Shown here piece after piece: positions 1-64,000 of a stretch of 64,000 nt of DNA. Position 1 is the first letter of the stretch. Each line of letters opens with the position of its first letter. A program made the position numbers and the translations under genes. Origin of the DNA: an uncultured Prevotella sp. (GTDB lineage Bacteria; Bacteroidota; Bacteroidia; Bacteroidales; Bacteroidaceae). The notes beneath the pieces were generated by a model. It was not told the DNA's origin. It made no database searches and saw only the letters and a program-made list of their open reading frames with translations. The DNA lies in assembly GCA_905234145.1 (NCBI GenBank), contig CAJOGK010000001.1, forward strand, positions 62,001 to 126,000, read 5' to 3'.

Positions 1-1
1 G

Positions 2-142
2 AAATTTGTAGTTGCTTATGGGCATGAAACCATCAAGATTTGGGATTACCCTCTGTTACAGAATCTAATAGATCGTACTAACTCTCTTTTCCGAAATCGC
101 AAACTAACCGAAGAGGAAAAGGACATATTCCATTTGGAATAG
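2..142 (+). CDS. C-terminal end of a WD40-repeat protein (partial, probably a TIR-WD40 paralog starting upstream)
   Basis: Frame 2 reads KFVVAYGHETIKIWDYPLLQNLIDRTNSLFRNRKLTEEEKDIFHLE*, matching the C-terminus of ORF 14376-17009 (NTIRIWNFPSLQELIDETHERFKDNPLTSEERKIYYLD*). Confidence 0.75.
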   Translation, partial: KFVVAYGHETIKIWDYPLLQNLIDRTNSLFRNRKLTEEEKDIFHLE

Positions 143-154
143 AGTCTGACAGGG

Positions 155-275
155 TAAAACAAAACAAAGATTATTTCGCATTTATAAGTTACAAACGTGA
201 GGATATTGAATGAACTATATGGGTACAACATGAGTTGGAGCATTATCATCTGCCTGAGCAGATAAAACAGGCATA
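155..275 (+). pseudogene. Degenerate TIR-domain N-terminal fragment
   Basis: Translation QNKDYFAFISYKREDIE*TIWVQHELEHYHLPEQIKQA* aligns with the TIR starts at 3475 and 14376 (EYFVFISYSSLDNEWAIWLRHELEHYHLP) but has an in-frame stop and is cut short. Confidence 0.75.
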
Positions 276-335
276 GTGATAGAACCAGACTCTTAAATGA
301 CTCTTTATTATGATAGTCAATGATTAAAACGAAAT

Positions 336-629
336 ATGATGAAACAAGTAAAGTACACACCGCAGCCTATTGACACTACGGATGTCAAGCTGCCAGAGGA
401 ATTAGAACAATTGGTAGAGCAGATGTCAAAGAACGTACATGAGGTATGGGCCGAGACTCGTATCAAGCAAGGATGGAAGTATGGCGAGCAACGCAATGAT
501 GATTTGAAAACTCATCCATGCCTTGTACCGTACGAGGATCTTCCAGAAGTTGAAAAAGAGTACGACCGCAATACTTCTATCGGCACACTAAAGCTGATTA
601 TGAAGCTTGGATTCAAAATTAGTAAGTGA
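336..629 (+). CDS. Stand-alone RyR (ryanodine receptor repeat) domain protein
   Basis: QPIDTTDVKLPEELEQLVEQMSKNVHEVWAETRIKQGWKYGEQRNDDLKTHPCLVPYEDLPEVEKEYDR is characteristic of the RyR domain family. Confidence 0.85.
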   Translation: MMKQVKYTPQPIDTTDVKLPEELEQLVEQMSKNVHEVWAETRIKQGWKYGEQRNDDLKTHPCLVPYEDLPEVEKEYDRNTSIGTLKLIMKLGFKISK

Positions 630-655
630 TTTTGAGATCAAAATGATTATAACGT

Positions 656-1054
656 ATGAAAAAGTATTTCTATTTGATGGTTGTGTTGGTCTTTGTGAGT
701 TGCTCACAGATGGATCTGCCAGAGAAGGAAGTAATGTCAGTAGTCCCAGAGCATGAAGCGTCTGATTGGTCAGTAGAGCGAGTGTATTTTATGGATAGAG
801 GAAATAGAATGATTGCTCGCGTGAACAGAGAAGATCTTGGCGGGGAATGGTATTTCTACAGGTCTATAGACAAAGGTGAACAGGTAATGATGTCTGCTAT
901 CTCAGACCAGTTGTTTCGAAAAGATGTCAGCGAGTATCCTTGCATCACCTCGACCTTTAAGTTTGCAGATGATGTCTATCGAATCCATCGGTATGATGGC
1001 AAACAATCAAGGTATTCTCAATATTATTTCTTGATTATTTCCAAGAAAAAGTGA
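656..1054 (+). CDS. Small putative lipoprotein
   Basis: 132 aa ORF with lipoprotein-like signal MKKYFYLMVVLVFVSCSQ. Confidence 0.6.
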   Translation: MKKYFYLMVVLVFVSCSQMDLPEKEVMSVVPEHEASDWSVERVYFMDRGNRMIARVNREDLGGEWYFYRSIDKGEQVMMSAISDQLFRKDVSEYPCITSTFKFADDVYRIHRYDGKQSRYSQYYFLIISKKK

Positions 1055-1257
1055 GGAGTTAGACATCTTTTTGTGCTTTGCACTTACTGGGTGTTTTATG
1101 CAGTTGATAGACTCTATTTTGGAAATTTTTCTATGAAAAACTTGTTTGTTTCAATTATTCTTTGTATTTTTGCAACATCTCCAAGAATTTGATACACCCT
1201 TGCAAAGGGTTGCATGATGGTTCTTATTTAAAATTTAACTTAGAGGACTTAATCACA

Positions 1258-2355
1258 ATGTATAAAATAATCAGAAGTAAATATCTGGCTTCAGAGTCTC
1301 TGCTTAAGCAGATTGTTGGGGCTGTTTTTGAGCATTGGCAGCTTCTGTGGGTACTGTTACTTTTGTTAATTGCCCCATTGCTGACTATGTGGGTAGCACC
1401 TAACATTTTCAATGTTATTATTAATAATTTCTGGTATCAGTTGGCATTCCTAACCATTTTGGTAATGCTAGCGATAGCTGTATGTCGTAAATTGACTGAC
1501 ATCTTTAGTCTACGCAAAAAAGAAATTTGTATTACCTGGTGTCAGATGTCCATTTTGATAGCCGTTGGTATATGGATTATTGGTTTTATGATTATTTTCA
1601 ATACCAAGAGTCATCCCCGTTATGCAGCAGCTCTTGCAGTTATTGGAACATTGACAGCATGGATTTTTCAGGATACAATAAAGGGAGTCGTAGCCTTTAC
1701 TCATTTACGGCTCAATCATCAATTATGCATTGGAGACTGGATAAAAGTTCCTAAATACAATGTAGACGGTGTTGTAACGCGTGTTTCTTTAACGAACGTG
1801 ACCCTTTACAACTGGGATACGACGACGGCATCCATTCCTACAAGTGTCTTGCATTCTGATTATTTCGTAAATCTTCAAAAGATGAGGGATGGTAAAACCT
1901 ACGGGCGCCGAATGTACAAAACGTTTATTTTTGATACAGGTTGGTTCCATTTGTTGTCCGCTGAGGAGGCAGAAGAATTGAGATCGTCAGAAGATATTGT
2001 GAGGTATCTGCCCAAAGAAGAGATTAAAGAAGGCATGCTAAACGCACAGTTATTCAGGTTGTACTTGTTTCATTGGTTGATGAATAATCCGCATATATCC
2101 CAGCAACCGAGCCTTATCGTCCGTTGGATGGAACAAGTTGAATTTGGCATGCCTTTGCAAGTTTATGCTTTCATCACCGATACTGCCTTGTCTTCGTTTG
2201 AATGGCGACAATCTCAAATCATCGAGCATATTTTTATGTCAATTGATTGGTTTGGTCTTCGCCTGTATCAGAGTCCATCCAGCTACGATGTCAGCAATAG
2301 TAATATCCACTTAACGGATAAGGCTGCAACTTACAGAAAGGAGGATAATCTATGA
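1258..2355 (+). CDS. Mechanosensitive (MscS-family) ion channel
   Basis: Multiple TM helices followed by IFQDTIKGVVAFTHLRLNHQLCIGDWIKVPKYNVDGVVTRVSLTNVTLYNWDTTTASIPTSVL, the MscS core. In-frame ATG at 1258 preferred over 1162. Confidence 0.85.
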   Translation: MYKIIRSKYLASESLLKQIVGAVFEHWQLLWVLLLLLIAPLLTMWVAPNIFNVIINNFWYQLAFLTILVMLAIAVCRKLTDIFSLRKKEICITWCQMSILIAVGIWIIGFMIIFNTKSHPRYAAALAVIGTLTAWIFQDTIKGVVAFTHLRLNHQLCIGDWIKVPKYNVDGVVTRVSLTNVTLYNWDTTTASIPTSVLHSDYFVNLQKMRDGKTYGRRMYKTFIFDTGWFHLLSAEEAEELRSSEDIVRYLPKEEIKEGMLNAQLFRLYLFHWLMNNPHISQQPSLIVRWMEQVEFGMPLQVYAFITDTALSSFEWRQSQIIEHIFMSIDWFGLRLYQSPSSYDVSNSNIHLTDKAATYRKEDNL

Positions 2356-3482
2356 GTGAGATGAGAGAAAAACCGTTCGAATATTTAAGGAGAAGAGAGA
2401 ATGGATCAAAGTTCGAGGACGAAGTTGTTAAGAACTGGTATATCGCCAGAGCCTTCATCTTGGACAAATTAAGCAACATCGCTTTTAAGCCCAATTCAAA
2501 TGAGCATCTGCATGTTGTGGTTACGGATGATTGTCCGTTGATGTTATATATTGTTAGGCAGGTAGCTCTTTCTGCCCACTACATAAACTATGATGAAGAG
2601 AATGAATACGAATCTCTTAGAAATCGGACGGTTATCACGTTGGTAAGCAAAAATCCAGACATTAAGAGGGAATTAGAGAAGGAAGAGTATCTCTGTAATC
2701 TTCCTAAATATTGCAAATATAAGGAAGGTAATTCTAAGTCTCAACATGAAGACTCATACATTGACATAGAGATACAGGTTGTATCGGAATTATCCGATGC
2801 AGACAAGTTAAACTGTACTTTTGTCCTGAATAAAGAAGATGTGGAGGCCTTTTGCAAACAGAAGGCGGAAAGAGGAGAGGATATCTATAGTATAGATACG
2901 AGAAAGGCTGTATATGCAAGCAAGATGTATAGTTTAGGTGCAGTTATAGAAAATTTACCAGCAGAAGATATTCATTGCACCAGTCGATACCTCATGGCAC
3001 TGAATGTTTTTCAATATAGCAAGTTGAGAGATAAGCCTACACCTCTAATGGATGAGAGCATTTGTAATAACCAAAGCAGAGTGAAAGAAAGGCTTTCCAA
3101 TCTTTTCTGCTCTGATTGTTTTGAATCGCGATGTTTGAGTATTCTTTTATGTAGTAATGGTGATACCAAAAAGGAAAGAAAAATATGGGAAGACAACAAT
3201 AGAGTTTTGTCAAGAAGCGAACATGCACGTTGGGTTGTTGAAAAACTAATCATGGGTTATAGTCCATTAAGCGAGGAGCAGCGTTTCAAGGATGAAAGTT
3301 TGTTTTACGACAATAAGAAAAAGACGTTATATCGTAAAGCTTTGAAAAATGATTCCAAGAATCCTTCCCACATAGATTTGTGTTCTTATGCAGATTTGCG
3401 ACGAGTCAACCCAGCAGATCTGAAGTATGACAGTTTCCTAATGCTTGCGATCCCCATAATACTAAAAAAGGTAAATGAATAA
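2352..3482 (+). CDS. Rossmann/RCK-like protein with C-terminal RyR-like domain
   Basis: Starts inside the stop of the MscS gene (ATGA overlap). C-terminus SEHARWVVEKLIMGYSPLSEEQRF...KNPSHIDLCSYADL parallels the C-terminus of ORF 22232-24310. Confidence 0.7.
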   Translation: MSEMREKPFEYLRRRENGSKFEDEVVKNWYIARAFILDKLSNIAFKPNSNEHLHVVVTDDCPLMLYIVRQVALSAHYINYDEENEYESLRNRTVITLVSKNPDIKRELEKEEYLCNLPKYCKYKEGNSKSQHEDSYIDIEIQVVSELSDADKLNCTFVLNKEDVEAFCKQKAERGEDIYSIDTRKAVYASKMYSLGAVIENLPAEDIHCTSRYLMALNVFQYSKLRDKPTPLMDESICNNQSRVKERLSNLFCSDCFESRCLSILLCSNGDTKKERKIWEDNNRVLSRSEHARWVVEKLIMGYSPLSEEQRFKDESLFYDNKKKTLYRKALKNDSKNPSHIDLCSYADLRRVNPADLKYDSFLMLAIPIILKKVNE

Positions 3483-5685
3483 TTTGATTGACGGCAGGTA
3501 TCAGTATTTTGCGTTTATCAGCTATAAACGGGAGGATGAACGTTGGGCAAAGTGGCTACAGCATGAACTGGAGCATTACAATTTGCCGTCCAATCTAAAC
3601 GGTAGGACGGATTTGCCAAAGGAAATCCGTCCCGTATTTAGGGACACCTCAGAACTGACACCAGGAAATTTGCCAGAGCAGATACGTCAGGCTCTTGAGA
3701 TGTCGAAATATCTCATTGTCGTATGTTCGCCCCGTTCGGCTAAATCTGAATGGGTAAACAAGGAGATAGAGTATTTTATCTCCATAGGTAGAACAAGAAA
3801 TGTTATCCCCTTTATCGTCGATGGCAAAGCGTTCTCAAAAGATATTTTTGAGGAATGTTTCCCTTTGGCTCTCCGAAAACTGCCACAGGAACAGGAACTA
3901 CTTGGCGCCAATATCAACGAGATGGGGCGCGATGCGGCTGCGGTGAAAGTAGTAGCACGGATGTTCGATATTCGTTTTGATGAGTTATGGCAACGACACG
4001 AGCGAGAAAAGAAAAGACGCAGAATAATTCTCATAGCATCTGTGGCGCTTTTTGTTATAGCTGTTGTCGGAGTCGCTTTCTGGATGTACCTTCAACGGCA
4101 GGAAACCTTGCGCGCCAACTGGAAGATGATGGAGAATCAGGCGCGTATGGTGGCAGAAAAGTCTAAAGAGGAAGTGAAACAAGGCCATACCTATGATGCC
4201 ATCATAGCATTACTTGAGTTGTTGCCAGATGATGGAAGCCGTCCTTTTGTGCCTGAACTGGAAGAGGCCCTGCGCACAGCATACGATTCATTGAGGTCGC
4301 ATCGGTGGAATGTGAGATATTTCAATCGGAGTTATGACCTGATGACATTTGCAGGCGATGATAGATATATTGTTTGCGAGGACGACTCTTTAGTTGACAT
4401 CTACGAATCCAAGAACTTGCACAAGACTGCGGAGTTTAAAATGCCGGAAAACTTGCGCGGCTTGCCTTCATTCCTTTCTTCTGCATGCGACTCTATTTTT
4501 GTAATGGATACCCTATGTGTTTGGTGTTATTCTATTCCAACAGAGAAACTCATCAAGAAAATGGACTATACTGAGACTACTCTTGACATGTGCATGAATG
4601 CCTGTTGCGATATTATAGGTTACCAGGAATGGCCTTGGATAAAAAGGTGGATGAAAAATAAGGGAATCCCTGATAACGTTGTCATAAGGGGATATAATCC
4701 ACGTAAACAGCTCTTGCTCTATAGTCAGGAAGTTGAAAACACAGAATTCGATATCCAAAGTTATTATATGCTCTATGATTGTAAAAAAGGTAAAATTGCA
4801 AAGGTTTTAGATAATCATGGGAAACCCTTTAGTGCTAATGCGTGGATAGATATAACTAGCACTTCTTTTTCGCCTGACGGCGGTAAACTTGCTATTGCAT
4901 ACATGAATGGAAAAGGGATAATACTTGATTTGGATGATTATTCAGAAGTTCCTTTTGATTGTGGAAATAGTGATGACTGCGCGCATTATTCTAATGTTTT
5001 GACATATGGGCGCAATGGCCAGATTCTTCATACGTCAATTTATGATTCATTTAAAATCTTCGATGGAAATTCACTTGCTCTTGTCGATTCTGTTCCCTCA
5101 TTCTTCTCTGATGCGAAGTCTGGGGAGATGAATTCCGCAGGCAATATCTGTATGATAGGAGATACAGACGATTGTTTTGTGTGGTATCTAAATGAAAAAG
5201 ATTCAAGCAAGGATGTGCATGGCAGATTTATAGAAATAAACAAACCAGAGGATAATTTAATCAGTAATAGGTTCAATATTTTTAATGATGAAGATGGTGC
5301 CCTTTGTTTTGAGGACAGAAAAGGTGAATACAAGTCATGGAGAAAGATTGAAAAAGGAAAGTATTTGGAAATAAAGGGTTACTTCCAAGATTATCAGTAT
5401 ATGGTAGTAACCAAAGGCGGTTTCAGAGATGCTCAGTATGGCTCTGAGGTCATAGATGTTGTTACAGGAACAACGGTATACCATTTTCCTTCAGACATAT
5501 ATTATGTTGATCATGTATATTATAACAGTGAGTCGGAACAAATGACTATAGGTAATTCCGATGGGCCATTCCTAGACAGTATAATAGATTTCCCGTCTTT
5601 TAAGAAATTGGTTGACTTATGCAAAAAGGCTACCGAAGGTATGGAACTTTCTAATAATTCTAGAAGATTATTCTATTTAGACTAA
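3475..5685 (+). CDS. TIR domain - TM - beta-propeller-like protein
   Basis: YFAFISYKREDERWAKWLQHELEHYNLP...VVCSPRSAKSEWVNKEIEYF (TIR), TM helix IILIASVALFVIAVVGVAFWMYL, WD-like C-terminal half. Confidence 0.85.
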   Translation: MNNLIDGRYQYFAFISYKREDERWAKWLQHELEHYNLPSNLNGRTDLPKEIRPVFRDTSELTPGNLPEQIRQALEMSKYLIVVCSPRSAKSEWVNKEIEYFISIGRTRNVIPFIVDGKAFSKDIFEECFPLALRKLPQEQELLGANINEMGRDAAAVKVVARMFDIRFDELWQRHEREKKRRRIILIASVALFVIAVVGVAFWMYLQRQETLRANWKMMENQARMVAEKSKEEVKQGHTYDAIIALLELLPDDGSRPFVPELEEALRTAYDSLRSHRWNVRYFNRSYDLMTFAGDDRYIVCEDDSLVDIYESKNLHKTAEFKMPENLRGLPSFLSSACDSIFVMDTLCVWCYSIPTEKLIKKMDYTETTLDMCMNACCDIIGYQEWPWIKRWMKNKGIPDNVVIRGYNPRKQLLLYSQEVENTEFDIQSYYMLYDCKKGKIAKVLDNHGKPFSANAWIDITSTSFSPDGGKLAIAYMNGKGIILDLDDYSEVPFDCGNSDDCAHYSNVLTYGRNGQILHTSIYDSFKIFDGNSLALVDSVPSFFSDAKSGEMNSAGNICMIGDTDDCFVWYLNEKDSSKDVHGRFIEINKPEDNLISNRFNIFNDEDGALCFEDRKGEYKSWRKIEKGKYLEIKGYFQDYQYMVVTKGGFRDAQYGSEVIDVVTGTTVYHFPSDIYYVDHVYYNSESEQMTIGNSDGPFLDSIIDFPSFKKLVDLCKKATEGMELSNNSRRLFYLD

Positions 5686-5725
5686 AAACAGCAAGATATT
5701 ATATAAATCTAAAAAACAAGTTATT

Positions 5726-5950
5726 ATGTTTACGGTAAAAGTTATTGAAAGAAGTACTGGCAAACCAGCGTATTACAAGAAGGTGGCAGTTATTTTTAAA
5801 GGATTCTTTCGTGGTGCGACGAAAGATGTCTATACAGACAGAGACGGTGAGGCGCATTTTGATTATGACAATGGAAATGGCACCATCTATGTACAAGGCG
5901 AAAACGTCTATGAAGGTGAGATAAGCGGACGCAAGATTATCTATATTTGA
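5726..5950 (+). CDS. Small predicted beta-rich protein (carboxypeptidase-regulatory-like)
   Basis: 74 aa; MFTVKVIERSTGKPAYYKKVAVIFKGFFRGATKDVYTDRDGEAHFDYDNGNGTIYVQG; lies between TIR and ART genes on the same strand. Confidence 0.6.
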   Translation: MFTVKVIERSTGKPAYYKKVAVIFKGFFRGATKDVYTDRDGEAHFDYDNGNGTIYVQGENVYEGEISGRKIIYI

Positions 5951-5959
5951 TGAGACTGT

Positions 5960-7006
5960 ATGGACAATGATATTGTAGAACTGGGATTATGGGCTGTAGC
6001 CATTGTGGTTGGTCTCATAGTTCTCAGGTTCCTATTACGTAGTTGTGTGCATGTGCTGGAAATATTTTATTATATGTTTTTCAGGGCACTGTCTTTCCTT
6101 TTCAGTTTTCTGAATGGGCTACAGCGTCACTTGTCAAAACCCTGGCGGGCGCTTTACAAGAAGCATCATGGCTCTGATGGAATAAACAAGTTCATGCGAG
6201 GATTTTGGACAATCATAAAGATCCCGCTTTATGTTGTCCTAACCCCTCTTCGATTTGTAAATGCGGTATTCTACAATATTGTTGTTCATAGTAGTTTTGA
6301 GTTCTTCAATTATCTTTCGGAAATTATAGATCCAACCTCAAAGAAAGAAGGAGGTTTTAACTTTGTCACATGGACATTGTTGATGCCGCTGAGGATAATC
6401 AAGTATGGCTGGCATTACCTGCTTTCATTAATAGAATGTATCATTTGGACGGTTATCGATACGATCATACCGGCTCTCACTCTCTATCACGGAACCAGCC
6501 ATGAAGCCAGTGAGAGTATTTGTCAAAGCCCGGGACGCATAGGAGCCAAAGACTGGTATAGTGGCGTCTGGAATGTAGGTGGAGGTAATTTTGCTGGCAA
6601 CGGCATCTATTTTGCTCCTGTACGAAGGACATCAGAGCATTATGCCAGATTTAATACTAATAAATCCTTGATAATCTGTCGCGTTTCATTGGGAAAAGTT
6701 ATAGACCTTGGTATGGCACCGAAGTATGTATATAACCAATGTGGGTCTTCAAATGCTTTAGAGGCTACAAATTGGGGATTAAAGAATGGATACACAACTG
6801 GTGAATGGTGGCGAAGTGACGAAGGGTGGTGGGAATATTGTATGTACGACTGGCAAAATCGCTATAATTCCAGTTGGAGGATAAGACCGTTATATGTAGA
6901 GGATCTCAACAACAATCTTATTCTTCGTATTCCTGGAGGAATGGCACATTGGCTTTTCAGGAAAATGGTTATCAAGGATCTCAAAGAATCTATTTTTGGA
7001 AAATAA
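5960..7006 (+). CDS. Membrane-anchored PARP-like ADP-ribosyltransferase
   Basis: N-terminal hydrophobic helices; C-terminal half has LYHGTS, GNGIYFAPVRRTSEHYAR and WWEYCMYDWQNRYNSSWRIRPLYV, matching the H-Y-E arrangement of PARP-type ARTs. Confidence 0.7.
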   Translation: MDNDIVELGLWAVAIVVGLIVLRFLLRSCVHVLEIFYYMFFRALSFLFSFLNGLQRHLSKPWRALYKKHHGSDGINKFMRGFWTIIKIPLYVVLTPLRFVNAVFYNIVVHSSFEFFNYLSEIIDPTSKKEGGFNFVTWTLLMPLRIIKYGWHYLLSLIECIIWTVIDTIIPALTLYHGTSHEASESICQSPGRIGAKDWYSGVWNVGGGNFAGNGIYFAPVRRTSEHYARFNTNKSLIICRVSLGKVIDLGMAPKYVYNQCGSSNALEATNWGLKNGYTTGEWWRSDEGWWEYCMYDWQNRYNSSWRIRPLYVEDLNNNLILRIPGGMAHWLFRKMVIKDLKESIFGK

Positions 7007-8225
7007 AGCTATTATGGATGAATTAAAAACAAAATACGACGTATTTATAAGTTATTCGAGAAAAGACACGGAGATTGCTGACAAGATTTGTCAGGTTTTT
7101 GACAAAGTGGGAATTACCTATTTCATTGACCGACAAGGAATTGGTGGCGGTATGGAGTTCCCAGCAGTGCTAGCAAAAGCAATCAAAGAAGCAACGGTGT
7201 TCCTTTTCTTGGCTAGCAAGAATTCCTATGCATCCAAATTTACGCAAAGTGAGATCGTTTATGCATTTAATAAGAAGCAAAAGCAAAATATCATTCCGTA
7301 TATCATTGATGGTAGCACTATGCCCGATGAATTAGAGTTCACTTTTTCTGCTATTAATTGGAGACGGATGGATAGTCACCCAATAGATACTGTTTTGGTA
7401 AACGATATTCTTTTCAAAGTTGGGAAGCAAAGAAAAATAGGTGATGAGAACGGACTGCCGAAAGATTCCGGGAGTAACGATGACAAGCATCAAAAAGCAA
7501 ATTCTTATGCCAGACTTATAGAAAAGTATTTTACCAATAGTAACTTCTCCGGAAAACATTTGGCCTGGATTGTATTGGCTTATTCTATATTGTTGTTCAT
7601 AGTGATGGCAATCCTCAGCAAGAACTATATCCAGACTCATTACTCTACTGTTGAGAATGTTGTAATGATTTCTATTGTTACTTTTCTCCTATTCACAGTA
7701 GTAGGCATTGTTCGTCCGGCAAGTATAGCACTTCATAATAGAAAAGAAGTTCTTAAATTCTATTTATCATCTGCCATTATTTCATTTGCGTCTTTGTTAT
7801 TTCTTACAGGTAATAAGAATGTCATGAAGTCACCCGACAATGAAATCCAACAACTTGATTCGATCCGAAACGCGAATGAACAAGGATTGCCAAACCTCCA
7901 TTTTGAGAATGGAGCATATTTTTACAAAGGCACTTTTGTTGACGAGGACCAAATACCATATCCAGTAGAAATCCAATTCACGTATTCAAACGGACAATTA
8001 TCTAATTGTATCTACCACAATGTAACAATCAAAGGTAAATTGAAGATGGAAGGAGCAATTATCAATGATTCTCTTCGATTAAAGGGCAAAGCCGGAAGTC
8101 ATGACTTTTCAATTGTGTTAGGCTGCAAGGATACTTCCCAGTATCTTGAAGGTTACGCACTAGATGAAGAAAAGAGACTTGAGGTTTCATTAAAGAGTAC
8201 ACTGCCATCGAACAAGGACAAGTAA
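6996..8225 (+). CDS. TIR domain protein with C-terminal TM helices
   Basis: YDVFISYSRKDTEIADKICQVFDKVGITYFIDRQGIGGGMEF...; TM segments LAWIVLAYSILLFIVMAIL etc. Confidence 0.85.
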   Translation: MENKAIMDELKTKYDVFISYSRKDTEIADKICQVFDKVGITYFIDRQGIGGGMEFPAVLAKAIKEATVFLFLASKNSYASKFTQSEIVYAFNKKQKQNIIPYIIDGSTMPDELEFTFSAINWRRMDSHPIDTVLVNDILFKVGKQRKIGDENGLPKDSGSNDDKHQKANSYARLIEKYFTNSNFSGKHLAWIVLAYSILLFIVMAILSKNYIQTHYSTVENVVMISIVTFLLFTVVGIVRPASIALHNRKEVLKFYLSSAIISFASLLFLTGNKNVMKSPDNEIQQLDSIRNANEQGLPNLHFENGAYFYKGTFVDEDQIPYPVEIQFTYSNGQLSNCIYHNVTIKGKLKMEGAIINDSLRLKGKAGSHDFSIVLGCKDTSQYLEGYALDEEKRLEVSLKSTLPSNKDK

Positions 8226-8233
8226 CAATATTT

Positions 8234-9214
8234 TTAGTTCTGTTTCCTTGAACTGCCATAGCCCAGTTTCTTCACCAACTTGATGGTATTATATGCCATC
8301 AGGCGGTCATATTCTTTCTCATCATCGGGTAAGGCTGTATATGGCAGTATGCAGGGGTCTTGCTTCTTTTGCTCGTCTCTGTCCTTGCCATACGTCCAGC
8401 CGTCCTTCATCATTTTCTCTGCCCAGATGTCATGGGCATTCTCTGCGATGGCTTCAATCAGTTCTTCCAGGTCTTCATCAAGCGGTATGGAATCCACGTT
8501 GATAGGATGTGGCTCATACTCATCTGCCGACTGGAAAACCTGAATCATATAGTTATGCGATTCTTTCCATGCATTCAGGAAATCTAAAACAGGCACCTTT
8601 TTAACGTATGGGTCTTCATAAGGGTCAAAGATGGTAATGGCATCGTTATCAATCCTTGTCACTACAACCGCATGATTCGTCAAATCTTCTAAATCCACTT
8701 CCTCTGCATACAGTTTCTCCCTATCAACGCCAATAACGACATCATTGTTTTCCTCAAGTGCTTTTCGAATGTCTTCTAGTGTGGAATCATATCTTCTGCT
8801 AACAAACATACCTGAATATGCCAACAAGTTTCCCAAACAATAAAGCGGTGTACCTTCTGGCTTAAGCCAATCTTTCTTTCTTGCAGTATTAATCAAGTTT
8901 TCTTTATCGTAAATGATATGATGACGTTGAAGAATAAAGATTTCACAAAGTACGGCACAGACATTCTCTCCACTTAATGCAGCCAACTGAAGCATGGGTA
9001 AAACTTCACTTTGTAGTGGAATGATCGATACTTCTTCGTTTGGCGAAGCGGCAAAGCCGATTACATCTTCTGCCTGAAGAGCGACGTTAAGAACCTCTTG
9101 CAACTGCTTGTCTTTCTTTAAAGCCCGAAGCACCTGCTTAGTTTCCTCTTCACTGGTGTTGCCATCGAGATAGGCGGCCAGCAACTCGTCGGATATCAAG
9201 TCTTTATTTGCCAT
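8234..9214 (-). CDS. Putative anti-sigma-like N-terminus, C39/papain-like peptidase-fold middle, C-terminal RyR domain
   Basis: DELLAAYLDGNTSEEETKQVLRAL (anti-sigma-like); GENVCAVLCEIFIL...NHAVVVTRIDNDAITIFDPY (Cys/His/Asp pattern); PHPINVDSIPLDEDLEELIEAIAENAHDIWAEKMMKDGWTYGKDRDEQKKQDPCILPY (RyR). Confidence 0.65.
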   Translation of the reverse strand: MANKDLISDELLAAYLDGNTSEEETKQVLRALKKDKQLQEVLNVALQAEDVIGFAASPNEEVSIIPLQSEVLPMLQLAALSGENVCAVLCEIFILQRHHIIYDKENLINTARKKDWLKPEGTPLYCLGNLLAYSGMFVSRRYDSTLEDIRKALEENNDVVIGVDREKLYAEEVDLEDLTNHAVVVTRIDNDAITIFDPYEDPYVKKVPVLDFLNAWKESHNYMIQVFQSADEYEPHPINVDSIPLDEDLEELIEAIAENAHDIWAEKMMKDGWTYGKDRDEQKKQDPCILPYTALPDDEKEYDRLMAYNTIKLVKKLGYGSSRKQN

Positions 9215-9794
9215 ATTCTTTGATGTCGTTAAGGGCGATACGGGTCAGTTGTGCCATAGCGCGCCGTTTTATATTGTAGAGGTTCGCGGTTGTGATTTTC
9301 ATCTCCCGCGCCAGTTCCTCTGGTTCACAGTCTTCAAGTATCAACCGACGGATAACTTTGACATATCGTTTTGTCGGCATGGCCTCGAATAGCCGTTCCA
9401 AATCATATCCTACTGCTGCGTCTGATGCCGAAGCAGCGATTTGTTCTTGTTTATCATAAGGAGGCTCATTACTTTCATTATCTATCATTCTGGCCCGTTT
9501 CTTAATAAAGTAGCGGATAGCGAGAATCTTCAGCCATTGGTAAACAGAACTGCGATATTCGAAGTTTCGCAATTTAATGGCATCATCCTCCATAAGATAT
9601 AGGTAGAGTTCATTGACCATCTCATCGTATTCCACTTTGTAGTCGAACACGATATCCATGATACTGCAGAACAGCGGACGGCACTTGACGAAGAAGAAAT
9701 CCTTTGTCACATGCTCATCATGTTCTATCAGTGCTTTTATAATCTCTTGGTCAGTCATAAACCTCAATTTGGCTACAAAAATACTCAAAAACAT
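9204..9794 (-). CDS. RNA polymerase sigma factor, ECF (sigma-70) family
   Basis: RSSVYQWLKILAIRYFIKKRARMI ... LEDCEPEELAREMKITTANLYNIKRRAMAQLTRI (sigma4 HTH); overlaps downstream RyR gene by about 11 bp. Confidence 0.8.
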   Translation of the reverse strand: MFLSIFVAKLRFMTDQEIIKALIEHDEHVTKDFFFVKCRPLFCSIMDIVFDYKVEYDEMVNELYLYLMEDDAIKLRNFEYRSSVYQWLKILAIRYFIKKRARMIDNESNEPPYDKQEQIAASASDAAVGYDLERLFEAMPTKRYVKVIRRLILEDCEPEELAREMKITTANLYNIKRRAMAQLTRIALNDIKEYGK

Positions 9795-9882
9795 TCAGAA
9801 CACCAAATAAATCGCGTTATTTTTATGTTTCATGACATCATCGAGGCATGAAAGAATTTGTATTTAGTATTTTCGCAAACTT

Positions 9883-9965
9883 ACTGCCACACTGCCACAA
9901 TCCCTTGGTATATCCTTTAAATCCATATATTCTGAAGTTGTGGCAGATATGTGGCAGGTGGCAGC
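9883..9965. repeat. TGCCAC/GTGGCA inverted-repeat element, copy 1
   Basis: actgccacactgccacaa ... ttgtggcagatatgtggcaggtggcag. Confidence 0.6.
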
Positions 9966-10272
9966 AAATAGGCAAATTAGATCTTTTTGCGCTTTACAAG
10001 GTACACAGTTCCGTATCTTTTCTCATCTTTTTGGAGGTCTGGCATGTTTGAAAGCTTGCGCCCAAAGCGCGTTCTTTTTATCTCATGGTACAAATGTCAG
10101 TTTCATGTCTTTTGTTTGTAGTTGATAATTAGAATGGTACTTTTGTGCGTTTTCTACGTCAGAAAACACCATTTTCTCTCACAGAAAATATGCTTTTCCG
10201 TTTAAAATATCAGTATATTCTCACACAGAAACTTCTATTTTCTACTTTGGAAAACGGCATTTCTAGCGTAAT

Positions 10273-10830
10273 TTACTGACGGCTTAAAGCCAGGTGATGG
10301 TAGACGTAAGCCTCAAAGTAGCCATCAAATTCCACTTCCCATTCGTAGCCCAGGCTCTTTACATAGTCCTTTATCCATTGCTGTTGCTCTGGAGATAGTG
10401 GTCGTTCGCCTCGCATATACTCATAGTACATTTTGGCACCATGCAGGTAACGGGTAATGGTCTTACGCATCGTGGTGTAATCCTTCGTCATCACGCAATC
10501 GTAAAGATGACTGAATCCGGTGGCATAAAAAGCTACCGTTTTCTTTTCAAACCATCGGCAATTATCGCCCTTTAGCGTTTTGGGCATCACGCAAGTGGCA
10601 ATCTCCAGATTGTCTGGTGCATGAGAGCCGGCAAGAAAGCGCAGGCAGTCCTCGTGCAGAGGGCAATGGTTGTTGTTACAGAGCACGTACCAGTTGGGCA
10701 CGTCTGCAAAGTTAAACTCATGACTGAGTTTCTTGATTTCTTTATTCATTTCCATATTAAATGCTTTTTGAGTAATCCATAATACTCGATTCCGGCTTGC
10801 AAAGATACAACATTTTAAGGCGTTTTCCAA
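10273..10830 (-). CDS. Cysteine-containing DUF6078-like hypothetical protein
   Basis: 185 aa; WYVLCNNNHCPLHEDCLRFLAGSHAP...CRWFEKKTVAFYATGFSHLYDCVMTKDYTTMRKTITRYLHG; start probably at internal Met in MEMNKEIKKL. Confidence 0.5.
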   Translation of the reverse strand: MENALKCCIFASRNRVLWITQKAFNMEMNKEIKKLSHEFNFADVPNWYVLCNNNHCPLHEDCLRFLAGSHAPDNLEIATCVMPKTLKGDNCRWFEKKTVAFYATGFSHLYDCVMTKDYTTMRKTITRYLHGAKMYYEYMRGERPLSPEQQQWIKDYVKSLGYEWEVEFDGYFEAYVYHHLALSRQ

Positions 10831-10876
10831 ATTTTAAGCTCATAAAATGATAACAAAAGACACATTTCCTCATATT

Positions 10877-10960
10877 ACTGCCACCTACCATACTTCTGCC
10901 ACAACAGCAGAATTCCTGTATTTAAAGGCAAATTCAAAAGTTTGTGGCAGCATGGCAGTA
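10877..10960. repeat. TGCCAC/GTGGCA inverted-repeat element, copy 2
   Basis: ttactgccacctaccatacttctgccacaa ... tttgtggcagcatggcagtaa. Confidence 0.6.
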
Positions 10961-11011
10961 AGTTATCTAATATTTATTTATATAGTGTTTGTATTTATCC
11001 GATCTGTAAAT

Positions 11012-11063
11012 TACACATTTTGTGTTACACATTTTGTGTAATCAAAAAGTTTTTGTAAATTTG
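11012..11063 (+). promoter_or_regulatory. Promoter of ORF 11100 with two tandem 14-mer operator-like repeats
   Basis: tacacattttgtgt x2 (11012-11039); TTTG (11033-11036) and TAAATTTG (11056-11063) fit the Bacteroidetes -33/-7 pattern. Confidence 0.55.
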
Positions 11064-11099
11064 CAGCAGAATTTAGAACTATATATATATTAAGAAGGT

Positions 11100-12227
11100 A
11101 TGGAGAATCCGTTTATAATTAAGTCGTATGAGTCAAAAGATCTGTTCTGCGATCGTGAAGAAGAACTGCAATTGATGCTGCGCAATTGCATCAACAGCAC
11201 AGATATGACGCTGATTTCAAAGCGTCGTATGGGAAAGACTGGATTGATACTACGTCTGTTTGACGAGTTGAAAGATGTAAGATCTGATATCCATACGATC
11301 TATTTCGACATCTTTGCTTCTCGCAATATCGATGATTTTATCAAGCTGATGGCAGAAGCTACCATGAAATCTTTCCCAGAAAAGACATCGATGGGAGGAA
11401 AGGTGCTGAAGTTCATCAAATCACTCCGTCCACAACTCTCGTTTGATAATATCACGGGCGATCCCCAACTGCAAATAGCCTATCAGACTGCTCATGAAAA
11501 AGAATATACGCTGAAAGGACTTTTCGATTTTCTTGATAGCCAAAACGAACATATCGTCATAGCCATTGATGAGTTCCAGCAGATACGGGATTATCCCGAA
11601 CAGAATTTGGAGGCCCTGTTGCGTACTTATATTCAGCAGACACACAATCTGACTTTCATCTTCTGCGGCAGTAAGAAGCACATGATGGCAGATATTTTTG
11701 CCAATGAAAAGAAGCCGTTTTATAACAGTACTACCTTCGTCTCACTCGATAAGATATCCGAAGAGTCCTACTCGGCTTTCATTCGTCGGCTGTTTAATGA
11801 GCGACAACGCAACATTACTGATGAAGCATTGCAATTCATCCTAGAATGGACCCGTCGCCATACCTATTACACCCAGCAACTCTGTCATACAGTTTATGCT
11901 AATGGAAGCGAGGCCATCACCATCGATGACGTCAAGAAAGCCTGCGAGCAACTGATGAAACAAGGCGAGGCTGTTTACCTCCAATACCGCCAGATGTTGA
12001 CAGACAAGCAATGGGGCTATCTTATCGCTATCGCTAAAGAAGGAAGCGTTCAGCAGATTACAGCCAATGACTTCTTGAAGAACCACAAAATCGGCACACC
12101 TTCTGTTTCCCGTCGCCTTGCCGAAGCCCTCTGCGAAAAAGGACTTCTCAATGACGATCCTACTCTCGAAGGAACAATCTACTCTCTCAGCGATGTCTTC
12201 CTTTCTCACTGGATGGAACGATTATAA
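11100..12227 (+). CDS. AAA/STAND-like ATPase with C-terminal winged helix
   Basis: DREEELQLMLRNCINSTDMTLISKRRMGKTGLILRLFDEL (P-loop), IVIAIDEFQQI (Walker B), C-terminal TPSVSRRLAEALCEKGLL wHTH-like. Confidence 0.8.
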   Translation: MENPFIIKSYESKDLFCDREEELQLMLRNCINSTDMTLISKRRMGKTGLILRLFDELKDVRSDIHTIYFDIFASRNIDDFIKLMAEATMKSFPEKTSMGGKVLKFIKSLRPQLSFDNITGDPQLQIAYQTAHEKEYTLKGLFDFLDSQNEHIVIAIDEFQQIRDYPEQNLEALLRTYIQQTHNLTFIFCGSKKHMMADIFANEKKPFYNSTTFVSLDKISEESYSAFIRRLFNERQRNITDEALQFILEWTRRHTYYTQQLCHTVYANGSEAITIDDVKKACEQLMKQGEAVYLQYRQMLTDKQWGYLIAIAKEGSVQQITANDFLKNHKIGTPSVSRRLAEALCEKGLLNDDPTLEGTIYSLSDVFLSHWMERL

Positions 12228-12237
12228 TAGTCAGAAT

Positions 12238-12450
12238 ATGGAACAGAATAAAGAATATTTCGTTTTTATAAGTTATTCCAGCTTGGATAATGAATGGGCG
12301 ATATGGCTCAGGCATGAACTGGAGCATTACCATTTGCCTGCTTCGTTCAACGGACGGACTGATGTGAGGGACAATCTGCGAAAAGTATTCCGTGATAGGG
12401 ATGAATTGAGTGCAGGCCCAGAATGGGACGAACAGGTACAAAAGGCTTAG
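12238..12450 (+). pseudogene. Truncated TIR-domain duplicate (first ~70 aa only)
   Basis: MEQNKEYFVFISYSSLDNEWAIWLRHELEHYHLPASFNGRTDVRDNLRKVFRDRDELSAGPEWDEQVQKA* is nearly identical to the N-terminus of ORF 14376 and ends abruptly at the same residue. Confidence 0.85.
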
Positions 12451-12534
12451 TCCGTTGACTCGAAAAATCACTATTTATTGATTTTTCAAAGGTATATAAG
12501 GATATTATCATCAATTTGAGTAGACATTAGTGAT

Positions 12535-14379
12535 ATGAACAGTAAAAGCAAAATAAGTACGATGAAGCAAAAGATTTTTATCAGTCACACGAAAACTGAT
12601 TATGAACTAACCCAAATGGAGTCACTACTTTGTGGCATGCTAGATAAGGACTACACCATGTTCTGTTCTTCCAATCCTCAAAAAGGAATAAAATCTGGCA
12701 AGAAACTCCATGAGGAAATGAACCGTCAATTGAGCGAATGCGACGTATTTATGGCAGTCGTAACAGAGAACTATCTACGCAGTCCTCATTGTCTCTATGA
12801 GATGTCTGTCGCCCGATTTCTCAAGAAGCAGAACCTTGTTATCATCTATGCTAACGACAACATCATGAAAAGGATTAACAATATTGCCGACCCGGAATGG
12901 ATCAGCATTAATCTGAATAATGAAGAGGCAATAAGAGAGGGGGGACAAAGGATGATGGATTCGTTAGGATTGGCAGGTGAGTTGCAACAAAATAATATTA
13001 TCAACTTTCTGGGACTTGTTGCCAAAATCACTTCTTCGTCACGGACATTTGTGGGAATGTCGGACGACATGTATAATAACATTCTCGACTATTGTCAAAA
13101 AGAGGGTATTACCAAGTTTAGGAACGGTCAGACTTATACGAAAGACGAAATGATTTCAAAATTCGCCCTGGCCAAGAAGGTGTATATTGTTTCCACAACT
13201 GGAGCAGGTCTACTAAAGACGCTCAAAGAGGAAGCGCTCATCAAGGCTTTGGGCAATAAAGCCGAGATAAACGTTATACTTCCGGACAGGGATTCACAGT
13301 TCTGTCAGGATGTGGCTGAAGCCGAATGCAGCCGAGAGTGGTTCAACCCTATCATTGCTAAACAGAACAGATACAGGATTGAATCCGAGTTTGTAGCTAC
13401 TATTCAATATCTAAACGAGGCATATTGTCAAGCAAGTATGAAATACCCCGATGGCATTGGGACGATAACCTGTTACAATAGCAGAACACTATTGCGGCAG
13501 ACCATTGTCCTACTAATTTTGGACAATAATCGCTCTTGGGGATGGATTAATATGACAATGGTTCCTCTTCGTACGACAGACACTCCGAGTGTAGCCATTT
13601 CAGATACCAATATCCAGAAAGGGTTAGACAAGATGGTTGTCAATCACTGCGAGTGTCTGATGAAAATTGCTACGGACAGGAATGCCAAACGAAGTATTGA
13701 CGGTATGACCATGGCTGAAAAACTGGAAAAAAGCTGTCATGAGGAATATTGGACAAACAAAAGACTCCAAGCACAAGAATTCATGAAACAAAGGCAGGAT
13801 TACTCGAAGATACTAATTGAGGTTGCAGCCCAACATCCCTTGGTTCAAGGACGTTATCCCAATGAAGAATTTCAAAAACGTCTGGACATGGCTATCCATC
13901 TAAGTCAAGAAATCGGTTCTCAGGAAGTCTGGTTTTATGTTCCGGGCAGCAGACATAAATACAATGATGTCACTGACGAAATCAGTTTAAGCGAAGCAGG
14001 GAAAAGCTACCTACTAGAACACGAAATAGACGAAAACCACATTTATGCAGACGAGGCTAACATCAAATACAAAGGTGAACAGGGGGTTTATAATTCCGCA
14101 GACGAATGCTACGTGGCTAGTTGTATTATGAAAGATGATAGTTTTGGTCGTCTGATTTGCGTCTGCTCTCCTTATCAAGCCATGCGCAAATCATTTTACT
14201 ATATGGAGTTCGGAATTATCCCTGAATGTTACGGAGTGCCCGCCAAGGCCATGTTCCATGATCCCGTTTCAGAATATTTCGGTTCATTACACCATACCGT
14301 CATAGAAGACCATAGTTGGCAGGACGAGAAATCAGAGGCAGCAATCAATAGCAGAAAAGACAGAATGACTAAGTTATGA
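12535..14379 (+). CDS. TIR domain protein with large C-terminal domain of unknown function
   Basis: KIFISHTKTDYELTQMESLLCGMLDKDYTMFCSSNP...CLYEMSVARFLKKQNLVIIYAND (TIR); C-terminal segment VYIVSTTGAGLLKTLKEEALIKALGNKAEINVILPD and beyond not recognised. Confidence 0.75.
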   Translation: MNSKSKISTMKQKIFISHTKTDYELTQMESLLCGMLDKDYTMFCSSNPQKGIKSGKKLHEEMNRQLSECDVFMAVVTENYLRSPHCLYEMSVARFLKKQNLVIIYANDNIMKRINNIADPEWISINLNNEEAIREGGQRMMDSLGLAGELQQNNIINFLGLVAKITSSSRTFVGMSDDMYNNILDYCQKEGITKFRNGQTYTKDEMISKFALAKKVYIVSTTGAGLLKTLKEEALIKALGNKAEINVILPDRDSQFCQDVAEAECSREWFNPIIAKQNRYRIESEFVATIQYLNEAYCQASMKYPDGIGTITCYNSRTLLRQTIVLLILDNNRSWGWINMTMVPLRTTDTPSVAISDTNIQKGLDKMVVNHCECLMKIATDRNAKRSIDGMTMAEKLEKSCHEEYWTNKRLQAQEFMKQRQDYSKILIEVAAQHPLVQGRYPNEEFQKRLDMAIHLSQEIGSQEVWFYVPGSRHKYNDVTDEISLSEAGKSYLLEHEIDENHIYADEANIKYKGEQGVYNSADECYVASCIMKDDSFGRLICVCSPYQAMRKSFYYMEFGIIPECYGVPAKAMFHDPVSEYFGSLHHTVIEDHSWQDEKSEAAINSRKDRMTKL

Positions 14380-17009
14380 TAAGGGAAAAAGAATATTTCG
14401 TTTTTATAAGTTATTCCAGCTTAGATAATGAATGGGCGATATGGCTCAGGCATGAACTGGAGCATTACCATTTGCCTGCATCGTTCAACGGACGGACTGA
14501 TGTGAGAGACAATCTGCGAAAGGTGTTCCGTGACAGAGATGAGCTTAGCGCTGGGCCAGAATGGGACGAACAGGTGCAGAAGGCTTTGGAAGAAACGAAT
14601 AATCTTATTGTTATTTGTTCTCCTCATTCTGCAAAATCAGATGCAGTGAATAAAGAAATCGAGACATTTATAGCCTTAGGAAGAGAAGACCATATATTCC
14701 CATTCATTGTTGAGGGTGACAAACTGGAGGATTGTTTCCCTCCTGCTCTTAGACATTCCAAACTTGGTGGAGATGTCAATAAAGACGGTGGTCGCGACTC
14801 TGCTTTTATTAAAATAGTAGCTGGTATGCTAAAAGTCAGTTTCCCTAGCCTTTGGAATCGCTATGAGATAGAAAAAGCTGAAGAGGAAAGAAAGATTCGA
14901 GAGCAGCGTGATAAGCTTCTAATCATGCAAAGCCGTTTCTTGGCGGAGAAAGCCAATGCACTTGTTGATGAAGGGGATTCATACCTTGCAAGAAAAATAT
15001 TATTAGAGGCTCTTCCAGAAAAAATAAACCAACCCAATCGTCCATTGGTAGTAGAAGCTGAGGCTTCGCTACGAAATGCAAGTTGTTCCAATTGCGCAAT
15101 ACTAAAGGGCCACACACATATAGTCTCATTTGCAAGATTCAGCCCTGATGGGAAGCGTATAGTTTCAGCATCATGGGATGACAGCATTAGACTATGGGAT
15201 GTGAAATCTGGAGTTGAACTGATAAAAATGGAGGGACACCATGGTTTTGTCTTTTCTGTCAATTTTAGTCCTGATGGTAGTCGAATTGTTTCAGCATCAG
15301 ATGATGGAACTATCAGAATTTGGGATGCAAATATCGGTTTGGAATTGAGACAGCTAAAATGGAAAAGAAGTTTTCCATCTGAAGAATATCAAAAGCACAA
15401 CGGTCATGATGATATTTGGTTAAGCTTGAGAATGATGGAAGAGAACGAAAGCCATGCTCAATTTGCCACTTTCAGCCCTGACGGGAAATACATTGTTTCG
15501 GCTATGGGTGACAAAACCATACGAATATGGGATGCCGACAATGGGCAAGAAATTAAGGTATTGGAAGGACATAAGTCAGAAATCAATTCTGTTGACTTCA
15601 GCCCCGATGGGAAACATATTATCTCAGCATCATATGATGGAACAGTCAGAATATGGGATGCTTCTACAGGTCAGGTAATAAGAAAAATTGAGGGTGAAAG
15701 AAGATTCAATTATGCAAATTACAGTCCAGACGGGAAGTACATTGTTACGGCTTCGGGGGATAATACAATAAGAATATGGAACGTAACAAATGGAGAGGAG
15801 GAATATAAACAGGAAGAGCATACAGATAACATCAATTCCGTCGCTTTTAGTCCTGACGGGGAGTACATTATTTCGGCATCAGATGATGGGACGATAAAAA
15901 TTTGTCATTGGAGACACTACAAAGTTATTAGGGTTTTGCGGGGACACACAAAGAAAATTAAATCTGCTTTTTTTAGTCCTGATGGGAAATACATTGTTTC
16001 AGCTTCTGAAGATAAAACAATCAGATTATGGCCATTCAGTCAAGAATCAAAGATATTGCGAGGGCATACCCAATATGTGAATTACGCTACTTTTAGTTCG
16101 GATGGAAAAATAGTTGTTTCAGCTTCCAATGACAAAACTATCAGAATCTGGGATACCGCTACAGGACGGGAATTAAAAGAACTTAAAGGTCACACTTCTG
16201 ATGTTTGTTCCGCCATCTTTAACCCAGATGGGAAGAGGATTGTTTCTGCATCCCTCGATAACACCATCAGAATTTGGGATGCAGAAACAGGAAAAGAAAT
16301 ATGGAAACAATTTGGACGCGATATCAATAGGAGGGGTATTCTTTTCGCCACTTACAGTTCTGATGGGAAATATATCGTTTCGTCTGAGTACTTCGACATA
16401 ACAATATGGGATAGTAAAACGGGAGAGGAATTTAAGAAAATGATTGGAAATGCTGGATTTATCAATTATGTGGAATTTAGCCCCAATGGAAAATATTTAG
16501 TTTCTGCACACGACAATCATACTATTAGTATTTGGGATATCGAAACTGGTTTCGAACTCAAAAGACTACTAGGTCATAATTCCGATGTTTGCACTGCCGC
16601 ATTTACTCCTTGTGGGAAATACATCATTTCGGCATCACGGGACGGAACTATTAGGAAATGGGATGCAATTACAGGCCAGGAAATATGGAAAAAAGAAATC
16701 GATACTGAATTTCGATATGCCAAATACACACTTGACGGAAGGCACATCATTACGGTATCACACGATAATACTGTCAGATTTTTAGATGCAGACAATGGGA
16801 TGGAACTAATGAGCTATAATAGTCATATAGGTACTGTTAGATCTGCACTTTTCAGCCCTAATGGGAGGTGTATTGTTTCTGAATCTGACGATAATACGAT
16901 TAGAATCTGGAATTTCCCATCTCTACAAGAACTTATTGACGAAACTCACGAACGATTCAAAGATAATCCTTTGACTTCCGAAGAACGAAAGATATATTAT
17001 TTGGACTAA
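14376..17009 (+). CDS. TIR - WD40 repeat protein
   Basis: N-terminal TIR (EYFVFISYSSLDNEWAIWLRHELEHYHLP...SPHSAKSDAVNKEIETF), then many FSPDGK.IVSAS.D.TIR.WD repeats. Confidence 0.95.
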   Translation: MIREKEYFVFISYSSLDNEWAIWLRHELEHYHLPASFNGRTDVRDNLRKVFRDRDELSAGPEWDEQVQKALEETNNLIVICSPHSAKSDAVNKEIETFIALGREDHIFPFIVEGDKLEDCFPPALRHSKLGGDVNKDGGRDSAFIKIVAGMLKVSFPSLWNRYEIEKAEEERKIREQRDKLLIMQSRFLAEKANALVDEGDSYLARKILLEALPEKINQPNRPLVVEAEASLRNASCSNCAILKGHTHIVSFARFSPDGKRIVSASWDDSIRLWDVKSGVELIKMEGHHGFVFSVNFSPDGSRIVSASDDGTIRIWDANIGLELRQLKWKRSFPSEEYQKHNGHDDIWLSLRMMEENESHAQFATFSPDGKYIVSAMGDKTIRIWDADNGQEIKVLEGHKSEINSVDFSPDGKHIISASYDGTVRIWDASTGQVIRKIEGERRFNYANYSPDGKYIVTASGDNTIRIWNVTNGEEEYKQEEHTDNINSVAFSPDGEYIISASDDGTIKICHWRHYKVIRVLRGHTKKIKSAFFSPDGKYIVSASEDKTIRLWPFSQESKILRGHTQYVNYATFSSDGKIVVSASNDKTIRIWDTATGRELKELKGHTSDVCSAIFNPDGKRIVSASLDNTIRIWDAETGKEIWKQFGRDINRRGILFATYSSDGKYIVSSEYFDITIWDSKTGEEFKKMIGNAGFINYVEFSPNGKYLVSAHDNHTISIWDIETGFELKRLLGHNSDVCTAAFTPCGKYIISASRDGTIRKWDAITGQEIWKKEIDTEFRYAKYTLDGRHIITVSHDNTVRFLDADNGMELMSYNSHIGTVRSALFSPNGRCIVSESDDNTIRIWNFPSLQELIDETHERFKDNPLTSEERKIYYLD

Positions 17010-17095
17010 AAGCCAATGAAAGAAGACAATATTGAAGAAGGATTCTGGGTGTTTGTCGCTCTGGCAGTTGACTTGAGAAATCAAAACGAAACATT

Positions 17096-19309
17096 ATGAA
17101 GACTATTAAGATAATGATTGCAGCATCGGAAGAGATGCACGAGGAAAAGTTAGAATTTTCAAATCTTATTGAGCATCTTAATGAGGTGCTTGAACCAAGA
17201 GGTATTGAATTGAAGCGCATTAAATGGAATCCGGAAACAGATGGCTCTATTGAGGAGTATAAGGCAAAACTCAAAGAGTGTGAGATGTGCCTTACTCTCT
17301 ATTGGCGTGACCTGGTTGGAAACTCAAAAGAAGGACTGGATACGGCCTATCAAGAGCTAAAAGCTGGCAATAATCCTCGTAACCTATATGTATTCTTTAA
17401 AGAGCCAACAGAAGATTTGACAGAGACACTTAAAGACTTCAAGGCAAATTTCGTCACCAAATATGGACACTTTTTCTGTAAGTTCGAGAATGTGGATACC
17501 ATGAATCTGCATTTCATTCTTCAGTTTGAAGCTTATCAGAACCATTTGCGTATTAAAGACGATCCACTTGTTAAAGTCGCAGGTGGCAAGGTTACGGTAG
17601 CTGACAAGGAATTTGTCAACCTTGACAACGTTCCCTTTGCTGCTCTTAACAAAGAATACCAACGGTTGCAGAAAGAATTATTAGAACTTGACATTCGAAT
17701 AACAGAGGTAAGAAAGCGTCACAAAGCAAATCCTGATAATGAAGACATAGAGGATGAACTGATGGCGATAAAGTCGAAACGCAAGAAACAGGCAGACGAA
17801 TTTGAGAAATACCAGATTCACTTATACGACATAGCACTCAACTTTGCCAAGACTGCAGGCGAGAAATACTCAGAGCGAATGCGTAAGGCTCGTGAACTCT
17901 TTGAGTTGGGTGATGTCATCGGAGCAGACCAGATTCTGAACATGGAAGAGATGAAACGTGACAGACTGCATGAATCTGAACATAAGAAGGTACATGAAGA
18001 AAATCTTGAAATACTGATGAATGAATTTCTCGACAAGACAAAAACCGTCATGACCAATACGCTTTTTTCTATTCCTGAAAGATTTGGCATAGCATGTGAG
18101 GCGTATGAAGAAGCAAAATCCATAGCAGAGGAAATTCATCTTGATGAAGAGAAATTTGCCAACATTCTCTTTGATTATGCACATTTATTGGATGAATATC
18201 ATCGAATAGACAAGGCCCTGTCATATTATTCTTATGCTTTAGATTTGCTTAGAAAACTTGCTTTAACAGATGATACATCTTTGTATAATATAGCTTGTGT
18301 TCAAAATAGTATGGCTAATCTATCTGCTAAAAATGGAAATCCCCAAAATGCAGAAGACGACTATAGCCAAGCGATAGAAACATTGAATAAAACAAAAGAT
18401 GATAACGCTGTAATGTATCTGAGATTTACAGCAACAATATATCACAATCGCTCAATACTACAGTGTAATCTCGGAAATTATAAAGAAGCTGAGATGGGAT
18501 TTGAAATAGCTTTGAGGATATATGATACACTTATAGAATCTTCAACCGAAATCTATCTAGATGAGAAAGCAGCAACTTTAGGTGAAATGGCCGTATTGCA
18601 TAGAAAAATGGGAACTCTTGAAAGTTACCAAAAAGCTGAAAATGAATATCTCACTGTCATAGAGATATTCAATCAGTTGGGGAAAAACGACTCTGACGAA
18701 TATATGCATAGAAAAGCTGGCGTTATCAATAATCTAGGAGTCCTACTATTTGCTCAGGAACGATATGAAGAAGCCGAATGCAAATATAGAGAAGCATTGG
18801 AAATAAGAGAGAAATTAGCAGGAAAGAATCCAGAAGTTTATTATCCTGAGTATGCAGAGACCTTAAATAACATTGGAGGCCTATGCTGTATAACTGGTCG
18901 GGACAACGAAGCGGAGAAATTGTTCACCGAGTCATTGGGCATCTGGGAACATGTGGCGAAGGCAGAACCTAAAGCGTTTCAATGTAAAATAGCAAGACTA
19001 AAATATAATCTTGGTCAGTTGTTCCGTAAAAGACATTCACTTTATGAAGCAGAACAAATGCTATGCGAATCCGTTGATTTATTTAGAAACATAGGTGAAG
19101 ATGCGAAGTTATACAAACCAGATATGGTGAATGCACTTTTTATGTTAGCCCTTACAAAAGCTTCGTTAAAGCAATTTAAGGAAGCAAGAGACTTGTCATC
19201 GGAGGCATTATCTCTATTTGAGGATATGGAAAAGACAAATTCGGGGACTTATTCTGATATGATTGCCAATATTCAAAGTGTACTAGTCAAGTTAAACTCT
19301 TTAATATAG
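17096..19309 (+). CDS. DUF4062/TIR-like N-terminal domain + TPR repeats, paralog 1
   Basis: KIMIAASEEMHEEKLEFSNLIEHLNEVLEPRGIELKRIKWNPE...; TPR motifs such as EAECKYREALEIREKLAG. Confidence 0.8.
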   Translation: MKTIKIMIAASEEMHEEKLEFSNLIEHLNEVLEPRGIELKRIKWNPETDGSIEEYKAKLKECEMCLTLYWRDLVGNSKEGLDTAYQELKAGNNPRNLYVFFKEPTEDLTETLKDFKANFVTKYGHFFCKFENVDTMNLHFILQFEAYQNHLRIKDDPLVKVAGGKVTVADKEFVNLDNVPFAALNKEYQRLQKELLELDIRITEVRKRHKANPDNEDIEDELMAIKSKRKKQADEFEKYQIHLYDIALNFAKTAGEKYSERMRKARELFELGDVIGADQILNMEEMKRDRLHESEHKKVHEENLEILMNEFLDKTKTVMTNTLFSIPERFGIACEAYEEAKSIAEEIHLDEEKFANILFDYAHLLDEYHRIDKALSYYSYALDLLRKLALTDDTSLYNIACVQNSMANLSAKNGNPQNAEDDYSQAIETLNKTKDDNAVMYLRFTATIYHNRSILQCNLGNYKEAEMGFEIALRIYDTLIESSTEIYLDEKAATLGEMAVLHRKMGTLESYQKAENEYLTVIEIFNQLGKNDSDEYMHRKAGVINNLGVLLFAQERYEEAECKYREALEIREKLAGKNPEVYYPEYAETLNNIGGLCCITGRDNEAEKLFTESLGIWEHVAKAEPKAFQCKIARLKYNLGQLFRKRHSLYEAEQMLCESVDLFRNIGEDAKLYKPDMVNALFMLALTKASLKQFKEARDLSSEALSLFEDMEKTNSGTYSDMIANIQSVLVKLNSLI

Positions 19310-19314
19310 GAGAT

Positions 19315-21741
19315 ATGAAGATTATTAAAATAATGATTGCGGCATCGGAAGAGATGCACGAAGAGAAGTTAGAGTTCACGAACCTTATTGAGCATCTTAA
19401 TGAGGTGCTTGAGCCAAGAGGTATTGAATTAAAACGCATCAAATGGAATCCGGAAACAGATGGCTCTATTGAGGATTATAAGGCAAAACTCAAAGAGTGC
19501 GAGATGTGTCTTACTCTCTATTGGCATGACTTGGCTGGCAACTCAGAAGAAGAACTGGACACTGCCTATCAGGAACTAAAAGACGGCAATAACCCTCGTA
19601 ACCTTTACGTGTTTTTCAAAGAACCAACGAAGGATTTGACTGTGGCACTTAAAGATTTCAAGGCAAATTTCGTCACCAAATATGGTCACTTCTTCTGCAA
19701 GTTCGAGAACGTGGATACAATGAATCTACACTTTATACTTCAGTTCGAAGTATACCAGAATAACTTACAAAGCGGATTAATAGATGTTTCGGATGGCAAA
19801 GTGTCTGTTGGTGGAAGGGCAATAGTAAATCTTTCAAATATAGGATTTGCCGCTTTTAACAAGGATTATAAACGATTACAGTACGAACTGACGAAACTTG
19901 ACAGAGAGATTTCTTCCCTAAGTAAAAAACAAAAAAAGAATAACGGTGGCAAAGCCCTTGCAAAGCAGCTAAGGGTCGTAAAAGCTGAACGGAAAAAAAT
20001 TAAAGAGGAATTTGATGCATATCAGCTACATTTGTATTCAATAGCTCTTAATTTCGCCAAGAAGTCCGCAGAACAATATACAGAACGCATGGTTCGTGCT
20101 CGAGAGTTGTTTGAACAAGGTAATGTCATTGAGGCTGACCGCATCCTAGACATTGGAGAGTTAAAAAGAGAGGCTAATGCAGAACTTGCTCGTTTTGAAC
20201 AGCAGCAACATAATTTGGAATTGAAAATAGAGGAGTTCGTGCTAAAAGCCGATACCGTGATGGCGAATACATCATTGAGTGTTCCTGTGAGATTTAGACA
20301 AGCATGTGAAGCCGTAGAGGAAGCTATCAACATCGCGCGAAAAATCAATTACGACGAAGATAAGTATGCCAAATTATTGTATAGCTATGCAGTATTGCTT
20401 CAGCAATTCAATTACATGAAAGAGGCTGTAGATTATTATCAGAAAGCACTGAATATCCGTCGTCGGTTAGCGGCATTCACCCCAGATGTCCATCAGCCTA
20501 TTTTGGCAGAAATGCTCAATAATCTTGGAGCTCTTTTTTCAGAACTCCATCATTATAATGATGCAGAGAAGACTTTCCAAGAAGCCCTAAAGATTTATCG
20601 TCAGTTGACCTCTGTAAATTCAGATGCTTACCTGCAACATGTAGCGCTTTCACTCTGTAATCTTGGTGCCCTACTGATTAACGAGAGACGTCTTGCTGAT
20701 GCCGAAAAATACTTTCAGGAAGGACTGGAAATTCGCCGTAAGCTTACAGCTTCCAACCCAGGAAAGTATCAACTTGATTTGGCCGATACGCTATGTAACT
20801 TTGGCGCCTTGCAAGCAAAACTTAAGCACATTGACGATGCGGAGCGAAGTTTTCAAGAGGCATTATTGATTTACAACAAACAAGTTCCTTCCAAATCTAT
20901 AGAAATTATACCAAGTGTGTCAAATGTCCTTACTAATCTTGGCAATCTGAAATATGAACGTGGCTGCTATTCCGAGGCAGAAAAAGCATTGCAGGATGCG
21001 CTGAAGTTACGTCGAATGCTAGCAGATAGCAATCCAGATGCATTCCTGCCATATTTAGCGCAAACTCTTTATAACCTTGGAGCAGTACAATATCATCTTG
21101 ATAAATATGATGAGGCAAAGAAGGAGTGTGTGGAGGCTTTGAGAATTCTACGTCCTTTGGCTTCGTCCAATCCTGATGCCTATCTTCCAAATTTGGTAAT
21201 TGCACTAACCAATTATGGGTCTTTATTAGATCATCTTGGAAACCATGCAGACGCAGAGGAGAACATAATGGAGGCATTGGAGATTAATCGCCGACTTGCT
21301 GTGGAAAAACCTGACATATATATTAGTAATGTGGCAGATTCGCTTAATAATATTGCTATTGTACAAAAGAACCTAGAGCATTATGCTGAGGCAGAAAATA
21401 GTTATCAAGAGGCTTTGAGCATATATAGAAAATTGGTTAAGGTTTCATCGGACACCTATGAGCCAGATTTGGCCCAAACGCTCGGTAACTATGGTAACCT
21501 ACTAATAGTGCTTGACCGATATAAAGAGGCAGAGAAATATTACTCAGAAGCGCTGACGTTATACCTCCAATTGACTAATAAGTATCCCGGAACTTATCAG
21601 ACAGAAATAGCAAAAATGATTAAGAATATGAGTGATGCACAAGAAAATATAGGTCCAGGATTGATAACTAGGCAACTTTTTACTCTTAGGGAATGGTGCA
21701 AGAACGTCTATAACTCTATAATCAGGCTTTCTTCTAATTAA
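19315..21741 (+). CDS. DUF4062/TIR-like N-terminal domain + TPR repeats, paralog 2
   Basis: N-terminal ~150 aa nearly identical to ORF 17096; TPR motifs such as DAEKTFQEALKIYRQLT and DAEKYFQEGLEIRRKLT. Confidence 0.85.
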   Translation: MKIIKIMIAASEEMHEEKLEFTNLIEHLNEVLEPRGIELKRIKWNPETDGSIEDYKAKLKECEMCLTLYWHDLAGNSEEELDTAYQELKDGNNPRNLYVFFKEPTKDLTVALKDFKANFVTKYGHFFCKFENVDTMNLHFILQFEVYQNNLQSGLIDVSDGKVSVGGRAIVNLSNIGFAAFNKDYKRLQYELTKLDREISSLSKKQKKNNGGKALAKQLRVVKAERKKIKEEFDAYQLHLYSIALNFAKKSAEQYTERMVRARELFEQGNVIEADRILDIGELKREANAELARFEQQQHNLELKIEEFVLKADTVMANTSLSVPVRFRQACEAVEEAINIARKINYDEDKYAKLLYSYAVLLQQFNYMKEAVDYYQKALNIRRRLAAFTPDVHQPILAEMLNNLGALFSELHHYNDAEKTFQEALKIYRQLTSVNSDAYLQHVALSLCNLGALLINERRLADAEKYFQEGLEIRRKLTASNPGKYQLDLADTLCNFGALQAKLKHIDDAERSFQEALLIYNKQVPSKSIEIIPSVSNVLTNLGNLKYERGCYSEAEKALQDALKLRRMLADSNPDAFLPYLAQTLYNLGAVQYHLDKYDEAKKECVEALRILRPLASSNPDAYLPNLVIALTNYGSLLDHLGNHADAEENIMEALEINRRLAVEKPDIYISNVADSLNNIAIVQKNLEHYAEAENSYQEALSIYRKLVKVSSDTYEPDLAQTLGNYGNLLIVLDRYKEAEKYYSEALTLYLQLTNKYPGTYQTEIAKMIKNMSDAQENIGPGLITRQLFTLREWCKNVYNSIIRLSSN

Positions 21742-21746
21742 TAAAC

Positions 21747-22235
21747 ATGTTTCTTATGTCAACAAAGCAAATCTTTATTGCCTCATCTGCCGAACTAAAA
21801 CGTGAGCGGATGGAATTAGTAGACTTGATGCAAGATATGAATGATAATCTTGTAGAACAAAGCATCAAGTATAAACCTGTACCTTGGGAGTATATGGACT
21901 CGTCGATGAGGGCAGGACGGAAAGAAGATGAATATCTCGCAAAGTTACGAGAATGCGATATATGCATCGTGCTGTTTTGGCAAATCCTGGGGGAATATAC
22001 AGTAGAAGAACTGGATGTTGCCGTGGAAGAAATGCGATCAGGAAGATGTCCAAAGGAAGTGTACGTGTTCTTCAAAGAGCCTGCCGAAAACGCTTCAGGA
22101 GAACTCATTTCATTCAAAGAAAACTTCTGTAACAAGTATCAACTCAATCCTGAAACGTTCAACGATATTAGGTCATTACGTAAATTGGTAGAAGGTATTC
22201 TGCAATCATTCATTACAAACATTAAGGGTATATGA
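21747..22235 (+). CDS. Stand-alone DUF4062-like (TIR-like fold) protein
   Basis: KQIFIASSAELKRERMELVDLMQDMN...LRECDICIVLFWQILGEYTVEELDVAVEEM; start overlaps that of downstream channel gene. Confidence 0.75.
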   Translation: MFLMSTKQIFIASSAELKRERMELVDLMQDMNDNLVEQSIKYKPVPWEYMDSSMRAGRKEDEYLAKLRECDICIVLFWQILGEYTVEELDVAVEEMRSGRCPKEVYVFFKEPAENASGELISFKENFCNKYQLNPETFNDIRSLRKLVEGILQSFITNIKGI

Positions 22236-24310
22236 AACAATCAACAAGACTACACAATTGGTTCCTGAAATTTGACAGGACATTCTCGGACAAAATATGG
22301 TGGCAGATCTTTATTCTGCTGGGATTTGTAATAGGATTAGTTATCTGCTATTTCCTAACTTTCGGAGAGAACTGCAAGAATGTGAATTTCTTCGAGTGGG
22401 CTTTGTATCTGCTCATAGATGGCAACGCGCTCAGTAACATCTATACGGATACTTATCCAGAGGGAGGTCGCCCATGGTTAACTCTTCTATTTTCAATTCT
22501 CGGTTCTCTTCTTGGAGTAATTGTTTTTGGCGGCATGCTCATATCCGTGCTGTCAAACATGTTGGAGCGTCGCATTGAGAACTACCGGAAGGGTAAGAAT
22601 ACGTATGTTATAGATAATCATTACGTCATTCTTGGCTATGATGAGATTGTTCCGTCTATCATCAAGCAGATATGTACCAATAAAGATGCTTACGTGCTAC
22701 TTCAGAGTTCTTTTCCCAGCGAGGAAATTGCGGAAAAGATACATTCGTCTATCGCACAGGACTGCGAGAAACGTGTGATTATCAAAAATGGACATCGCAC
22801 ATCAGTTAATGATTTGGAAGAGCTGAAACTGAACCAGGCATGTAGCATCTATATTGTCGGCGACAGGACAATGCCCTCGCACGATGCCATGAACATCGAT
22901 TGCATGGAAAAGGTTTACGCGATTCTTGATAAAAATAAGGATAAAGGACTGCCGGAAAGTATCACGACTGTATTTGAAGACCAGGATACCTATGCTGCTA
23001 TGCAGGTAGCTGACTTGTTTGACAACATCCGTCAATTAGGTATAGAGTTCATTCCTTATAATTTCTATGCTGATTGGGCCAAACAGATGTTTGTGGATTG
23101 CCATTATACCGACAATGAAGAAGAACAACAATATCCATCCATTGACGGGAATGGCATCACTGAAGATGACCACCACCATGTGCATTTGGTAATTGTCGGT
23201 ACATCAAACTTCGGTGTGACTTTGGGCGTTGAGGCCGCTAAGATGCTTCATTTCCCCAACTTTAAGAAAGGACAGAATCTGACTCGTATCACCTTCATTG
23301 ATTTAAATGCCGACAAGGAAAAAGACCTGTTCATGACACGTTACCGTCATTTCTTCGAAATACAATCGCATTGGTATGATGGGAAGAAATATCCTGCAAC
23401 GAAATTCGAGGGCGAAAAAGCCGACTTTTTGGATGTGGAATTCGAGTTTATCAAAGGCGATGTCTATTCAGCGCAGATACAGAAACTGATTGCTGATTGG
23501 GCTTCCGACGAAACACAGCTGTTGTCTCTCATATTTGCTATGAGAGATTCGCGTCACAACATGGCCATTGCAATGAACTTGCCAGACGAGGTGTATGAGA
23601 AAAATGTATCTGTCTTTGTCAGGCAAAACACTTCAAGTAAATTTCTGGCGAAATTGCACGAGAAGTCAGAAATGTTTACAAAGAAAATCCTCGTAGAGAA
23701 TAATGAAGCTAAAGAAATACCATTGAAGGGGCGATATGCCAATCTCTATCCTTTTGGTATGACAGATATTATCTTCGATGTTGATAAACGAGCCCAAAGA
23801 ATGGCAGAGTGCATCAATCATCTTTATTGTAAGTGTGACGAACTGCAATGGGCAAGAATACCGACCTGTGAAGAAGTCAAAAACTGTACGTGGGATGAAA
23901 TCCACAAGAAGTGGATTAGTCTGCCTGTTGCCCTCCAGTGGTCAAACCTTTATAGTGCATATAACATAGCCTATCGTATCCATACCATTAAGGCCATGCG
24001 CAATAGCGATGCTGATATTACTGAGATAACGGATAAAGAGGCTGAGACACTTGGGCGTGTAGAACATGATCGCTGGAATGTGGAAAAACTATTGTTAGGC
24101 TATCGCAAACCCTCAGAAGCAGAAGACTATTACTCAAAGAGAAATTTCGTTAACGGCAAGAAAGTGAAGGCCATGAAGAATGCCCATAAGGAGTTATTTA
24201 TCCATTGTGACATTAGGCCATACACCGAACTAGACGAGATACAGGAGATTGACAAGGAAATCATCCGTTACATCCCCTGGTTCATAGAAATGGCTAATAG
24301 AAACAAGTGA
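22232..24310 (+). CDS. Ion channel: TM pore region + tandem RCK/TrkA-N Rossmann domains + C-terminal RyR-like domain
   Basis: TM WWQIFILLGFVIGLVICYFL and LLFSILGSLLGVIVFGGMLISVLSNML; YVILGYDEIVPSIIKQI and VHLVIVGTSNFGVTLGVEAAKML Rossmann motifs; GRVEHDRWNVEKLLLGYRKPSEAEDYYSKRNF C-terminus. Confidence 0.8.
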   Translation: MKQSTRLHNWFLKFDRTFSDKIWWQIFILLGFVIGLVICYFLTFGENCKNVNFFEWALYLLIDGNALSNIYTDTYPEGGRPWLTLLFSILGSLLGVIVFGGMLISVLSNMLERRIENYRKGKNTYVIDNHYVILGYDEIVPSIIKQICTNKDAYVLLQSSFPSEEIAEKIHSSIAQDCEKRVIIKNGHRTSVNDLEELKLNQACSIYIVGDRTMPSHDAMNIDCMEKVYAILDKNKDKGLPESITTVFEDQDTYAAMQVADLFDNIRQLGIEFIPYNFYADWAKQMFVDCHYTDNEEEQQYPSIDGNGITEDDHHHVHLVIVGTSNFGVTLGVEAAKMLHFPNFKKGQNLTRITFIDLNADKEKDLFMTRYRHFFEIQSHWYDGKKYPATKFEGEKADFLDVEFEFIKGDVYSAQIQKLIADWASDETQLLSLIFAMRDSRHNMAIAMNLPDEVYEKNVSVFVRQNTSSKFLAKLHEKSEMFTKKILVENNEAKEIPLKGRYANLYPFGMTDIIFDVDKRAQRMAECINHLYCKCDELQWARIPTCEEVKNCTWDEIHKKWISLPVALQWSNLYSAYNIAYRIHTIKAMRNSDADITEITDKEAETLGRVEHDRWNVEKLLLGYRKPSEAEDYYSKRNFVNGKKVKAMKNAHKELFIHCDIRPYTELDEIQEIDKEIIRYIPWFIEMANRNK

Positions 24311-24329
24311 GTTATGAAAAAAATCAAAT

Positions 24330-24459
24330 AACTACATCCCCCAACCCATTGACACCTCTGATTCTCAATTGCCAGATGGGTTGAACCCGTAGCACGAGAC
24401 AATAGCCAAGAACGACCATGAAGTTTGGCACTTCATACAAACAAACGACATCATTTGAT
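24330..24459 (+). pseudogene. Degenerate RyR-domain fragment
   Basis: NYIPQPIDTSDSQLPDGLNP*HETIAKNDHEVWHFIQTNDII* aligns with YTPQPIDTTDVKLPEELEQLVEQMSKNVHEVWAETR of ORF 336 but has in-frame stops and no rest of domain. Confidence 0.8.
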
Positions 24460-24616
24460 GCAGTTGGTTTAGTTCAAAAAGGGCTATACACTTTCGTTTA
24501 AAACAGTTAAAAAACTATTATTATCAGCGGAAACTAGAAGAAAAAATATATTTTCCGCTGGTTATATGCATATTTTTACTATATTTGCAGCGGATTTTGA
24601 TTATAATATTATATTT

Positions 24617-26041
24617 ATGATTATAGGACGTGAAAAAGAACAGCGTGAACTGCTGGATCTTCTTGAAAAAGATGAGTCACAGTTTTGTGCCGTCTATGGC
24701 AGAAGGCGTGTAGGCAAGACATATCTCATACGCGAGACATTCAACTATCAGTTCTGCTTTCAGCACACGGGAGTGGCGAAAGGAACGCTACGCCAGCAAC
24801 TGACGGCATTCCGCAACTCTTTGGTGGCGGCAGGTTTAAAGTGCGCCATCCCAAAAACGTGGATGGAAGCCTTTGAACTGCTGAAACAGCTTATCAACGA
24901 AGCCCCTTCCGGTAAGAAGGTGATATTTGTCGACGAACTGCCCTGGATGGATACACCTAAGGGGAACCTTATCGGTGCGCTGGAAAACTTCTGGAACGGT
25001 TGGGCTACGGCACGCCGTGAAAAAGACATTGTACTCATCGTATGCGGCAGTGCCACTTCATGGATCAGCAAGAAACTGCTGAAGGACAAGGGTGGACTTC
25101 GCGGAAGACTAACCAACCGCATAAAACTGGTACCCTTCACACTCCGTGAATGTGAACTTTTTGCCAAAGGTGCTAACTTGGCATTAGGCAGGAAGGACGT
25201 GCTTGAACTCTACATGATCCTCGGTGGTATACCTTATTATTGGAGTTTCCTGAAAAAAGGATTAAGTGTGGCACAGAATGTCGATCAGTTATTCTTTACA
25301 GAGACGGCACAACTTCGTGACGAGTTCGAGGCTCTCTATGCCATTCTATTCAAGCGTCCGGAAAATTACCTCAAGGTCATAGCATGTCTGAGCAATGGCA
25401 GGAAATCAGGAATGACCAGGGAGTCCATCCTCGCAATGAGCAAGATTTCTGACGGAGGCACCTTCTCCACCGTACTGGAAGAGTTGGAGGAGTGTGGGTT
25501 CATACGACGCTTTGCTTCTGCCGATACCGCAGAGGCTAACGCTATGTATCAGTTGATAGACAACTACACCTTATTTTATTACCTCTGTATCAAGAAGAAT
25601 GCTTTCAGCGATGAACGTTACTGGTCGAACACCTTCACGTCAACAGCCCATAATACCTGGAAGGGACATGCCTTTGAGCGGGTGTGTCTCCAGCATGTCC
25701 CGCAGATTAAAGCAGCCCTTGGCATCTCTGGCGTCCAGACTAATGTGTGCTCATGGTTTGCACGCGGAACAGACGAGCGGCGTGGAGCACAGATTGACCT
25801 CGTGATTCAACGCGCCGACGGATTTACCGACCTCTGTGAGATGAAACATTCTACAGGTATTTTTACGATTGACAAAGACTACGCCAGCGACTTACAAAAC
25901 AAGCATGAAGCCTATCAGGAACTGTCAAAGGACAGACGTACACTACACCTTGTTATGGTAACAACGAATGGCGTCATGCACAACAACTACTACAATATGA
26001 TACAGAATGAGATTGTCATGGATGACTTGTTTGCTGTTTAG
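24617..26041 (+). CDS. Archaeal-type AAA ATPase (DUF234-like C-terminus)
   Basis: MIIGREKEQRELLDLLEKDESQFCAVYGRRRVGKTYLIRETF; VIFVDELPWMDTPKGNLIGALENFWNGW; C-terminal nuclease-like GTDERRGAQIDLVIQRADGFTDLCEMK. Confidence 0.9.
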   Translation: MIIGREKEQRELLDLLEKDESQFCAVYGRRRVGKTYLIRETFNYQFCFQHTGVAKGTLRQQLTAFRNSLVAAGLKCAIPKTWMEAFELLKQLINEAPSGKKVIFVDELPWMDTPKGNLIGALENFWNGWATARREKDIVLIVCGSATSWISKKLLKDKGGLRGRLTNRIKLVPFTLRECELFAKGANLALGRKDVLELYMILGGIPYYWSFLKKGLSVAQNVDQLFFTETAQLRDEFEALYAILFKRPENYLKVIACLSNGRKSGMTRESILAMSKISDGGTFSTVLEELEECGFIRRFASADTAEANAMYQLIDNYTLFYYLCIKKNAFSDERYWSNTFTSTAHNTWKGHAFERVCLQHVPQIKAALGISGVQTNVCSWFARGTDERRGAQIDLVIQRADGFTDLCEMKHSTGIFTIDKDYASDLQNKHEAYQELSKDRRTLHLVMVTTNGVMHNNYYNMIQNEIVMDDLFAV

Positions 26042-26076
26042 ATGATGAGCGCACTGATTCGGGTCTCTTCATAGAA

Positions 26077-26154
26077 GGCTGATATCTTTGCTAACGAGAA
26101 GAAGCCATTTTATTCTTCCTTTCTCACTAGATGGAACGATTGTAATAGTCAGAG
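26077..26154 (+). pseudogene. Deletion scar of a second copy of the 11100-type ATPase gene
   Basis: ggctgatatctttgctaacgagaagaagccattttat matches ~11684-11722; ttcctttctcactagatggaacgattgtaatagtcaga matches 12198-12235; the intervening ~480 bp are absent. Confidence 0.7.
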
Positions 26155-26165
26155 AAGATTTCTGA

Positions 26166-27116
26166 TCATCCTTGTGAACTTAATCTGTTGATTTCATCCT
26201 CTATGGCAGCCTTGACAGGATAAACAGATTTAAAATACATCTGTTGTAAAAAGTCCAAACCCTTACCTGTTGACATATTGATTGTACTCTCATAATGGAT
26301 AGGCAGCATGTTGCCATTGTGATCCATATAGAAGCGATTCTCTCCTTTACGCACATAGGCAAACCCTCCTTCAAAAGAATCATCATAATCCCATTGTGGT
26401 GAAAAGACGAGATGCCCGTTCTCATCAGCAAATCCATAATGGTCGTTCTCGTCAATGATGGTTACAAGACCCTCGTGAAAGGTGAAAGCAGCCTTAAATT
26501 GTTCAATAGGAATAATTTCTCCTCGGCAATTTCTGAACACCTGCTAGCCTTTCTCATTAAACAGAAGTGCTATATTCGCAGAATGTCCTATAGAATTTCC
26601 ATATAGAAAAGGAATAACGTTTTCACCATTACGGTTAACGACTCCCCATTTGCCATTGAAATCCATGACATCGGCTAGGCCATCTTTGAAATCTCCACCC
26701 TTTTGAAACATGAATGGTATAACGGTTTCTCCTTTCTTGTCGATATACCCCATCTTCATCGTTTCTGCATGCTGTACTTTTACCAGTCCTTCGCTGAATA
26801 TGGAATGCCATACATATTGGCAAGGTATAACAACTTTCCCAGTTTCATCAACGAACCCTATTTTTTTATCATCATCAACAACAGCACACATTCCTTCATC
26901 GAATCGATGATAAATCAATCGCCATTGTGGGGAAACGACTATTTCACCAACACTATTCTTAAATCCCCATTTTCCACTCTGCCAGTCCTTAAAAGCATGA
27001 AGTGTCGCATTTGTTTTCTGTTCCATAATACATATATCTTGATCGTAAATAATTATTAGAGAGTCTTTGGACTGAGCTTTTCTATCATTATGTCGAAAAT
27101 AAGTCTTTTCTTCCAA
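26166..27116 (-). pseudogene. WG-repeat protein interrupted by an in-frame TAG
   Basis: ORFs 26544-27116 and 26166-26540 are in the same frame, separated by TAG (26544-26546); repeats such as KWGFKNSVGEIVVSPQW, KIGFVDETGKVVIPCQY, HYGFADENGHLVFSPQW. Confidence 0.75.
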
Positions 27117-27276
27117 AATTTCTCCAAAGATATTTGTAGTTTTGCCTGAGATTTTTTACCTTTGCAGCAGATTTTTGCATCAAGAGTGCTTGTTACAAAA
27201 GACCATCGCCGAGTGCGATATCCCGAAACAAGCATTATTACGAAAAGTATTTGAATAATAAAAAACTTATATTGAC

Positions 27277-28896
27277 ATGCTAAACAATTTTATATCAGGA
27301 CTTGTGGCTATTTTCTTTTGGGGAAAGACTAGTTCGAAAACGCTAGATAAAATTCTCAATGCCAGTTGGATAAGAACATTCATATATGGCTTCCTAACCA
27401 TAGTCATTTCTGTGTTCTTCTATAAAACATATCAAGTTGCAACAATTTACAACATGGTGCAAGTTTCAGGTATTAGCCAAGCACGTGATTCGGCTGGGCA
27501 TGTTGTAGACACAGTAAAAAATCTATGCATCGTACATAAACTAGCAGAAAACTCGATGATGCAGAACGACCTATATACAAAAGAAATAGGTGATTATAGC
27601 CCTTGGGGGGACGTCAATAAACTTTTAAGTCATGACGGTGGGGCCGTCTTGAAAATCCAAGGTGTTACACAGCCATATGCATTCCGTCGAAATAAGATTA
27701 AAGGTTGGGATGAAAACGTTGAGTCTGAATATAATCATGAATTAGCCAGCAAGAATATACCCCATGACAAGGTAGATCATCTGTATATGATTTCATATCT
27801 TGCTACCAGTATACCAAGTATTATTCCTTTTTATCCCAAATTTGAAGGCGGTGACGAACTTCAATTTGTTGACGAACACATATTCTATGAAACTGAAGCA
27901 AGTAATACGAGGAACAATCCTTTAATTTCTTTTTATTCTAGATATAAAGGTCTGGAAATAGGTGAGGACGAAGTTCCCCTTAATCATCCCGACATTTTAA
28001 ACAATGGTTTTTATTTTAAACAGATTGTAGGCACTGTCAACGCTAAGGATATCAATTATGATTATGCAAATATGGGATTTTTTGCAGTGGCAAATGTCAT
28101 AAATAAACTTAATTTTTTTACAGCAGCAGATATATCTCAATATAATTATTGGTTAACCATAAATTCAGATTGCCCTGTAAAGGATCTCTATATTGAATAT
28201 GACATCCCCATTGAAACAAATCAACTTAATGAACATATGACAATAGGGACAAGAGGTATCAGTTTTGACAGTACATGCGTAAAGTGGATTCAAAATGGAG
28301 GAACAACGGCATTTCACATAAAGTTCCCCTCTTTAGCTAACTTACAGCTTATCCGTTCTCTGATTTTGACGACACTCCTTACTGCCCTGTTCTCACTATT
28401 CTGCAGAAATCTCTATTATGCAATTCGAAGGTGGGCATATAAAAAGAGGAAAAAGAATTGGATACCATATAGTGTTGCCAAGCAATTCAGTACAAGGAGC
28501 AAAGAAAAAATAAGGCATGGACGCTATGTCTTTAGGCTGATATTATTTTCGTTACTTCTTATGCTTGCTGTCATAGTCACAGCTGTAACAATAATTGTTA
28601 GCCAAAACACATCGATTCTCGTCAATTTTGATTGTTATGACTATATCTGTTTTATTCCACTTGTATTTCTTGTTTTCTCAATTATCATCATCTATTATGG
28701 CTATAAAAGAATACGAAAGCCATTGTTGTCAGCTCTCTCTGGTGTTGATGAGACTGAAGAACAAGAGACCAATAATGATTTCTCATCCATTTTTGTGCAT
28801 GAAAGAGATGAAGAAGAAGAATATGACAGATTGGTGGAAGAACAACTAAGAGAAAATGCACTTACAGAAGAAGACTCCCAGGAAACAGGTAAATAA
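27277..28896 (+). CDS. Multi-TM protein of unknown function with large extracytoplasmic region
   Basis: 539 aa; TM helix near N-terminus (FIYGFLTIVISVFFYKTYQV) and three C-terminal TM helices. Confidence 0.65.
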   Translation: MLNNFISGLVAIFFWGKTSSKTLDKILNASWIRTFIYGFLTIVISVFFYKTYQVATIYNMVQVSGISQARDSAGHVVDTVKNLCIVHKLAENSMMQNDLYTKEIGDYSPWGDVNKLLSHDGGAVLKIQGVTQPYAFRRNKIKGWDENVESEYNHELASKNIPHDKVDHLYMISYLATSIPSIIPFYPKFEGGDELQFVDEHIFYETEASNTRNNPLISFYSRYKGLEIGEDEVPLNHPDILNNGFYFKQIVGTVNAKDINYDYANMGFFAVANVINKLNFFTAADISQYNYWLTINSDCPVKDLYIEYDIPIETNQLNEHMTIGTRGISFDSTCVKWIQNGGTTAFHIKFPSLANLQLIRSLILTTLLTALFSLFCRNLYYAIRRWAYKKRKKNWIPYSVAKQFSTRSKEKIRHGRYVFRLILFSLLLMLAVIVTAVTIIVSQNTSILVNFDCYDYICFIPLVFLVFSIIIIYYGYKRIRKPLLSALSGVDETEEQETNNDFSSIFVHERDEEEEYDRLVEEQLRENALTEEDSQETGK

Positions 28897-28903
28897 AAGA
28901 ATA

Positions 28904-29083
28904 TGGATAGAGACGAAATGAAAGAGTTGGTCAACTACTTGATACCACTGGCTGAGAATACCAATGCAGTAAAAGCAAAAATGACTGCTGACTACGATGA
29001 GAAATGGGAGTTTTTATGGGTGTTCCTCAAGATATACATCATTAGCAAGATGCCTGAAAGAATGGAGAATGCAAAATTCTGAT
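28904..29083 (+). CDS. Short hypothetical ORF, possibly truncated
   Basis: MDRDEMKELVNYLIPLAENTNAVKAKMTADYDEKWEFLWVFLKIYIISKMPERMENAKF*; immediately follows ORF 27277. Confidence 0.35.
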
Positions 29084-29400
29084 GGTACGGTATGGAGCAT
29101 CTATCTCATGGAGGACCTTGTTTGCGTAATCCACCCAATACTCGTTCACTTTAAAAGCCTCTCCAGAGGCTCAGTGAGGCATGAAAATGCATCATTTTGA
29201 TGTCCATTCATTCAGAAAAAGAATAAATATGACCTTACTGTGATATTTATCCAAAGATATTTGTTATTTTACCTAAGAATTCTTACCTTTGCAGCGGTTT
29301 TGCATCAAGAGTGCTTCAGTGCACACCAACCGAGCTTACGTTATGCCACGGTGGTAAGACGATGCGAGTTAAGTGAGTATTAACTAAAATGATAACGATA

Positions 29401-30111
29401 TGCAATACAACAGAATTGTACTGAATGAACCGCACGCCTCCGTTGAAGGCTTGTATGATGATGAACTGAGTTTTTGGCAGATTGATGCCCGATTTATCAA
29501 TGACGTTGTGATGAGGTTGACCGATTGGCACACGGATTACCTCTTTCATGGTTATCGGAATGACCGGATCAAGGCTGTCAGGTTCCCTTATTCCCGATTT
29601 ATTGTTGATGCCGAACGTCTCTGGAATGATCCGATGGAAACGATTGGCCAAGGTATCGTATACCGATACTATGACGATTATGTTAGGATGATTCCCCCTG
29701 GTGCCGAAAAGCGTCTGCTCCGTTTGTGGCATTGGCATCAGAAGCAATTGAGGAATGCACTTTGCAAAGATGCTTTGCTGCTTGACTGCCATTCTTTCCC
29801 AAGTGAGATAGGCGATGTGGATATTTGCATTGGTTTTTAATGAAGACTGGTCGAAGCCCGCAAAGTCTACGATAGAACTGACCGTCAATCTGTTTGAGGA
29901 GAATGGCTACAAGGTTGACATCAATGAGCCTTACAGCAACTCAGAGACTCCGGATTGTCCGTTCCAATATCAATCAATGATGCTGGAGGTAAACAAGAGA
30001 ACCTATATGGACCAAAACAGCCTGCATTTGAAGTTCCCTACTCATTTCAAACAAGATGTCAATGGCGTAATATCACGCTTGATGCAACTTATCTGCCGCC
30101 TTCCATATTAG
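29401..30111 (+). pseudogene. N-formylglutamate amidohydrolase-like protein with a frameshift
   Basis: RIVLNEPHASVEGLYDD...AVRFPYSRFIVDAERLWNDPME...LLLDCHSFPSEIGDVDICIG in one frame continues as FNEDWSKPAKSTIELTVNLFEENGYKVDINEPYSNSE in another; shift at T run ~29833-29838. Confidence 0.75.
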
Positions 30112-30221
30112 GTGAAAGAAACTAAACAAGGTGGTGTCTCCATATATCAAGGCGTTTCTTTTCAACAGAATGATAGAAAAGGTTCATCTAAAGACTCTTT
30201 ATATTGTAGATACGACAGGTT

Positions 30222-31124
30222 ATGAATAATGATCTCAATCATAAGTTTTGCTCATCGTATTACCGCGATGCAGCTGTACGACTCGCAATTAGGGGGAACA
30301 AATTGTTCTTCCTACGAAAGTCAAAACCGTTGCGAGGTCGCAACTTGGTTGGTGCGTCATCCGATGATTCCGGCAAGCGTACCATTTTAAAACCCGATTC
30401 AGATGGAGGGTATGATCTCAGTATCTTACCGCATACCAATCAGGTCATTTCACTATGCAGTCACATCCCTGATACCGATTACTATTCGTCATATATACGC
30501 ATACCTGTATTTGTCCATGCACACGATAGCGGTTTTCACAACACACCTGCGTATATCTATAACATAGACCAACTGAAACGGATACCTACAGACAAAGATT
30601 ATCTGCACTATTGGCTTAAGGCTACCGATTATTTTCAGAGCGATGAGGAGCCTATTAAGAATTTGGCTAAAGAGATTGCCGGAAGATGCATCGAGAACGA
30701 TTACCTCCGAGTATTAGCAGTATATAAATTTGTAGTCCGCAACCTCTTCTATGACTACGACGAACTACAAGCCAAGGTACGGCAAGATGACTCAGCGGTC
30801 GCTGTGGTCAAACGCCGTCACACAACATGTCGTGGTTATGTAAGCCTTTGTGTCTCATTGTTGCGTGCCATGCATATACCTGCCCAACAACTGGCATGTT
30901 ATCTGGCAAAGCCTGGAGAATTGATAGACGTTGAGCATGTAAAACCAAAAACCAATCATGTTGTGGTTGCAGCATTTGCCGACAATCGTTGGCTGCTACT
31001 CGATCCAACTCGTGATAGTCATAATAAATATCAAAATGGTGAATTTTACAAATTAAACGAACAACCCTCACTTGCCAATTTTGACATGACGGAACAACTC
31101 TTCTCATTTACCCATTGGCTGTAA
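30222..31124 (+). CDS. Transglutaminase-like domain protein
   Basis: HTTCRGYVSLCVSLLRAMHIPAQQLACYL...NHVVVAAFADNRWLLLDPTRDS (Cys-His-Asp transglutaminase pattern). Confidence 0.8.
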   Translation: MNNDLNHKFCSSYYRDAAVRLAIRGNKLFFLRKSKPLRGRNLVGASSDDSGKRTILKPDSDGGYDLSILPHTNQVISLCSHIPDTDYYSSYIRIPVFVHAHDSGFHNTPAYIYNIDQLKRIPTDKDYLHYWLKATDYFQSDEEPIKNLAKEIAGRCIENDYLRVLAVYKFVVRNLFYDYDELQAKVRQDDSAVAVVKRRHTTCRGYVSLCVSLLRAMHIPAQQLACYLAKPGELIDVEHVKPKTNHVVVAAFADNRWLLLDPTRDSHNKYQNGEFYKLNEQPSLANFDMTEQLFSFTHWL

Positions 31125-31156
31125 TATCACGCTTGATGCAATTTGTTCAATTTTTA

Positions 31157-31188
31157 TTTGGTCAATTCATAAAAAAGTTCTATCTTTG
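31157..31188 (+). promoter_or_regulatory. Promoter of the cas operon (Bacteroidetes -33/-7 type)
   Basis: TTTG (31157-31160), 20-bp gap, TATCTTTG (31181-31188), 32 bp upstream of the cas6-like ATG. Confidence 0.6.
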
Positions 31189-31220
31189 CCCTCACAAACA
31201 AAAACCGTTTTATTATTCGT

Positions 31221-31889
31221 ATGTCCCAAATACAAACATTGATATTACAATTTGCTAACGAACTGTCTCAAAATGACATCCCCAAGTTCCGTGGAGCTGT
31301 TATTGCTTCTTTGGAAGAGAAAAATATTCTCTATCATAATCATATAGACAACAAGTTCAGATATGCCTATCCCTTGATACAATACAAACGTATTCATCAG
31401 AAAGCCGCAATTGTCTGTATTGGAGATGGCGTTAAAGCCATTCACGAGTTATTTGCATCGAACAACTTTTTTTTAAAAATAGGTGAAAAAGAGACCGAAC
31501 TGAAGATGGATTATGCCAAAGCCTACGATAATGCAATCCGCATCTGCGAAACGGAGCAGTTTTACCGTCTTCGCAACTGGCTTCCGCTCAACTCTAAAAA
31601 CTATGGTAAGTTTCAAAACACCGACAACCTTGTTGAAAAGATACAGATATTGGAACGGATCTTAATCGGAAACATTCTTTCTTTCCTGAAAGGAGTTGGC
31701 ATTCATCTAGAAGAACAGTTGGAATTGCATATTACAAACATTACAGATCAGAGGTCTGCCACTTATAAGAAAGTCAAGCTGATGGCTTTTGATATAGAAT
31801 TCAAGACAAATCTATCTCTTCCCCAATATATTGGCATTGGCAAAAATGCCAGTGTGGGCTATGGAATATTGACAACTATTACCAATTAA
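31221..31889 (+). CDS. cas6: Cas6-like CRISPR RNA endonuclease
   Basis: 222 aa, first gene of the cas operon; RAMP-like C-terminus LPQYIGIGKNASVGYGILTTI. Confidence 0.7.
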   Translation: MSQIQTLILQFANELSQNDIPKFRGAVIASLEEKNILYHNHIDNKFRYAYPLIQYKRIHQKAAIVCIGDGVKAIHELFASNNFFLKIGEKETELKMDYAKAYDNAIRICETEQFYRLRNWLPLNSKNYGKFQNTDNLVEKIQILERILIGNILSFLKGVGIHLEEQLELHITNITDQRSATYKKVKLMAFDIEFKTNLSLPQYIGIGKNASVGYGILTTITN

Positions 31890-31901
31890 AACTATCATAT
31901 C

Positions 31902-33470
31902 ATGAGTAAGTATCTTTATGGTGCTGCCGTACAAGGCATCCAGGACTTCATCTTCAAGACCAACAAACTACAGGAAATTGTTGGTGCGAGTGAACTGGTG
32001 GAACAAGTATGCACCTCTAAATTCGCAGAAATGCTTGGAAAAAAGCGAGAAGACTTGGCTAACGACCCAAATGCCATTGTGAATGCAGCAGGTAACATCA
32101 AGTATATCTTTGACAGCTATGAAGCTTGTCAGGATGTTGTCAGGATGTTCCCTAAACAGATTGTCGAACACGCTCCTGGCATTACCGTTAGCCAGGCGGT
32201 AGTCGAGTATGAAAATGAGTCGTCTAATGACAATGATGGACATGGCTGTAAGCCTGAAGTGCCTGATTTTAAAAATGCGGTTCTTAAACTGGAGGAGAAG
32301 TTGCGTAGCCAGCGTAACAAGCCCATGCGTTCTCCTACCATAGGAATGATGGGAATAGAACGGAGTCGGCAAACCGGCCTACCTGCAATAGTTACAGGCA
32401 ATAAAGAAGAACATATTGACGCTGCAACATACAGGAAACTTTTTGATGACGAAAAAAGGAGAAACTCAACAACAAAACTCTGTCGGAGTGCCTTTGGTGA
32501 AAGAGTTGATCCTCATAGGATTCCTTTTAACATAGAGAATATCACTGGCAACAATGACTGGATAGCCATCATTCATGCCGATGGCAACGGCTTAGGCCAG
32601 ATCGTGCAGGCTATCGGCACAGAGGCAACCAAGTTTAAGGTTTTTTCCCAAGATTTGGATGCAGCCACTAAGCAGGCTGCTCAGGAGGCTTTTAAATCTC
32701 TGAATATTGATAACGGAATAATACCTATCCGCCCAATTGTACTCAGTGGTGATGACCATACGCTTATCTGTCGTGCAGACCTTGCTATTCCTTATGTTCA
32801 TAAGTTCATATGCTTTTTTGAGAAATTCACAGAAGAGAGATTAGGTGACAAACTGTGGTATATGGACAATGACGTTAGAAAAGATGTTTTTACCGATCAT
32901 TCCAAAAAACTAACTGCTTGTGCAGGTATTGCTTTCATAAAGTCGTCTTATCCCTTCTATTACGGTTATCAACTGGCTGAGGAATTATGCGGAAAAGCAA
33001 AGAAAGACACAAAAGAGAAATTTGGATTCAACGAAGGCAAGCTACCCCCTTCTTGCATAATGTTCCATAAAGTCCAGGATAGTTTTGTCACCAACTATGA
33101 TGATATCGTCAAGCGCGAATTAACTCCATACAAAGATTATAGTCTGAAATTCGGCCCTTATTATATAAATAAAGTGGCAGAAGACAGATGGACCGTAACA
33201 GACCTGATCCAATATTCATTTGCATTGAATTCTGAGCGTTTGGCAGGCGTGGAAACAGGTTTACGGCGTTGGCTGTCTGTAGTTGCAGTTGACCCAGGAA
33301 ATGCCAAGCAACGTATGGAGCGTCTGAAGTCAAATATAAAACAGAAAAAAGGCAACGAAGACATAACATCTTATCTGGAAAATGTTTATGACAAATGGAA
33401 AGAAGAAAAGAGGTTCCCCATCTATGACATACTTGCAATAAATACGATTAATACTCAAAAGACGAAATAG
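31902..33470 (+). CDS. cas10: Cas10 (type III large subunit) lacking an obvious HD domain
   Basis: YGAAVQGIQDFIFKTNKLQEIVGASELVEQV; WIAIIHADGNGLGQIVQAIG; PIVLSGDDHTLICRADLAIP (palm motif SGDD). Confidence 0.85.
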   Translation: MSKYLYGAAVQGIQDFIFKTNKLQEIVGASELVEQVCTSKFAEMLGKKREDLANDPNAIVNAAGNIKYIFDSYEACQDVVRMFPKQIVEHAPGITVSQAVVEYENESSNDNDGHGCKPEVPDFKNAVLKLEEKLRSQRNKPMRSPTIGMMGIERSRQTGLPAIVTGNKEEHIDAATYRKLFDDEKRRNSTTKLCRSAFGERVDPHRIPFNIENITGNNDWIAIIHADGNGLGQIVQAIGTEATKFKVFSQDLDAATKQAAQEAFKSLNIDNGIIPIRPIVLSGDDHTLICRADLAIPYVHKFICFFEKFTEERLGDKLWYMDNDVRKDVFTDHSKKLTACAGIAFIKSSYPFYYGYQLAEELCGKAKKDTKEKFGFNEGKLPPSCIMFHKVQDSFVTNYDDIVKRELTPYKDYSLKFGPYYINKVAEDRWTVTDLIQYSFALNSERLAGVETGLRRWLSVVAVDPGNAKQRMERLKSNIKQKKGNEDITSYLENVYDKWKEEKRFPIYDILAINTINTQKTK

Positions 33471-33472
33471 CT

Positions 33473-35572
33473 ATGAACATCAATTATAAGATAACATTCC
33501 ACACTTACTGGCACTGCGGTTCCGGCTTGGCTTCAGGTGCAGATGCCGACCTTCTGGTCATCAAAGATAAAGACGGGTTACCATACGTTCCTGGCAAAAC
33601 CATCAAGGGACTAGTCAGAGAGGCTGTCGACCTGCTTTATCCTGATAAAATAGATACTATCGAATATCAGTCAGTGTTTGGAATAAGTGGAGATAATGAA
33701 AAGAGTACCCGTAGCAATTCTTTTTTCAAGAATGCAACCTTGTCGGATAGTGAAAGAAACTATATCGTCCTGAAAGAGAACATGCGTCATTTATACCAGA
33801 CCATATCAAGTACAGCCATTACAGATGAAGGCGTTGCCGACGACAAGTCACTCAGAAAAATTGAGGTCTGCATCCCCTGTGAATTGGAAGGTGAGATCAT
33901 TGATGTCCCAGAAACGATCTCTAAAGCCATTATTGGGGGCTTGAATTATATTAAGCGTTTGGGGGCCTGGCGAAACAGAGGATTAGGTCGTTGTACTTTT
34001 GAAAAGGCAGAAGATTCAAAAAAAAATCAAGAAACTGAAGAAGAACAAATCACCCAATCCGAAACAGTATTAAAGTTCAAGTGTGAGCTTTTGACAGACA
34101 TTATCCTTAACCAAAAGTCTGCTTCAGAAGGTTCCAACACGACGCTCGATTTCATCCCTGGCAGCAATTTCCTGGGAATCGTGGCCGGTGACATTTACAA
34201 GGACGAAGCCATTGACAACTATGTAAAATTAAAAATTTTCCATACAAAGCATGTCCGCTTTGGCGATGCACATCCTGCATACGGAAACAACCGTACACTA
34301 CGCATACCTGCTAGTCTCTATTTTGCAAAAGGAGCAGAAGAAAAAAATCGTATTCATTATGTACATCATCTTATCCAGGACACATCTTCTGAGGAGCTCC
34401 GAAAAATCCAGCTAAAACAGGAACGAGGAGGATTTGCCGACTTCATGCCTCTCCAAGAAGGCAAGAATGCCGTACGTTTCAAAGTAAAGACAGATTTTGC
34501 CATTAAGTCGGCTTACGACCGTAGCCTCCGCCGCTCTCTTGACAAACAGATGTTTGGCTATCAGTCGATGGGCAAGGGAATGACTTACTATTTTTCTATT
34601 GAGATTGACAGTCCGTTGTCAGAACATGCTGGGAAAATTATGAAGGCTTTAATTGGAAAGCACCGTATTGGCCGTTCTCGTAGCGCTCAGTATGGACTTG
34701 TGGATATAAAAGCATGTGACTTCCAAGAACCAGAATCAAGCAAGCAAACGGTCAAAGCCGGAGACAATTTGATTATTTATGCAGACAGTCGCCTTATATT
34801 CCTAGATGATGATAACCAGCCGACATTCCAGCCATCATTTAAACAACTTGTTGGAAGACCCGAAATTGATAATGATAAGGAAGAGGCAGAAAGAGAGGAA
34901 AAAATCCTTTGGGAAAAGAGCCAGATTCGCACTTTCCAATATGCACCTTACAACTATCAGCGTCGTTGCTTCGATACCGACCGATGCGGCATCGAGAAAG
35001 GTAGTGTCATCGTAGTGAAAGTATGTCAGGATACTGACATCAGCAATCTGAAGAAGCACCTCGGTTCATATCAGAATGAAGGTTTCGGAAAAGTAATTTA
35101 CAATCCGGATTTCCTGAAAGCAAGTGATGATGGAAAGCTTTCCTTTAAGATTGAACCCAAGGAAGACAAAAAAGCAAAAGAGTGTAATGATCCTAAGACT
35201 GTCTTAACCAGTTTTCTTTCTGCTCAAGAAGAAAAGAGAAAAGAAGAGGCAGACATTTACGAGGTTGTTAATTCATGGGTAAACGATCCTGTCAAGACGA
35301 AGGTCTATGCAAAAGAATCATTCGCCTCACAATGGGGACATATCCGAAGCCTTGCTTTGCAAAGCAAGAACAAAGAAGTGCTATTTGATAAACTATTCAA
35401 AGGCGAGAATGACAAAGACGTAAAGGATCATGAAAAAGGTTATCTGGTTCATGGTGTCGCTAAAGACAAATGGGCAGGAAAGACTCAGGCCCTCAAGGAT
35501 TTTGTGAATAGCCATTCCCCGAAGACTGTTGTAAATCTTGCAAGTGAGATGCAGAAAAAATGTAAAAAATGA
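33473..35572 (+). CDS. Fused RAMP protein (Cas7-Cas5/Csx10-like with helical C-terminus, possibly Cas11-like)
   Basis: N-terminus YWHCGSGLASGADADLLVIKDKDGLPYVPGKTIKGLVREA; second RAMP TTLDFIPGSNFLGIVAGDIY...GRSRSAQYGLVDI; helical tail ~590-699. Confidence 0.75.
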   Translation: MNINYKITFHTYWHCGSGLASGADADLLVIKDKDGLPYVPGKTIKGLVREAVDLLYPDKIDTIEYQSVFGISGDNEKSTRSNSFFKNATLSDSERNYIVLKENMRHLYQTISSTAITDEGVADDKSLRKIEVCIPCELEGEIIDVPETISKAIIGGLNYIKRLGAWRNRGLGRCTFEKAEDSKKNQETEEEQITQSETVLKFKCELLTDIILNQKSASEGSNTTLDFIPGSNFLGIVAGDIYKDEAIDNYVKLKIFHTKHVRFGDAHPAYGNNRTLRIPASLYFAKGAEEKNRIHYVHHLIQDTSSEELRKIQLKQERGGFADFMPLQEGKNAVRFKVKTDFAIKSAYDRSLRRSLDKQMFGYQSMGKGMTYYFSIEIDSPLSEHAGKIMKALIGKHRIGRSRSAQYGLVDIKACDFQEPESSKQTVKAGDNLIIYADSRLIFLDDDNQPTFQPSFKQLVGRPEIDNDKEEAEREEKILWEKSQIRTFQYAPYNYQRRCFDTDRCGIEKGSVIVVKVCQDTDISNLKKHLGSYQNEGFGKVIYNPDFLKASDDGKLSFKIEPKEDKKAKECNDPKTVLTSFLSAQEEKRKEEADIYEVVNSWVNDPVKTKVYAKESFASQWGHIRSLALQSKNKEVLFDKLFKGENDKDVKDHEKGYLVHGVAKDKWAGKTQALKDFVNSHSPKTVVNLASEMQKKCKK

Positions 35573-37023
35573 GCAATATGGAAGACAAAAAGAAAGGACA
35601 GACAATAGACTATCGCTTTTTGGCGAGAATCATTATTGAGGCGGCAACACCGCTGGCAGTTCATTCCGGAGAGAAAGAAGTCCAGACTGATGCTGTGGTT
35701 ATTAGAGACGTAAATGGCATGCCATATATACCTGGCAGCTCCATAGCCGGGGTGATTCGGCATGCATGGAAAGATGCTGGCAACAATATAGACGAGCTGT
35801 TTGGATTTCAAAGGAAGACTAAACAGACAACAAAGGAAGAACACAACGGTATGGGGTCACGTATTATCGTCTCTGAGGCAAGAATACTAAATTCCCAAGG
35901 ATTGGTTGTTGATGGTCTTAAACCTGATGACATTGGCAAGGATTCATTGTTGAGCAACTACTCCGACCTGCCCATACGACAGCATGTTCGCATCAATCAT
36001 AAAGGAGTTGCTGCAGACAATGGAAAATTTGACGAGCAAGTAGTGTATGAAGGAACCCGTTTCTGTTTCGAGATGGAAATGATTGGTTTTAAAGAAGAAG
36101 CAGAGACTTTCAGTAAACTCCTTTCCATTCTCTATCAGTCTGCATTTCGACTTGGCGGCAGTACACGAAAAGGTTTTGGTAAAATTAAAGTGAAAGAGAT
36201 CATGTCCTGTTCTTTAGCTATTAACGACTTAGAGTATTTGGAAAAGTCATCCAATTTTGAAGATAGCAGGAAATGGTATGAAAAGAATAAGAAAAACCTT
36301 CCTGAGACAGAAGCTGTTAAATGGCCAATGGCAAGGCTTTGTTACCAGTTGCGCCCTGAGAATTTCTTCCTTTTCGGCTCAGGGTTTGGCGACGATGATG
36401 CTGACATGACTCCTGTAAAAGAGAAAAAAGTGTCTTGGAAGGATGGTAAGGGAAAGTTGGAGGATTACGAGTATCTCATTCCTGCCAGTTCTGTAAAAGG
36501 AGCTTTAGCTCATCGAACAGCTTTCCACTACAATAGGATTGACAGTTTCTTTGCAGATGGAAAAACTAAAGAAGAAATAGAAGCACATACTGGCAGCAAC
36601 AACGAGGCTGTGCGTCTCCTCTTCGGCTGTGAGGGCGATGAAAAGGGAGAAGGGAAACAGCGTGGTAACGTGATTTTCTCCGACATGTACATCAAGACTG
36701 CTCAAGATAAGGTCCTCAACCATGTCGCCATCGACCGCTTTACAGGTGGTGCTATAGACGGTGCTCTTTTTGCCGAAAAGGCAGCCTATTGGAAGGGTAG
36801 GCAGCAAGACGATTATCCTCTTAAATTGGAGATTCTTTTAGATGAGAACAACATCAAGAAAAGTATCAATAAGCACAATGAAAACAGCACGAAGAAACTT
36901 TCATATCAGAAGGTCTTTGATGCTTTTGATGCTGCCTTGACTGACTTATGTGAAGGGCGCTTGCCATTAGGCGGCAGTGTTAATCGTGGACATGGTATTT
37001 TTAACGGTAAAAAATGTGATTAA
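35569..37023 (+). CDS. Double RAMP protein (Cas7-2x-like)
   Basis: Two RAMP units: GMPYIPGSSIAGVIRHAWKDA...FRLGGSTRKGFGKIKV and YLIPASSVKGALAHRTAFHYNR...LPLGGSVNRGHGIFNG. Confidence 0.8.
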   Translation: MSNMEDKKKGQTIDYRFLARIIIEAATPLAVHSGEKEVQTDAVVIRDVNGMPYIPGSSIAGVIRHAWKDAGNNIDELFGFQRKTKQTTKEEHNGMGSRIIVSEARILNSQGLVVDGLKPDDIGKDSLLSNYSDLPIRQHVRINHKGVAADNGKFDEQVVYEGTRFCFEMEMIGFKEEAETFSKLLSILYQSAFRLGGSTRKGFGKIKVKEIMSCSLAINDLEYLEKSSNFEDSRKWYEKNKKNLPETEAVKWPMARLCYQLRPENFFLFGSGFGDDDADMTPVKEKKVSWKDGKGKLEDYEYLIPASSVKGALAHRTAFHYNRIDSFFADGKTKEEIEAHTGSNNEAVRLLFGCEGDEKGEGKQRGNVIFSDMYIKTAQDKVLNHVAIDRFTGGAIDGALFAEKAAYWKGRQQDDYPLKLEILLDENNIKKSINKHNENSTKKLSYQKVFDAFDAALTDLCEGRLPLGGSVNRGHGIFNGKKCD

Positions 37024-37025
37024 TT

Positions 37026-37469
37026 ATGGCAACGAATCCAATAAAAGGCAAGTATGAGGGCTATTTGTGGGAAAGTGACAAACAAGCTCCACTAACAATT
37101 TATAAAGGTGATAATCTTTTGGAAGAAAGAGCCTTTGATAATGAAAAGAATCCTTTCATTATAGAAGGACTGCTTTTCGACAGAACCACAGGCCATTCCG
37201 TCAGCATCAAGTATGTGGACGGGGAATATAAGATTAAGGAATACACTGTGAAAACCTCTGATGACGGAAAGGCTTTTTTCGATTTAGGGAAAGATGATAA
37301 TGGCGAAGATATTAAATATGAGATAAGAGACCTGCACTTCAAAGGTAACAGCAAGTTGAAAGGCAACAACCTGCATTTCTACGAGTTGTGGGAAGAGAAG
37401 ACCGACCCGCTTTGCTGTAAAATGAAAGTATTAGAAGCCACGAAATTTGTGTTTGCAGGCTTTGAATAA
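37026..37469 (+). CDS. Small type III CRISPR-associated protein, resembles TIGR04423 family
   Basis: IKGKYEGYLWESDKQAPLTIYKGD at N-terminus; embedded between RAMP genes; family name from memory. Confidence 0.55.
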   Translation: MATNPIKGKYEGYLWESDKQAPLTIYKGDNLLEERAFDNEKNPFIIEGLLFDRTTGHSVSIKYVDGEYKIKEYTVKTSDDGKAFFDLGKDDNGEDIKYEIRDLHFKGNSKLKGNNLHFYELWEEKTDPLCCKMKVLEATKFVFAGFE

Positions 37470-37502
37470 TTAAATGTCGAATCAGAAAATGAATTAAGAA
37501 TT

Positions 37503-39182
37503 ATGGCATACAATAATAATAGAGACCGAAACTTTCATCCTCAAAATAATAATCAGCCAAGATCGATTACTAAGGATTTCTTTAATCCATATACTTTTGT
37601 TCCATTATCAGACAAAGTGTTTCTCTTGGATAGTGATGAAAAAGAAAGACTTGCTCAAGACGTTCCTTTTAAAGATGGCAACTCTGGTTCTATCACCATT
37701 GATTTTGAGTCAATGACTCCGTTTTGCGTTTGTGGAAATGATGGAATGAGCGTAAACTTAGCAAATAGTTTTTTTATTCCAGGCACATCATTAAAAGGAA
37801 TGATTAGAAATGTATTTGAGATCGTAACGTTGTCAAACATCAGAAATGGTGTAGCTAACAATCGCTATAGTATGAGAGATCTCAGAAACAATTCCTACGA
37901 GCTAAAATCTCCGAATCATCCTCAAAAAAGTGGATTCCTGTTTCAGGTAAACGGCAAGTTCTATATTAAGGAATGTTCCTGTGAAAAATATACTTATAAA
38001 GAAATTGAAGATGAAGAAAAAATAACCGGATTGAAATTTTGCAAAAGTGCAAAAGACAAATATGGCAAATTGAAGAATTATATTATAGAATACCAAGACG
38101 GCAGTTTTTCAATGTGGTTCTTTTCTGGCTTTATGAACAACAAGAAACATGAGTATCTGTTTGACATACCAAAGAGACTAGATAATTCTATCCCTTTGCA
38201 TGAAAAAGAATACGATGATTTCATTTTCATTCATGAGAAAGAGAACGAGAATGCTTCTTGGAAGTTTTGGAAGAGAAAACTTAAGAACTACAAAACCATC
38301 GACGATATCAAAAGAGATGGTTATAAAGGCATTGTGCCTTGCTTCTTTAGAACCAAAACCAACGACAAGGGTGAGACTTGTGTAAAAGACCTAGGGTTCT
38401 CTTTCTTGTATCGTCAACCTTATGAAAAAACCATCCATGATTTCTTACCTTCAGTATATCACCAGGAGGGTATTGATATGACGCAAGCCGTTTTCGGATT
38501 TGTAAAAGGGTCTGAAAGCCTGAAAGGTCGGGTGCAGTTTGGACATTCCTTTATAAAAAATGCAAAGATAGAAAAGAAGCAGACTTTTATTATGGGGTCA
38601 CCAAAACCAACTTATTATCCGTTCTATCTGGAACAAAGCAGACCTAATGTGTTGCAGACCTATTTCTCCAACGGCACCAGACTTTCAGGATTCAAAAGAT
38701 ACTTGATTCAGGAAAAGGCTTCAGCGGGAACCGAAAAGGAATCTAAAGTTACCAAGTCTTTCGTTCCTCTCTCGGCTAACACGAAATTCACAGTAACAAT
38801 CAATTTCCACAATCTTAAGGACTATGAATTAGGGGCCTTGATAGCAGCCATTACGTTTTGTAACCAACAATCTACATGCTACCATTCTCTAGGGCTGGCT
38901 AAGGCAATGGGCTATGGTAAGCTGAGGGTCATAGACTATTCAGTCAACTTAAGTGAGGATAATAAGCAAAAAGACTTCTATAGATCTTTTATTACAAAAA
39001 TGTGCGATACCGTCCATTTCAAGAATGAGGAGGAATATCTAAGGAGCATATCCTATTTGTTTAAGATTGCGTCAGGGAAATATAATCCTCAAAAGAAAGT
39101 AAGGTATCCCATATTGAACAACAAGGAGTTTGAAACAATAAAGAATCAGAAACTCTCATTACAGGACTTTGCTCCTTATTGA
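37503..39182 (+). CDS. RAMP protein with large insertion (TIGR03986-like / Cas7-insertion)
   Basis: NPYTFVPLSDKVFLLDS...FFIPGTSLKGMIRNVFEIVT...DMTQAVFGFVKGSESLKGRVQFGHSFI...SLGLAKAMGYGKLRV. Confidence 0.75.
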   Translation: MAYNNNRDRNFHPQNNNQPRSITKDFFNPYTFVPLSDKVFLLDSDEKERLAQDVPFKDGNSGSITIDFESMTPFCVCGNDGMSVNLANSFFIPGTSLKGMIRNVFEIVTLSNIRNGVANNRYSMRDLRNNSYELKSPNHPQKSGFLFQVNGKFYIKECSCEKYTYKEIEDEEKITGLKFCKSAKDKYGKLKNYIIEYQDGSFSMWFFSGFMNNKKHEYLFDIPKRLDNSIPLHEKEYDDFIFIHEKENENASWKFWKRKLKNYKTIDDIKRDGYKGIVPCFFRTKTNDKGETCVKDLGFSFLYRQPYEKTIHDFLPSVYHQEGIDMTQAVFGFVKGSESLKGRVQFGHSFIKNAKIEKKQTFIMGSPKPTYYPFYLEQSRPNVLQTYFSNGTRLSGFKRYLIQEKASAGTEKESKVTKSFVPLSANTKFTVTINFHNLKDYELGALIAAITFCNQQSTCYHSLGLAKAMGYGKLRVIDYSVNLSEDNKQKDFYRSFITKMCDTVHFKNEEEYLRSISYLFKIASGKYNPQKKVRYPILNNKEFETIKNQKLSLQDFAPY

Positions 39183-39214
39183 GAATGACGGGCTAATATA
39201 ACAGTAGAAAAAAC

Positions 39215-40594
39215 ATGCCAAGAAAAGTATTCATTTCATTCCTGGGAACAAACAATTACGTGCAGTGCAGATACGACATCGGTGGTGTCGTATCAACACC
39301 TGTGCGGTTTGTGCAGGAAGCCTTGATCGAGTATTACTGTAAGGACTGGACTGAAGATGACAGAATACTCATCTTCTGCACATCCAAGGAAAAAACCGGG
39401 GAGAACGGTTCGAAGGAAATCAACTGGCTCGACAACGGCCAGACCCGAATTACAGAAGAGTCAGAAAAGATCGGTCTTCAGCACCGGCTTCAGGATTTGA
39501 AGGCGCGCATCGGACTCAAGGCCCAGATTGAAGAGCAGGATATCGAAGCCGGATTCTCTGAAGAGGAAATCTGGGACATCTTCGATACGGTCTATGACAT
39601 GTTGCAGCCCGACGACCAGATTTATTTCGATGTCACGCATGCCTTCCGCTCTATTCCGCTGTTCTCTATCGTATTGTTCAACTACTCCAGATTCATGATG
39701 GACACCCGTCTGATATCCATCATGTACGGAGCCTTTGAGAAGCTGGGGCCAGCCTTTAAAGTGAAAGAGCAACCCATTGATGAACGTGTGGCTCCTGTCA
39801 TCGACCTCACCAACATCGCCCGTCTGCAGGAATACAACCAGATAGCCAGCAGCCTGAAAGACTTCGGTAAGGTGAAACTGCTGAAGGATGCGATTGCCGC
39901 CGACCAAGAATCGGCTTCAGACCAGACCATCCGCAACCTCGCCGACTCTATATCGGAGTTGGACGAGTATATTGCCACCATCGACCTGAAGGAACTGAAA
40001 AGCGGCAAGTTCATCCAGAAATTCAGGAGTTACTACAAGAACGTCAAGAAAAAGAAGAAACTGGTGAAGCCCATCAGCAATATCCTTGACGAACTCAACA
40101 AAGAGACGGAAGACTTCGTTGAGGAGAGCAGTTATCGCAACATTGAGGCTGCCATCAACTGGACCATCAAGCACGACATGCTGATGCAGGCCTATCCATT
40201 GGCTGCAGAGTATATCATCCTTCGTGTCTCTGACATGTTCATTGAGTTAAAGCCTCATCACCTATCCTCCAAGCAGTTCAGAATATTTGTATCATCAATC
40301 CTTGGCATGCCACAAGAAGATTTCATAAGCAGAAACTGGAAAGATGTGCTTGGAGATTATCCCGAAGTGACAGACGAGATTGCCGATGATTTCCTGATCA
40401 GAGAGATTCGCCCCATGTATGATCTCATCAGGCGTTCACGCAACTCACTAGCTCATGGCAACGGCGTCATCAAGTTTGCCGACCTCAAGAAAGGAGTTCC
40501 CGACATCATCGAATGCATCAAATACCTGAACGCGGAATACGAGCGGTACCCCTCTACTAAGTATATCATCGAGAATTGTTATGGAACAAAGTGA
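39215..40594 (+). CDS. CARF-HEPN protein (Csx1/Csx2, TIGR02221-like)
   Basis: KVFISFLGTNNYVQCRYDIGG...DDQIYFDVTHAFRSIPLFSIVLFNYSRFM (CARF) and C-terminal RRSRNSLAHGNG (HEPN Rx4-6H). Confidence 0.85.
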   Translation: MPRKVFISFLGTNNYVQCRYDIGGVVSTPVRFVQEALIEYYCKDWTEDDRILIFCTSKEKTGENGSKEINWLDNGQTRITEESEKIGLQHRLQDLKARIGLKAQIEEQDIEAGFSEEEIWDIFDTVYDMLQPDDQIYFDVTHAFRSIPLFSIVLFNYSRFMMDTRLISIMYGAFEKLGPAFKVKEQPIDERVAPVIDLTNIARLQEYNQIASSLKDFGKVKLLKDAIAADQESASDQTIRNLADSISELDEYIATIDLKELKSGKFIQKFRSYYKNVKKKKKLVKPISNILDELNKETEDFVEESSYRNIEAAINWTIKHDMLMQAYPLAAEYIILRVSDMFIELKPHHLSSKQFRIFVSSILGMPQEDFISRNWKDVLGDYPEVTDEIADDFLIREIRPMYDLIRRSRNSLAHGNGVIKFADLKKGVPDIIECIKYLNAEYERYPSTKYIIENCYGTK

Positions 40595-42053
40595 TATCTC
40601 AGGTATCAAGTTGACCAGGAGCCAGGATAATGTCTTAAAGCAGATTCTTGACTTTGTCAACAATCCTACAGACAGGGTATTTATCCTCAAAGGATATGCA
40701 GGAACGGGTAAGACCACCCTGATGCGGTTTCTCATCAAGTCGCTGACAGAACAAGGAAAGCACTATCGGCTCTTGGCCTCTACAGGGCGAGCAGCCAAGG
40801 TGCTTGCCAATCTGTCGGAAGCCAACGGGCAGACCTCTACCATCCACACGATGGTGTATGAATTCAACGGACTGAACAAAGAGTTTGAGGAAAAGGAGGA
40901 GCCAAAGGCTGATAAGGACGGGCAGTTATTTCTGGTGTTCGAGCCTTCCAAACTGGATAAGGATGCCACTCCTGAAACAATATATATCATCGATGAGGCT
41001 TCAATGGTGGCCGATGTCGCCACCAAGGATGTCACACAGGCCAAATTCGGCGATGGACGCCTCTTGAAAGAACTGTTGGAATACGACCAGCGTCCAGGCA
41101 GCAAGTTCGTGTTTGTCGGCGACCCCTGTCAGTTGCCCCCCATTGAGCAATATTACTCCCCTGCCCTGATGAAAGACTATTTCTTCAGGGAGTTTGGAAT
41201 GACAGCCCAAGAGGCCCAACTCACGGAGATTATGCGCCAGGAGGATGTCTGCGGTATTGTGGATGCCTCCAAACAGATTCGCCGTCTCTACAATTCAGCA
41301 CCCGAAAGCAGCCAGATGTATGGCTCGCAGAAACTTTGGGGATCGCTGCCGTTCCGCAGTTACAGGGACATACAATTGCATCCCAACCTTGAAGCGATGC
41401 TCAACGACTATGTGTCGAAAGTCAAAACGTCAGGCCTGAACAGTGCCGTTTGTATCTGTCGAAGCAATAAAGCCTGTAGCCAGCTGTCAGCCATGATCCG
41501 CCAGAAGTTAGGGTATACCGACAGCCGTATCCAGAAGGGCGATCTGCTGATGGTAATTCAGAACAACATGCCCACCGGACTGATGAATGGCGATATGGTG
41601 ACTGTCGAGGAGATGGCACTACAAGTGACGGTGAGAGCCCAGCTCACCTTCCGTCAAGTAAAGGTCAAGGAGCTGTTTACGGGCAGAACCTACTCCACCC
41701 TTCTGATAGAAGAAATAGCCTATCAAGGCCGTCTGAACCTTGACAACAGACAGCAGCAGGCGCTGTTTGTCGATTTCATCATCCGGATGAAGCGGAAGGG
41801 CATCACCCAGAAACAGAAGAGAACTTTCTACGATGCGATGTTCAAGGACCCCTATCTCAATGCCCTGCGCTGTGTATTCGGCTATGCCATTACCTGCCAC
41901 AAGTCTCAGGGCGGTGAGTGGGAGGAGGTCTATGTGCATGTGCCTCGCAACATCACCCTCAACCCAACAAAAGAGACGTATCAATGGGTCTATACCTCTA
42001 TGACGAGGGCAAGAAAGACCTTGCACATGATTGACGATTTCTATATTAAATAA
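40581..42053 (+). CDS. RecD/Pif1-like SF1 helicase
   Basis: FILKGYAGTGKTTLMRF (Walker A), TIYIIDEASMV (Walker B), FVFVGDPCQLPPIE, AITCHKSQGGEWEEVYVHV, YTSMTRARKTL; start overlaps upstream CARF-HEPN gene. Confidence 0.9.
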   Translation: MEQSDISGIKLTRSQDNVLKQILDFVNNPTDRVFILKGYAGTGKTTLMRFLIKSLTEQGKHYRLLASTGRAAKVLANLSEANGQTSTIHTMVYEFNGLNKEFEEKEEPKADKDGQLFLVFEPSKLDKDATPETIYIIDEASMVADVATKDVTQAKFGDGRLLKELLEYDQRPGSKFVFVGDPCQLPPIEQYYSPALMKDYFFREFGMTAQEAQLTEIMRQEDVCGIVDASKQIRRLYNSAPESSQMYGSQKLWGSLPFRSYRDIQLHPNLEAMLNDYVSKVKTSGLNSAVCICRSNKACSQLSAMIRQKLGYTDSRIQKGDLLMVIQNNMPTGLMNGDMVTVEEMALQVTVRAQLTFRQVKVKELFTGRTYSTLLIEEIAYQGRLNLDNRQQQALFVDFIIRMKRKGITQKQKRTFYDAMFKDPYLNALRCVFGYAITCHKSQGGEWEEVYVHVPRNITLNPTKETYQWVYTSMTRARKTLHMIDDFYIK

Positions 42054-42060
42054 GTTACGT

Positions 42061-42414
42061 ATGTTTATCAATTTAACCAATCATCCCTCAGAGAACTGGA
42101 GCGAGGAGCAGTTGACGGCGGCTCGGCAGTATGGGAAAATCGTTGATTTAACCTTCCCTATCATAGAGCCCACCTTCACAAAGGCGGACATCCTGTTTCT
42201 TGTAAAAGAAAGCACTGATGCCATCATTGCTATAAAGGATGGCGAAACAGTCGTTCACGTTATGGGCGAAATGACTTTCACCCATAACCTCGTTAATGCG
42301 CTGAAAGATGCAGGCATCACCTGCCTTGCCTCTACTACACAGCGCAACACCATCATGCTGCCCGACGGCAGGAAAGTTTCAGAATTCAAGTATGTACAAT
42401 TTAGAGAATACTAA
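42061..42414 (+). CDS. Small CRISPR-associated protein, putative ring-nuclease/CARF-like (Csx15/Csx20-type)
   Basis: MFINLTNHPSENWSEEQLTAARQYGKIVDLTFPIIEP...STTQRNTIMLPDGRKVSEFKYVQFREY; location beside CARF effectors. Confidence 0.55.
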   Translation: MFINLTNHPSENWSEEQLTAARQYGKIVDLTFPIIEPTFTKADILFLVKESTDAIIAIKDGETVVHVMGEMTFTHNLVNALKDAGITCLASTTQRNTIMLPDGRKVSEFKYVQFREY

Positions 42415-42415
42415 T

Positions 42416-43471
42416 ATGACCATTTTTCAAAAAAGGAACACCTATAGTTTCTTGGCCTTGCTATTAATTTTGACTGGTGAGATTCTTTCGTTAATAGCCA
42501 TCCGGCAAAATTATGATTGGTGGACATGGGGGCCTTGGATCGGATTGGTGCTTGGCTTAATTATTCTGCTTTGGTTAGTGGGTTGGTGCTTACATGTCAG
42601 GTTTGGTTTCAAAAGTATCATTGTCACCAAATTACTGGCCAATGCCATATCACCACGAAAGTTAGGTGTGGTCTATTTGCTTTTCTTTGCCATCCATATT
42701 GGTTGGTTAACAAATGCGACAATGAGTCTGTTTATGCCAAAAGAATCGCTCTACCATGTAGGCACCAATATGCTTGTCTGTGTCGTTGGCATGGGGCTAC
42801 TCATCTGGTTTTTTCCAAATGGTAGACAAAAGAAAATCGGTTGTCCGACAAAGGTATTTGTATCGGGCATTTCAGAGATTAAAGTACCCTGGACCAAGAA
42901 TCCATCTGATTTAAATCTTAGACCATTAGCACGTGAAATTCAACATACAGAAGATGATTCGGAGGATTGTGAACTTCTTATTTTGATGTCTGATTTTAAC
43001 AAGGCCAGCAATGAGCAAATTTCCCTGGCAGTCAGAAGCGTTCTCGACTTCATTGGGCAAGAATCAATCAGTTTAGACGGACTATCCACGGAACAGCAAA
43101 TTAAAACACTTCTTAGGGAAGTTATCAAGAAAGAATTCCCTAAGAAGAAATGGGTAGACCAAATGGCAATTGAATTCTCTATTCCCTGTAACTACGACAA
43201 GTTCTCTGATTGTTTCCAGGCATTATCCCCTTTGGTAGAAGCAAAGGACGATGATAATCATCGGTTGATTTTCAATCTGACTCCAGGAACAGGCATAGTT
43301 GGGTCTTTAATGACACTCTTGGCCATCGATGGTGATCGGGATCTTTATTATTATCGTCAGGAAAAAAACGACAAAATCCATGATACCGAAAGACTGGAAC
43401 AAGTCAAAAAATCCGATATTCCACTAAAGAATCTTCTCTCACAGGCCTTGGAAACACTTAATAATGAATAG
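42416..43471 (+). CDS. Membrane CARF-domain effector (predicted 4 TM + CARF)
   Basis: Four hydrophobic segments in the first ~140 aa, then soluble domain ending HRLIFNLTPGTGIVGSLMTLLAIDGDRDLYYYRQE, a CARF signature; start 42416 preferred over 42308. Confidence 0.75.
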   Translation: MTIFQKRNTYSFLALLLILTGEILSLIAIRQNYDWWTWGPWIGLVLGLIILLWLVGWCLHVRFGFKSIIVTKLLANAISPRKLGVVYLLFFAIHIGWLTNATMSLFMPKESLYHVGTNMLVCVVGMGLLIWFFPNGRQKKIGCPTKVFVSGISEIKVPWTKNPSDLNLRPLAREIQHTEDDSEDCELLILMSDFNKASNEQISLAVRSVLDFIGQESISLDGLSTEQQIKTLLREVIKKEFPKKKWVDQMAIEFSIPCNYDKFSDCFQALSPLVEAKDDDNHRLIFNLTPGTGIVGSLMTLLAIDGDRDLYYYRQEKNDKIHDTERLEQVKKSDIPLKNLLSQALETLNNE

Positions 43472-43571
43472 TCCACGATCACTTCGCGTTCTTTGACTTA
43501 TTGGTACAATAGAAATCGCAAAATCATTTGCGAAAGATGAACATTGTTCCAAATCATTAGATTTTAGGACT

Positions 43572-46500
43572 GTTCTATCTTCATTCCATTAGAATAAGGA
43601 TTAAGACTTATTTAATGATGGGCTTAATGCCCAACATGTCGTGTTCTATCTTCATTCCATTAGAATAAGGATTAAGACTGACACACCTCTTTATAGGTGC
43701 CGTCTTCTTTCTTGAGTTCTATCTTCATTCCATTAGAATAAGGATTAAGACGACGAGCGCGCTCAAAGAGAAATTCTTTCTCATGTTCTATCTTCATTCC
43801 ATTAGAATAAGGATTAAGACTTTAATGGTCCAGATGTTATTTCCGGTCCATTGCCAGTTCTATCTTCATTCCATTAGAATAAGGATTAAGACACATATAA
43901 TTAGCAGAAACATTCCTATATTACATGTTCTATCTTCATTCCATTAGAATAAGGATTAAGACGCCCTCGGGGGTCTTGCCGGCGCGCTTGGCTTCGTGTT
44001 CTATCTTCATTCCATTAGAATAAGGATTAAGACCGCGAAAGAGGCGTCCGCCTACCCTCTCGACTTTGTTCTATCTTCATTCCATTAGAATAAGGATTAA
44101 GACCATGTACTGACGACTGGTAGTAATTGACATCCTGACGTTCTATCTTCATTCCATTAGAATAAGGATTAAGACAAACTCGTTTCCGAGATGAATGGGA
44201 TCTTCCAGCAGTTCTATCTTCATTCCATTAGAATAAGGATTAAGACCTCAGAATTCCGTGTCGTGGTTCAGTAAGACGAACAGGCTGTTCTATCTTCATT
44301 CCATTAGAATAAGGATTAAGACCATACTCTTCACTAAGGAACCTCTCTTCTGCCAAGTTCTATCTTCATTCCATTAGAATAAGGATTAAGACTGTTCCTC
44401 TTCCTTTTCGGCGGCTGCTTTGACGAGTTCTATCTTCATTCCATTAGAATAAGGATTAAGACACTTCACGTAGGCCACGAACCAGAATATACCTCACGTT
44501 CTATCTTCATTCCATTAGAATAAGGATTAAGACAAGCAGAAGTTGTGGCGGAGCTTGCCCTCCACGTGTTCTATCTTCATTCCATTAGAATAAGGATTAA
44601 GACATGCGAGGTACTCGTCCTCGTAGTAACGAGAACTAGTTCTATCTTCATTCCATTAGAATAAGGATTAAGACAACATCTGTAAGCTGTTTATGTGGTT
44701 CTCAATACTGTTCTATCTTCATTCCATTAGAATAAGGATTAAGACGCTTCCGAGAGCGTAGACATCTGCGTCGGTGTAGTGTTCTATCTTCATTCCATTA
44801 GAATAAGGATTAAGACAACTTCCAACTCGTGTGTTGCAGCTACTGACTCCAGTTCTATCTTCATTCCATTAGAATAAGGATTAAGACATGGCGACCCAAC
44901 AACGATGCATATTGGGAATATGTTCTATCTTCATTCCATTAGAATAAGGATTAAGACAACTCGTCGCTAACGTCGCACACGCGAGTCTTGGTGTTCTATC
45001 TTCATTCCATTAGAATAAGGATTAAGACATGTTATTCCCAAGCAGCTGCCACAGGCTTAATGCGGTTCTATCTTCATTCCATTAGAATAAGGATTAAGAC
45101 TTTTAAAACTTTTCAGTGTCTACTCAGTTTTGGCGTTCTATCTTCATTCCATTAGAATAAGGATTAAGACTACTGTGTTGGTCCAGGTGTGTAGACCTTT
45201 TGGGTTCTATCTTCATTCCATTAGAATAAGGATTAAGACAACACAATGACCTCTGACAAGGCCTTTAACTCTGTTCTATCTTCATTCCATTAGAATAAGG
45301 ATTAAGACAGCGTCCGAGTGCTTTCATAGCAGCTCTTTCAGGTTCTATCTTCATTCCATTAGAATAAGGATTAAGACGAAAATGGAATTACTTTCATAGA
45401 TATGTATTTGTTGTTCTATCTTCATTCCATTAGAATAAGGATTAAGACAGCTTCTGCGCAGTCTTGGAAAGGCAATTCCTCTTTGTTCTATTTTCATTCC
45501 ATTAGAATAAGGATTAAGACAGTAGTGGTAATACGGCCGATGATGGTGGTGATGGTTCTATCTTCATTCCATTAGAATAAGGATTAAGACCCATTGGCAT
45601 CAACCGCATTGTCGGGATGACGTGTTCTATCTTCATTCCATTAGAATAAGGATTAAGACATACTCTGGATTTATACCGAACTTGATAGAAATAGCCAACG
45701 AGACCAGTAGCGTTAGACTGAGATTAAGACATACTCTGGATTTATACCGAACTTGATAGCAAAACTGTTCTATCTTCATTCCATTAGAATAAGGATTAAG
45801 ACAACAGGAAGAGTAAGAGTCAGAGAGTCAGGAGACGTTCTATCTTCATTCCATTAGAATAAGGATTAAGACTAACGCCATGATGGCGAAGATGTTTGCT
45901 TGTCTCTGTTCTATCTTCATTCCATTAGAATAAGGATTAAGACTTTTGCGGAGCTAACCACTATGCCAATGCAGTGGCGTTCTATCTTCATTCCATTAGA
46001 ATAAGGATTAAGACATTCCTTACTCGGATGAATCTCTCGCCGAACTCCAGTTCTATCTTCATTCCATTAGAATAAGGATTAAGACGCTTCTTTGAAGGCA
46101 CCCAGCGGAGCTTGGCTCCAGTTCTATCTTCATTCCATTAGAATAAGGATTAAGACTCTCTTACTTGCACAAATGCTTCCGCATTGATGTGTTCTATCTT
46201 CATTCCATTAGAATAAGGATTAAGACAGCATAGTAGGCATTACCGGCAACCTCATTGGTGTTCTATCTTCATTCCATTAGAATAAGGATTAAGACCACTT
46301 GGTCAGCTCCTCCTGTTTTGCCTGACTAGTTCTATCTTCATTCCATTAGAATAAGGATTAAGACAATTTTTTAAGTTATTATTAAATTTCTTTCAAATTT
46401 AGTTCTATCTTCATTCCATTAGAATAAGGATTAAGACAGAAGAATTGATGAGTGATGCCCAACGTCCTTCAGTTCTATCTTCATTCCATTAGAATAAGGA

Positions 46501-46648
46501 TTAAGACCGGCCTGGTCTGACTCGGATACGAACGTGTCGTATGTTCTATCTTCATTCCATTAGAATAAGGATTAAGACCCAATGGCAAAAGCGCCTCCGG
46601 TCTGAATACCTTGTTCTATCTTCATTCCATTAGAATAAGGATTAAGAC
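43572..46648 (+). CRISPR. CRISPR array, 36-bp repeat GTTCTATCTTCATTCCATTAGAATAAGGATTAAGAC, 43 intact repeats counted by eye
   Basis: Repeats at 43572, 43643, 43716, 43785 ... 46543, 46613; spacers ~33-37 bp; ATTAAGAC at repeat 3' end as 8-nt handle; one aberrant unit at ~45660-45766. Confidence 0.98.
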
Positions 46649-46683
46649 AATTATAATCTAAGGAATAGGGGAATATAGGATGT

Positions 46684-46719
46684 GTTCCATCTACATCCCA
46701 TTAGGGCTAAATGAGAATG
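46684..46719 (+). repeat. Degenerate terminal CRISPR repeat
   Basis: gttccatctacatcccattagggctaaatgagaatg resembles the repeat 5' half and lies exactly 35 bp after the last intact repeat. Confidence 0.75.
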
Positions 46720-46818
46720 AATCTTCTGTTTGAAATGATATTTCTAAATTTAGCCTCTACTAAAAAGACGATAAATAATTGATAATAAGCATTATGCACA
46801 GATTTTTACCTCTATTTT

Positions 46819-47166
46819 GTCTCTACTTATCTTCTACTCTACCACTACCTTGCCTCTACAATTTGGACACTTTTGTGCTACTATTTAATCGCCGGGAAGT
46901 AATCTCGCACACATAGAACTACTAAGTAACAAGTTTTAATATACGAGGAAGCTCTTGAATTCTCTTGAGAATTTAGAAGTCCCACTACTTGGGACTAATG
47001 GAGAGATTAAGGGAAGCCGTCAAATTCTCTCGAGAATTTAGAGGCAAGATTGTATTCTACAGTTTGCGAGATTGTGCAAGGTAGAGGCAAGGTAGAGGCA
47101 AGGTAGAGGCAAGGTAGAGGCAAGGTAGAGGATAAGTAGAAGATAAGTAGAGGATAAGTAGAGGCA
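46819..47166. repeat. Inverted pair of short tandem repeats with internal palindromes
   Basis: tctctacttatcttctac...accttgcctctaca (46819-46860) is the reverse complement of the (aaggtagaggc)n/(agaggataagt)n array at 47078-47166; aattctcttgagaatt and aattctctcgagaatt between them. Confidence 0.75.
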
Positions 47167-47298
47167 AATATTCAGAGAACCACTAGATTTTAAAGTCAAT
47201 CTGAGCGATTTTGGTAGAGACAAATCTAAAAATACACATTTTGGATTAAAAATTAGACTCTAGTAAAAAAAAACAGGCACAGGGCAGACTTAGGCTTA

Positions 47299-48381
47299 TC
47301 AGATGACTATCACAGGAAGATTATCCACAGTATAAAAAGGCTGATTATGCTTAATGCCGACTTTATTCAATCGATCTACAAATGCATTAATATGTTCCGC
47401 TAGAGGTGCAAGATTATTGTTCCTATAGGATTGCAATAAACGCAAAGAAGTAAGTTGCAATGATTCTATATCAATGTTCAACTCCACAAATGATATCAGG
47501 AACAGTTGCATATCTTGATCCTTGATTTTCTCACAGACATTAAGCAATTCTTGGTCATCATCTAACTCCTCTAGGTATTCATCATTAATTATCGAGTCAA
47601 TGTCTTTGATGGAAAGAAGGCATCTGAATCCTTGTCGTCTCAATGTGGACATTGTCTGGACTTTAATATAAGGGTGCAACTTCAAAGCGTCCAAGGTGTA
47701 AATCTCTTTTTGCTCTATTTTGTACTTTCGGCATATCTTCTTATACGAGGACGTAAGATTTACTAAACACTGAGCCAGCTCTTTCTCTTCATCACTAAGT
47801 GTATCGGTATTTATGTACTCCCATATATCATCATCACTCTCCACTTGGGCATAAAGTTGATGAAGAAGACTGTCTTGTTGCGCTATGTAGATTTCCGACG
47901 TATTATCTGATGTACATGTAGCGTATAGGATATCAGCATCAATGGAATCACGACCGTAGAGAATATCTTTGATAGCTTTATCGCGATTGTACTCAGGAAA
48001 GATCAGCACCAGACGATTACGGATTCTTGAAAGATTGCCGTAGTGCTTGGATTTCCTTTCAGCTTCGACTCTTGCCCGAAGTTTAGCTATCGTTTCTTGC
48101 GAAGCGGAACCGTCGTCGCCAAAGTAGTATGCAATATCTGCAGCAAAGTCAATTCTGCCAGACTCATATTCCATATTGAGATATTTTTCTGCCTCAGTGC
48201 ACCCCATATTGTATGCTTTCTTTAAGAAGTAATGGGCAAGGATATGGTTCTGCGCAGTACCTATTCCCTGAGCATACAGGATGCCAAGGTGCAGGAAAGC
48301 CACAGCATCTTTGCCGCCTCTGATGGCCCTACGGGCTTCATCGTATGTAGGTAAATTCGTAATCATGGTGCAAATATACAC
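47299..48381 (-). CDS. SEL1-like repeat protein
   Basis: AFLHLGILYAQGIGTAQNHILAHYFLKKAYNMGCTEAEKYL, SEL1 motif. Confidence 0.65.
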   Translation of the reverse strand: MYICTMITNLPTYDEARRAIRGGKDAVAFLHLGILYAQGIGTAQNHILAHYFLKKAYNMGCTEAEKYLNMEYESGRIDFAADIAYYFGDDGSASQETIAKLRARVEAERKSKHYGNLSRIRNRLVLIFPEYNRDKAIKDILYGRDSIDADILYATCTSDNTSEIYIAQQDSLLHQLYAQVESDDDIWEYINTDTLSDEEKELAQCLVNLTSSYKKICRKYKIEQKEIYTLDALKLHPYIKVQTMSTLRRQGFRCLLSIKDIDSIINDEYLEELDDDQELLNVCEKIKDQDMQLFLISFVELNIDIESLQLTSLRLLQSYRNNNLAPLAEHINAFVDRLNKVGIKHNQPFYTVDNLPVIVI

Positions 48382-48476
48382 AAAATAATCGTATTTTTGC
48401 GATTTAAATAGTCAATTATTCCTATTTGCAGAAAAATATGCCTATCTTTGCATCATGTTTAATAAAATTCCGAGAA

Positions 48477-50933
48477 ATGATGAATCTATTGGATTATGCA
48501 CCAGCTAGTTTTAAAGAGCATCTGGCATCTTTAGACAATACGGTAAGGTTTAACAAAGCAAGAATTCGTTGCGAGTTGGGATTCAGTTCCACTCATCAGC
48601 ATTATTTACTGACTGGCAACGAAGGCGTTGGCATCAGTGAGGCTGTGCATGAGATTCAAGTGAGAATAAACAGCATCTATAACATATCAAATTATTCCTA
48701 TCACGACGCAGCCCAGATGTATGACTTCAATGAAGGATTTGCGAGTTCTATGAATGAGACCTGCCAAGAGAACACGTTGATATGTATTGGGAATGCAGAA
48801 CGCTTAAGCCAAAAGGGTCATACGACCAACAGAACTGGCATGGAAGAACTCTGCTACAGAATGGCTAATATAAAGAACTGTGTGGTAGTTCTTTGCGGAA
48901 GACATAGTCAGTTGGTAGAACTCGTTAAAGGTCACGAAAAAGCCAGGGAATGGTTTCCATACATCTTCCATTTTGAGGATCTTACACCTGAAGCATTGTT
49001 TCTGTATATGGTGGATTATGTTAATAGCAAGAACTATTTGTTTGATCCTGATACAGAGACGGCACTAAAAGACTATCTGAACCATATCTACAAAATACGT
49101 GGCTCGAACTTCAGAAACACCTATTTCCTAAATGACATCTTTGACAAAGAAATATTGCCGAAAATGTCGGAGAGGGTTATGAAGCAGGATTTGCCTCCTG
49201 AGCAAATGGACTTATGTACCATTATGCCAGAAGATCTGCCTCCGATTAACCATACCGATACAGATGCGGCGATTCAGAAATTGAAATCGCTTATAGGTTT
49301 GGATGATATCAAGAAGCAGATACTAGACCATACGGCCCTTGTTAAACTAAATAGCATTAGAGCATCGAAGGGACTGCACAACAAGATGCCACCCATGCAC
49401 ATGGTATTTACCGGCAATCCCGGTACGGGAAAAACCACCATAGCCAAATATCTTGGAGAAATCTATCACAGCATTGGTGTATTATCATCAGGTCATGTTG
49501 TGGTAACCGACCGCTCGAAACTGGTGGGAGAATTTATAGGAGAAGCAGAAAAGAATACCCTAAATGCCATCAATAGTGCCAGTGGTGGCGTTCTGTTTAT
49601 CGATGAAGCATATAACCTATTCGTTGGTGGGCGCGGTGATAAGAAGGATTATGGTATGCGCGTCATAGAAGTGCTGCTTACCTATCTTGGCTCAGATGAC
49701 ACAGACATGATTGTTATCCTAGCTGGATATACTGGCGAAATGAACAGTATGCTGGAGGCTAATCCTGGCATGAAGAGCAGATTCCCGTATATCTTACAGT
49801 TTGAGGACTATACCCCCGAACAGCTGATGCAGATTGGCAAGAAGGTGCTGGAAGAGGAGAACTATAAGCTAACAAAAGAGGCAGAGCGCAAGTTGGCGAA
49901 GTATGTCATCTATGAATATGATCATAAAGATGAGCATTTTGGCAATGGTCGGTTTATCACCCGACTGATTACCACCAATATCATACCTTCGCTCAGTCAA
50001 AGATTGCTGAATAAGGCTATTGACCAAATCAGTCTGGAAGAGATGATGATCATCGAGGCCTGTGATATTCCAGATGTAAAATCAAAAGCATATCAACTAA
50101 AAGACTTGGATGAGACGATTTTGACTGAATGCTTGGAAAAATTGGAGCATCTGACAGGACTGCAACATGCTAAACAGGCCTTGAATGACTATGTAGCTAT
50201 CTCACGTCAGAGTCATCAGCACAAGACGTTGAAAGTAACACCGCAAAGTCTGTGCTGGCATTTCATCGGTAAAACAGGAACCGGCAAGAGTACCGTGGCA
50301 GAAATACTAGGAAAGATTCTACAAGGCCTGGGCATCTTGAAACGAGGACAGACAGTATGCGTCAATGCTGATGAATTGACTGGCGATGACAGTTATAAGG
50401 TTCTGGAACGTGTTATTAAGGAGGCTAAAGACGGTCTGTTGTTCCTTGATATGGATGCGCCCAACATCAAGAATGTCAACTCAGATCATCTTAGAATGTG
50501 GATATTCAATAAACTGAGAGAATACCATCAAACCACAGCGCTTGTTTTTGCCCAGGTAAAGGTTTCAGAGGACATGATAGCCCAGAATCTGGCAAGCAAC
50601 GGCATCGCCTCGTATGGCAATTCTATTGTATTTGATGATTTCTCCGTGGAGGAGCTGAATGAGATTCTCGCCTCTCTGCTGAAGAGCGAATATCAACTGG
50701 ACATCACTGCCGAGGCGAAAGCGAAAGTTCAACAGTATATCAAGAGCATCAAAGCAAGCGAGATGAAAGAATCGCCCATTAATGCAAGGACTATCTTCCA
50801 TCTCGCTCAAACAATTGCACATATTACTCAACTTAGACTTGTCAACTCAGAAGGAGATCGAATTGTTACCCTTCAAGATGTGGCTCATTTCCAATGGGAT
50901 GGTAGAGCCAAAGGAAAAGTAGGCTTCATTTAG
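48477..50933 (+). CDS. CbxX/CfqX (SpoVK)-type AAA+ ATPase with two C-terminal AAA modules
   Basis: VFTGNPGTGKTTIAKYLGEIYHSIGVLSSGHVVVTDRSKLVGEFIGEAEKNT...GGVLFIDEAYNLF; second P-loop FIGKTGTGKSTVAEILGKIL. Confidence 0.9.
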   Translation: MMNLLDYAPASFKEHLASLDNTVRFNKARIRCELGFSSTHQHYLLTGNEGVGISEAVHEIQVRINSIYNISNYSYHDAAQMYDFNEGFASSMNETCQENTLICIGNAERLSQKGHTTNRTGMEELCYRMANIKNCVVVLCGRHSQLVELVKGHEKAREWFPYIFHFEDLTPEALFLYMVDYVNSKNYLFDPDTETALKDYLNHIYKIRGSNFRNTYFLNDIFDKEILPKMSERVMKQDLPPEQMDLCTIMPEDLPPINHTDTDAAIQKLKSLIGLDDIKKQILDHTALVKLNSIRASKGLHNKMPPMHMVFTGNPGTGKTTIAKYLGEIYHSIGVLSSGHVVVTDRSKLVGEFIGEAEKNTLNAINSASGGVLFIDEAYNLFVGGRGDKKDYGMRVIEVLLTYLGSDDTDMIVILAGYTGEMNSMLEANPGMKSRFPYILQFEDYTPEQLMQIGKKVLEEENYKLTKEAERKLAKYVIYEYDHKDEHFGNGRFITRLITTNIIPSLSQRLLNKAIDQISLEEMMIIEACDIPDVKSKAYQLKDLDETILTECLEKLEHLTGLQHAKQALNDYVAISRQSHQHKTLKVTPQSLCWHFIGKTGTGKSTVAEILGKILQGLGILKRGQTVCVNADELTGDDSYKVLERVIKEAKDGLLFLDMDAPNIKNVNSDHLRMWIFNKLREYHQTTALVFAQVKVSEDMIAQNLASNGIASYGNSIVFDDFSVEELNEILASLLKSEYQLDITAEAKAKVQQYIKSIKASEMKESPINARTIFHLAQTIAHITQLRLVNSEGDRIVTLQDVAHFQWDGRAKGKVGFI

Positions 50934-50938
50934 GAACT

Positions 50939-52211
50939 TCAGATCTTATCAAGGGCTTGGGCGAGGTCGTCGATGATATCGTCGATATGCTCGGTGCCTA
51001 TGCTAAGGCGTATGGTTGAAGGCGTGATATGCTGCTCAGCGAGTTCCTCGGGCGAGAGCTGTGAGTGGGTGGTGGTGTAAGGATGGATGACCAGGCTCTT
51101 TACATCGGCCACATTTGCCAGCAACGAGAAAATCTGCAGGGCATCGATAAACTTCCAGGCTTCTTCCTGACCACCCTTAATCTCGAAGGTGAAGATAGAA
51201 CCTGCACCATTAGGGAAGTACTTCTGATAGAGCTTGTGGTCACGATGACTCTCGAGGGCCGGATGGTTGACCTTGGCCACCTTAGGATGGTTAGCGAGGA
51301 AACCGACTACCTTAAGGGCATTCTCTACATGGCGCTCTACACGCAGGCTCAGTGTCTCTACACCCTGCAAGAGGATGAAGGCATTGAAGGGTGAGATGGC
51401 TGCACCGGTATCGCGCAGAATGACGGCACGGATACGGGTAACATAAGCTGCCGCACCTACTGCATCGGCAAAGACGATACCATGATAAGAGGGATCGGGC
51501 TTGGCCAGAGTGGGGAACTTATCGGGATTGGCCTTCCAATCGAACTTGCCACCATCGACGATGACACCACCGAGAGAGGTACCATGACCACCGAGGAACT
51601 TGGTAGCAGAGTGAACCACGATATCAGCCCCGTGCTCCAATGGACGAATCAAGTAAGGCGTGCCGAAGGTGTTGTCAACGATAAACGGAATACCGTGCTT
51701 GTGGGCGACAGCGGCTACGCCTTCGAGGTCGAGCACATCGCTGTTAGGATTACCGAAGGTCTCGGCATATACTTGGGTTGGATAGCGGCTTCGAGAGCCT
51801 CAAGGTCGTTTACATTGATTATGGTGTTGCTGATGCCCTGCGTAGCGAGGGTGTGGGTAATCAGGTTGTAAGAGCCACCATAGAGGTTATCGGCTGCTAC
51901 GATATGGTCGCCATTCTGCACGATATTCTGCAGGGCATAAGTAATGGCAGCGGCACCAGAGGCAACGGCCAAACCTGCTACACCACCTTCGAGGGCTGCC
52001 ACGCGATCTTCGAACACGCCCTGGGTAGAGTTGGTAAGACGACCGTAGATATTACCTGCATCGCGAAGACCGAAACGATCGGCTGCATGCTGTGAATTAC
52101 GGAACACATACGACGTGGTCTGATAGATGGGCACGGCGCGTGCATCGGTTGCGGGGTCTGGCCTACATGGAGTTGCAATGTCTCAAAACGATAATTTTTT
52201 TTTGTACTCAT
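50939..52211 (-). pseudogene. metY: O-acetylhomoserine sulfhydrylase (MetY-like), split across three frames
   Basis: MSTKKNYRFETLQLHVGQ / DPATDARAVPIYQTTSYVFRNSQHAADRF... / [45 protein letters not shown]...[15 protein letters not shown] in consecutive frames. Confidence 0.8.
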
Positions 52212-52449
52212 AATTCTGATCCTTTCTTTTTATTTATTTATTATACTGTTACACTGTCTTTAACCGTTTTTTTGTATTTTCGACGGTGCAAAGGTACGAA
52301 GTTTAGAATTATCCACCAAATTTCTTGCATAATTCAGAAGTTATCACTAATTTTGCAGCGGAGAAAGAAAATCAATCCAAAACAGGGCAAAATAGAGCCA
52401 TGTAGAAGAATAATATTCTAGTTTATAGTTAATAGTTTATAGTTTAGAG

Positions 52450-52911
52450 ATGATGACACTGGACGAAACCGACTTGCAGATACTAAAAACACTGCAAAAA
52501 AACGCAAAATTGACCACCAAAGAGTTGGCCGATGCGGTACACTTGACCCAAACTCCCGTTTTTGAGCGCCAAAAACGACTGGAGAAACAGGGGTATATTA
52601 AGAAGTATGTGGCGGTATTGGATTCTGAAAAGCTGAACCAAGGACTGCTGGTGTTCTGCAAGGTAAAGTTGCAACAGATTAACCACGAGATGGCTGATGC
52701 CTTTACCCGCAGGATTATGCGCATACCGGAAGTGACGGAGTGCTACAATACCTCGGGCTCGTACGACTACTTATTAAAGGTACGCGCGCGAGACATGAAA
52801 CAGTATCAGGAGTTTGTACTCAACAAACTGGGCGATATCGCCAACATCGGTGCTATCGAGAGTACGTTTGTCATGAGCGAAGTAAAACAAGACTTCGGAA
52901 TAAATCTATAA
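52450..52911 (+). CDS. Lrp/AsnC family transcriptional regulator
   Basis: LDETDLQILKTLQKNAKLTTKELADAVHLTQTPVFERQKRLEKQGYIKKYVAVLD. Confidence 0.93.
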   Translation: MMTLDETDLQILKTLQKNAKLTTKELADAVHLTQTPVFERQKRLEKQGYIKKYVAVLDSEKLNQGLLVFCKVKLQQINHEMADAFTRRIMRIPEVTECYNTSGSYDYLLKVRARDMKQYQEFVLNKLGDIANIGAIESTFVMSEVKQDFGINL

Positions 52912-52912
52912 A

Positions 52913-52999
52913 ACAACGGATTTCACAGATTTTACGGATAAAAGCCTTACAGATAATCAAAGACTTAAAAAAATCCGTTTAATCAGTGAAATCCGTTGT
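52913..52999. repeat. Large imperfect palindrome between convergent lrp-like and rny genes
   Basis: acaacggatttcac (52913-52926) and gtgaaatccgttgt (52986-52999) are perfect 14-bp inverted arms. Confidence 0.7.
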
Positions 53000-53009
53000 G
53001 TTTCTATTT

Positions 53010-54551
53010 TTATTTTGCGTAAGCGACGCTGCGGGTTTCGCGGATAACGGTAATCTTTACCTGACCCGGGTAGGTCATCTCGTTCTGAATCTTCGTAGCG
53101 ATATCAGCACTCAAGGCCTCGCTCTCAGCATCGTTCATCTTATCGGCACCAACAATCACACGGAGTTCGCGACCTGCCTGGATTGCGTAGGTCTTGGTAA
53201 CACCAGGATAGCTCATCGCAATGGCCTCAAGATCGTTCAAACGCTTGATGTAAGCCTCTACAATCTCGCGACGGGCACCTGGACGGGCACCAGAGATGGC
53301 ATCGCACACCTGAACGATCGGTGCCAGCAACGTCTGCATCTCCATCTCGTCGTGGTGAGAACCGATGGCATTGCAGATATCGGGCTTCTCCTTAAACTGC
53401 TCTGCGATCTTAGCGCCATAGAGTGCGTGAGGCATCTCGCTCTCCTCATCGGGCACCTTACCAATATCGTGCAACAAACCAGCACGCTTAGCCTTCTTAG
53501 GATTCAAACCCAGCTCAGCAGCCATCACAGCACAGAGATTGGCCGTTTCGCGGGCGTGCTGCAACAGGTTCTGACCGTATGAAGAACGGTACTTCATCTT
53601 ACCAATGATACGAATCAGCTCAGGATGCAGACCATGGATACCAAGGTCGATAGCGGTACGCTTACCTGTTTCAATAATCTCATTGTCGAGCTGCTTCTTT
53701 ACCTTAGCCACAACCTCTTCGATACGTGCAGGGTGGATACGGCCGTCGGCAACCAACTGGTGGAGCGCCAAGCGGCAAACCTCACGACGAACGGGATCGA
53801 AACCAGAAATCACAATGGCCTCGGGCGTATCGTCGACCACGATTTCAACACCAGCTGCGGCCTCAAGGGCACGGATGTTACGACCCTCACGACCAATGAT
53901 ACGACCCTTTACCTCGTCGTTTTCGATATGGAATACGCTCACGGAATTCTCGATGGCCGTTTCTGTAGCCACGCGCTGAATGGTCTGAATCACGATTTTC
54001 TTAGCCTGGGCATTGGCATTAAGCTTGGCCTCGTCCATAATCTCGTTGATATAGCTGGCAGCAGCAGTCTTAGCCTCATCCTTCATCGACTCTACGAGAC
54101 GAGCCTTTGCCTCTTCAGCACTGAGACCTGATACCTCTTCGAGCTTCTCGCGCTCTTTCAGCTGCATCTTCTCGAGTTCTTCAGCCTTTACATTGAGCAA
54201 TTTCTTCTCATTGTCGATGCGTACCTGCTGATTGTCGAGCTCATTCTTACGACGGCCAAGTTCCTCCTGGCGCTGATTAAGGGTAAGTTCACGCTGTTTC
54301 AGCTTGTTCTCTGCCTGCTGCATGTCGTGGTTGCGCTTCTGCACCTCTTTTTCGAGTTCGCTCTTCTTATTGAGGAACTTCTCCTTCACTTCAAGCAGCT
54401 TCTTTTCTTTGATAACCTCGGCCTGCTTCTCGGCGGTGTCGAGCATCTCGTTGTATTTACCCTTCAGAACATAGCGGTAAATCAAATATCCACCGACGCC
54501 TCCCAAAACAAAGGCTCCGGCAGCAATCAATAGTACAAAAATTAAATCCAT
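53010..54551 (-). CDS. rny: Ribonuclease Y
   Basis: N-terminal TM, coiled coil, [48 protein letters not shown] (KH), HDIGK HD motif. Confidence 0.96.
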
Positions 54552-54580
54552 ATAAAATCTATATTGTTAAAATGATATGC

Positions 54581-54880
54581 TTACTTTAGCGCTTCCTCAA
54601 TTTCAGAAGTCAACTTAGCAAGAACATCATCATAAGGGGCCGTATCGTTCTTTCCACGGGCACGCTCATACTGCAAAGCCACATCAATCAGCGTCATCAG
54701 CGCGATGGTGTGCTCTGCCTTCTTACCTTTATAAGCTTGGGCATAGGCATTATATCGGTCGGTAATGAGCTTGGCCGCTCTGCGATAGAGTTCCTCATCG
54801 GAACGATTGATCGTCACTTCGATTTCCTCATCGTAGACGTGCAACCTGATATGTAGTTTCTCGTTATTCACTCCTGCCAT
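54581..54880 (-). CDS. zapA: Cell division protein ZapA
   Basis: KLHIRLHVYDEEIEVTINRSDEELYRRAAKLITDRYNAYAQAY. Confidence 0.8.
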   Translation of the reverse strand: MAGVNNEKLHIRLHVYDEEIEVTINRSDEELYRRAAKLITDRYNAYAQAYKGKKAEHTIALMTLIDVALQYERARGKNDTAPYDDVLAKLTSEIEEALK

Positions 54881-54892
54881 TGTATAGCACCG

Positions 54893-55192
54893 TTATTGCT
54901 CTTCGCCACTCATGATACCTATGCATTTGTCGACATCGCGGATTAATTTGCTTAAGCGCTGCTTGGCTTTTTCCAAATCTCCATCCGATACCTCAATCAT
55001 TCGGGCCATCTTGAGGGCATTATAATTTTGATCCGCCTGAGCCACCTGGTCTTTGAGCTGCTTGATAGCTTCTTCGTTTTTGGCGATACTGGCGCGCAGG
55101 TCATTATTCTCCTTTTTCAACTCTTGAAAGCGGAGTATCATCTGGCGCACACGCGTCTCAAACGTTACCAAAGTTTGCTCATTTGGACTCAT
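54893..55192 (-). CDS. Small coiled-coil protein upstream of zapA
   Basis: 99 aa heptad-rich; RQMILRFQELKKENNDLRASIAKNEEAIKQLKDQVAQ. Confidence 0.6.
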   Translation of the reverse strand: MSPNEQTLVTFETRVRQMILRFQELKKENNDLRASIAKNEEAIKQLKDQVAQADQNYNALKMARMIEVSDGDLEKAKQRLSKLIRDVDKCIGIMSGEEQ

Positions 55193-55267
55193 ACGTAACT
55201 AATTGTGGTACAAAGTTAAAGATAATTTATTAAAACGCCTGCTTTAACGCAGACATTTTAATATTTT

Positions 55268-55885
55268 TTAATCTTCACTCTTCCTTGGCTCCTTCTTTGC
55301 GAGCATGACAACCTTGTAAACAAAATCGGTTACCCACTTCTGAGAGAAGCCTAAACGACGATTATATTCGCGCACGGCAACAACGGTTTTCAGCACCGAA
55401 GCATCGGTAAAATCATTCTTATTGAAAATGTCGTTGACGGTCTTCTCTGTCATTGTATAGAGGGCCTTCTTCATGAAACCAGGCAGACGAAGCTTAAACT
55501 TCATCAGATTACCTGTAAGCATCATGATGTCCTGCGTAAAGCCCTGGAACTGGAGCAGATAGGTCTGGGCATCCTGAATCTTCTTGCAACGCTTGCGCAG
55601 ACTCTGGTCGATCTCCTTAAAGAAATCATCTTCCATGCCATACATCTCCTTCAGCATCTTCTTGCAACGCGTGCGCTCGCCTACACCTAATTTATTATTT
55701 ACGGTAGCTACCTTCAGCGTGGTCTTAAACATGCGGAGGTCGGGTAAAGCGGCCATATTGGTGATACCAAGGTCAGCGGCCATCGCTGCCTGGAAATAAA
55801 CGCGGATCAGCGTCATGAAATCTTCCATGCCACCCACTTTCTGCTCGCTCTTATTCTTACCAAAAATTTTATTCCAAAAACTCAT
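55268..55885 (-). CDS. Conserved hypothetical protein
   Basis: 205 aa complete ORF; no recognised domain. Confidence 0.6.
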   Translation of the reverse strand: MSFWNKIFGKNKSEQKVGGMEDFMTLIRVYFQAAMAADLGITNMAALPDLRMFKTTLKVATVNNKLGVGERTRCKKMLKEMYGMEDDFFKEIDQSLRKRCKKIQDAQTYLLQFQGFTQDIMMLTGNLMKFKLRLPGFMKKALYTMTEKTVNDIFNKNDFTDASVLKTVVAVREYNRRLGFSQKWVTDFVYKVVMLAKKEPRKSED

Positions 55886-55929
55886 AAATTCTTATTTTTA
55901 ATCAATTTCGCCTGCAAAGGTACAAAAAA

Positions 55930-55972
55930 TTAAGAATTAAGAATTAAGAATTAAGAATTATTTGTATCTTTG
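55930..55972 (+). promoter_or_regulatory. rfbA promoter with heptamer tandem repeat
   Basis: (taagaat)x~4.4 at 55930-55960 directly followed by TATCTTTG (55965-55972). Confidence 0.5.
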
Positions 55973-55994
55973 TGCCCAATAAAACAATAAAATT

Positions 55995-56867
55995 ATGAAA
56001 GGTATTGTATTAGCAGGAGGTTCAGGCACACGCCTCTACCCTATTACCAAAGGCATCAGCAAGCAACTGATACCTATTTTCGACAAGCCCATGATTTACT
56101 ATCCTATCTCGACGCTGATGCTGGCTGGCATCCGTGAGATACTGATTATCTCGACACCTTACGACCTGCCAGGCTTTAAGCGATTGCTGGGCGACGGCAG
56201 CGATCTGGGCGTAAGATTCGAATATGCAGAGCAACCCTCACCCGACGGACTGGCGCAGGCGTTTATCATCGGAGAAGAATTCATTGGCGACGATTGCGCC
56301 TGTCTGGTGCTGGGCGACAACATCTTCTATGGCGGAGGCTTTACAGGCATGCTGAAACAGGCTGTGAAGAATGCTGAGGAGAACGGGCACGCCACGGTAT
56401 TCGGCTATTATGTAAACGACCCAGAACGCTATGGTGTGGCAGAATTCGACGAGAACGGCAATTGCCTGAGCATTGAAGAAAAGCCCAAGAATCCGAAATC
56501 GAACTACGCCGTTGTAGGTTTGTACTTCTATCCCAATAGTGTGGTTGAGATCGCCAAGAACATCAAGCCCTCTGCTCGCGGAGAGTTGGAGATTACAACC
56601 GTCAACCAGATGTATCTGGCGCAGAAGAACTTGCTGGTGCAGACATTACAGAGAGGTTTTGCATGGCTCGACACAGGCACGCACGACTCGCTCTCTGAGG
56701 CGTCGAACTTTATTGAGGTGATTGAAAAGCGCCAAGGACTGAAAGTGGCTTGTATCGAAGAAATCGCGTTAAAGCGTGGATGGATAGACAAAGCACAACT
56801 CAAGAAACTGGCAGAGCCGATGGCGAAAAACGACTACGGCAAATATCTGCTAAACATCTGCAAATAA
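55995..56867 (+). CDS. rfbA: Glucose-1-phosphate thymidylyltransferase
   Basis: [55 protein letters not shown]. Confidence 0.97.
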
Positions 56868-56898
56868 AGAAATCCCGCCAGTGGCGGGATTCTTTATT
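56865..56898. terminator. Bidirectional intrinsic terminator between rfbA and ORF 56898
   Basis: aaataaagaaatcccgcc-agt-ggcgggattctttattta hairpin. Confidence 0.8.
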
Positions 56899-58832
56899 TA
56901 TTTAGCGAACTCTTCGACAGCTCGTACCAATGCGGTAGGATTACCCATATCATACATACGACCATTGAGTCGGACACCCATCATGCCACTACGTTGGCGC
57001 ACGGCTTCAAGCGCTGAGGTGAGTTCAATCTCCGTCACATGATCGCCATCGATCTCCTTCTGCATAATGTCTTCATGCAATTGAGAGAATACCGCGGGCG
57101 TAAGGATATACTGTCCAAAGACGCTATAGTACTCCTTCTCGCCATCCTGATTACGCACACCCAAGAAATCCTCGGCATAGCTGGGCTTGGGCTTCTCCTT
57201 CATCGTGGAAACATTGAGCACATGCTGGTGCTTGTCTTCCCAGATGCCATGCAAAATGCCATAACGACTGACTTCTGCCAAAGGTATCGGATGGATGCTG
57301 ACCATCAGACTATTATAGCGCTCATACTCTTCGACCATCTGCAAGGCGCAAGGCTTATTAGAATCGCTACGATATAAGGTATCGCCCAAAAGCAACAAGA
57401 CGGGTTCGTTGCCTGCAAACTGAGCTGCCTGATACACAGCATGACCAAAGCCACGCTTTTCGCGCTGGTAGACATAACGCAGGCGCTTGCCGATATCGAG
57501 AATATGGTTTTCATACTCCTGTGCCTCAGCGTTCAGTTTATGCAGATGTTCATCAGACAAGGGGCGCTCAAAGAAATCAATATATTGCTGGCGCTCTTCC
57601 TCCGATCCCAGTACGAGACAAATCTCCTCGATGCCACTCTGCACCAATTCTTCAAGCAGAATCAAGATAACAGGGCGCACCATACCATCAGGACATGCGA
57701 TGGGGAAGAAATCTTTCTTGAGGGCACGGGTTGCAGGATATAATCGGGTGCCAAAACCAGCTACAGGGATGATGGCCTTGCGAACGGTATGCACAGGATT
57801 CAGCGTGAGGGTATAAGCCTTCATGCCACGATTGTTCAGATACTCAAGCAACTGAGCCTGCGCCTCGGCACTACGAGCCAGGAACTGCACAGAGCCGTCG
57901 CCATGAGAACCAACACCCTTACCACCCCATACCAAAGGCTGGATCTCAGGATCGCTGAGCACAGCTGCAAGTTTGGGGGCTTCCAAGGCTTTCGACATCG
58001 GAGCCACCTGGCTATTGAAAAGATCCTCAGCCTCAACCATCAGTTTTCCGAGCATCTCGGCATCGCCCTCAGCCATATACTTGATGGCACGATCAACGAT
58101 CTCAAGGTTCTTTTCGCCCAAAGCCTCGTGCTCGCGCTGTTCCATCTCATTTGTGGGGAAGGGATAGCCCTTGTTCAGATCTGACAGAATCTTAATGGTA
58201 TCTTTCTCTGCACAGAGATCGGCAAATACCCAATAGAGATGCTTCTTCACATTGAGTGAGCGCACCTCGATCTCATCGCCATCGAAGGTCATGAGATTAG
58301 GTTTCACACCAAAGGCACAGGCCTGATCCAAGCGACCACAACGGCTAGAGGTACGAAGTTCGCCAAGATAAGCGATATTCATCTCGCCCAGGGTATTGAG
58401 ATTGAGATTATAAAGCTGGTTAAAGGCACGGGCTACCAACACGCAGATGGCTGCAGAGCTGGAAAGTCCGCTCTTTATGGGGAGCGTCATCGAAGTAATA
58501 CGGATGCGCACACCACCGACCTTATACCATTCGAGCATATAAGAAGCCACACCTGCACAATAGCAGAAGAAGCTACCCGACTTGGCGATACGCTTTAGTT
58601 CGCTTTCGTCCATGCGGCAAGAAAAATCCTGCCATAAAGAATCAATCTCGGGGGCTTGACTAGACAATTCGAATTTAGCGGATTTCTCTACTTCGGCATA
58701 GATACCTTGTTCGATACCCGTTACAATCGCTGCACCCGGTTTGATGTCAGCATTCATCGTACGATAGTGACCTGCCCAGTCAGTATGTTCTCCAAAAAGG
58801 CACAAGCGCCCTGGAACAAATAGTTTCATCAT
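56898..58832 (-). CDS. Fused GHMP kinase - nucleotidyltransferase (UGPase/GalU-like)
   Basis: LFVPGRLCLFGEHTDWAGHYR...LPIKSGLSSSAAICVL (GHMP) and KAIIPVAGFGTRLYPATRALKKDFFPIACPDGMVRPVILILLEELVQSGIEEICLVLG (NTase). Confidence 0.85.
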   Translation of the reverse strand: MMKLFVPGRLCLFGEHTDWAGHYRTMNADIKPGAAIVTGIEQGIYAEVEKSAKFELSSQAPEIDSLWQDFSCRMDESELKRIAKSGSFFCYCAGVASYMLEWYKVGGVRIRITSMTLPIKSGLSSSAAICVLVARAFNQLYNLNLNTLGEMNIAYLGELRTSSRCGRLDQACAFGVKPNLMTFDGDEIEVRSLNVKKHLYWVFADLCAEKDTIKILSDLNKGYPFPTNEMEQREHEALGEKNLEIVDRAIKYMAEGDAEMLGKLMVEAEDLFNSQVAPMSKALEAPKLAAVLSDPEIQPLVWGGKGVGSHGDGSVQFLARSAEAQAQLLEYLNNRGMKAYTLTLNPVHTVRKAIIPVAGFGTRLYPATRALKKDFFPIACPDGMVRPVILILLEELVQSGIEEICLVLGSEEERQQYIDFFERPLSDEHLHKLNAEAQEYENHILDIGKRLRYVYQREKRGFGHAVYQAAQFAGNEPVLLLLGDTLYRSDSNKPCALQMVEEYERYNSLMVSIHPIPLAEVSRYGILHGIWEDKHQHVLNVSTMKEKPKPSYAEDFLGVRNQDGEKEYYSVFGQYILTPAVFSQLHEDIMQKEIDGDHVTEIELTSALEAVRQRSGMMGVRLNGRMYDMGNPTALVRAVEEFAK

Positions 58833-59037
58833 AAAACAATATTTAGGTTATATTATGAGTGCAAAGATAATAAAAATAGCGAATAGAAAACAGAAAATAG
58901 TGAATTTTTTTAAGATTTATCGCTTTTTTCTTGGTTACTTAAAGGATTTTTGTTACTTTTGCCAGCAGATTAATAACCCTTTAAAAAGAAATTGCCTATC
59001 GATAAAAGCTTTACTCCATTCTAAAATTGAAAGAATA

Positions 59038-59616
59038 TGAGTATACTTGCAAGCATGAGCGACGAAGAGTTGGCTTTGGCTTATATCGATGGTAATAATC
59101 CTGAACAGAAGTGAAGAAAAAATCTTCACCTATATTATGTATATGGTGAAGAATGAAGATCTGGCCAACGACCTTTTTCAAGAAACCTATCTGAAAGTGA
59201 TCACCAAACTGCAAAACGGTCAGTACACCAACAGCGGTAAGTTTTCTTGGTGGCTGACACGTATTGCACACAACGTGGTGATTGACCACTTCCGTACGCA
59301 GAAGAGCGAAAAGATTGTGGATGCACCTAAGGAGAATGAGCTCAGTAATCTGAAAAGTGCCTCTGTGCTGGATGATAACCGCGAGACGCAACTATCCAAC
59401 GAACAAGTGCTTCGTGATGTAAAGAAACTGATGGAGTCGCTGCCTGAGAACCAGCGCGACGTGGTTTACATGCGCTTCTTCCAGGAACTATCGTTTAAGG
59501 AGATTGCCGAGCAGACCAATGTCAGCATCAATACATCGTTAGGACGTATGCGCTACGCCATCATCAATCTTCGCAAACTGACACGCGAATACGGTATCAA
59601 TCTTACCTTAGAGTGA
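59038..59616 (+). pseudogene. ECF sigma factor with apparent deletion/frameshift near the N-terminus
   Basis: MSILASMSDEELALAYIDGNN in one frame continues as LNRSEEKIFTYIMYMVKNEDLANDLFQETYLKVITKLQNG in another; intact ORF from 59089 keeps sigma2/sigma4. Confidence 0.65.
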
Positions 59617-60222
59617 TCGCAAATCGTGGATAATCTGTTTGGGGTCAGGGGCATTGAAGACATAGCTGCCACTGACAAGGACATCCACACCCGCAGCTAC
59701 TAATCTAGGGGCTGTTTCGCCTTGCACGCCACCATCTACCTCAATCAATGTTTGGCAACCCTTCTCGGCAATCATCTTGCGAAGGCGCTTTACTTTCTCG
59801 ATGGTGTTCTCGATAAACTTCTGACCACCGAAGCCCGGGTTTACACTCATCAGCAATACCATATCCAGATCGCCAATAATATCCTCAAGCACACTCACGG
59901 GTGTAGACGGATTCAGCGTTACACCAGCCTTCATGCCTGCATCGTGAATCTCCTGAACCGTGCGATGCAGATGTACTGTAGCCTCTACATGCACATTCAT
60001 CATCATAGCACCAAGTTTGGCGGTTTGCTGGATATAACGCTCTGGGCGCTCTATCATATAATGCACATCGAGGGGTTTTGTACAAGCCTTGACGACAGCT
60101 TCGAGCACAGGGAATCCAAACGAGATATTAGGCACGAAGGAGCCATCCATCACATCCAGATGAAGCCAATCAGCCTCACTGTTGTTAATCATGTCAATGT
60201 CGCGGTCGAGATGCAGAAAGTC
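59608..60222 (-). CDS. rpe: Ribulose-phosphate 3-epimerase, 5' end apparently damaged
   Basis: WLHLDVMDGSFVPNISFGFPVLEAVV...MSVNPGFGGQKFIENTIEK; AADFLHLDRDID precedes MINNSEADW in frame but the usual start peptide M..SPSLL is missing. Confidence 0.85.
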   Translation of the reverse strand, partial: DFLHLDRDIDMINNSEADWLHLDVMDGSFVPNISFGFPVLEAVVKACTKPLDVHYMIERPERYIQQTAKLGAMMMNVHVEATVHLHRTVQEIHDAGMKAGVTLNPSTPVSVLEDIIGDLDMVLLMSVNPGFGGQKFIENTIEKVKRLRKMIAEKGCQTLIEVDGGVQGETAPRLVAAGVDVLVSGSYVFNAPDPKQIIHDLRSL

Positions 60223-60246
60223 GGCTGCAAGTCATAATCCTTTTTC

Positions 60247-60360
60247 TTAATTCAGACACGTGGCCTTGTTGATATTCGTACGATAAGTGTAGGCAACCTG
60301 ACGAATCACGTCCAATGTCTCCTTGCGGGGTTTAAATCTTTCTGGAGTAAAATCATTCAT
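60247..60360 (-). CDS. Small 37-aa ORF between fmt and rpe
   Basis: MNDFTPERFKPRKETLDVIRQVAYTYRTNINKATCLN*; same strand and between the two genes; below the ORF-track length cutoff. Confidence 0.45.
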   Translation of the reverse strand: MNDFTPERFKPRKETLDVIRQVAYTYRTNINKATCLN

Positions 60361-60412
60361 AGGCAAGCACGATTAAAATATGAGTTACTTACCTTAGAAA
60401 CGCTCCTACACC

Positions 60413-61390
60413 TTATTTTATTATATAGTTCTCAATATTTTTATTGCCATTCATGAAATCGCGCGCTTTCATCCTGTTTTTACCAGCCAACTGGAGTTCA
60501 TCTATCTGAAGCAGGCAATCAGCCGTCGTGATATAAAGCACACCCTTATAAACCACAATCATGCCTGGACGCATTCCCACAGACTTATCAGTCTTGGTGG
60601 TCTTGAAGATTTTCAAATCCACATTCTTGCCATCAGGGCCCATCAAGGTAGTCCACGCACCAGGATAAGGACTCAAGCCACGGATAAAGTCGTAGACACG
60701 TTTTACAGGGCGATTCCAGTTGATTTCGCAATTATTCTTAAAGAGTTTGGGAGCATCATAGAGATGCTTTACATTGCCCATCAAATCCTCTTGTGGAATA
60801 CTCTCAGGATGGCCATCGGCAGCAATAATCTTCTCCAATGTCTCCAGACAGATCTCAGCACCCAGATGCATCAAGCCGTCATAAACATATTCGACATTAG
60901 CGGTATCAGGCACGTCGAAAGGTTTCTGCATGATGACACGACCAGTATCGATATCCTTGTCGAGGAAGAAAGTGGTGACACCTGTACGTGTCTCACCATT
61001 AATCACGGCCCAGTTGATAGGAGCTGCACCACGGTATTGTGGGAGTAGGGCTGCATGCACATTGAAGGTGCCATAAGCAGGCATATCCCAAACCACCTCT
61101 GGTAACATACGGAAGGCTACTACCACCTGGAGATTGGCTTTATAGCTACGCAATTGATCGACAAAAGCAGGATCCTTCATCTTTTCAGGTTGCAACACGG
61201 GCAAGCCCTTTTCCAAGGCATATTTCTTCACCTCGGATGGCTGCAGGGTATCCTGATGGCGACCTACTGGCCTGTCGGGTTGTGTAACCACCGCCACAAC
61301 ATTGTATTCATTCTCTACCAACGCCTTCAAGGTTTCTACTGCGAACTCAGGCGTTCCCATAAACACAATACGTAAATCCTTCTTCTCCAT
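60413..61390 (-). CDS. fmt: Methionyl-tRNA formyltransferase
   Basis: RIVFMGTPEFAVETLKALVENEYNVVAVVTQPDRPVGRHQ...NVHAALLPQYRGAAPINWAVINGE. Confidence 0.97.
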   Translation of the reverse strand: MEKKDLRIVFMGTPEFAVETLKALVENEYNVVAVVTQPDRPVGRHQDTLQPSEVKKYALEKGLPVLQPEKMKDPAFVDQLRSYKANLQVVVAFRMLPEVVWDMPAYGTFNVHAALLPQYRGAAPINWAVINGETRTGVTTFFLDKDIDTGRVIMQKPFDVPDTANVEYVYDGLMHLGAEICLETLEKIIAADGHPESIPQEDLMGNVKHLYDAPKLFKNNCEINWNRPVKRVYDFIRGLSPYPGAWTTLMGPDGKNVDLKIFKTTKTDKSVGMRPGMIVVYKGVLYITTADCLLQIDELQLAGKNRMKARDFMNGNKNIENYIIK

Positions 61391-61422
61391 ACTTTTTTAC
61401 CTTTTTACTTTTTTACCTTTCA

Positions 61423-63225
61423 TCAGTCTTCACTCATATCCGCCACCATCTTGCGATACATCGTATAAATACGTTGACGCGAGATATAGCCTTTCAGTCT
61501 GCTTTCAGCATCGAGCACAGGCAACCAATTGGCACCTGTACGATCGAAAGTACGCATCACATCTGCCATTGGCATAGTATCGCTCAATCGTGCCTTGGGC
61601 TCTGTCATCAGCTGCGATGATTTAAAATGATGATACAGTTCGATTCGGAAGACGACATTACGAATCTTCATAATATCGATTTCGCCCAAGAGCGAACCAC
61701 CTGCATCGAGCACAGGCAGCACCGTAGAGTGACTACGACTGATCTTATGTACAATCTGTCCGAGTTCCATATCGGGTGTTACACTCAGGAAATCGCGCTC
61801 GATAACAGAATCAAGATTCATCAGTGTCAGTACGGCATGGTCAGTATGATGGGTAATGAGTTTACCCTGTTTGGCCAAGCGCGAACCATAGATACTATGA
61901 GGTTCAAAAATGATAATCGTAAGATAGGCACACACACTCACAATCATCAGTGGCATAAACATGCGATAGCCGCCCGTGAGTTCTGCAATCAGGAAAATAC
62001 CCGTCAGGGGGGCATGCATCACGCCCGACATCACGCCAGCCATACCCAGCAAAGCGAAATTCTTTTCCGGTACATAAACTCCTATCTCGTTGATGTTCCA
62101 AAGGCGCGAGAACAGGAAGCCCGTAAAACACCCGATAAACAGGGATGGCGCAAACGTTCCACCACAGCCACCACCACCATTCGTAGCCGAAGTAGCAAAC
62201 ACCTTGGTAAACAGCACCAAAGCGAGATAGGGTATCAAGAGTGCACCTTGACCTGAGAAAAGTGAGTTGTTTAAGATACGGTTCCAGTCAGCTTCAGTCC
62301 TTCCGTTCAGCAAGAGATCGATACTGCTGTAGCCCTCGCCATAAAGTGCAGGGAAAAGGAAGATGAGCAAACTCAATACCGTTCCACCAATAGCTAACTT
62401 AACATAAGGCTTATCCTTGAAACGGGCAAAGATGCCCTCGCAGAAGCCCATGGTACGAATAAAGTAAAGCGATACCAAACCACAAGATATGCCAAGCAAT
62501 ACACAAGCAGGGATGCGCTCAACTGACCATTCGCTATCCAGATGGAAGGTAAACAATGCTGTATTGCCACTAAAGATATAGGTGAAGACGGTAGCCGTTA
62601 CGCATGATACCAAGATTGGTAGCAGTGCCGACATCGTCATATCGATCATCAGCACCTCCAACGTAAATACCAGTCCTGCTATCGGGGCCTTGAAGATACC
62701 GGCAATCGCACCAGCAGCACCACATCCCACCAGCGTCATCAGCATCTTACGGTCCATGTGGAAGATCTGTCCCAGATTTGAACCTATGGCAGAACCCGTG
62801 AGTACGATAGGTGCCTCAGCTCCTACAGAACCACCAAAGCCAATGGTGATGGCAGAAGCGATGACACTAGACCAGCAGTTATGTGATTTCAGGCGCGACT
62901 TATTCGTAGATATCGCATAAAGGATTCTGGTGATACCATGCGAAATATTATCCTTGACGACATAGCGCACAAAGAGCGAGGTAAGATAGATGCCCACAAC
63001 AGGATATACCAGATATAACCAGTTGGCACCAGTACGATCGAAAGAACTGGTAAGTAGCGATACAATCTGATTGATAATCCAGTGGAGCGAAAAGGCAGCA
63101 ACGGCAGCAAAGAAGCCAACGAGGAGGGCGAGAATGATCATAAACATCTTCTCGCTGACATGTGCTACGCGCCATTCGTGCAGGCGCTGAAGCATCGTAG
63201 GCTTTGTTACTGTACCATCCATCAC
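61423..63225 (-). CDS. ClC-family chloride channel with C-terminal CBS domains
   Basis: GFGGSVGAEAPIVLTGSAIGSNLGQ, NGGGGCGGTFAPSLFIGCFTGFLF, CBS pair LDSVIERDFLSVTPDMELGQIVHKI... Confidence 0.95.
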   Translation of the reverse strand: MMDGTVTKPTMLQRLHEWRVAHVSEKMFMIILALLVGFFAAVAAFSLHWIINQIVSLLTSSFDRTGANWLYLVYPVVGIYLTSLFVRYVVKDNISHGITRILYAISTNKSRLKSHNCWSSVIASAITIGFGGSVGAEAPIVLTGSAIGSNLGQIFHMDRKMLMTLVGCGAAGAIAGIFKAPIAGLVFTLEVLMIDMTMSALLPILVSCVTATVFTYIFSGNTALFTFHLDSEWSVERIPACVLLGISCGLVSLYFIRTMGFCEGIFARFKDKPYVKLAIGGTVLSLLIFLFPALYGEGYSSIDLLLNGRTEADWNRILNNSLFSGQGALLIPYLALVLFTKVFATSATNGGGGCGGTFAPSLFIGCFTGFLFSRLWNINEIGVYVPEKNFALLGMAGVMSGVMHAPLTGIFLIAELTGGYRMFMPLMIVSVCAYLTIIIFEPHSIYGSRLAKQGKLITHHTDHAVLTLMNLDSVIERDFLSVTPDMELGQIVHKISRSHSTVLPVLDAGGSLLGEIDIMKIRNVVFRIELYHHFKSSQLMTEPKARLSDTMPMADVMRTFDRTGANWLPVLDAESRLKGYISRQRIYTMYRKMVADMSED

Positions 63226-63806
63226 TTCCTGATAATCATTACTTCTCCGTTTTCCTTCAATTTGATGATACTCGACGGGGTATGAGGCTTATGCTCCTGA
63301 CGACGACTCCAGCAGACATAATCCACCGCTTCAAGAATACGAGGGTCGATATCGCCATAGTTCTGAGCGGCAGGTTCGCCACTGATATTGGCAGAGGTTG
63401 AAACAATCGCCTTCTGGAATCGATAGCAGAGTTCCTTTGAAAAAGGCTCGTTGGTAATTCTGATTCCCACGCTACCATCCTCGGCAATCAAGTTTTCTGC
63501 CAAATTAATCGCCCCATCAAGAATCAGCGTCGTAGGTTTAGCATCTTCAGCTTCTTTCAGGCTATCGACAAGTTGCCAAGCCACATCGGGCACATTCCTG
63601 AAATAGCGCTGCATGCGGGCATCGGAATCCACCAAACAAATCAGTGCCTTTGAATCATCACGCTGTTTGATGGCATACACGCGCTTGACAGCCTCAGCAT
63701 TCGTCGCATCGCAACCAATGCCCCACACCGTATCCGTAGGATAAAGGATTACCCCACCCTTACGCATGGTCTCTACAGCGTTTTTTATATCTTGTTCTCT
63801 CGTCAT
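63222..63806 (-). CDS. tsaC: L-threonylcarbamoyladenylate synthase (YrdC/Sua5 family)
   Basis: MRKGGVILYPTDTVWGIGCDATNAEAVKRVYAIKQRDDSKALICLV; SVGIRITNEPFSKELCYRFQKAIVSTSANISGEPAA. Confidence 0.93.
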   Translation of the reverse strand: MTREQDIKNAVETMRKGGVILYPTDTVWGIGCDATNAEAVKRVYAIKQRDDSKALICLVDSDARMQRYFRNVPDVAWQLVDSLKEAEDAKPTTLILDGAINLAENLIAEDGSVGIRITNEPFSKELCYRFQKAIVSTSANISGEPAAQNYGDIDPRILEAVDYVCWSRRQEHKPHTPSSIIKLKENGEVMIIRK

Positions 63807-64000
63807 TAGAATTCACTTGTAAAGTGGAACTTAATATGTTTGAAGTCCTCTTGCGCCATCGAGAGTACATAGCCGGAATCAGCCAGGAACACATCGCGTC
63901 CCTCCTTATCCTTCGCCATATACTGATACTTGCGCTTCTTGAAGTTTTCTAGCTCCTGAGGATCATCGCTCTCTATCCAGCAAGCCTTATACAGATGAAC
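63806..64000 (-). CDS. Partial hypothetical protein (runs off the window end)
   Basis: Reverse strand reads ...VHLYKACWIESDDPQELENFKKRKYQYMAKDKEGRDVFLADSGYVLSMAQEDFKHIKFHFTSEF*; stop overlaps tsaC start. Confidence 0.55.
   Translation of the reverse strand, partial: VHLYKACWIESDDPQELENFKKRKYQYMAKDKEGRDVFLADSGYVLSMAQEDFKHIKFHFTSEF

Follow-up and report, generated by a model that had tools for sequence, protein, structure and literature searches.

A cluster of TIR, RyR-domain and ion-channel genes in an uncultured Prevotella and its proposed Thoeris-like reading

Genes of the island

The window is a stretch of 64,000 nucleotides from an uncultured Prevotella sp., and its first 24 kb are crowded with TIR, RyR and membrane-protein genes (Table 1). 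On the TIR side there are four intact TIR proteins, two TIR relics and three DUF4062-type TIR-like domains. The RyR set consists of one standalone protein, one anti-sigma-RyR protein, two RyR-like tails and one fossil. With them are an MscS-type channel, an RCK-type channel and a PARP-like ADP-ribosyltransferase (ART). A preliminary description had listed at least five intact or decayed TIR domains, three DUF4062-like domains, five RyR or RyR-like domains including the fossil, two unrelated channel types and the ART, and all of these are borne out. It had also placed the island at positions 1-24459. The content of this interval stands and its boundary does not, since the island already begins some 9.5 kb ahead of position 1 (G000:C1:52526), with four further TIR proteins in the upstream part. 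In a profile search of the source genome, which is 85% complete, all ten TIR_2 matches fall within C1:53.6-76.8 kb. Downstream of the island, the window contains a type III-D CRISPR-Cas system with a spacer array.

Table 1. Features of the island within the window, with positions, strand and basis of assignment.
Positions	Strand	Feature	Basis or remark
154..264	+	Truncated TIR relic	tblastn 85% identity to first 34 residues of upstream TIR protein, then stops
336..629	+	Standalone RyR protein, 97 aa, intact	PF02026 9.6e-38; HWHD residues present
1162..2355	+	MscS-type channel	MS_channel beta-domain 4.4e-8
2352..3482	+	Soluble RCK2-like + RyR-like protein	Related to C-terminal half of RCK channel
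3475..5685	+	TIR + TM + beta-propeller-like protein	TIR_2 1.8e-16; catalytic Glu present
5960..7006	+	Membrane-anchored PARP-like ADP-ribosyltransferase, overlaps next TIR gene	PARP 2.7e-7
6996..8225	+	TIR + TM protein	TIR_2 1.7e-19; catalytic Glu E86 in aligned stretch
8234..9214	-	Anti-sigma: zf-HC2-like N-terminus, C39/papain-like domain, RyR sensor (predicted)	RyR 3e-29
9204..9794	-	ECF-like sigma factor paired with anti-sigma-RyR	Family of 22
12238..12483	+	Truncated TIR relic, partial duplicate of 14376-17009 TIR	84% identity over residues 1-80
12535..14379	+	SpbK-like TIR protein, 4-bp overlap with next TIR	TIR_2 2.7e-9; PADLOC spbK 6e-16; Glu present
14376..17009	+	TIR-WD40 protein	WD40 repeats; TIR_2 1.3e-16 (genome-level search); Glu present
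17096..19309	+	DUF4062-like (TIR-like) + TPR protein	TPR; N-terminus in DUF4062 family only by iterative search
19315..21741	+	DUF4062-like + TPR protein	N-terminus a near-duplicate of 17096..19309; DUF4062 only by iterative search
21747..22235	+	Standalone DUF4062 protein, 4-bp overlap with channel gene	DUF4062 6.4e-5, just under Pfam cut-off
22232..24310	+	RCK-type ion channel with C-terminal RyR-like domain	Structure model pLDDT 85, pTM 0.81
24321..24551	+	Fossil of standalone RyR gene, downstream of channel	PF02026 32.7 bits with TAG

Both duplicates and fossils are present, as had been proposed. The two TIR relics are 84-85% identical to intact TIRs, and the one at 154..264 lies between the upstream TIR protein, which ends at about position 141, and the standalone RyR gene. 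The RyR fossil can be aligned across 36 residues, with identity reaching 72%, after which a stop is met and the frame is lost. In the window, overlaps of 4-8 bp tie the RyR-like genes to MscS, TIR and DUF4062 genes. The 24 kb are several cassettes, not the single system that was first suggested. The ART recurs in just one related locus (L132), where it is again next to a TIR and an RyR. Its H-Y-E motif was recognised by eye (YHGT / GIYFA / EYCMYD).

Domains and conserved residues

The preliminary description had made its reading depend on the TIR catalytic Glu. All 14 TIRs in the alignment keep this residue, among them the eight intact ones of the island. For the DUF4062 protein at 21747..22235, a candidate Glu was picked out by eye only, in a domain whose profile score is below cut-off.

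PF02026 scores above cut-off for the standalone RyR and for the C-terminus of the anti-sigma. The tails of the soluble protein (2352-3482) and of the RCK channel gave no score in a Pfam scan; they were assigned to the RyR family by iterative search and profile comparison (E 1.2e-4), and relatives of the RyR-like tail score RyR above the Pfam cut-off.

According to PMC13232231, phage RyR-family proteins bind 2'/3'cADPR, which is held by four residues, H75, W78, H100 and D117 (HWHD). One of these proteins, RyDEP, is a glycosidase that cleaves the ligands. Other phage homologues are sponges, and most of those tested bind without cleaving, so the residues cannot separate a sensor from an enzyme. 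Standalone RyRs keep the HWHD residues, and so do 30-33 of 33 RyR-like tails. They make up four of only 18 invariant columns in the RCK-RyR channel family (23 relatives), where they correspond to H612, W615, H658 and D674 of the window channel, and their counterparts in the soluble protein (H291, W294, H340, D360) are invariant in four relatives. In the anti-sigma RyR, the H, W and D are invariant and the phosphate-contact His is lost in most members; the window protein has D, not His, at the H100 equivalent. By analogy with the phage proteins, we infer that host RyR domains may bind an ADP-ribose-type signal.

The RyR fold and sequence are shared with Repeat12 of animal ryanodine receptors and with a Bacteroides theta protein annotated as a putative ryanodine receptor (3nrt). 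The island proteins, however, are not calcium-release channels, and their RyR unit sits on unrelated pores. In the structure model of the RCK channel, a monomer, a tandem RCK gating ring comes after the TM helices, and Foldseek matches it to Slo1, GsuK and the CASTOR gating ring. The GsuK entries among these matches include ADP- and NAD-bound ones. The predicted layout is the same, but the island channel adds a C-terminal RyR-like domain and shares only 9-12% sequence identity. Sequence searches of the PDB with this channel and with the TIR protein at 6996..8225 returned no match, and in PADLOC no model was found for the RCK channel or for the RyR-like and MscS proteins. The soluble RyR-like gene overlaps the MscS gene by 4 bp and the following TIR gene by 8 bp, and the order MscS, RyR-like, RyR is found again in two other genomes (G003 and G201). 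Its product is predicted to be the sensor or gating partner of the MscS channel.

In the anti-sigma, the zf-HC2 match is below cut-off. In the structure model its RyR part matches 3nrt and 6uag, and the other domain matches 3erv, a C39-like peptidase, and CtaG. C86 and H181 are invariant in two alignments (22/22 and 16/16), with D or N as third residue. Fold and Cys-His(-Asp) site together point to a putative C39/papain-like protease. Related loci contain 14 neighbouring pairs in which a sigma gene lies directly before an anti-sigma-RyR gene. Within the sigma family, region 4 scored in the L067 member only (Sigma70_r4_2, 4e-11).

Recurrence of RyR-TIR linkage

A second prediction was that RyR and TIR genes would occur together beyond this locus. 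Of the 28 RyR matches in Bacteroidales, 12 have a TIR no more than 10 kb away, where a uniform distribution predicts 0.3. In the same genomes, type I restriction methylase matches, used as control, lie near a TIR in 0 of 71 cases (Fisher 3e-8). Likewise, a TIR is present in 19/24 RyR genomes as against 73/223 other genomes (p 1.3e-5). The co-occurrence is also seen in other parts of Bacteroidota.

Among 79 GTDB RyR loci, 42 contain a TIR, 52 a large RyR-tailed protein and 17 an anti-sigma-RyR, and some partner gene is present in 70. Operon-like neighbours include RyR-tailed then standalone RyR (18), TIR then RyR (13) and RyR-tailed then TIR (10). Relatives of the standalone RyR of the window adjoin RyR-tailed channels or TIRs. 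In three non-Bacteroidales genomes (G259, G462, G248) the unit is reduced to a bare pair, TIR plus RCK-RyR channel, with gaps of -11 to 23 bp. In G107, G211 and G245, RyR channels have DUF4062 nearby. A Butyrivibrio locus, which may be a binning error, was excluded from the evidence.

The association is not universal. A TIR_2 search gave no match in 5 of 25 RyR genomes. One of them, G021, has an RyR-channel pair and zero TIR_2 matches genome-wide, and its channel may therefore answer another signal source. A TIR is therefore not required wherever an RyR occurs, as this genome shows (DUF4062 was searched in 16 genomes). In the genus g222, an AAA + RyR protein is near-universal and lies away from TIR.

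Proposed pathway and alternatives

Bacteria, plants and animals all rely on TIR enzymes as a main source of immune signals. To our knowledge, few receptors of these signals have been described. The reading proposed here, with a probability of roughly 0.6, is that the products of TIR or DUF4062 domains are read by RyR modules, resulting in channel gating and sigma release in a Thoeris-like manner. Gene linkage, domain content, conserved residues and predicted folds are what is shown here; that host RyRs bind such a signal is inferred, and so are channel gating, the ion that passes, cleavage by the protease domain and a role in defence. Because the pairing of TIR with RyR outputs recurs across many gut bacteria, an immune pathway is the reading adopted. 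The earlier idea that TIR products are sensed by RyR modules is kept, with co-occurrence and the TIR Glu in its favour, and its single-system part is dropped.

In this model, the island would be a cluster of Thoeris-like cassettes. A trigger, probably phage, would be sensed by the WD40, TPR or propeller parts. The TIR or DUF4062 domains would then cleave NAD+ to give an ADP-ribose-type signal, to be bound by the RyR domains. Binding at the RyR-like end of the RCK-gated channel could open it, leading to membrane depolarisation or ion loss, and binding by the soluble RCK-like and RyR-like partner could open the MscS-type channel. On the anti-sigma with its papain-like protease domain, binding would set the ECF sigma factor free. 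The small standalone RyR would most likely tune the signal, as a sponge, a hydrolase or a gating subunit.

Thoeris (TIR enzyme ThsB, effector ThsA) likewise has a TIR with a catalytic Glu beside a putative sensor-effector. Here, too, the putative effector gene is directly beside the TIR, both in the window and in the three bare two-gene units. The Thoeris sensor, however, is of SLOG, Macro or caspase type, whereas here it is a PF02026-type RyR, with a channel of RCK or MscS type or an anti-sigma factor as putative output. No SIR2-SLOG ThsA, TM-Macro or caspase-like effector domain was found by Pfam among the scanned island proteins. DUF4062 proteins are NADases, and one, Swarozyc, is an anti-phage system (PMC13174449). 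Candidate domains of this type lie upstream of the window channel. Swarozyc is described as an NAD-depleting, portal-sensing complex, whereas the DUF4062-type genes of the island go together with an RyR-tailed channel. The CARF-TM effectors associated with type III systems offer an analogy, as nucleotide-gated membrane effectors, but differ in nucleotide, sensor domain and synthetase. Phage RyDEP and RyR sponges have the domain family and the four contact residues in common with the island RyRs; they are counter-defence proteins of phages, whereas the island RyRs belong to the host and are fused with, or neighbours of, putative outputs. The parts of PMC13232231 consulted do not mention RyR effectors of the host. 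RyR domains are not discussed in PMC8195603 or PMC9503650.

Alternatively, the RyRs may be off-switches that sequester or degrade the TIR signal so that the cell does not poison itself, in the manner of type III CRISPR ring nucleases, while the channels answer, for instance, NAD or ADP bound by their RCK domains. RyDEP and the phage sponges (PMC13232231), the catalytic His-Asp pair kept in standalone RyRs, and the ligand-bound GsuK entries agree with this, and it fits the standalone RyR well. A pure sponge, however, needs no fusion to a channel, and RyR occurs as a fusion with two outputs of unrelated kinds, the channel family showing no variation in HWHD and the anti-sigma none in H, W and D; as a general account, off-switches are unlikely. 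It is more doubtful still that TIR, RyR and channels belong to separate systems and have only gathered in the same hotspots. The window is a defence hotspot, given its CRISPR-Cas system, and turnover is visible in the TIR relics. But type I methylases, likewise defence genes, show no proximity to TIR in the same genomes, and the back-to-back pairs of three non-Bacteroidales genomes and the 4-8 bp overlaps also speak against shared residence alone.

Envelope stress commonly involves genes of such kinds: an anti-sigma with its ECF sigma, channels like MscS, and a lipoprotein-like gene. The island could accordingly hold a stress or homeostasis circuit in which NAD-derived nucleotides report metabolic state to ion flux and an ECF regulon, and the AAA-RyR protein of g222 would suit such a role. 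Patchy spread, duplication and relics suit conflict better, as do phage-borne RyRs that counter TIR signals (PMC13232231), and this circuit is very improbable.

If the Thoeris-like reading is right, bacterial channels sense cADPR-type signals through RyR domains. Direct action of cADPR on animal ryanodine receptors is disputed, and the finding would bear on that dispute by supplying simple bacterial channels for testing such gating. A receptor module on unrelated outputs would also offer a general route to the downstream half of TIR systems. Chances are about even that the island represents a new branch of TIR immunity, common across Bacteroidota, whose NAD-derived nucleotides act via RyR on ion channels and on an anti-sigma of protease type, gating both. 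In a weakly resolved 97-column tree, which is given no weight, phage RyRs do not form one clade. Phages carry standalone RyRs, and the Thoeris-like reading would account for their presence.

Island composition and proposed output cassettes

The home genome is a 3.1 Mb genome of Bacteroidales type, and all ten TIR_2 matches found in it, at 85% completeness, lie inside the island. The window covers bases 62001-126000 of its contig C1. The closest relatives of the island RyR (ryanodine-receptor domain, PF02026) are found in Prevotellaceae. Within the first 24.5 kb of the window, the order begins with the end of a TIR protein that starts upstream, followed by a TIR relic, a RyR of 97 residues, an MscS-type channel and a soluble RCK2-like protein with a RyR-like domain. 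A TIR protein, a membrane-anchored PARP-like ADP-ribosyltransferase (ART) and a TIR-TM protein follow; the opposite strand then encodes a sigma factor and an anti-sigma bearing a RyR domain (anti-sigma-RyR). Next come a TIR relic and two TIR proteins, one SpbK-like and the other carrying WD40 repeats, then three DUF4062 proteins, the first two with TPR, then an RCK channel that ends in a RyR-like tail, and finally a RyR fossil. Four more TIR proteins lie immediately upstream of the window.

Coordinates of genes, overlaps and neighbouring features
Feature	Position	Strand	Numbering
MscS / RyR-like overlap	2352-2355		window
RyR-like / TIR overlap	3475-3482		window
ART	5960-7006	+	window
ART / TIR overlap	6996-7006		window
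Anti-sigma-RyR	8234-9214	-	window
Sigma factor	9204-9794	-	window
TIR / TIR overlap	14376-14379		window
RCK channel with RyR-like tail	22232-24310		window
DUF4062 / channel overlap	22232-22235		window
Perhaps N-formylglutamate amidohydrolase	29400-29840; 29815-30111	+	window
CRISPR-Cas with array	31221-43471; 43642-46579		window
Sulfhydrylase/lyase-like protein	50939-51736; 51715-52134	-	window
Large-gene run	41239-49330		G000:C1
Patatin-like phospholipase	49750-50664		G000:C1

Because several gene junctions overlap, the layout suggests three output cassettes: MscS and the soluble RyR-like protein with TIR, the RCK-RyR channel with DUF4062, and sigma with anti-sigma-RyR. The ART and TIR pair may be a fourth; among the related loci examined, ART adjoins TIR and RyR at only one other, L132.

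The monomer model of the RCK channel (pLDDT 85, pTM 0.81) matches Slo1, GsuK (ADP- and NAD-bound entries included) and the CASTOR gating ring. The scores of these matches are modest (TM 0.3-0.56, long rmsd); a different relative arrangement of the pore, RCK and RyR parts is the probable reason. The soluble MscS partner is related to the channel's C-terminal RCK half and RyR-like tail.

The anti-sigma-RyR opens with a zf-HC2-like segment and has its RyR at the C-terminus; between them lies a middle domain in which C86 and H181 are invariant. By structure model, this middle domain has fold matches to a C39-like peptidase and to CtaG, which is papain-like. The sigma gene adjoins anti-sigma-RyR in 14 cases among related loci, and one member of the sigma family has a clear ECF region 4. 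Genes for PrsW-type membrane/intramembrane proteases (PF13367) occur within three RyR/TIR loci (L114, L126, L141), twice adjoining anti-sigma-RyR. The PrsW family is known for cutting anti-sigma factors, as in B. subtilis. We infer that ligand would trigger proteolysis in this arm.

Linkage of RyR and TIR across genomes

A survey of 247 Bacteroidales genomes found RyR in 25, a channel relative in 17 and TIR_2 in 93. The pairing of RyR with TIR, which the preliminary description drew from this locus, recurs beyond it: with the home genome left out, 12 of 28 RyR matches have a TIR_2 match no more than 10 kb away, where uniform placement expects 0.3, and genomes outside the order add to these. 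The control, limited to a single defence family (type I methylase, E <= 1.2e-11), gave 0/71 matches at that distance in the same genomes (Fisher 3e-8 versus RyR).

In GTDB, 79 RyR loci, drawn from the top 80 out of at least 563, form a biased sample that is nearly all Bacteroidales. TIR is present within 10 kb in 42 of these, a large RyR-tailed protein in 52, anti-sigma-RyR in 17, and a partner of any of these kinds in 70. The set of MscS, RyR-like protein and RyR is found again in two other families (genomes G003 and G201).

Leaving aside g222, a genus outside the order, the few RyR genomes outside Bacteroidales mostly have TIR within 7 kb (G259, G280, G462, G248, G335). In three of these genomes, the genes for TIR and the RCK-RyR channel are immediate neighbours, the intervals between them being -11, 4 and 23 bp. 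Nearly all g222 members carry an AAA + RyR protein, and it lies away from TIR; therefore RyR by itself is no proof of this system. This protein (loci L213, L214, L218, L219) is about 900 aa long with two C-terminal RyR domains, and resembles the AAA/STAND + RyR proteins of genomes G146 and G217. Genome G021 has a RyR channel, yet a TIR_2 match is absent from the whole genome. At L162, on a MAG contig labelled Butyrivibrio, RyR, a RyR-tailed protein and TIR lie side by side; this is either transfer or a binning error.

Proposed sensing or removal of the signal

The preferred mechanism is that TIR/DUF4062 enzymes would generate a signal, which RyR modules would sense, leading to channel opening and sigma release. 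The preliminary description had made TIRs the signal source, and the catalytic Glu is indeed present in all eight intact island TIRs. DUF4062 has been reported as a TIR-like NADase with one anti-phage member (2026, PMC13174449). This fits the placement of DUF4062, which precedes the channel in the island and lies close to RyR channels in genomes G107, G211 and G245.

A 2026 preprint (PMC13232231) demonstrates that phage PF02026 proteins bind 2'/3'cADPR via His75, Trp78, His100 and Asp117 and that one of these proteins cleaves it; most phage homologues with the same four residues bind without cleavage. At the equivalent positions, 15 aligned standalone RyRs have H 15/15, W 15/15, H 14/15 and D 15/15, and 33 RyR-like tails have H 32, W 33, H 30 and D 30. 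Only 18 columns are invariant among 23 channel relatives, H612, W615, H658 and D674 among them. The second His position is variable in anti-sigma RyRs (N, N, H, D). Because most phage homologues sharing these residues bind without cleaving, their presence in host RyR sequences speaks for binding and is no argument for catalysis. As the chief alternative to sensing, RyR would remove the signal, above all in its standalone form. Sensing and removal may both be true, for different RyR proteins of one locus.

The literature examined, which gives partial coverage, describes no TIR-coupled RyR effector in a host. We rate the proposed sensor and outputs as new, and TIR nucleotide signalling as already known.

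Phage relatives and neighbouring genes

Relatives of the standalone RyR occur on phages (IMG/VR loci L172-L184; 126 INPHARED records), and two human-faecal phage records have full-length matches of 66-70% identity to the window RyR.

Large genes with products of 585, about 900 and 1175 aa stand in a row upstream of the window, and one of the products begins with a tubulin-like, glycine-rich stretch. The row adjoins the patatin-like gene (PADLOC effector, 5e-8), and together these are possibly another conflict system. Straight after the island is a Type III-D-like CRISPR-Cas locus with a long repeat-spacer array, encoding Cas6b, Cas10, Cas5/Cas7 III-D proteins, a Csx1-type CARF-HEPN and a CARF-TM-like protein. 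Two other window proteins are apparently split into two frames: the possible amidohydrolase, whose frames overlap, and the sulfhydrylase/lyase-like protein of Cys/Met metabolism.
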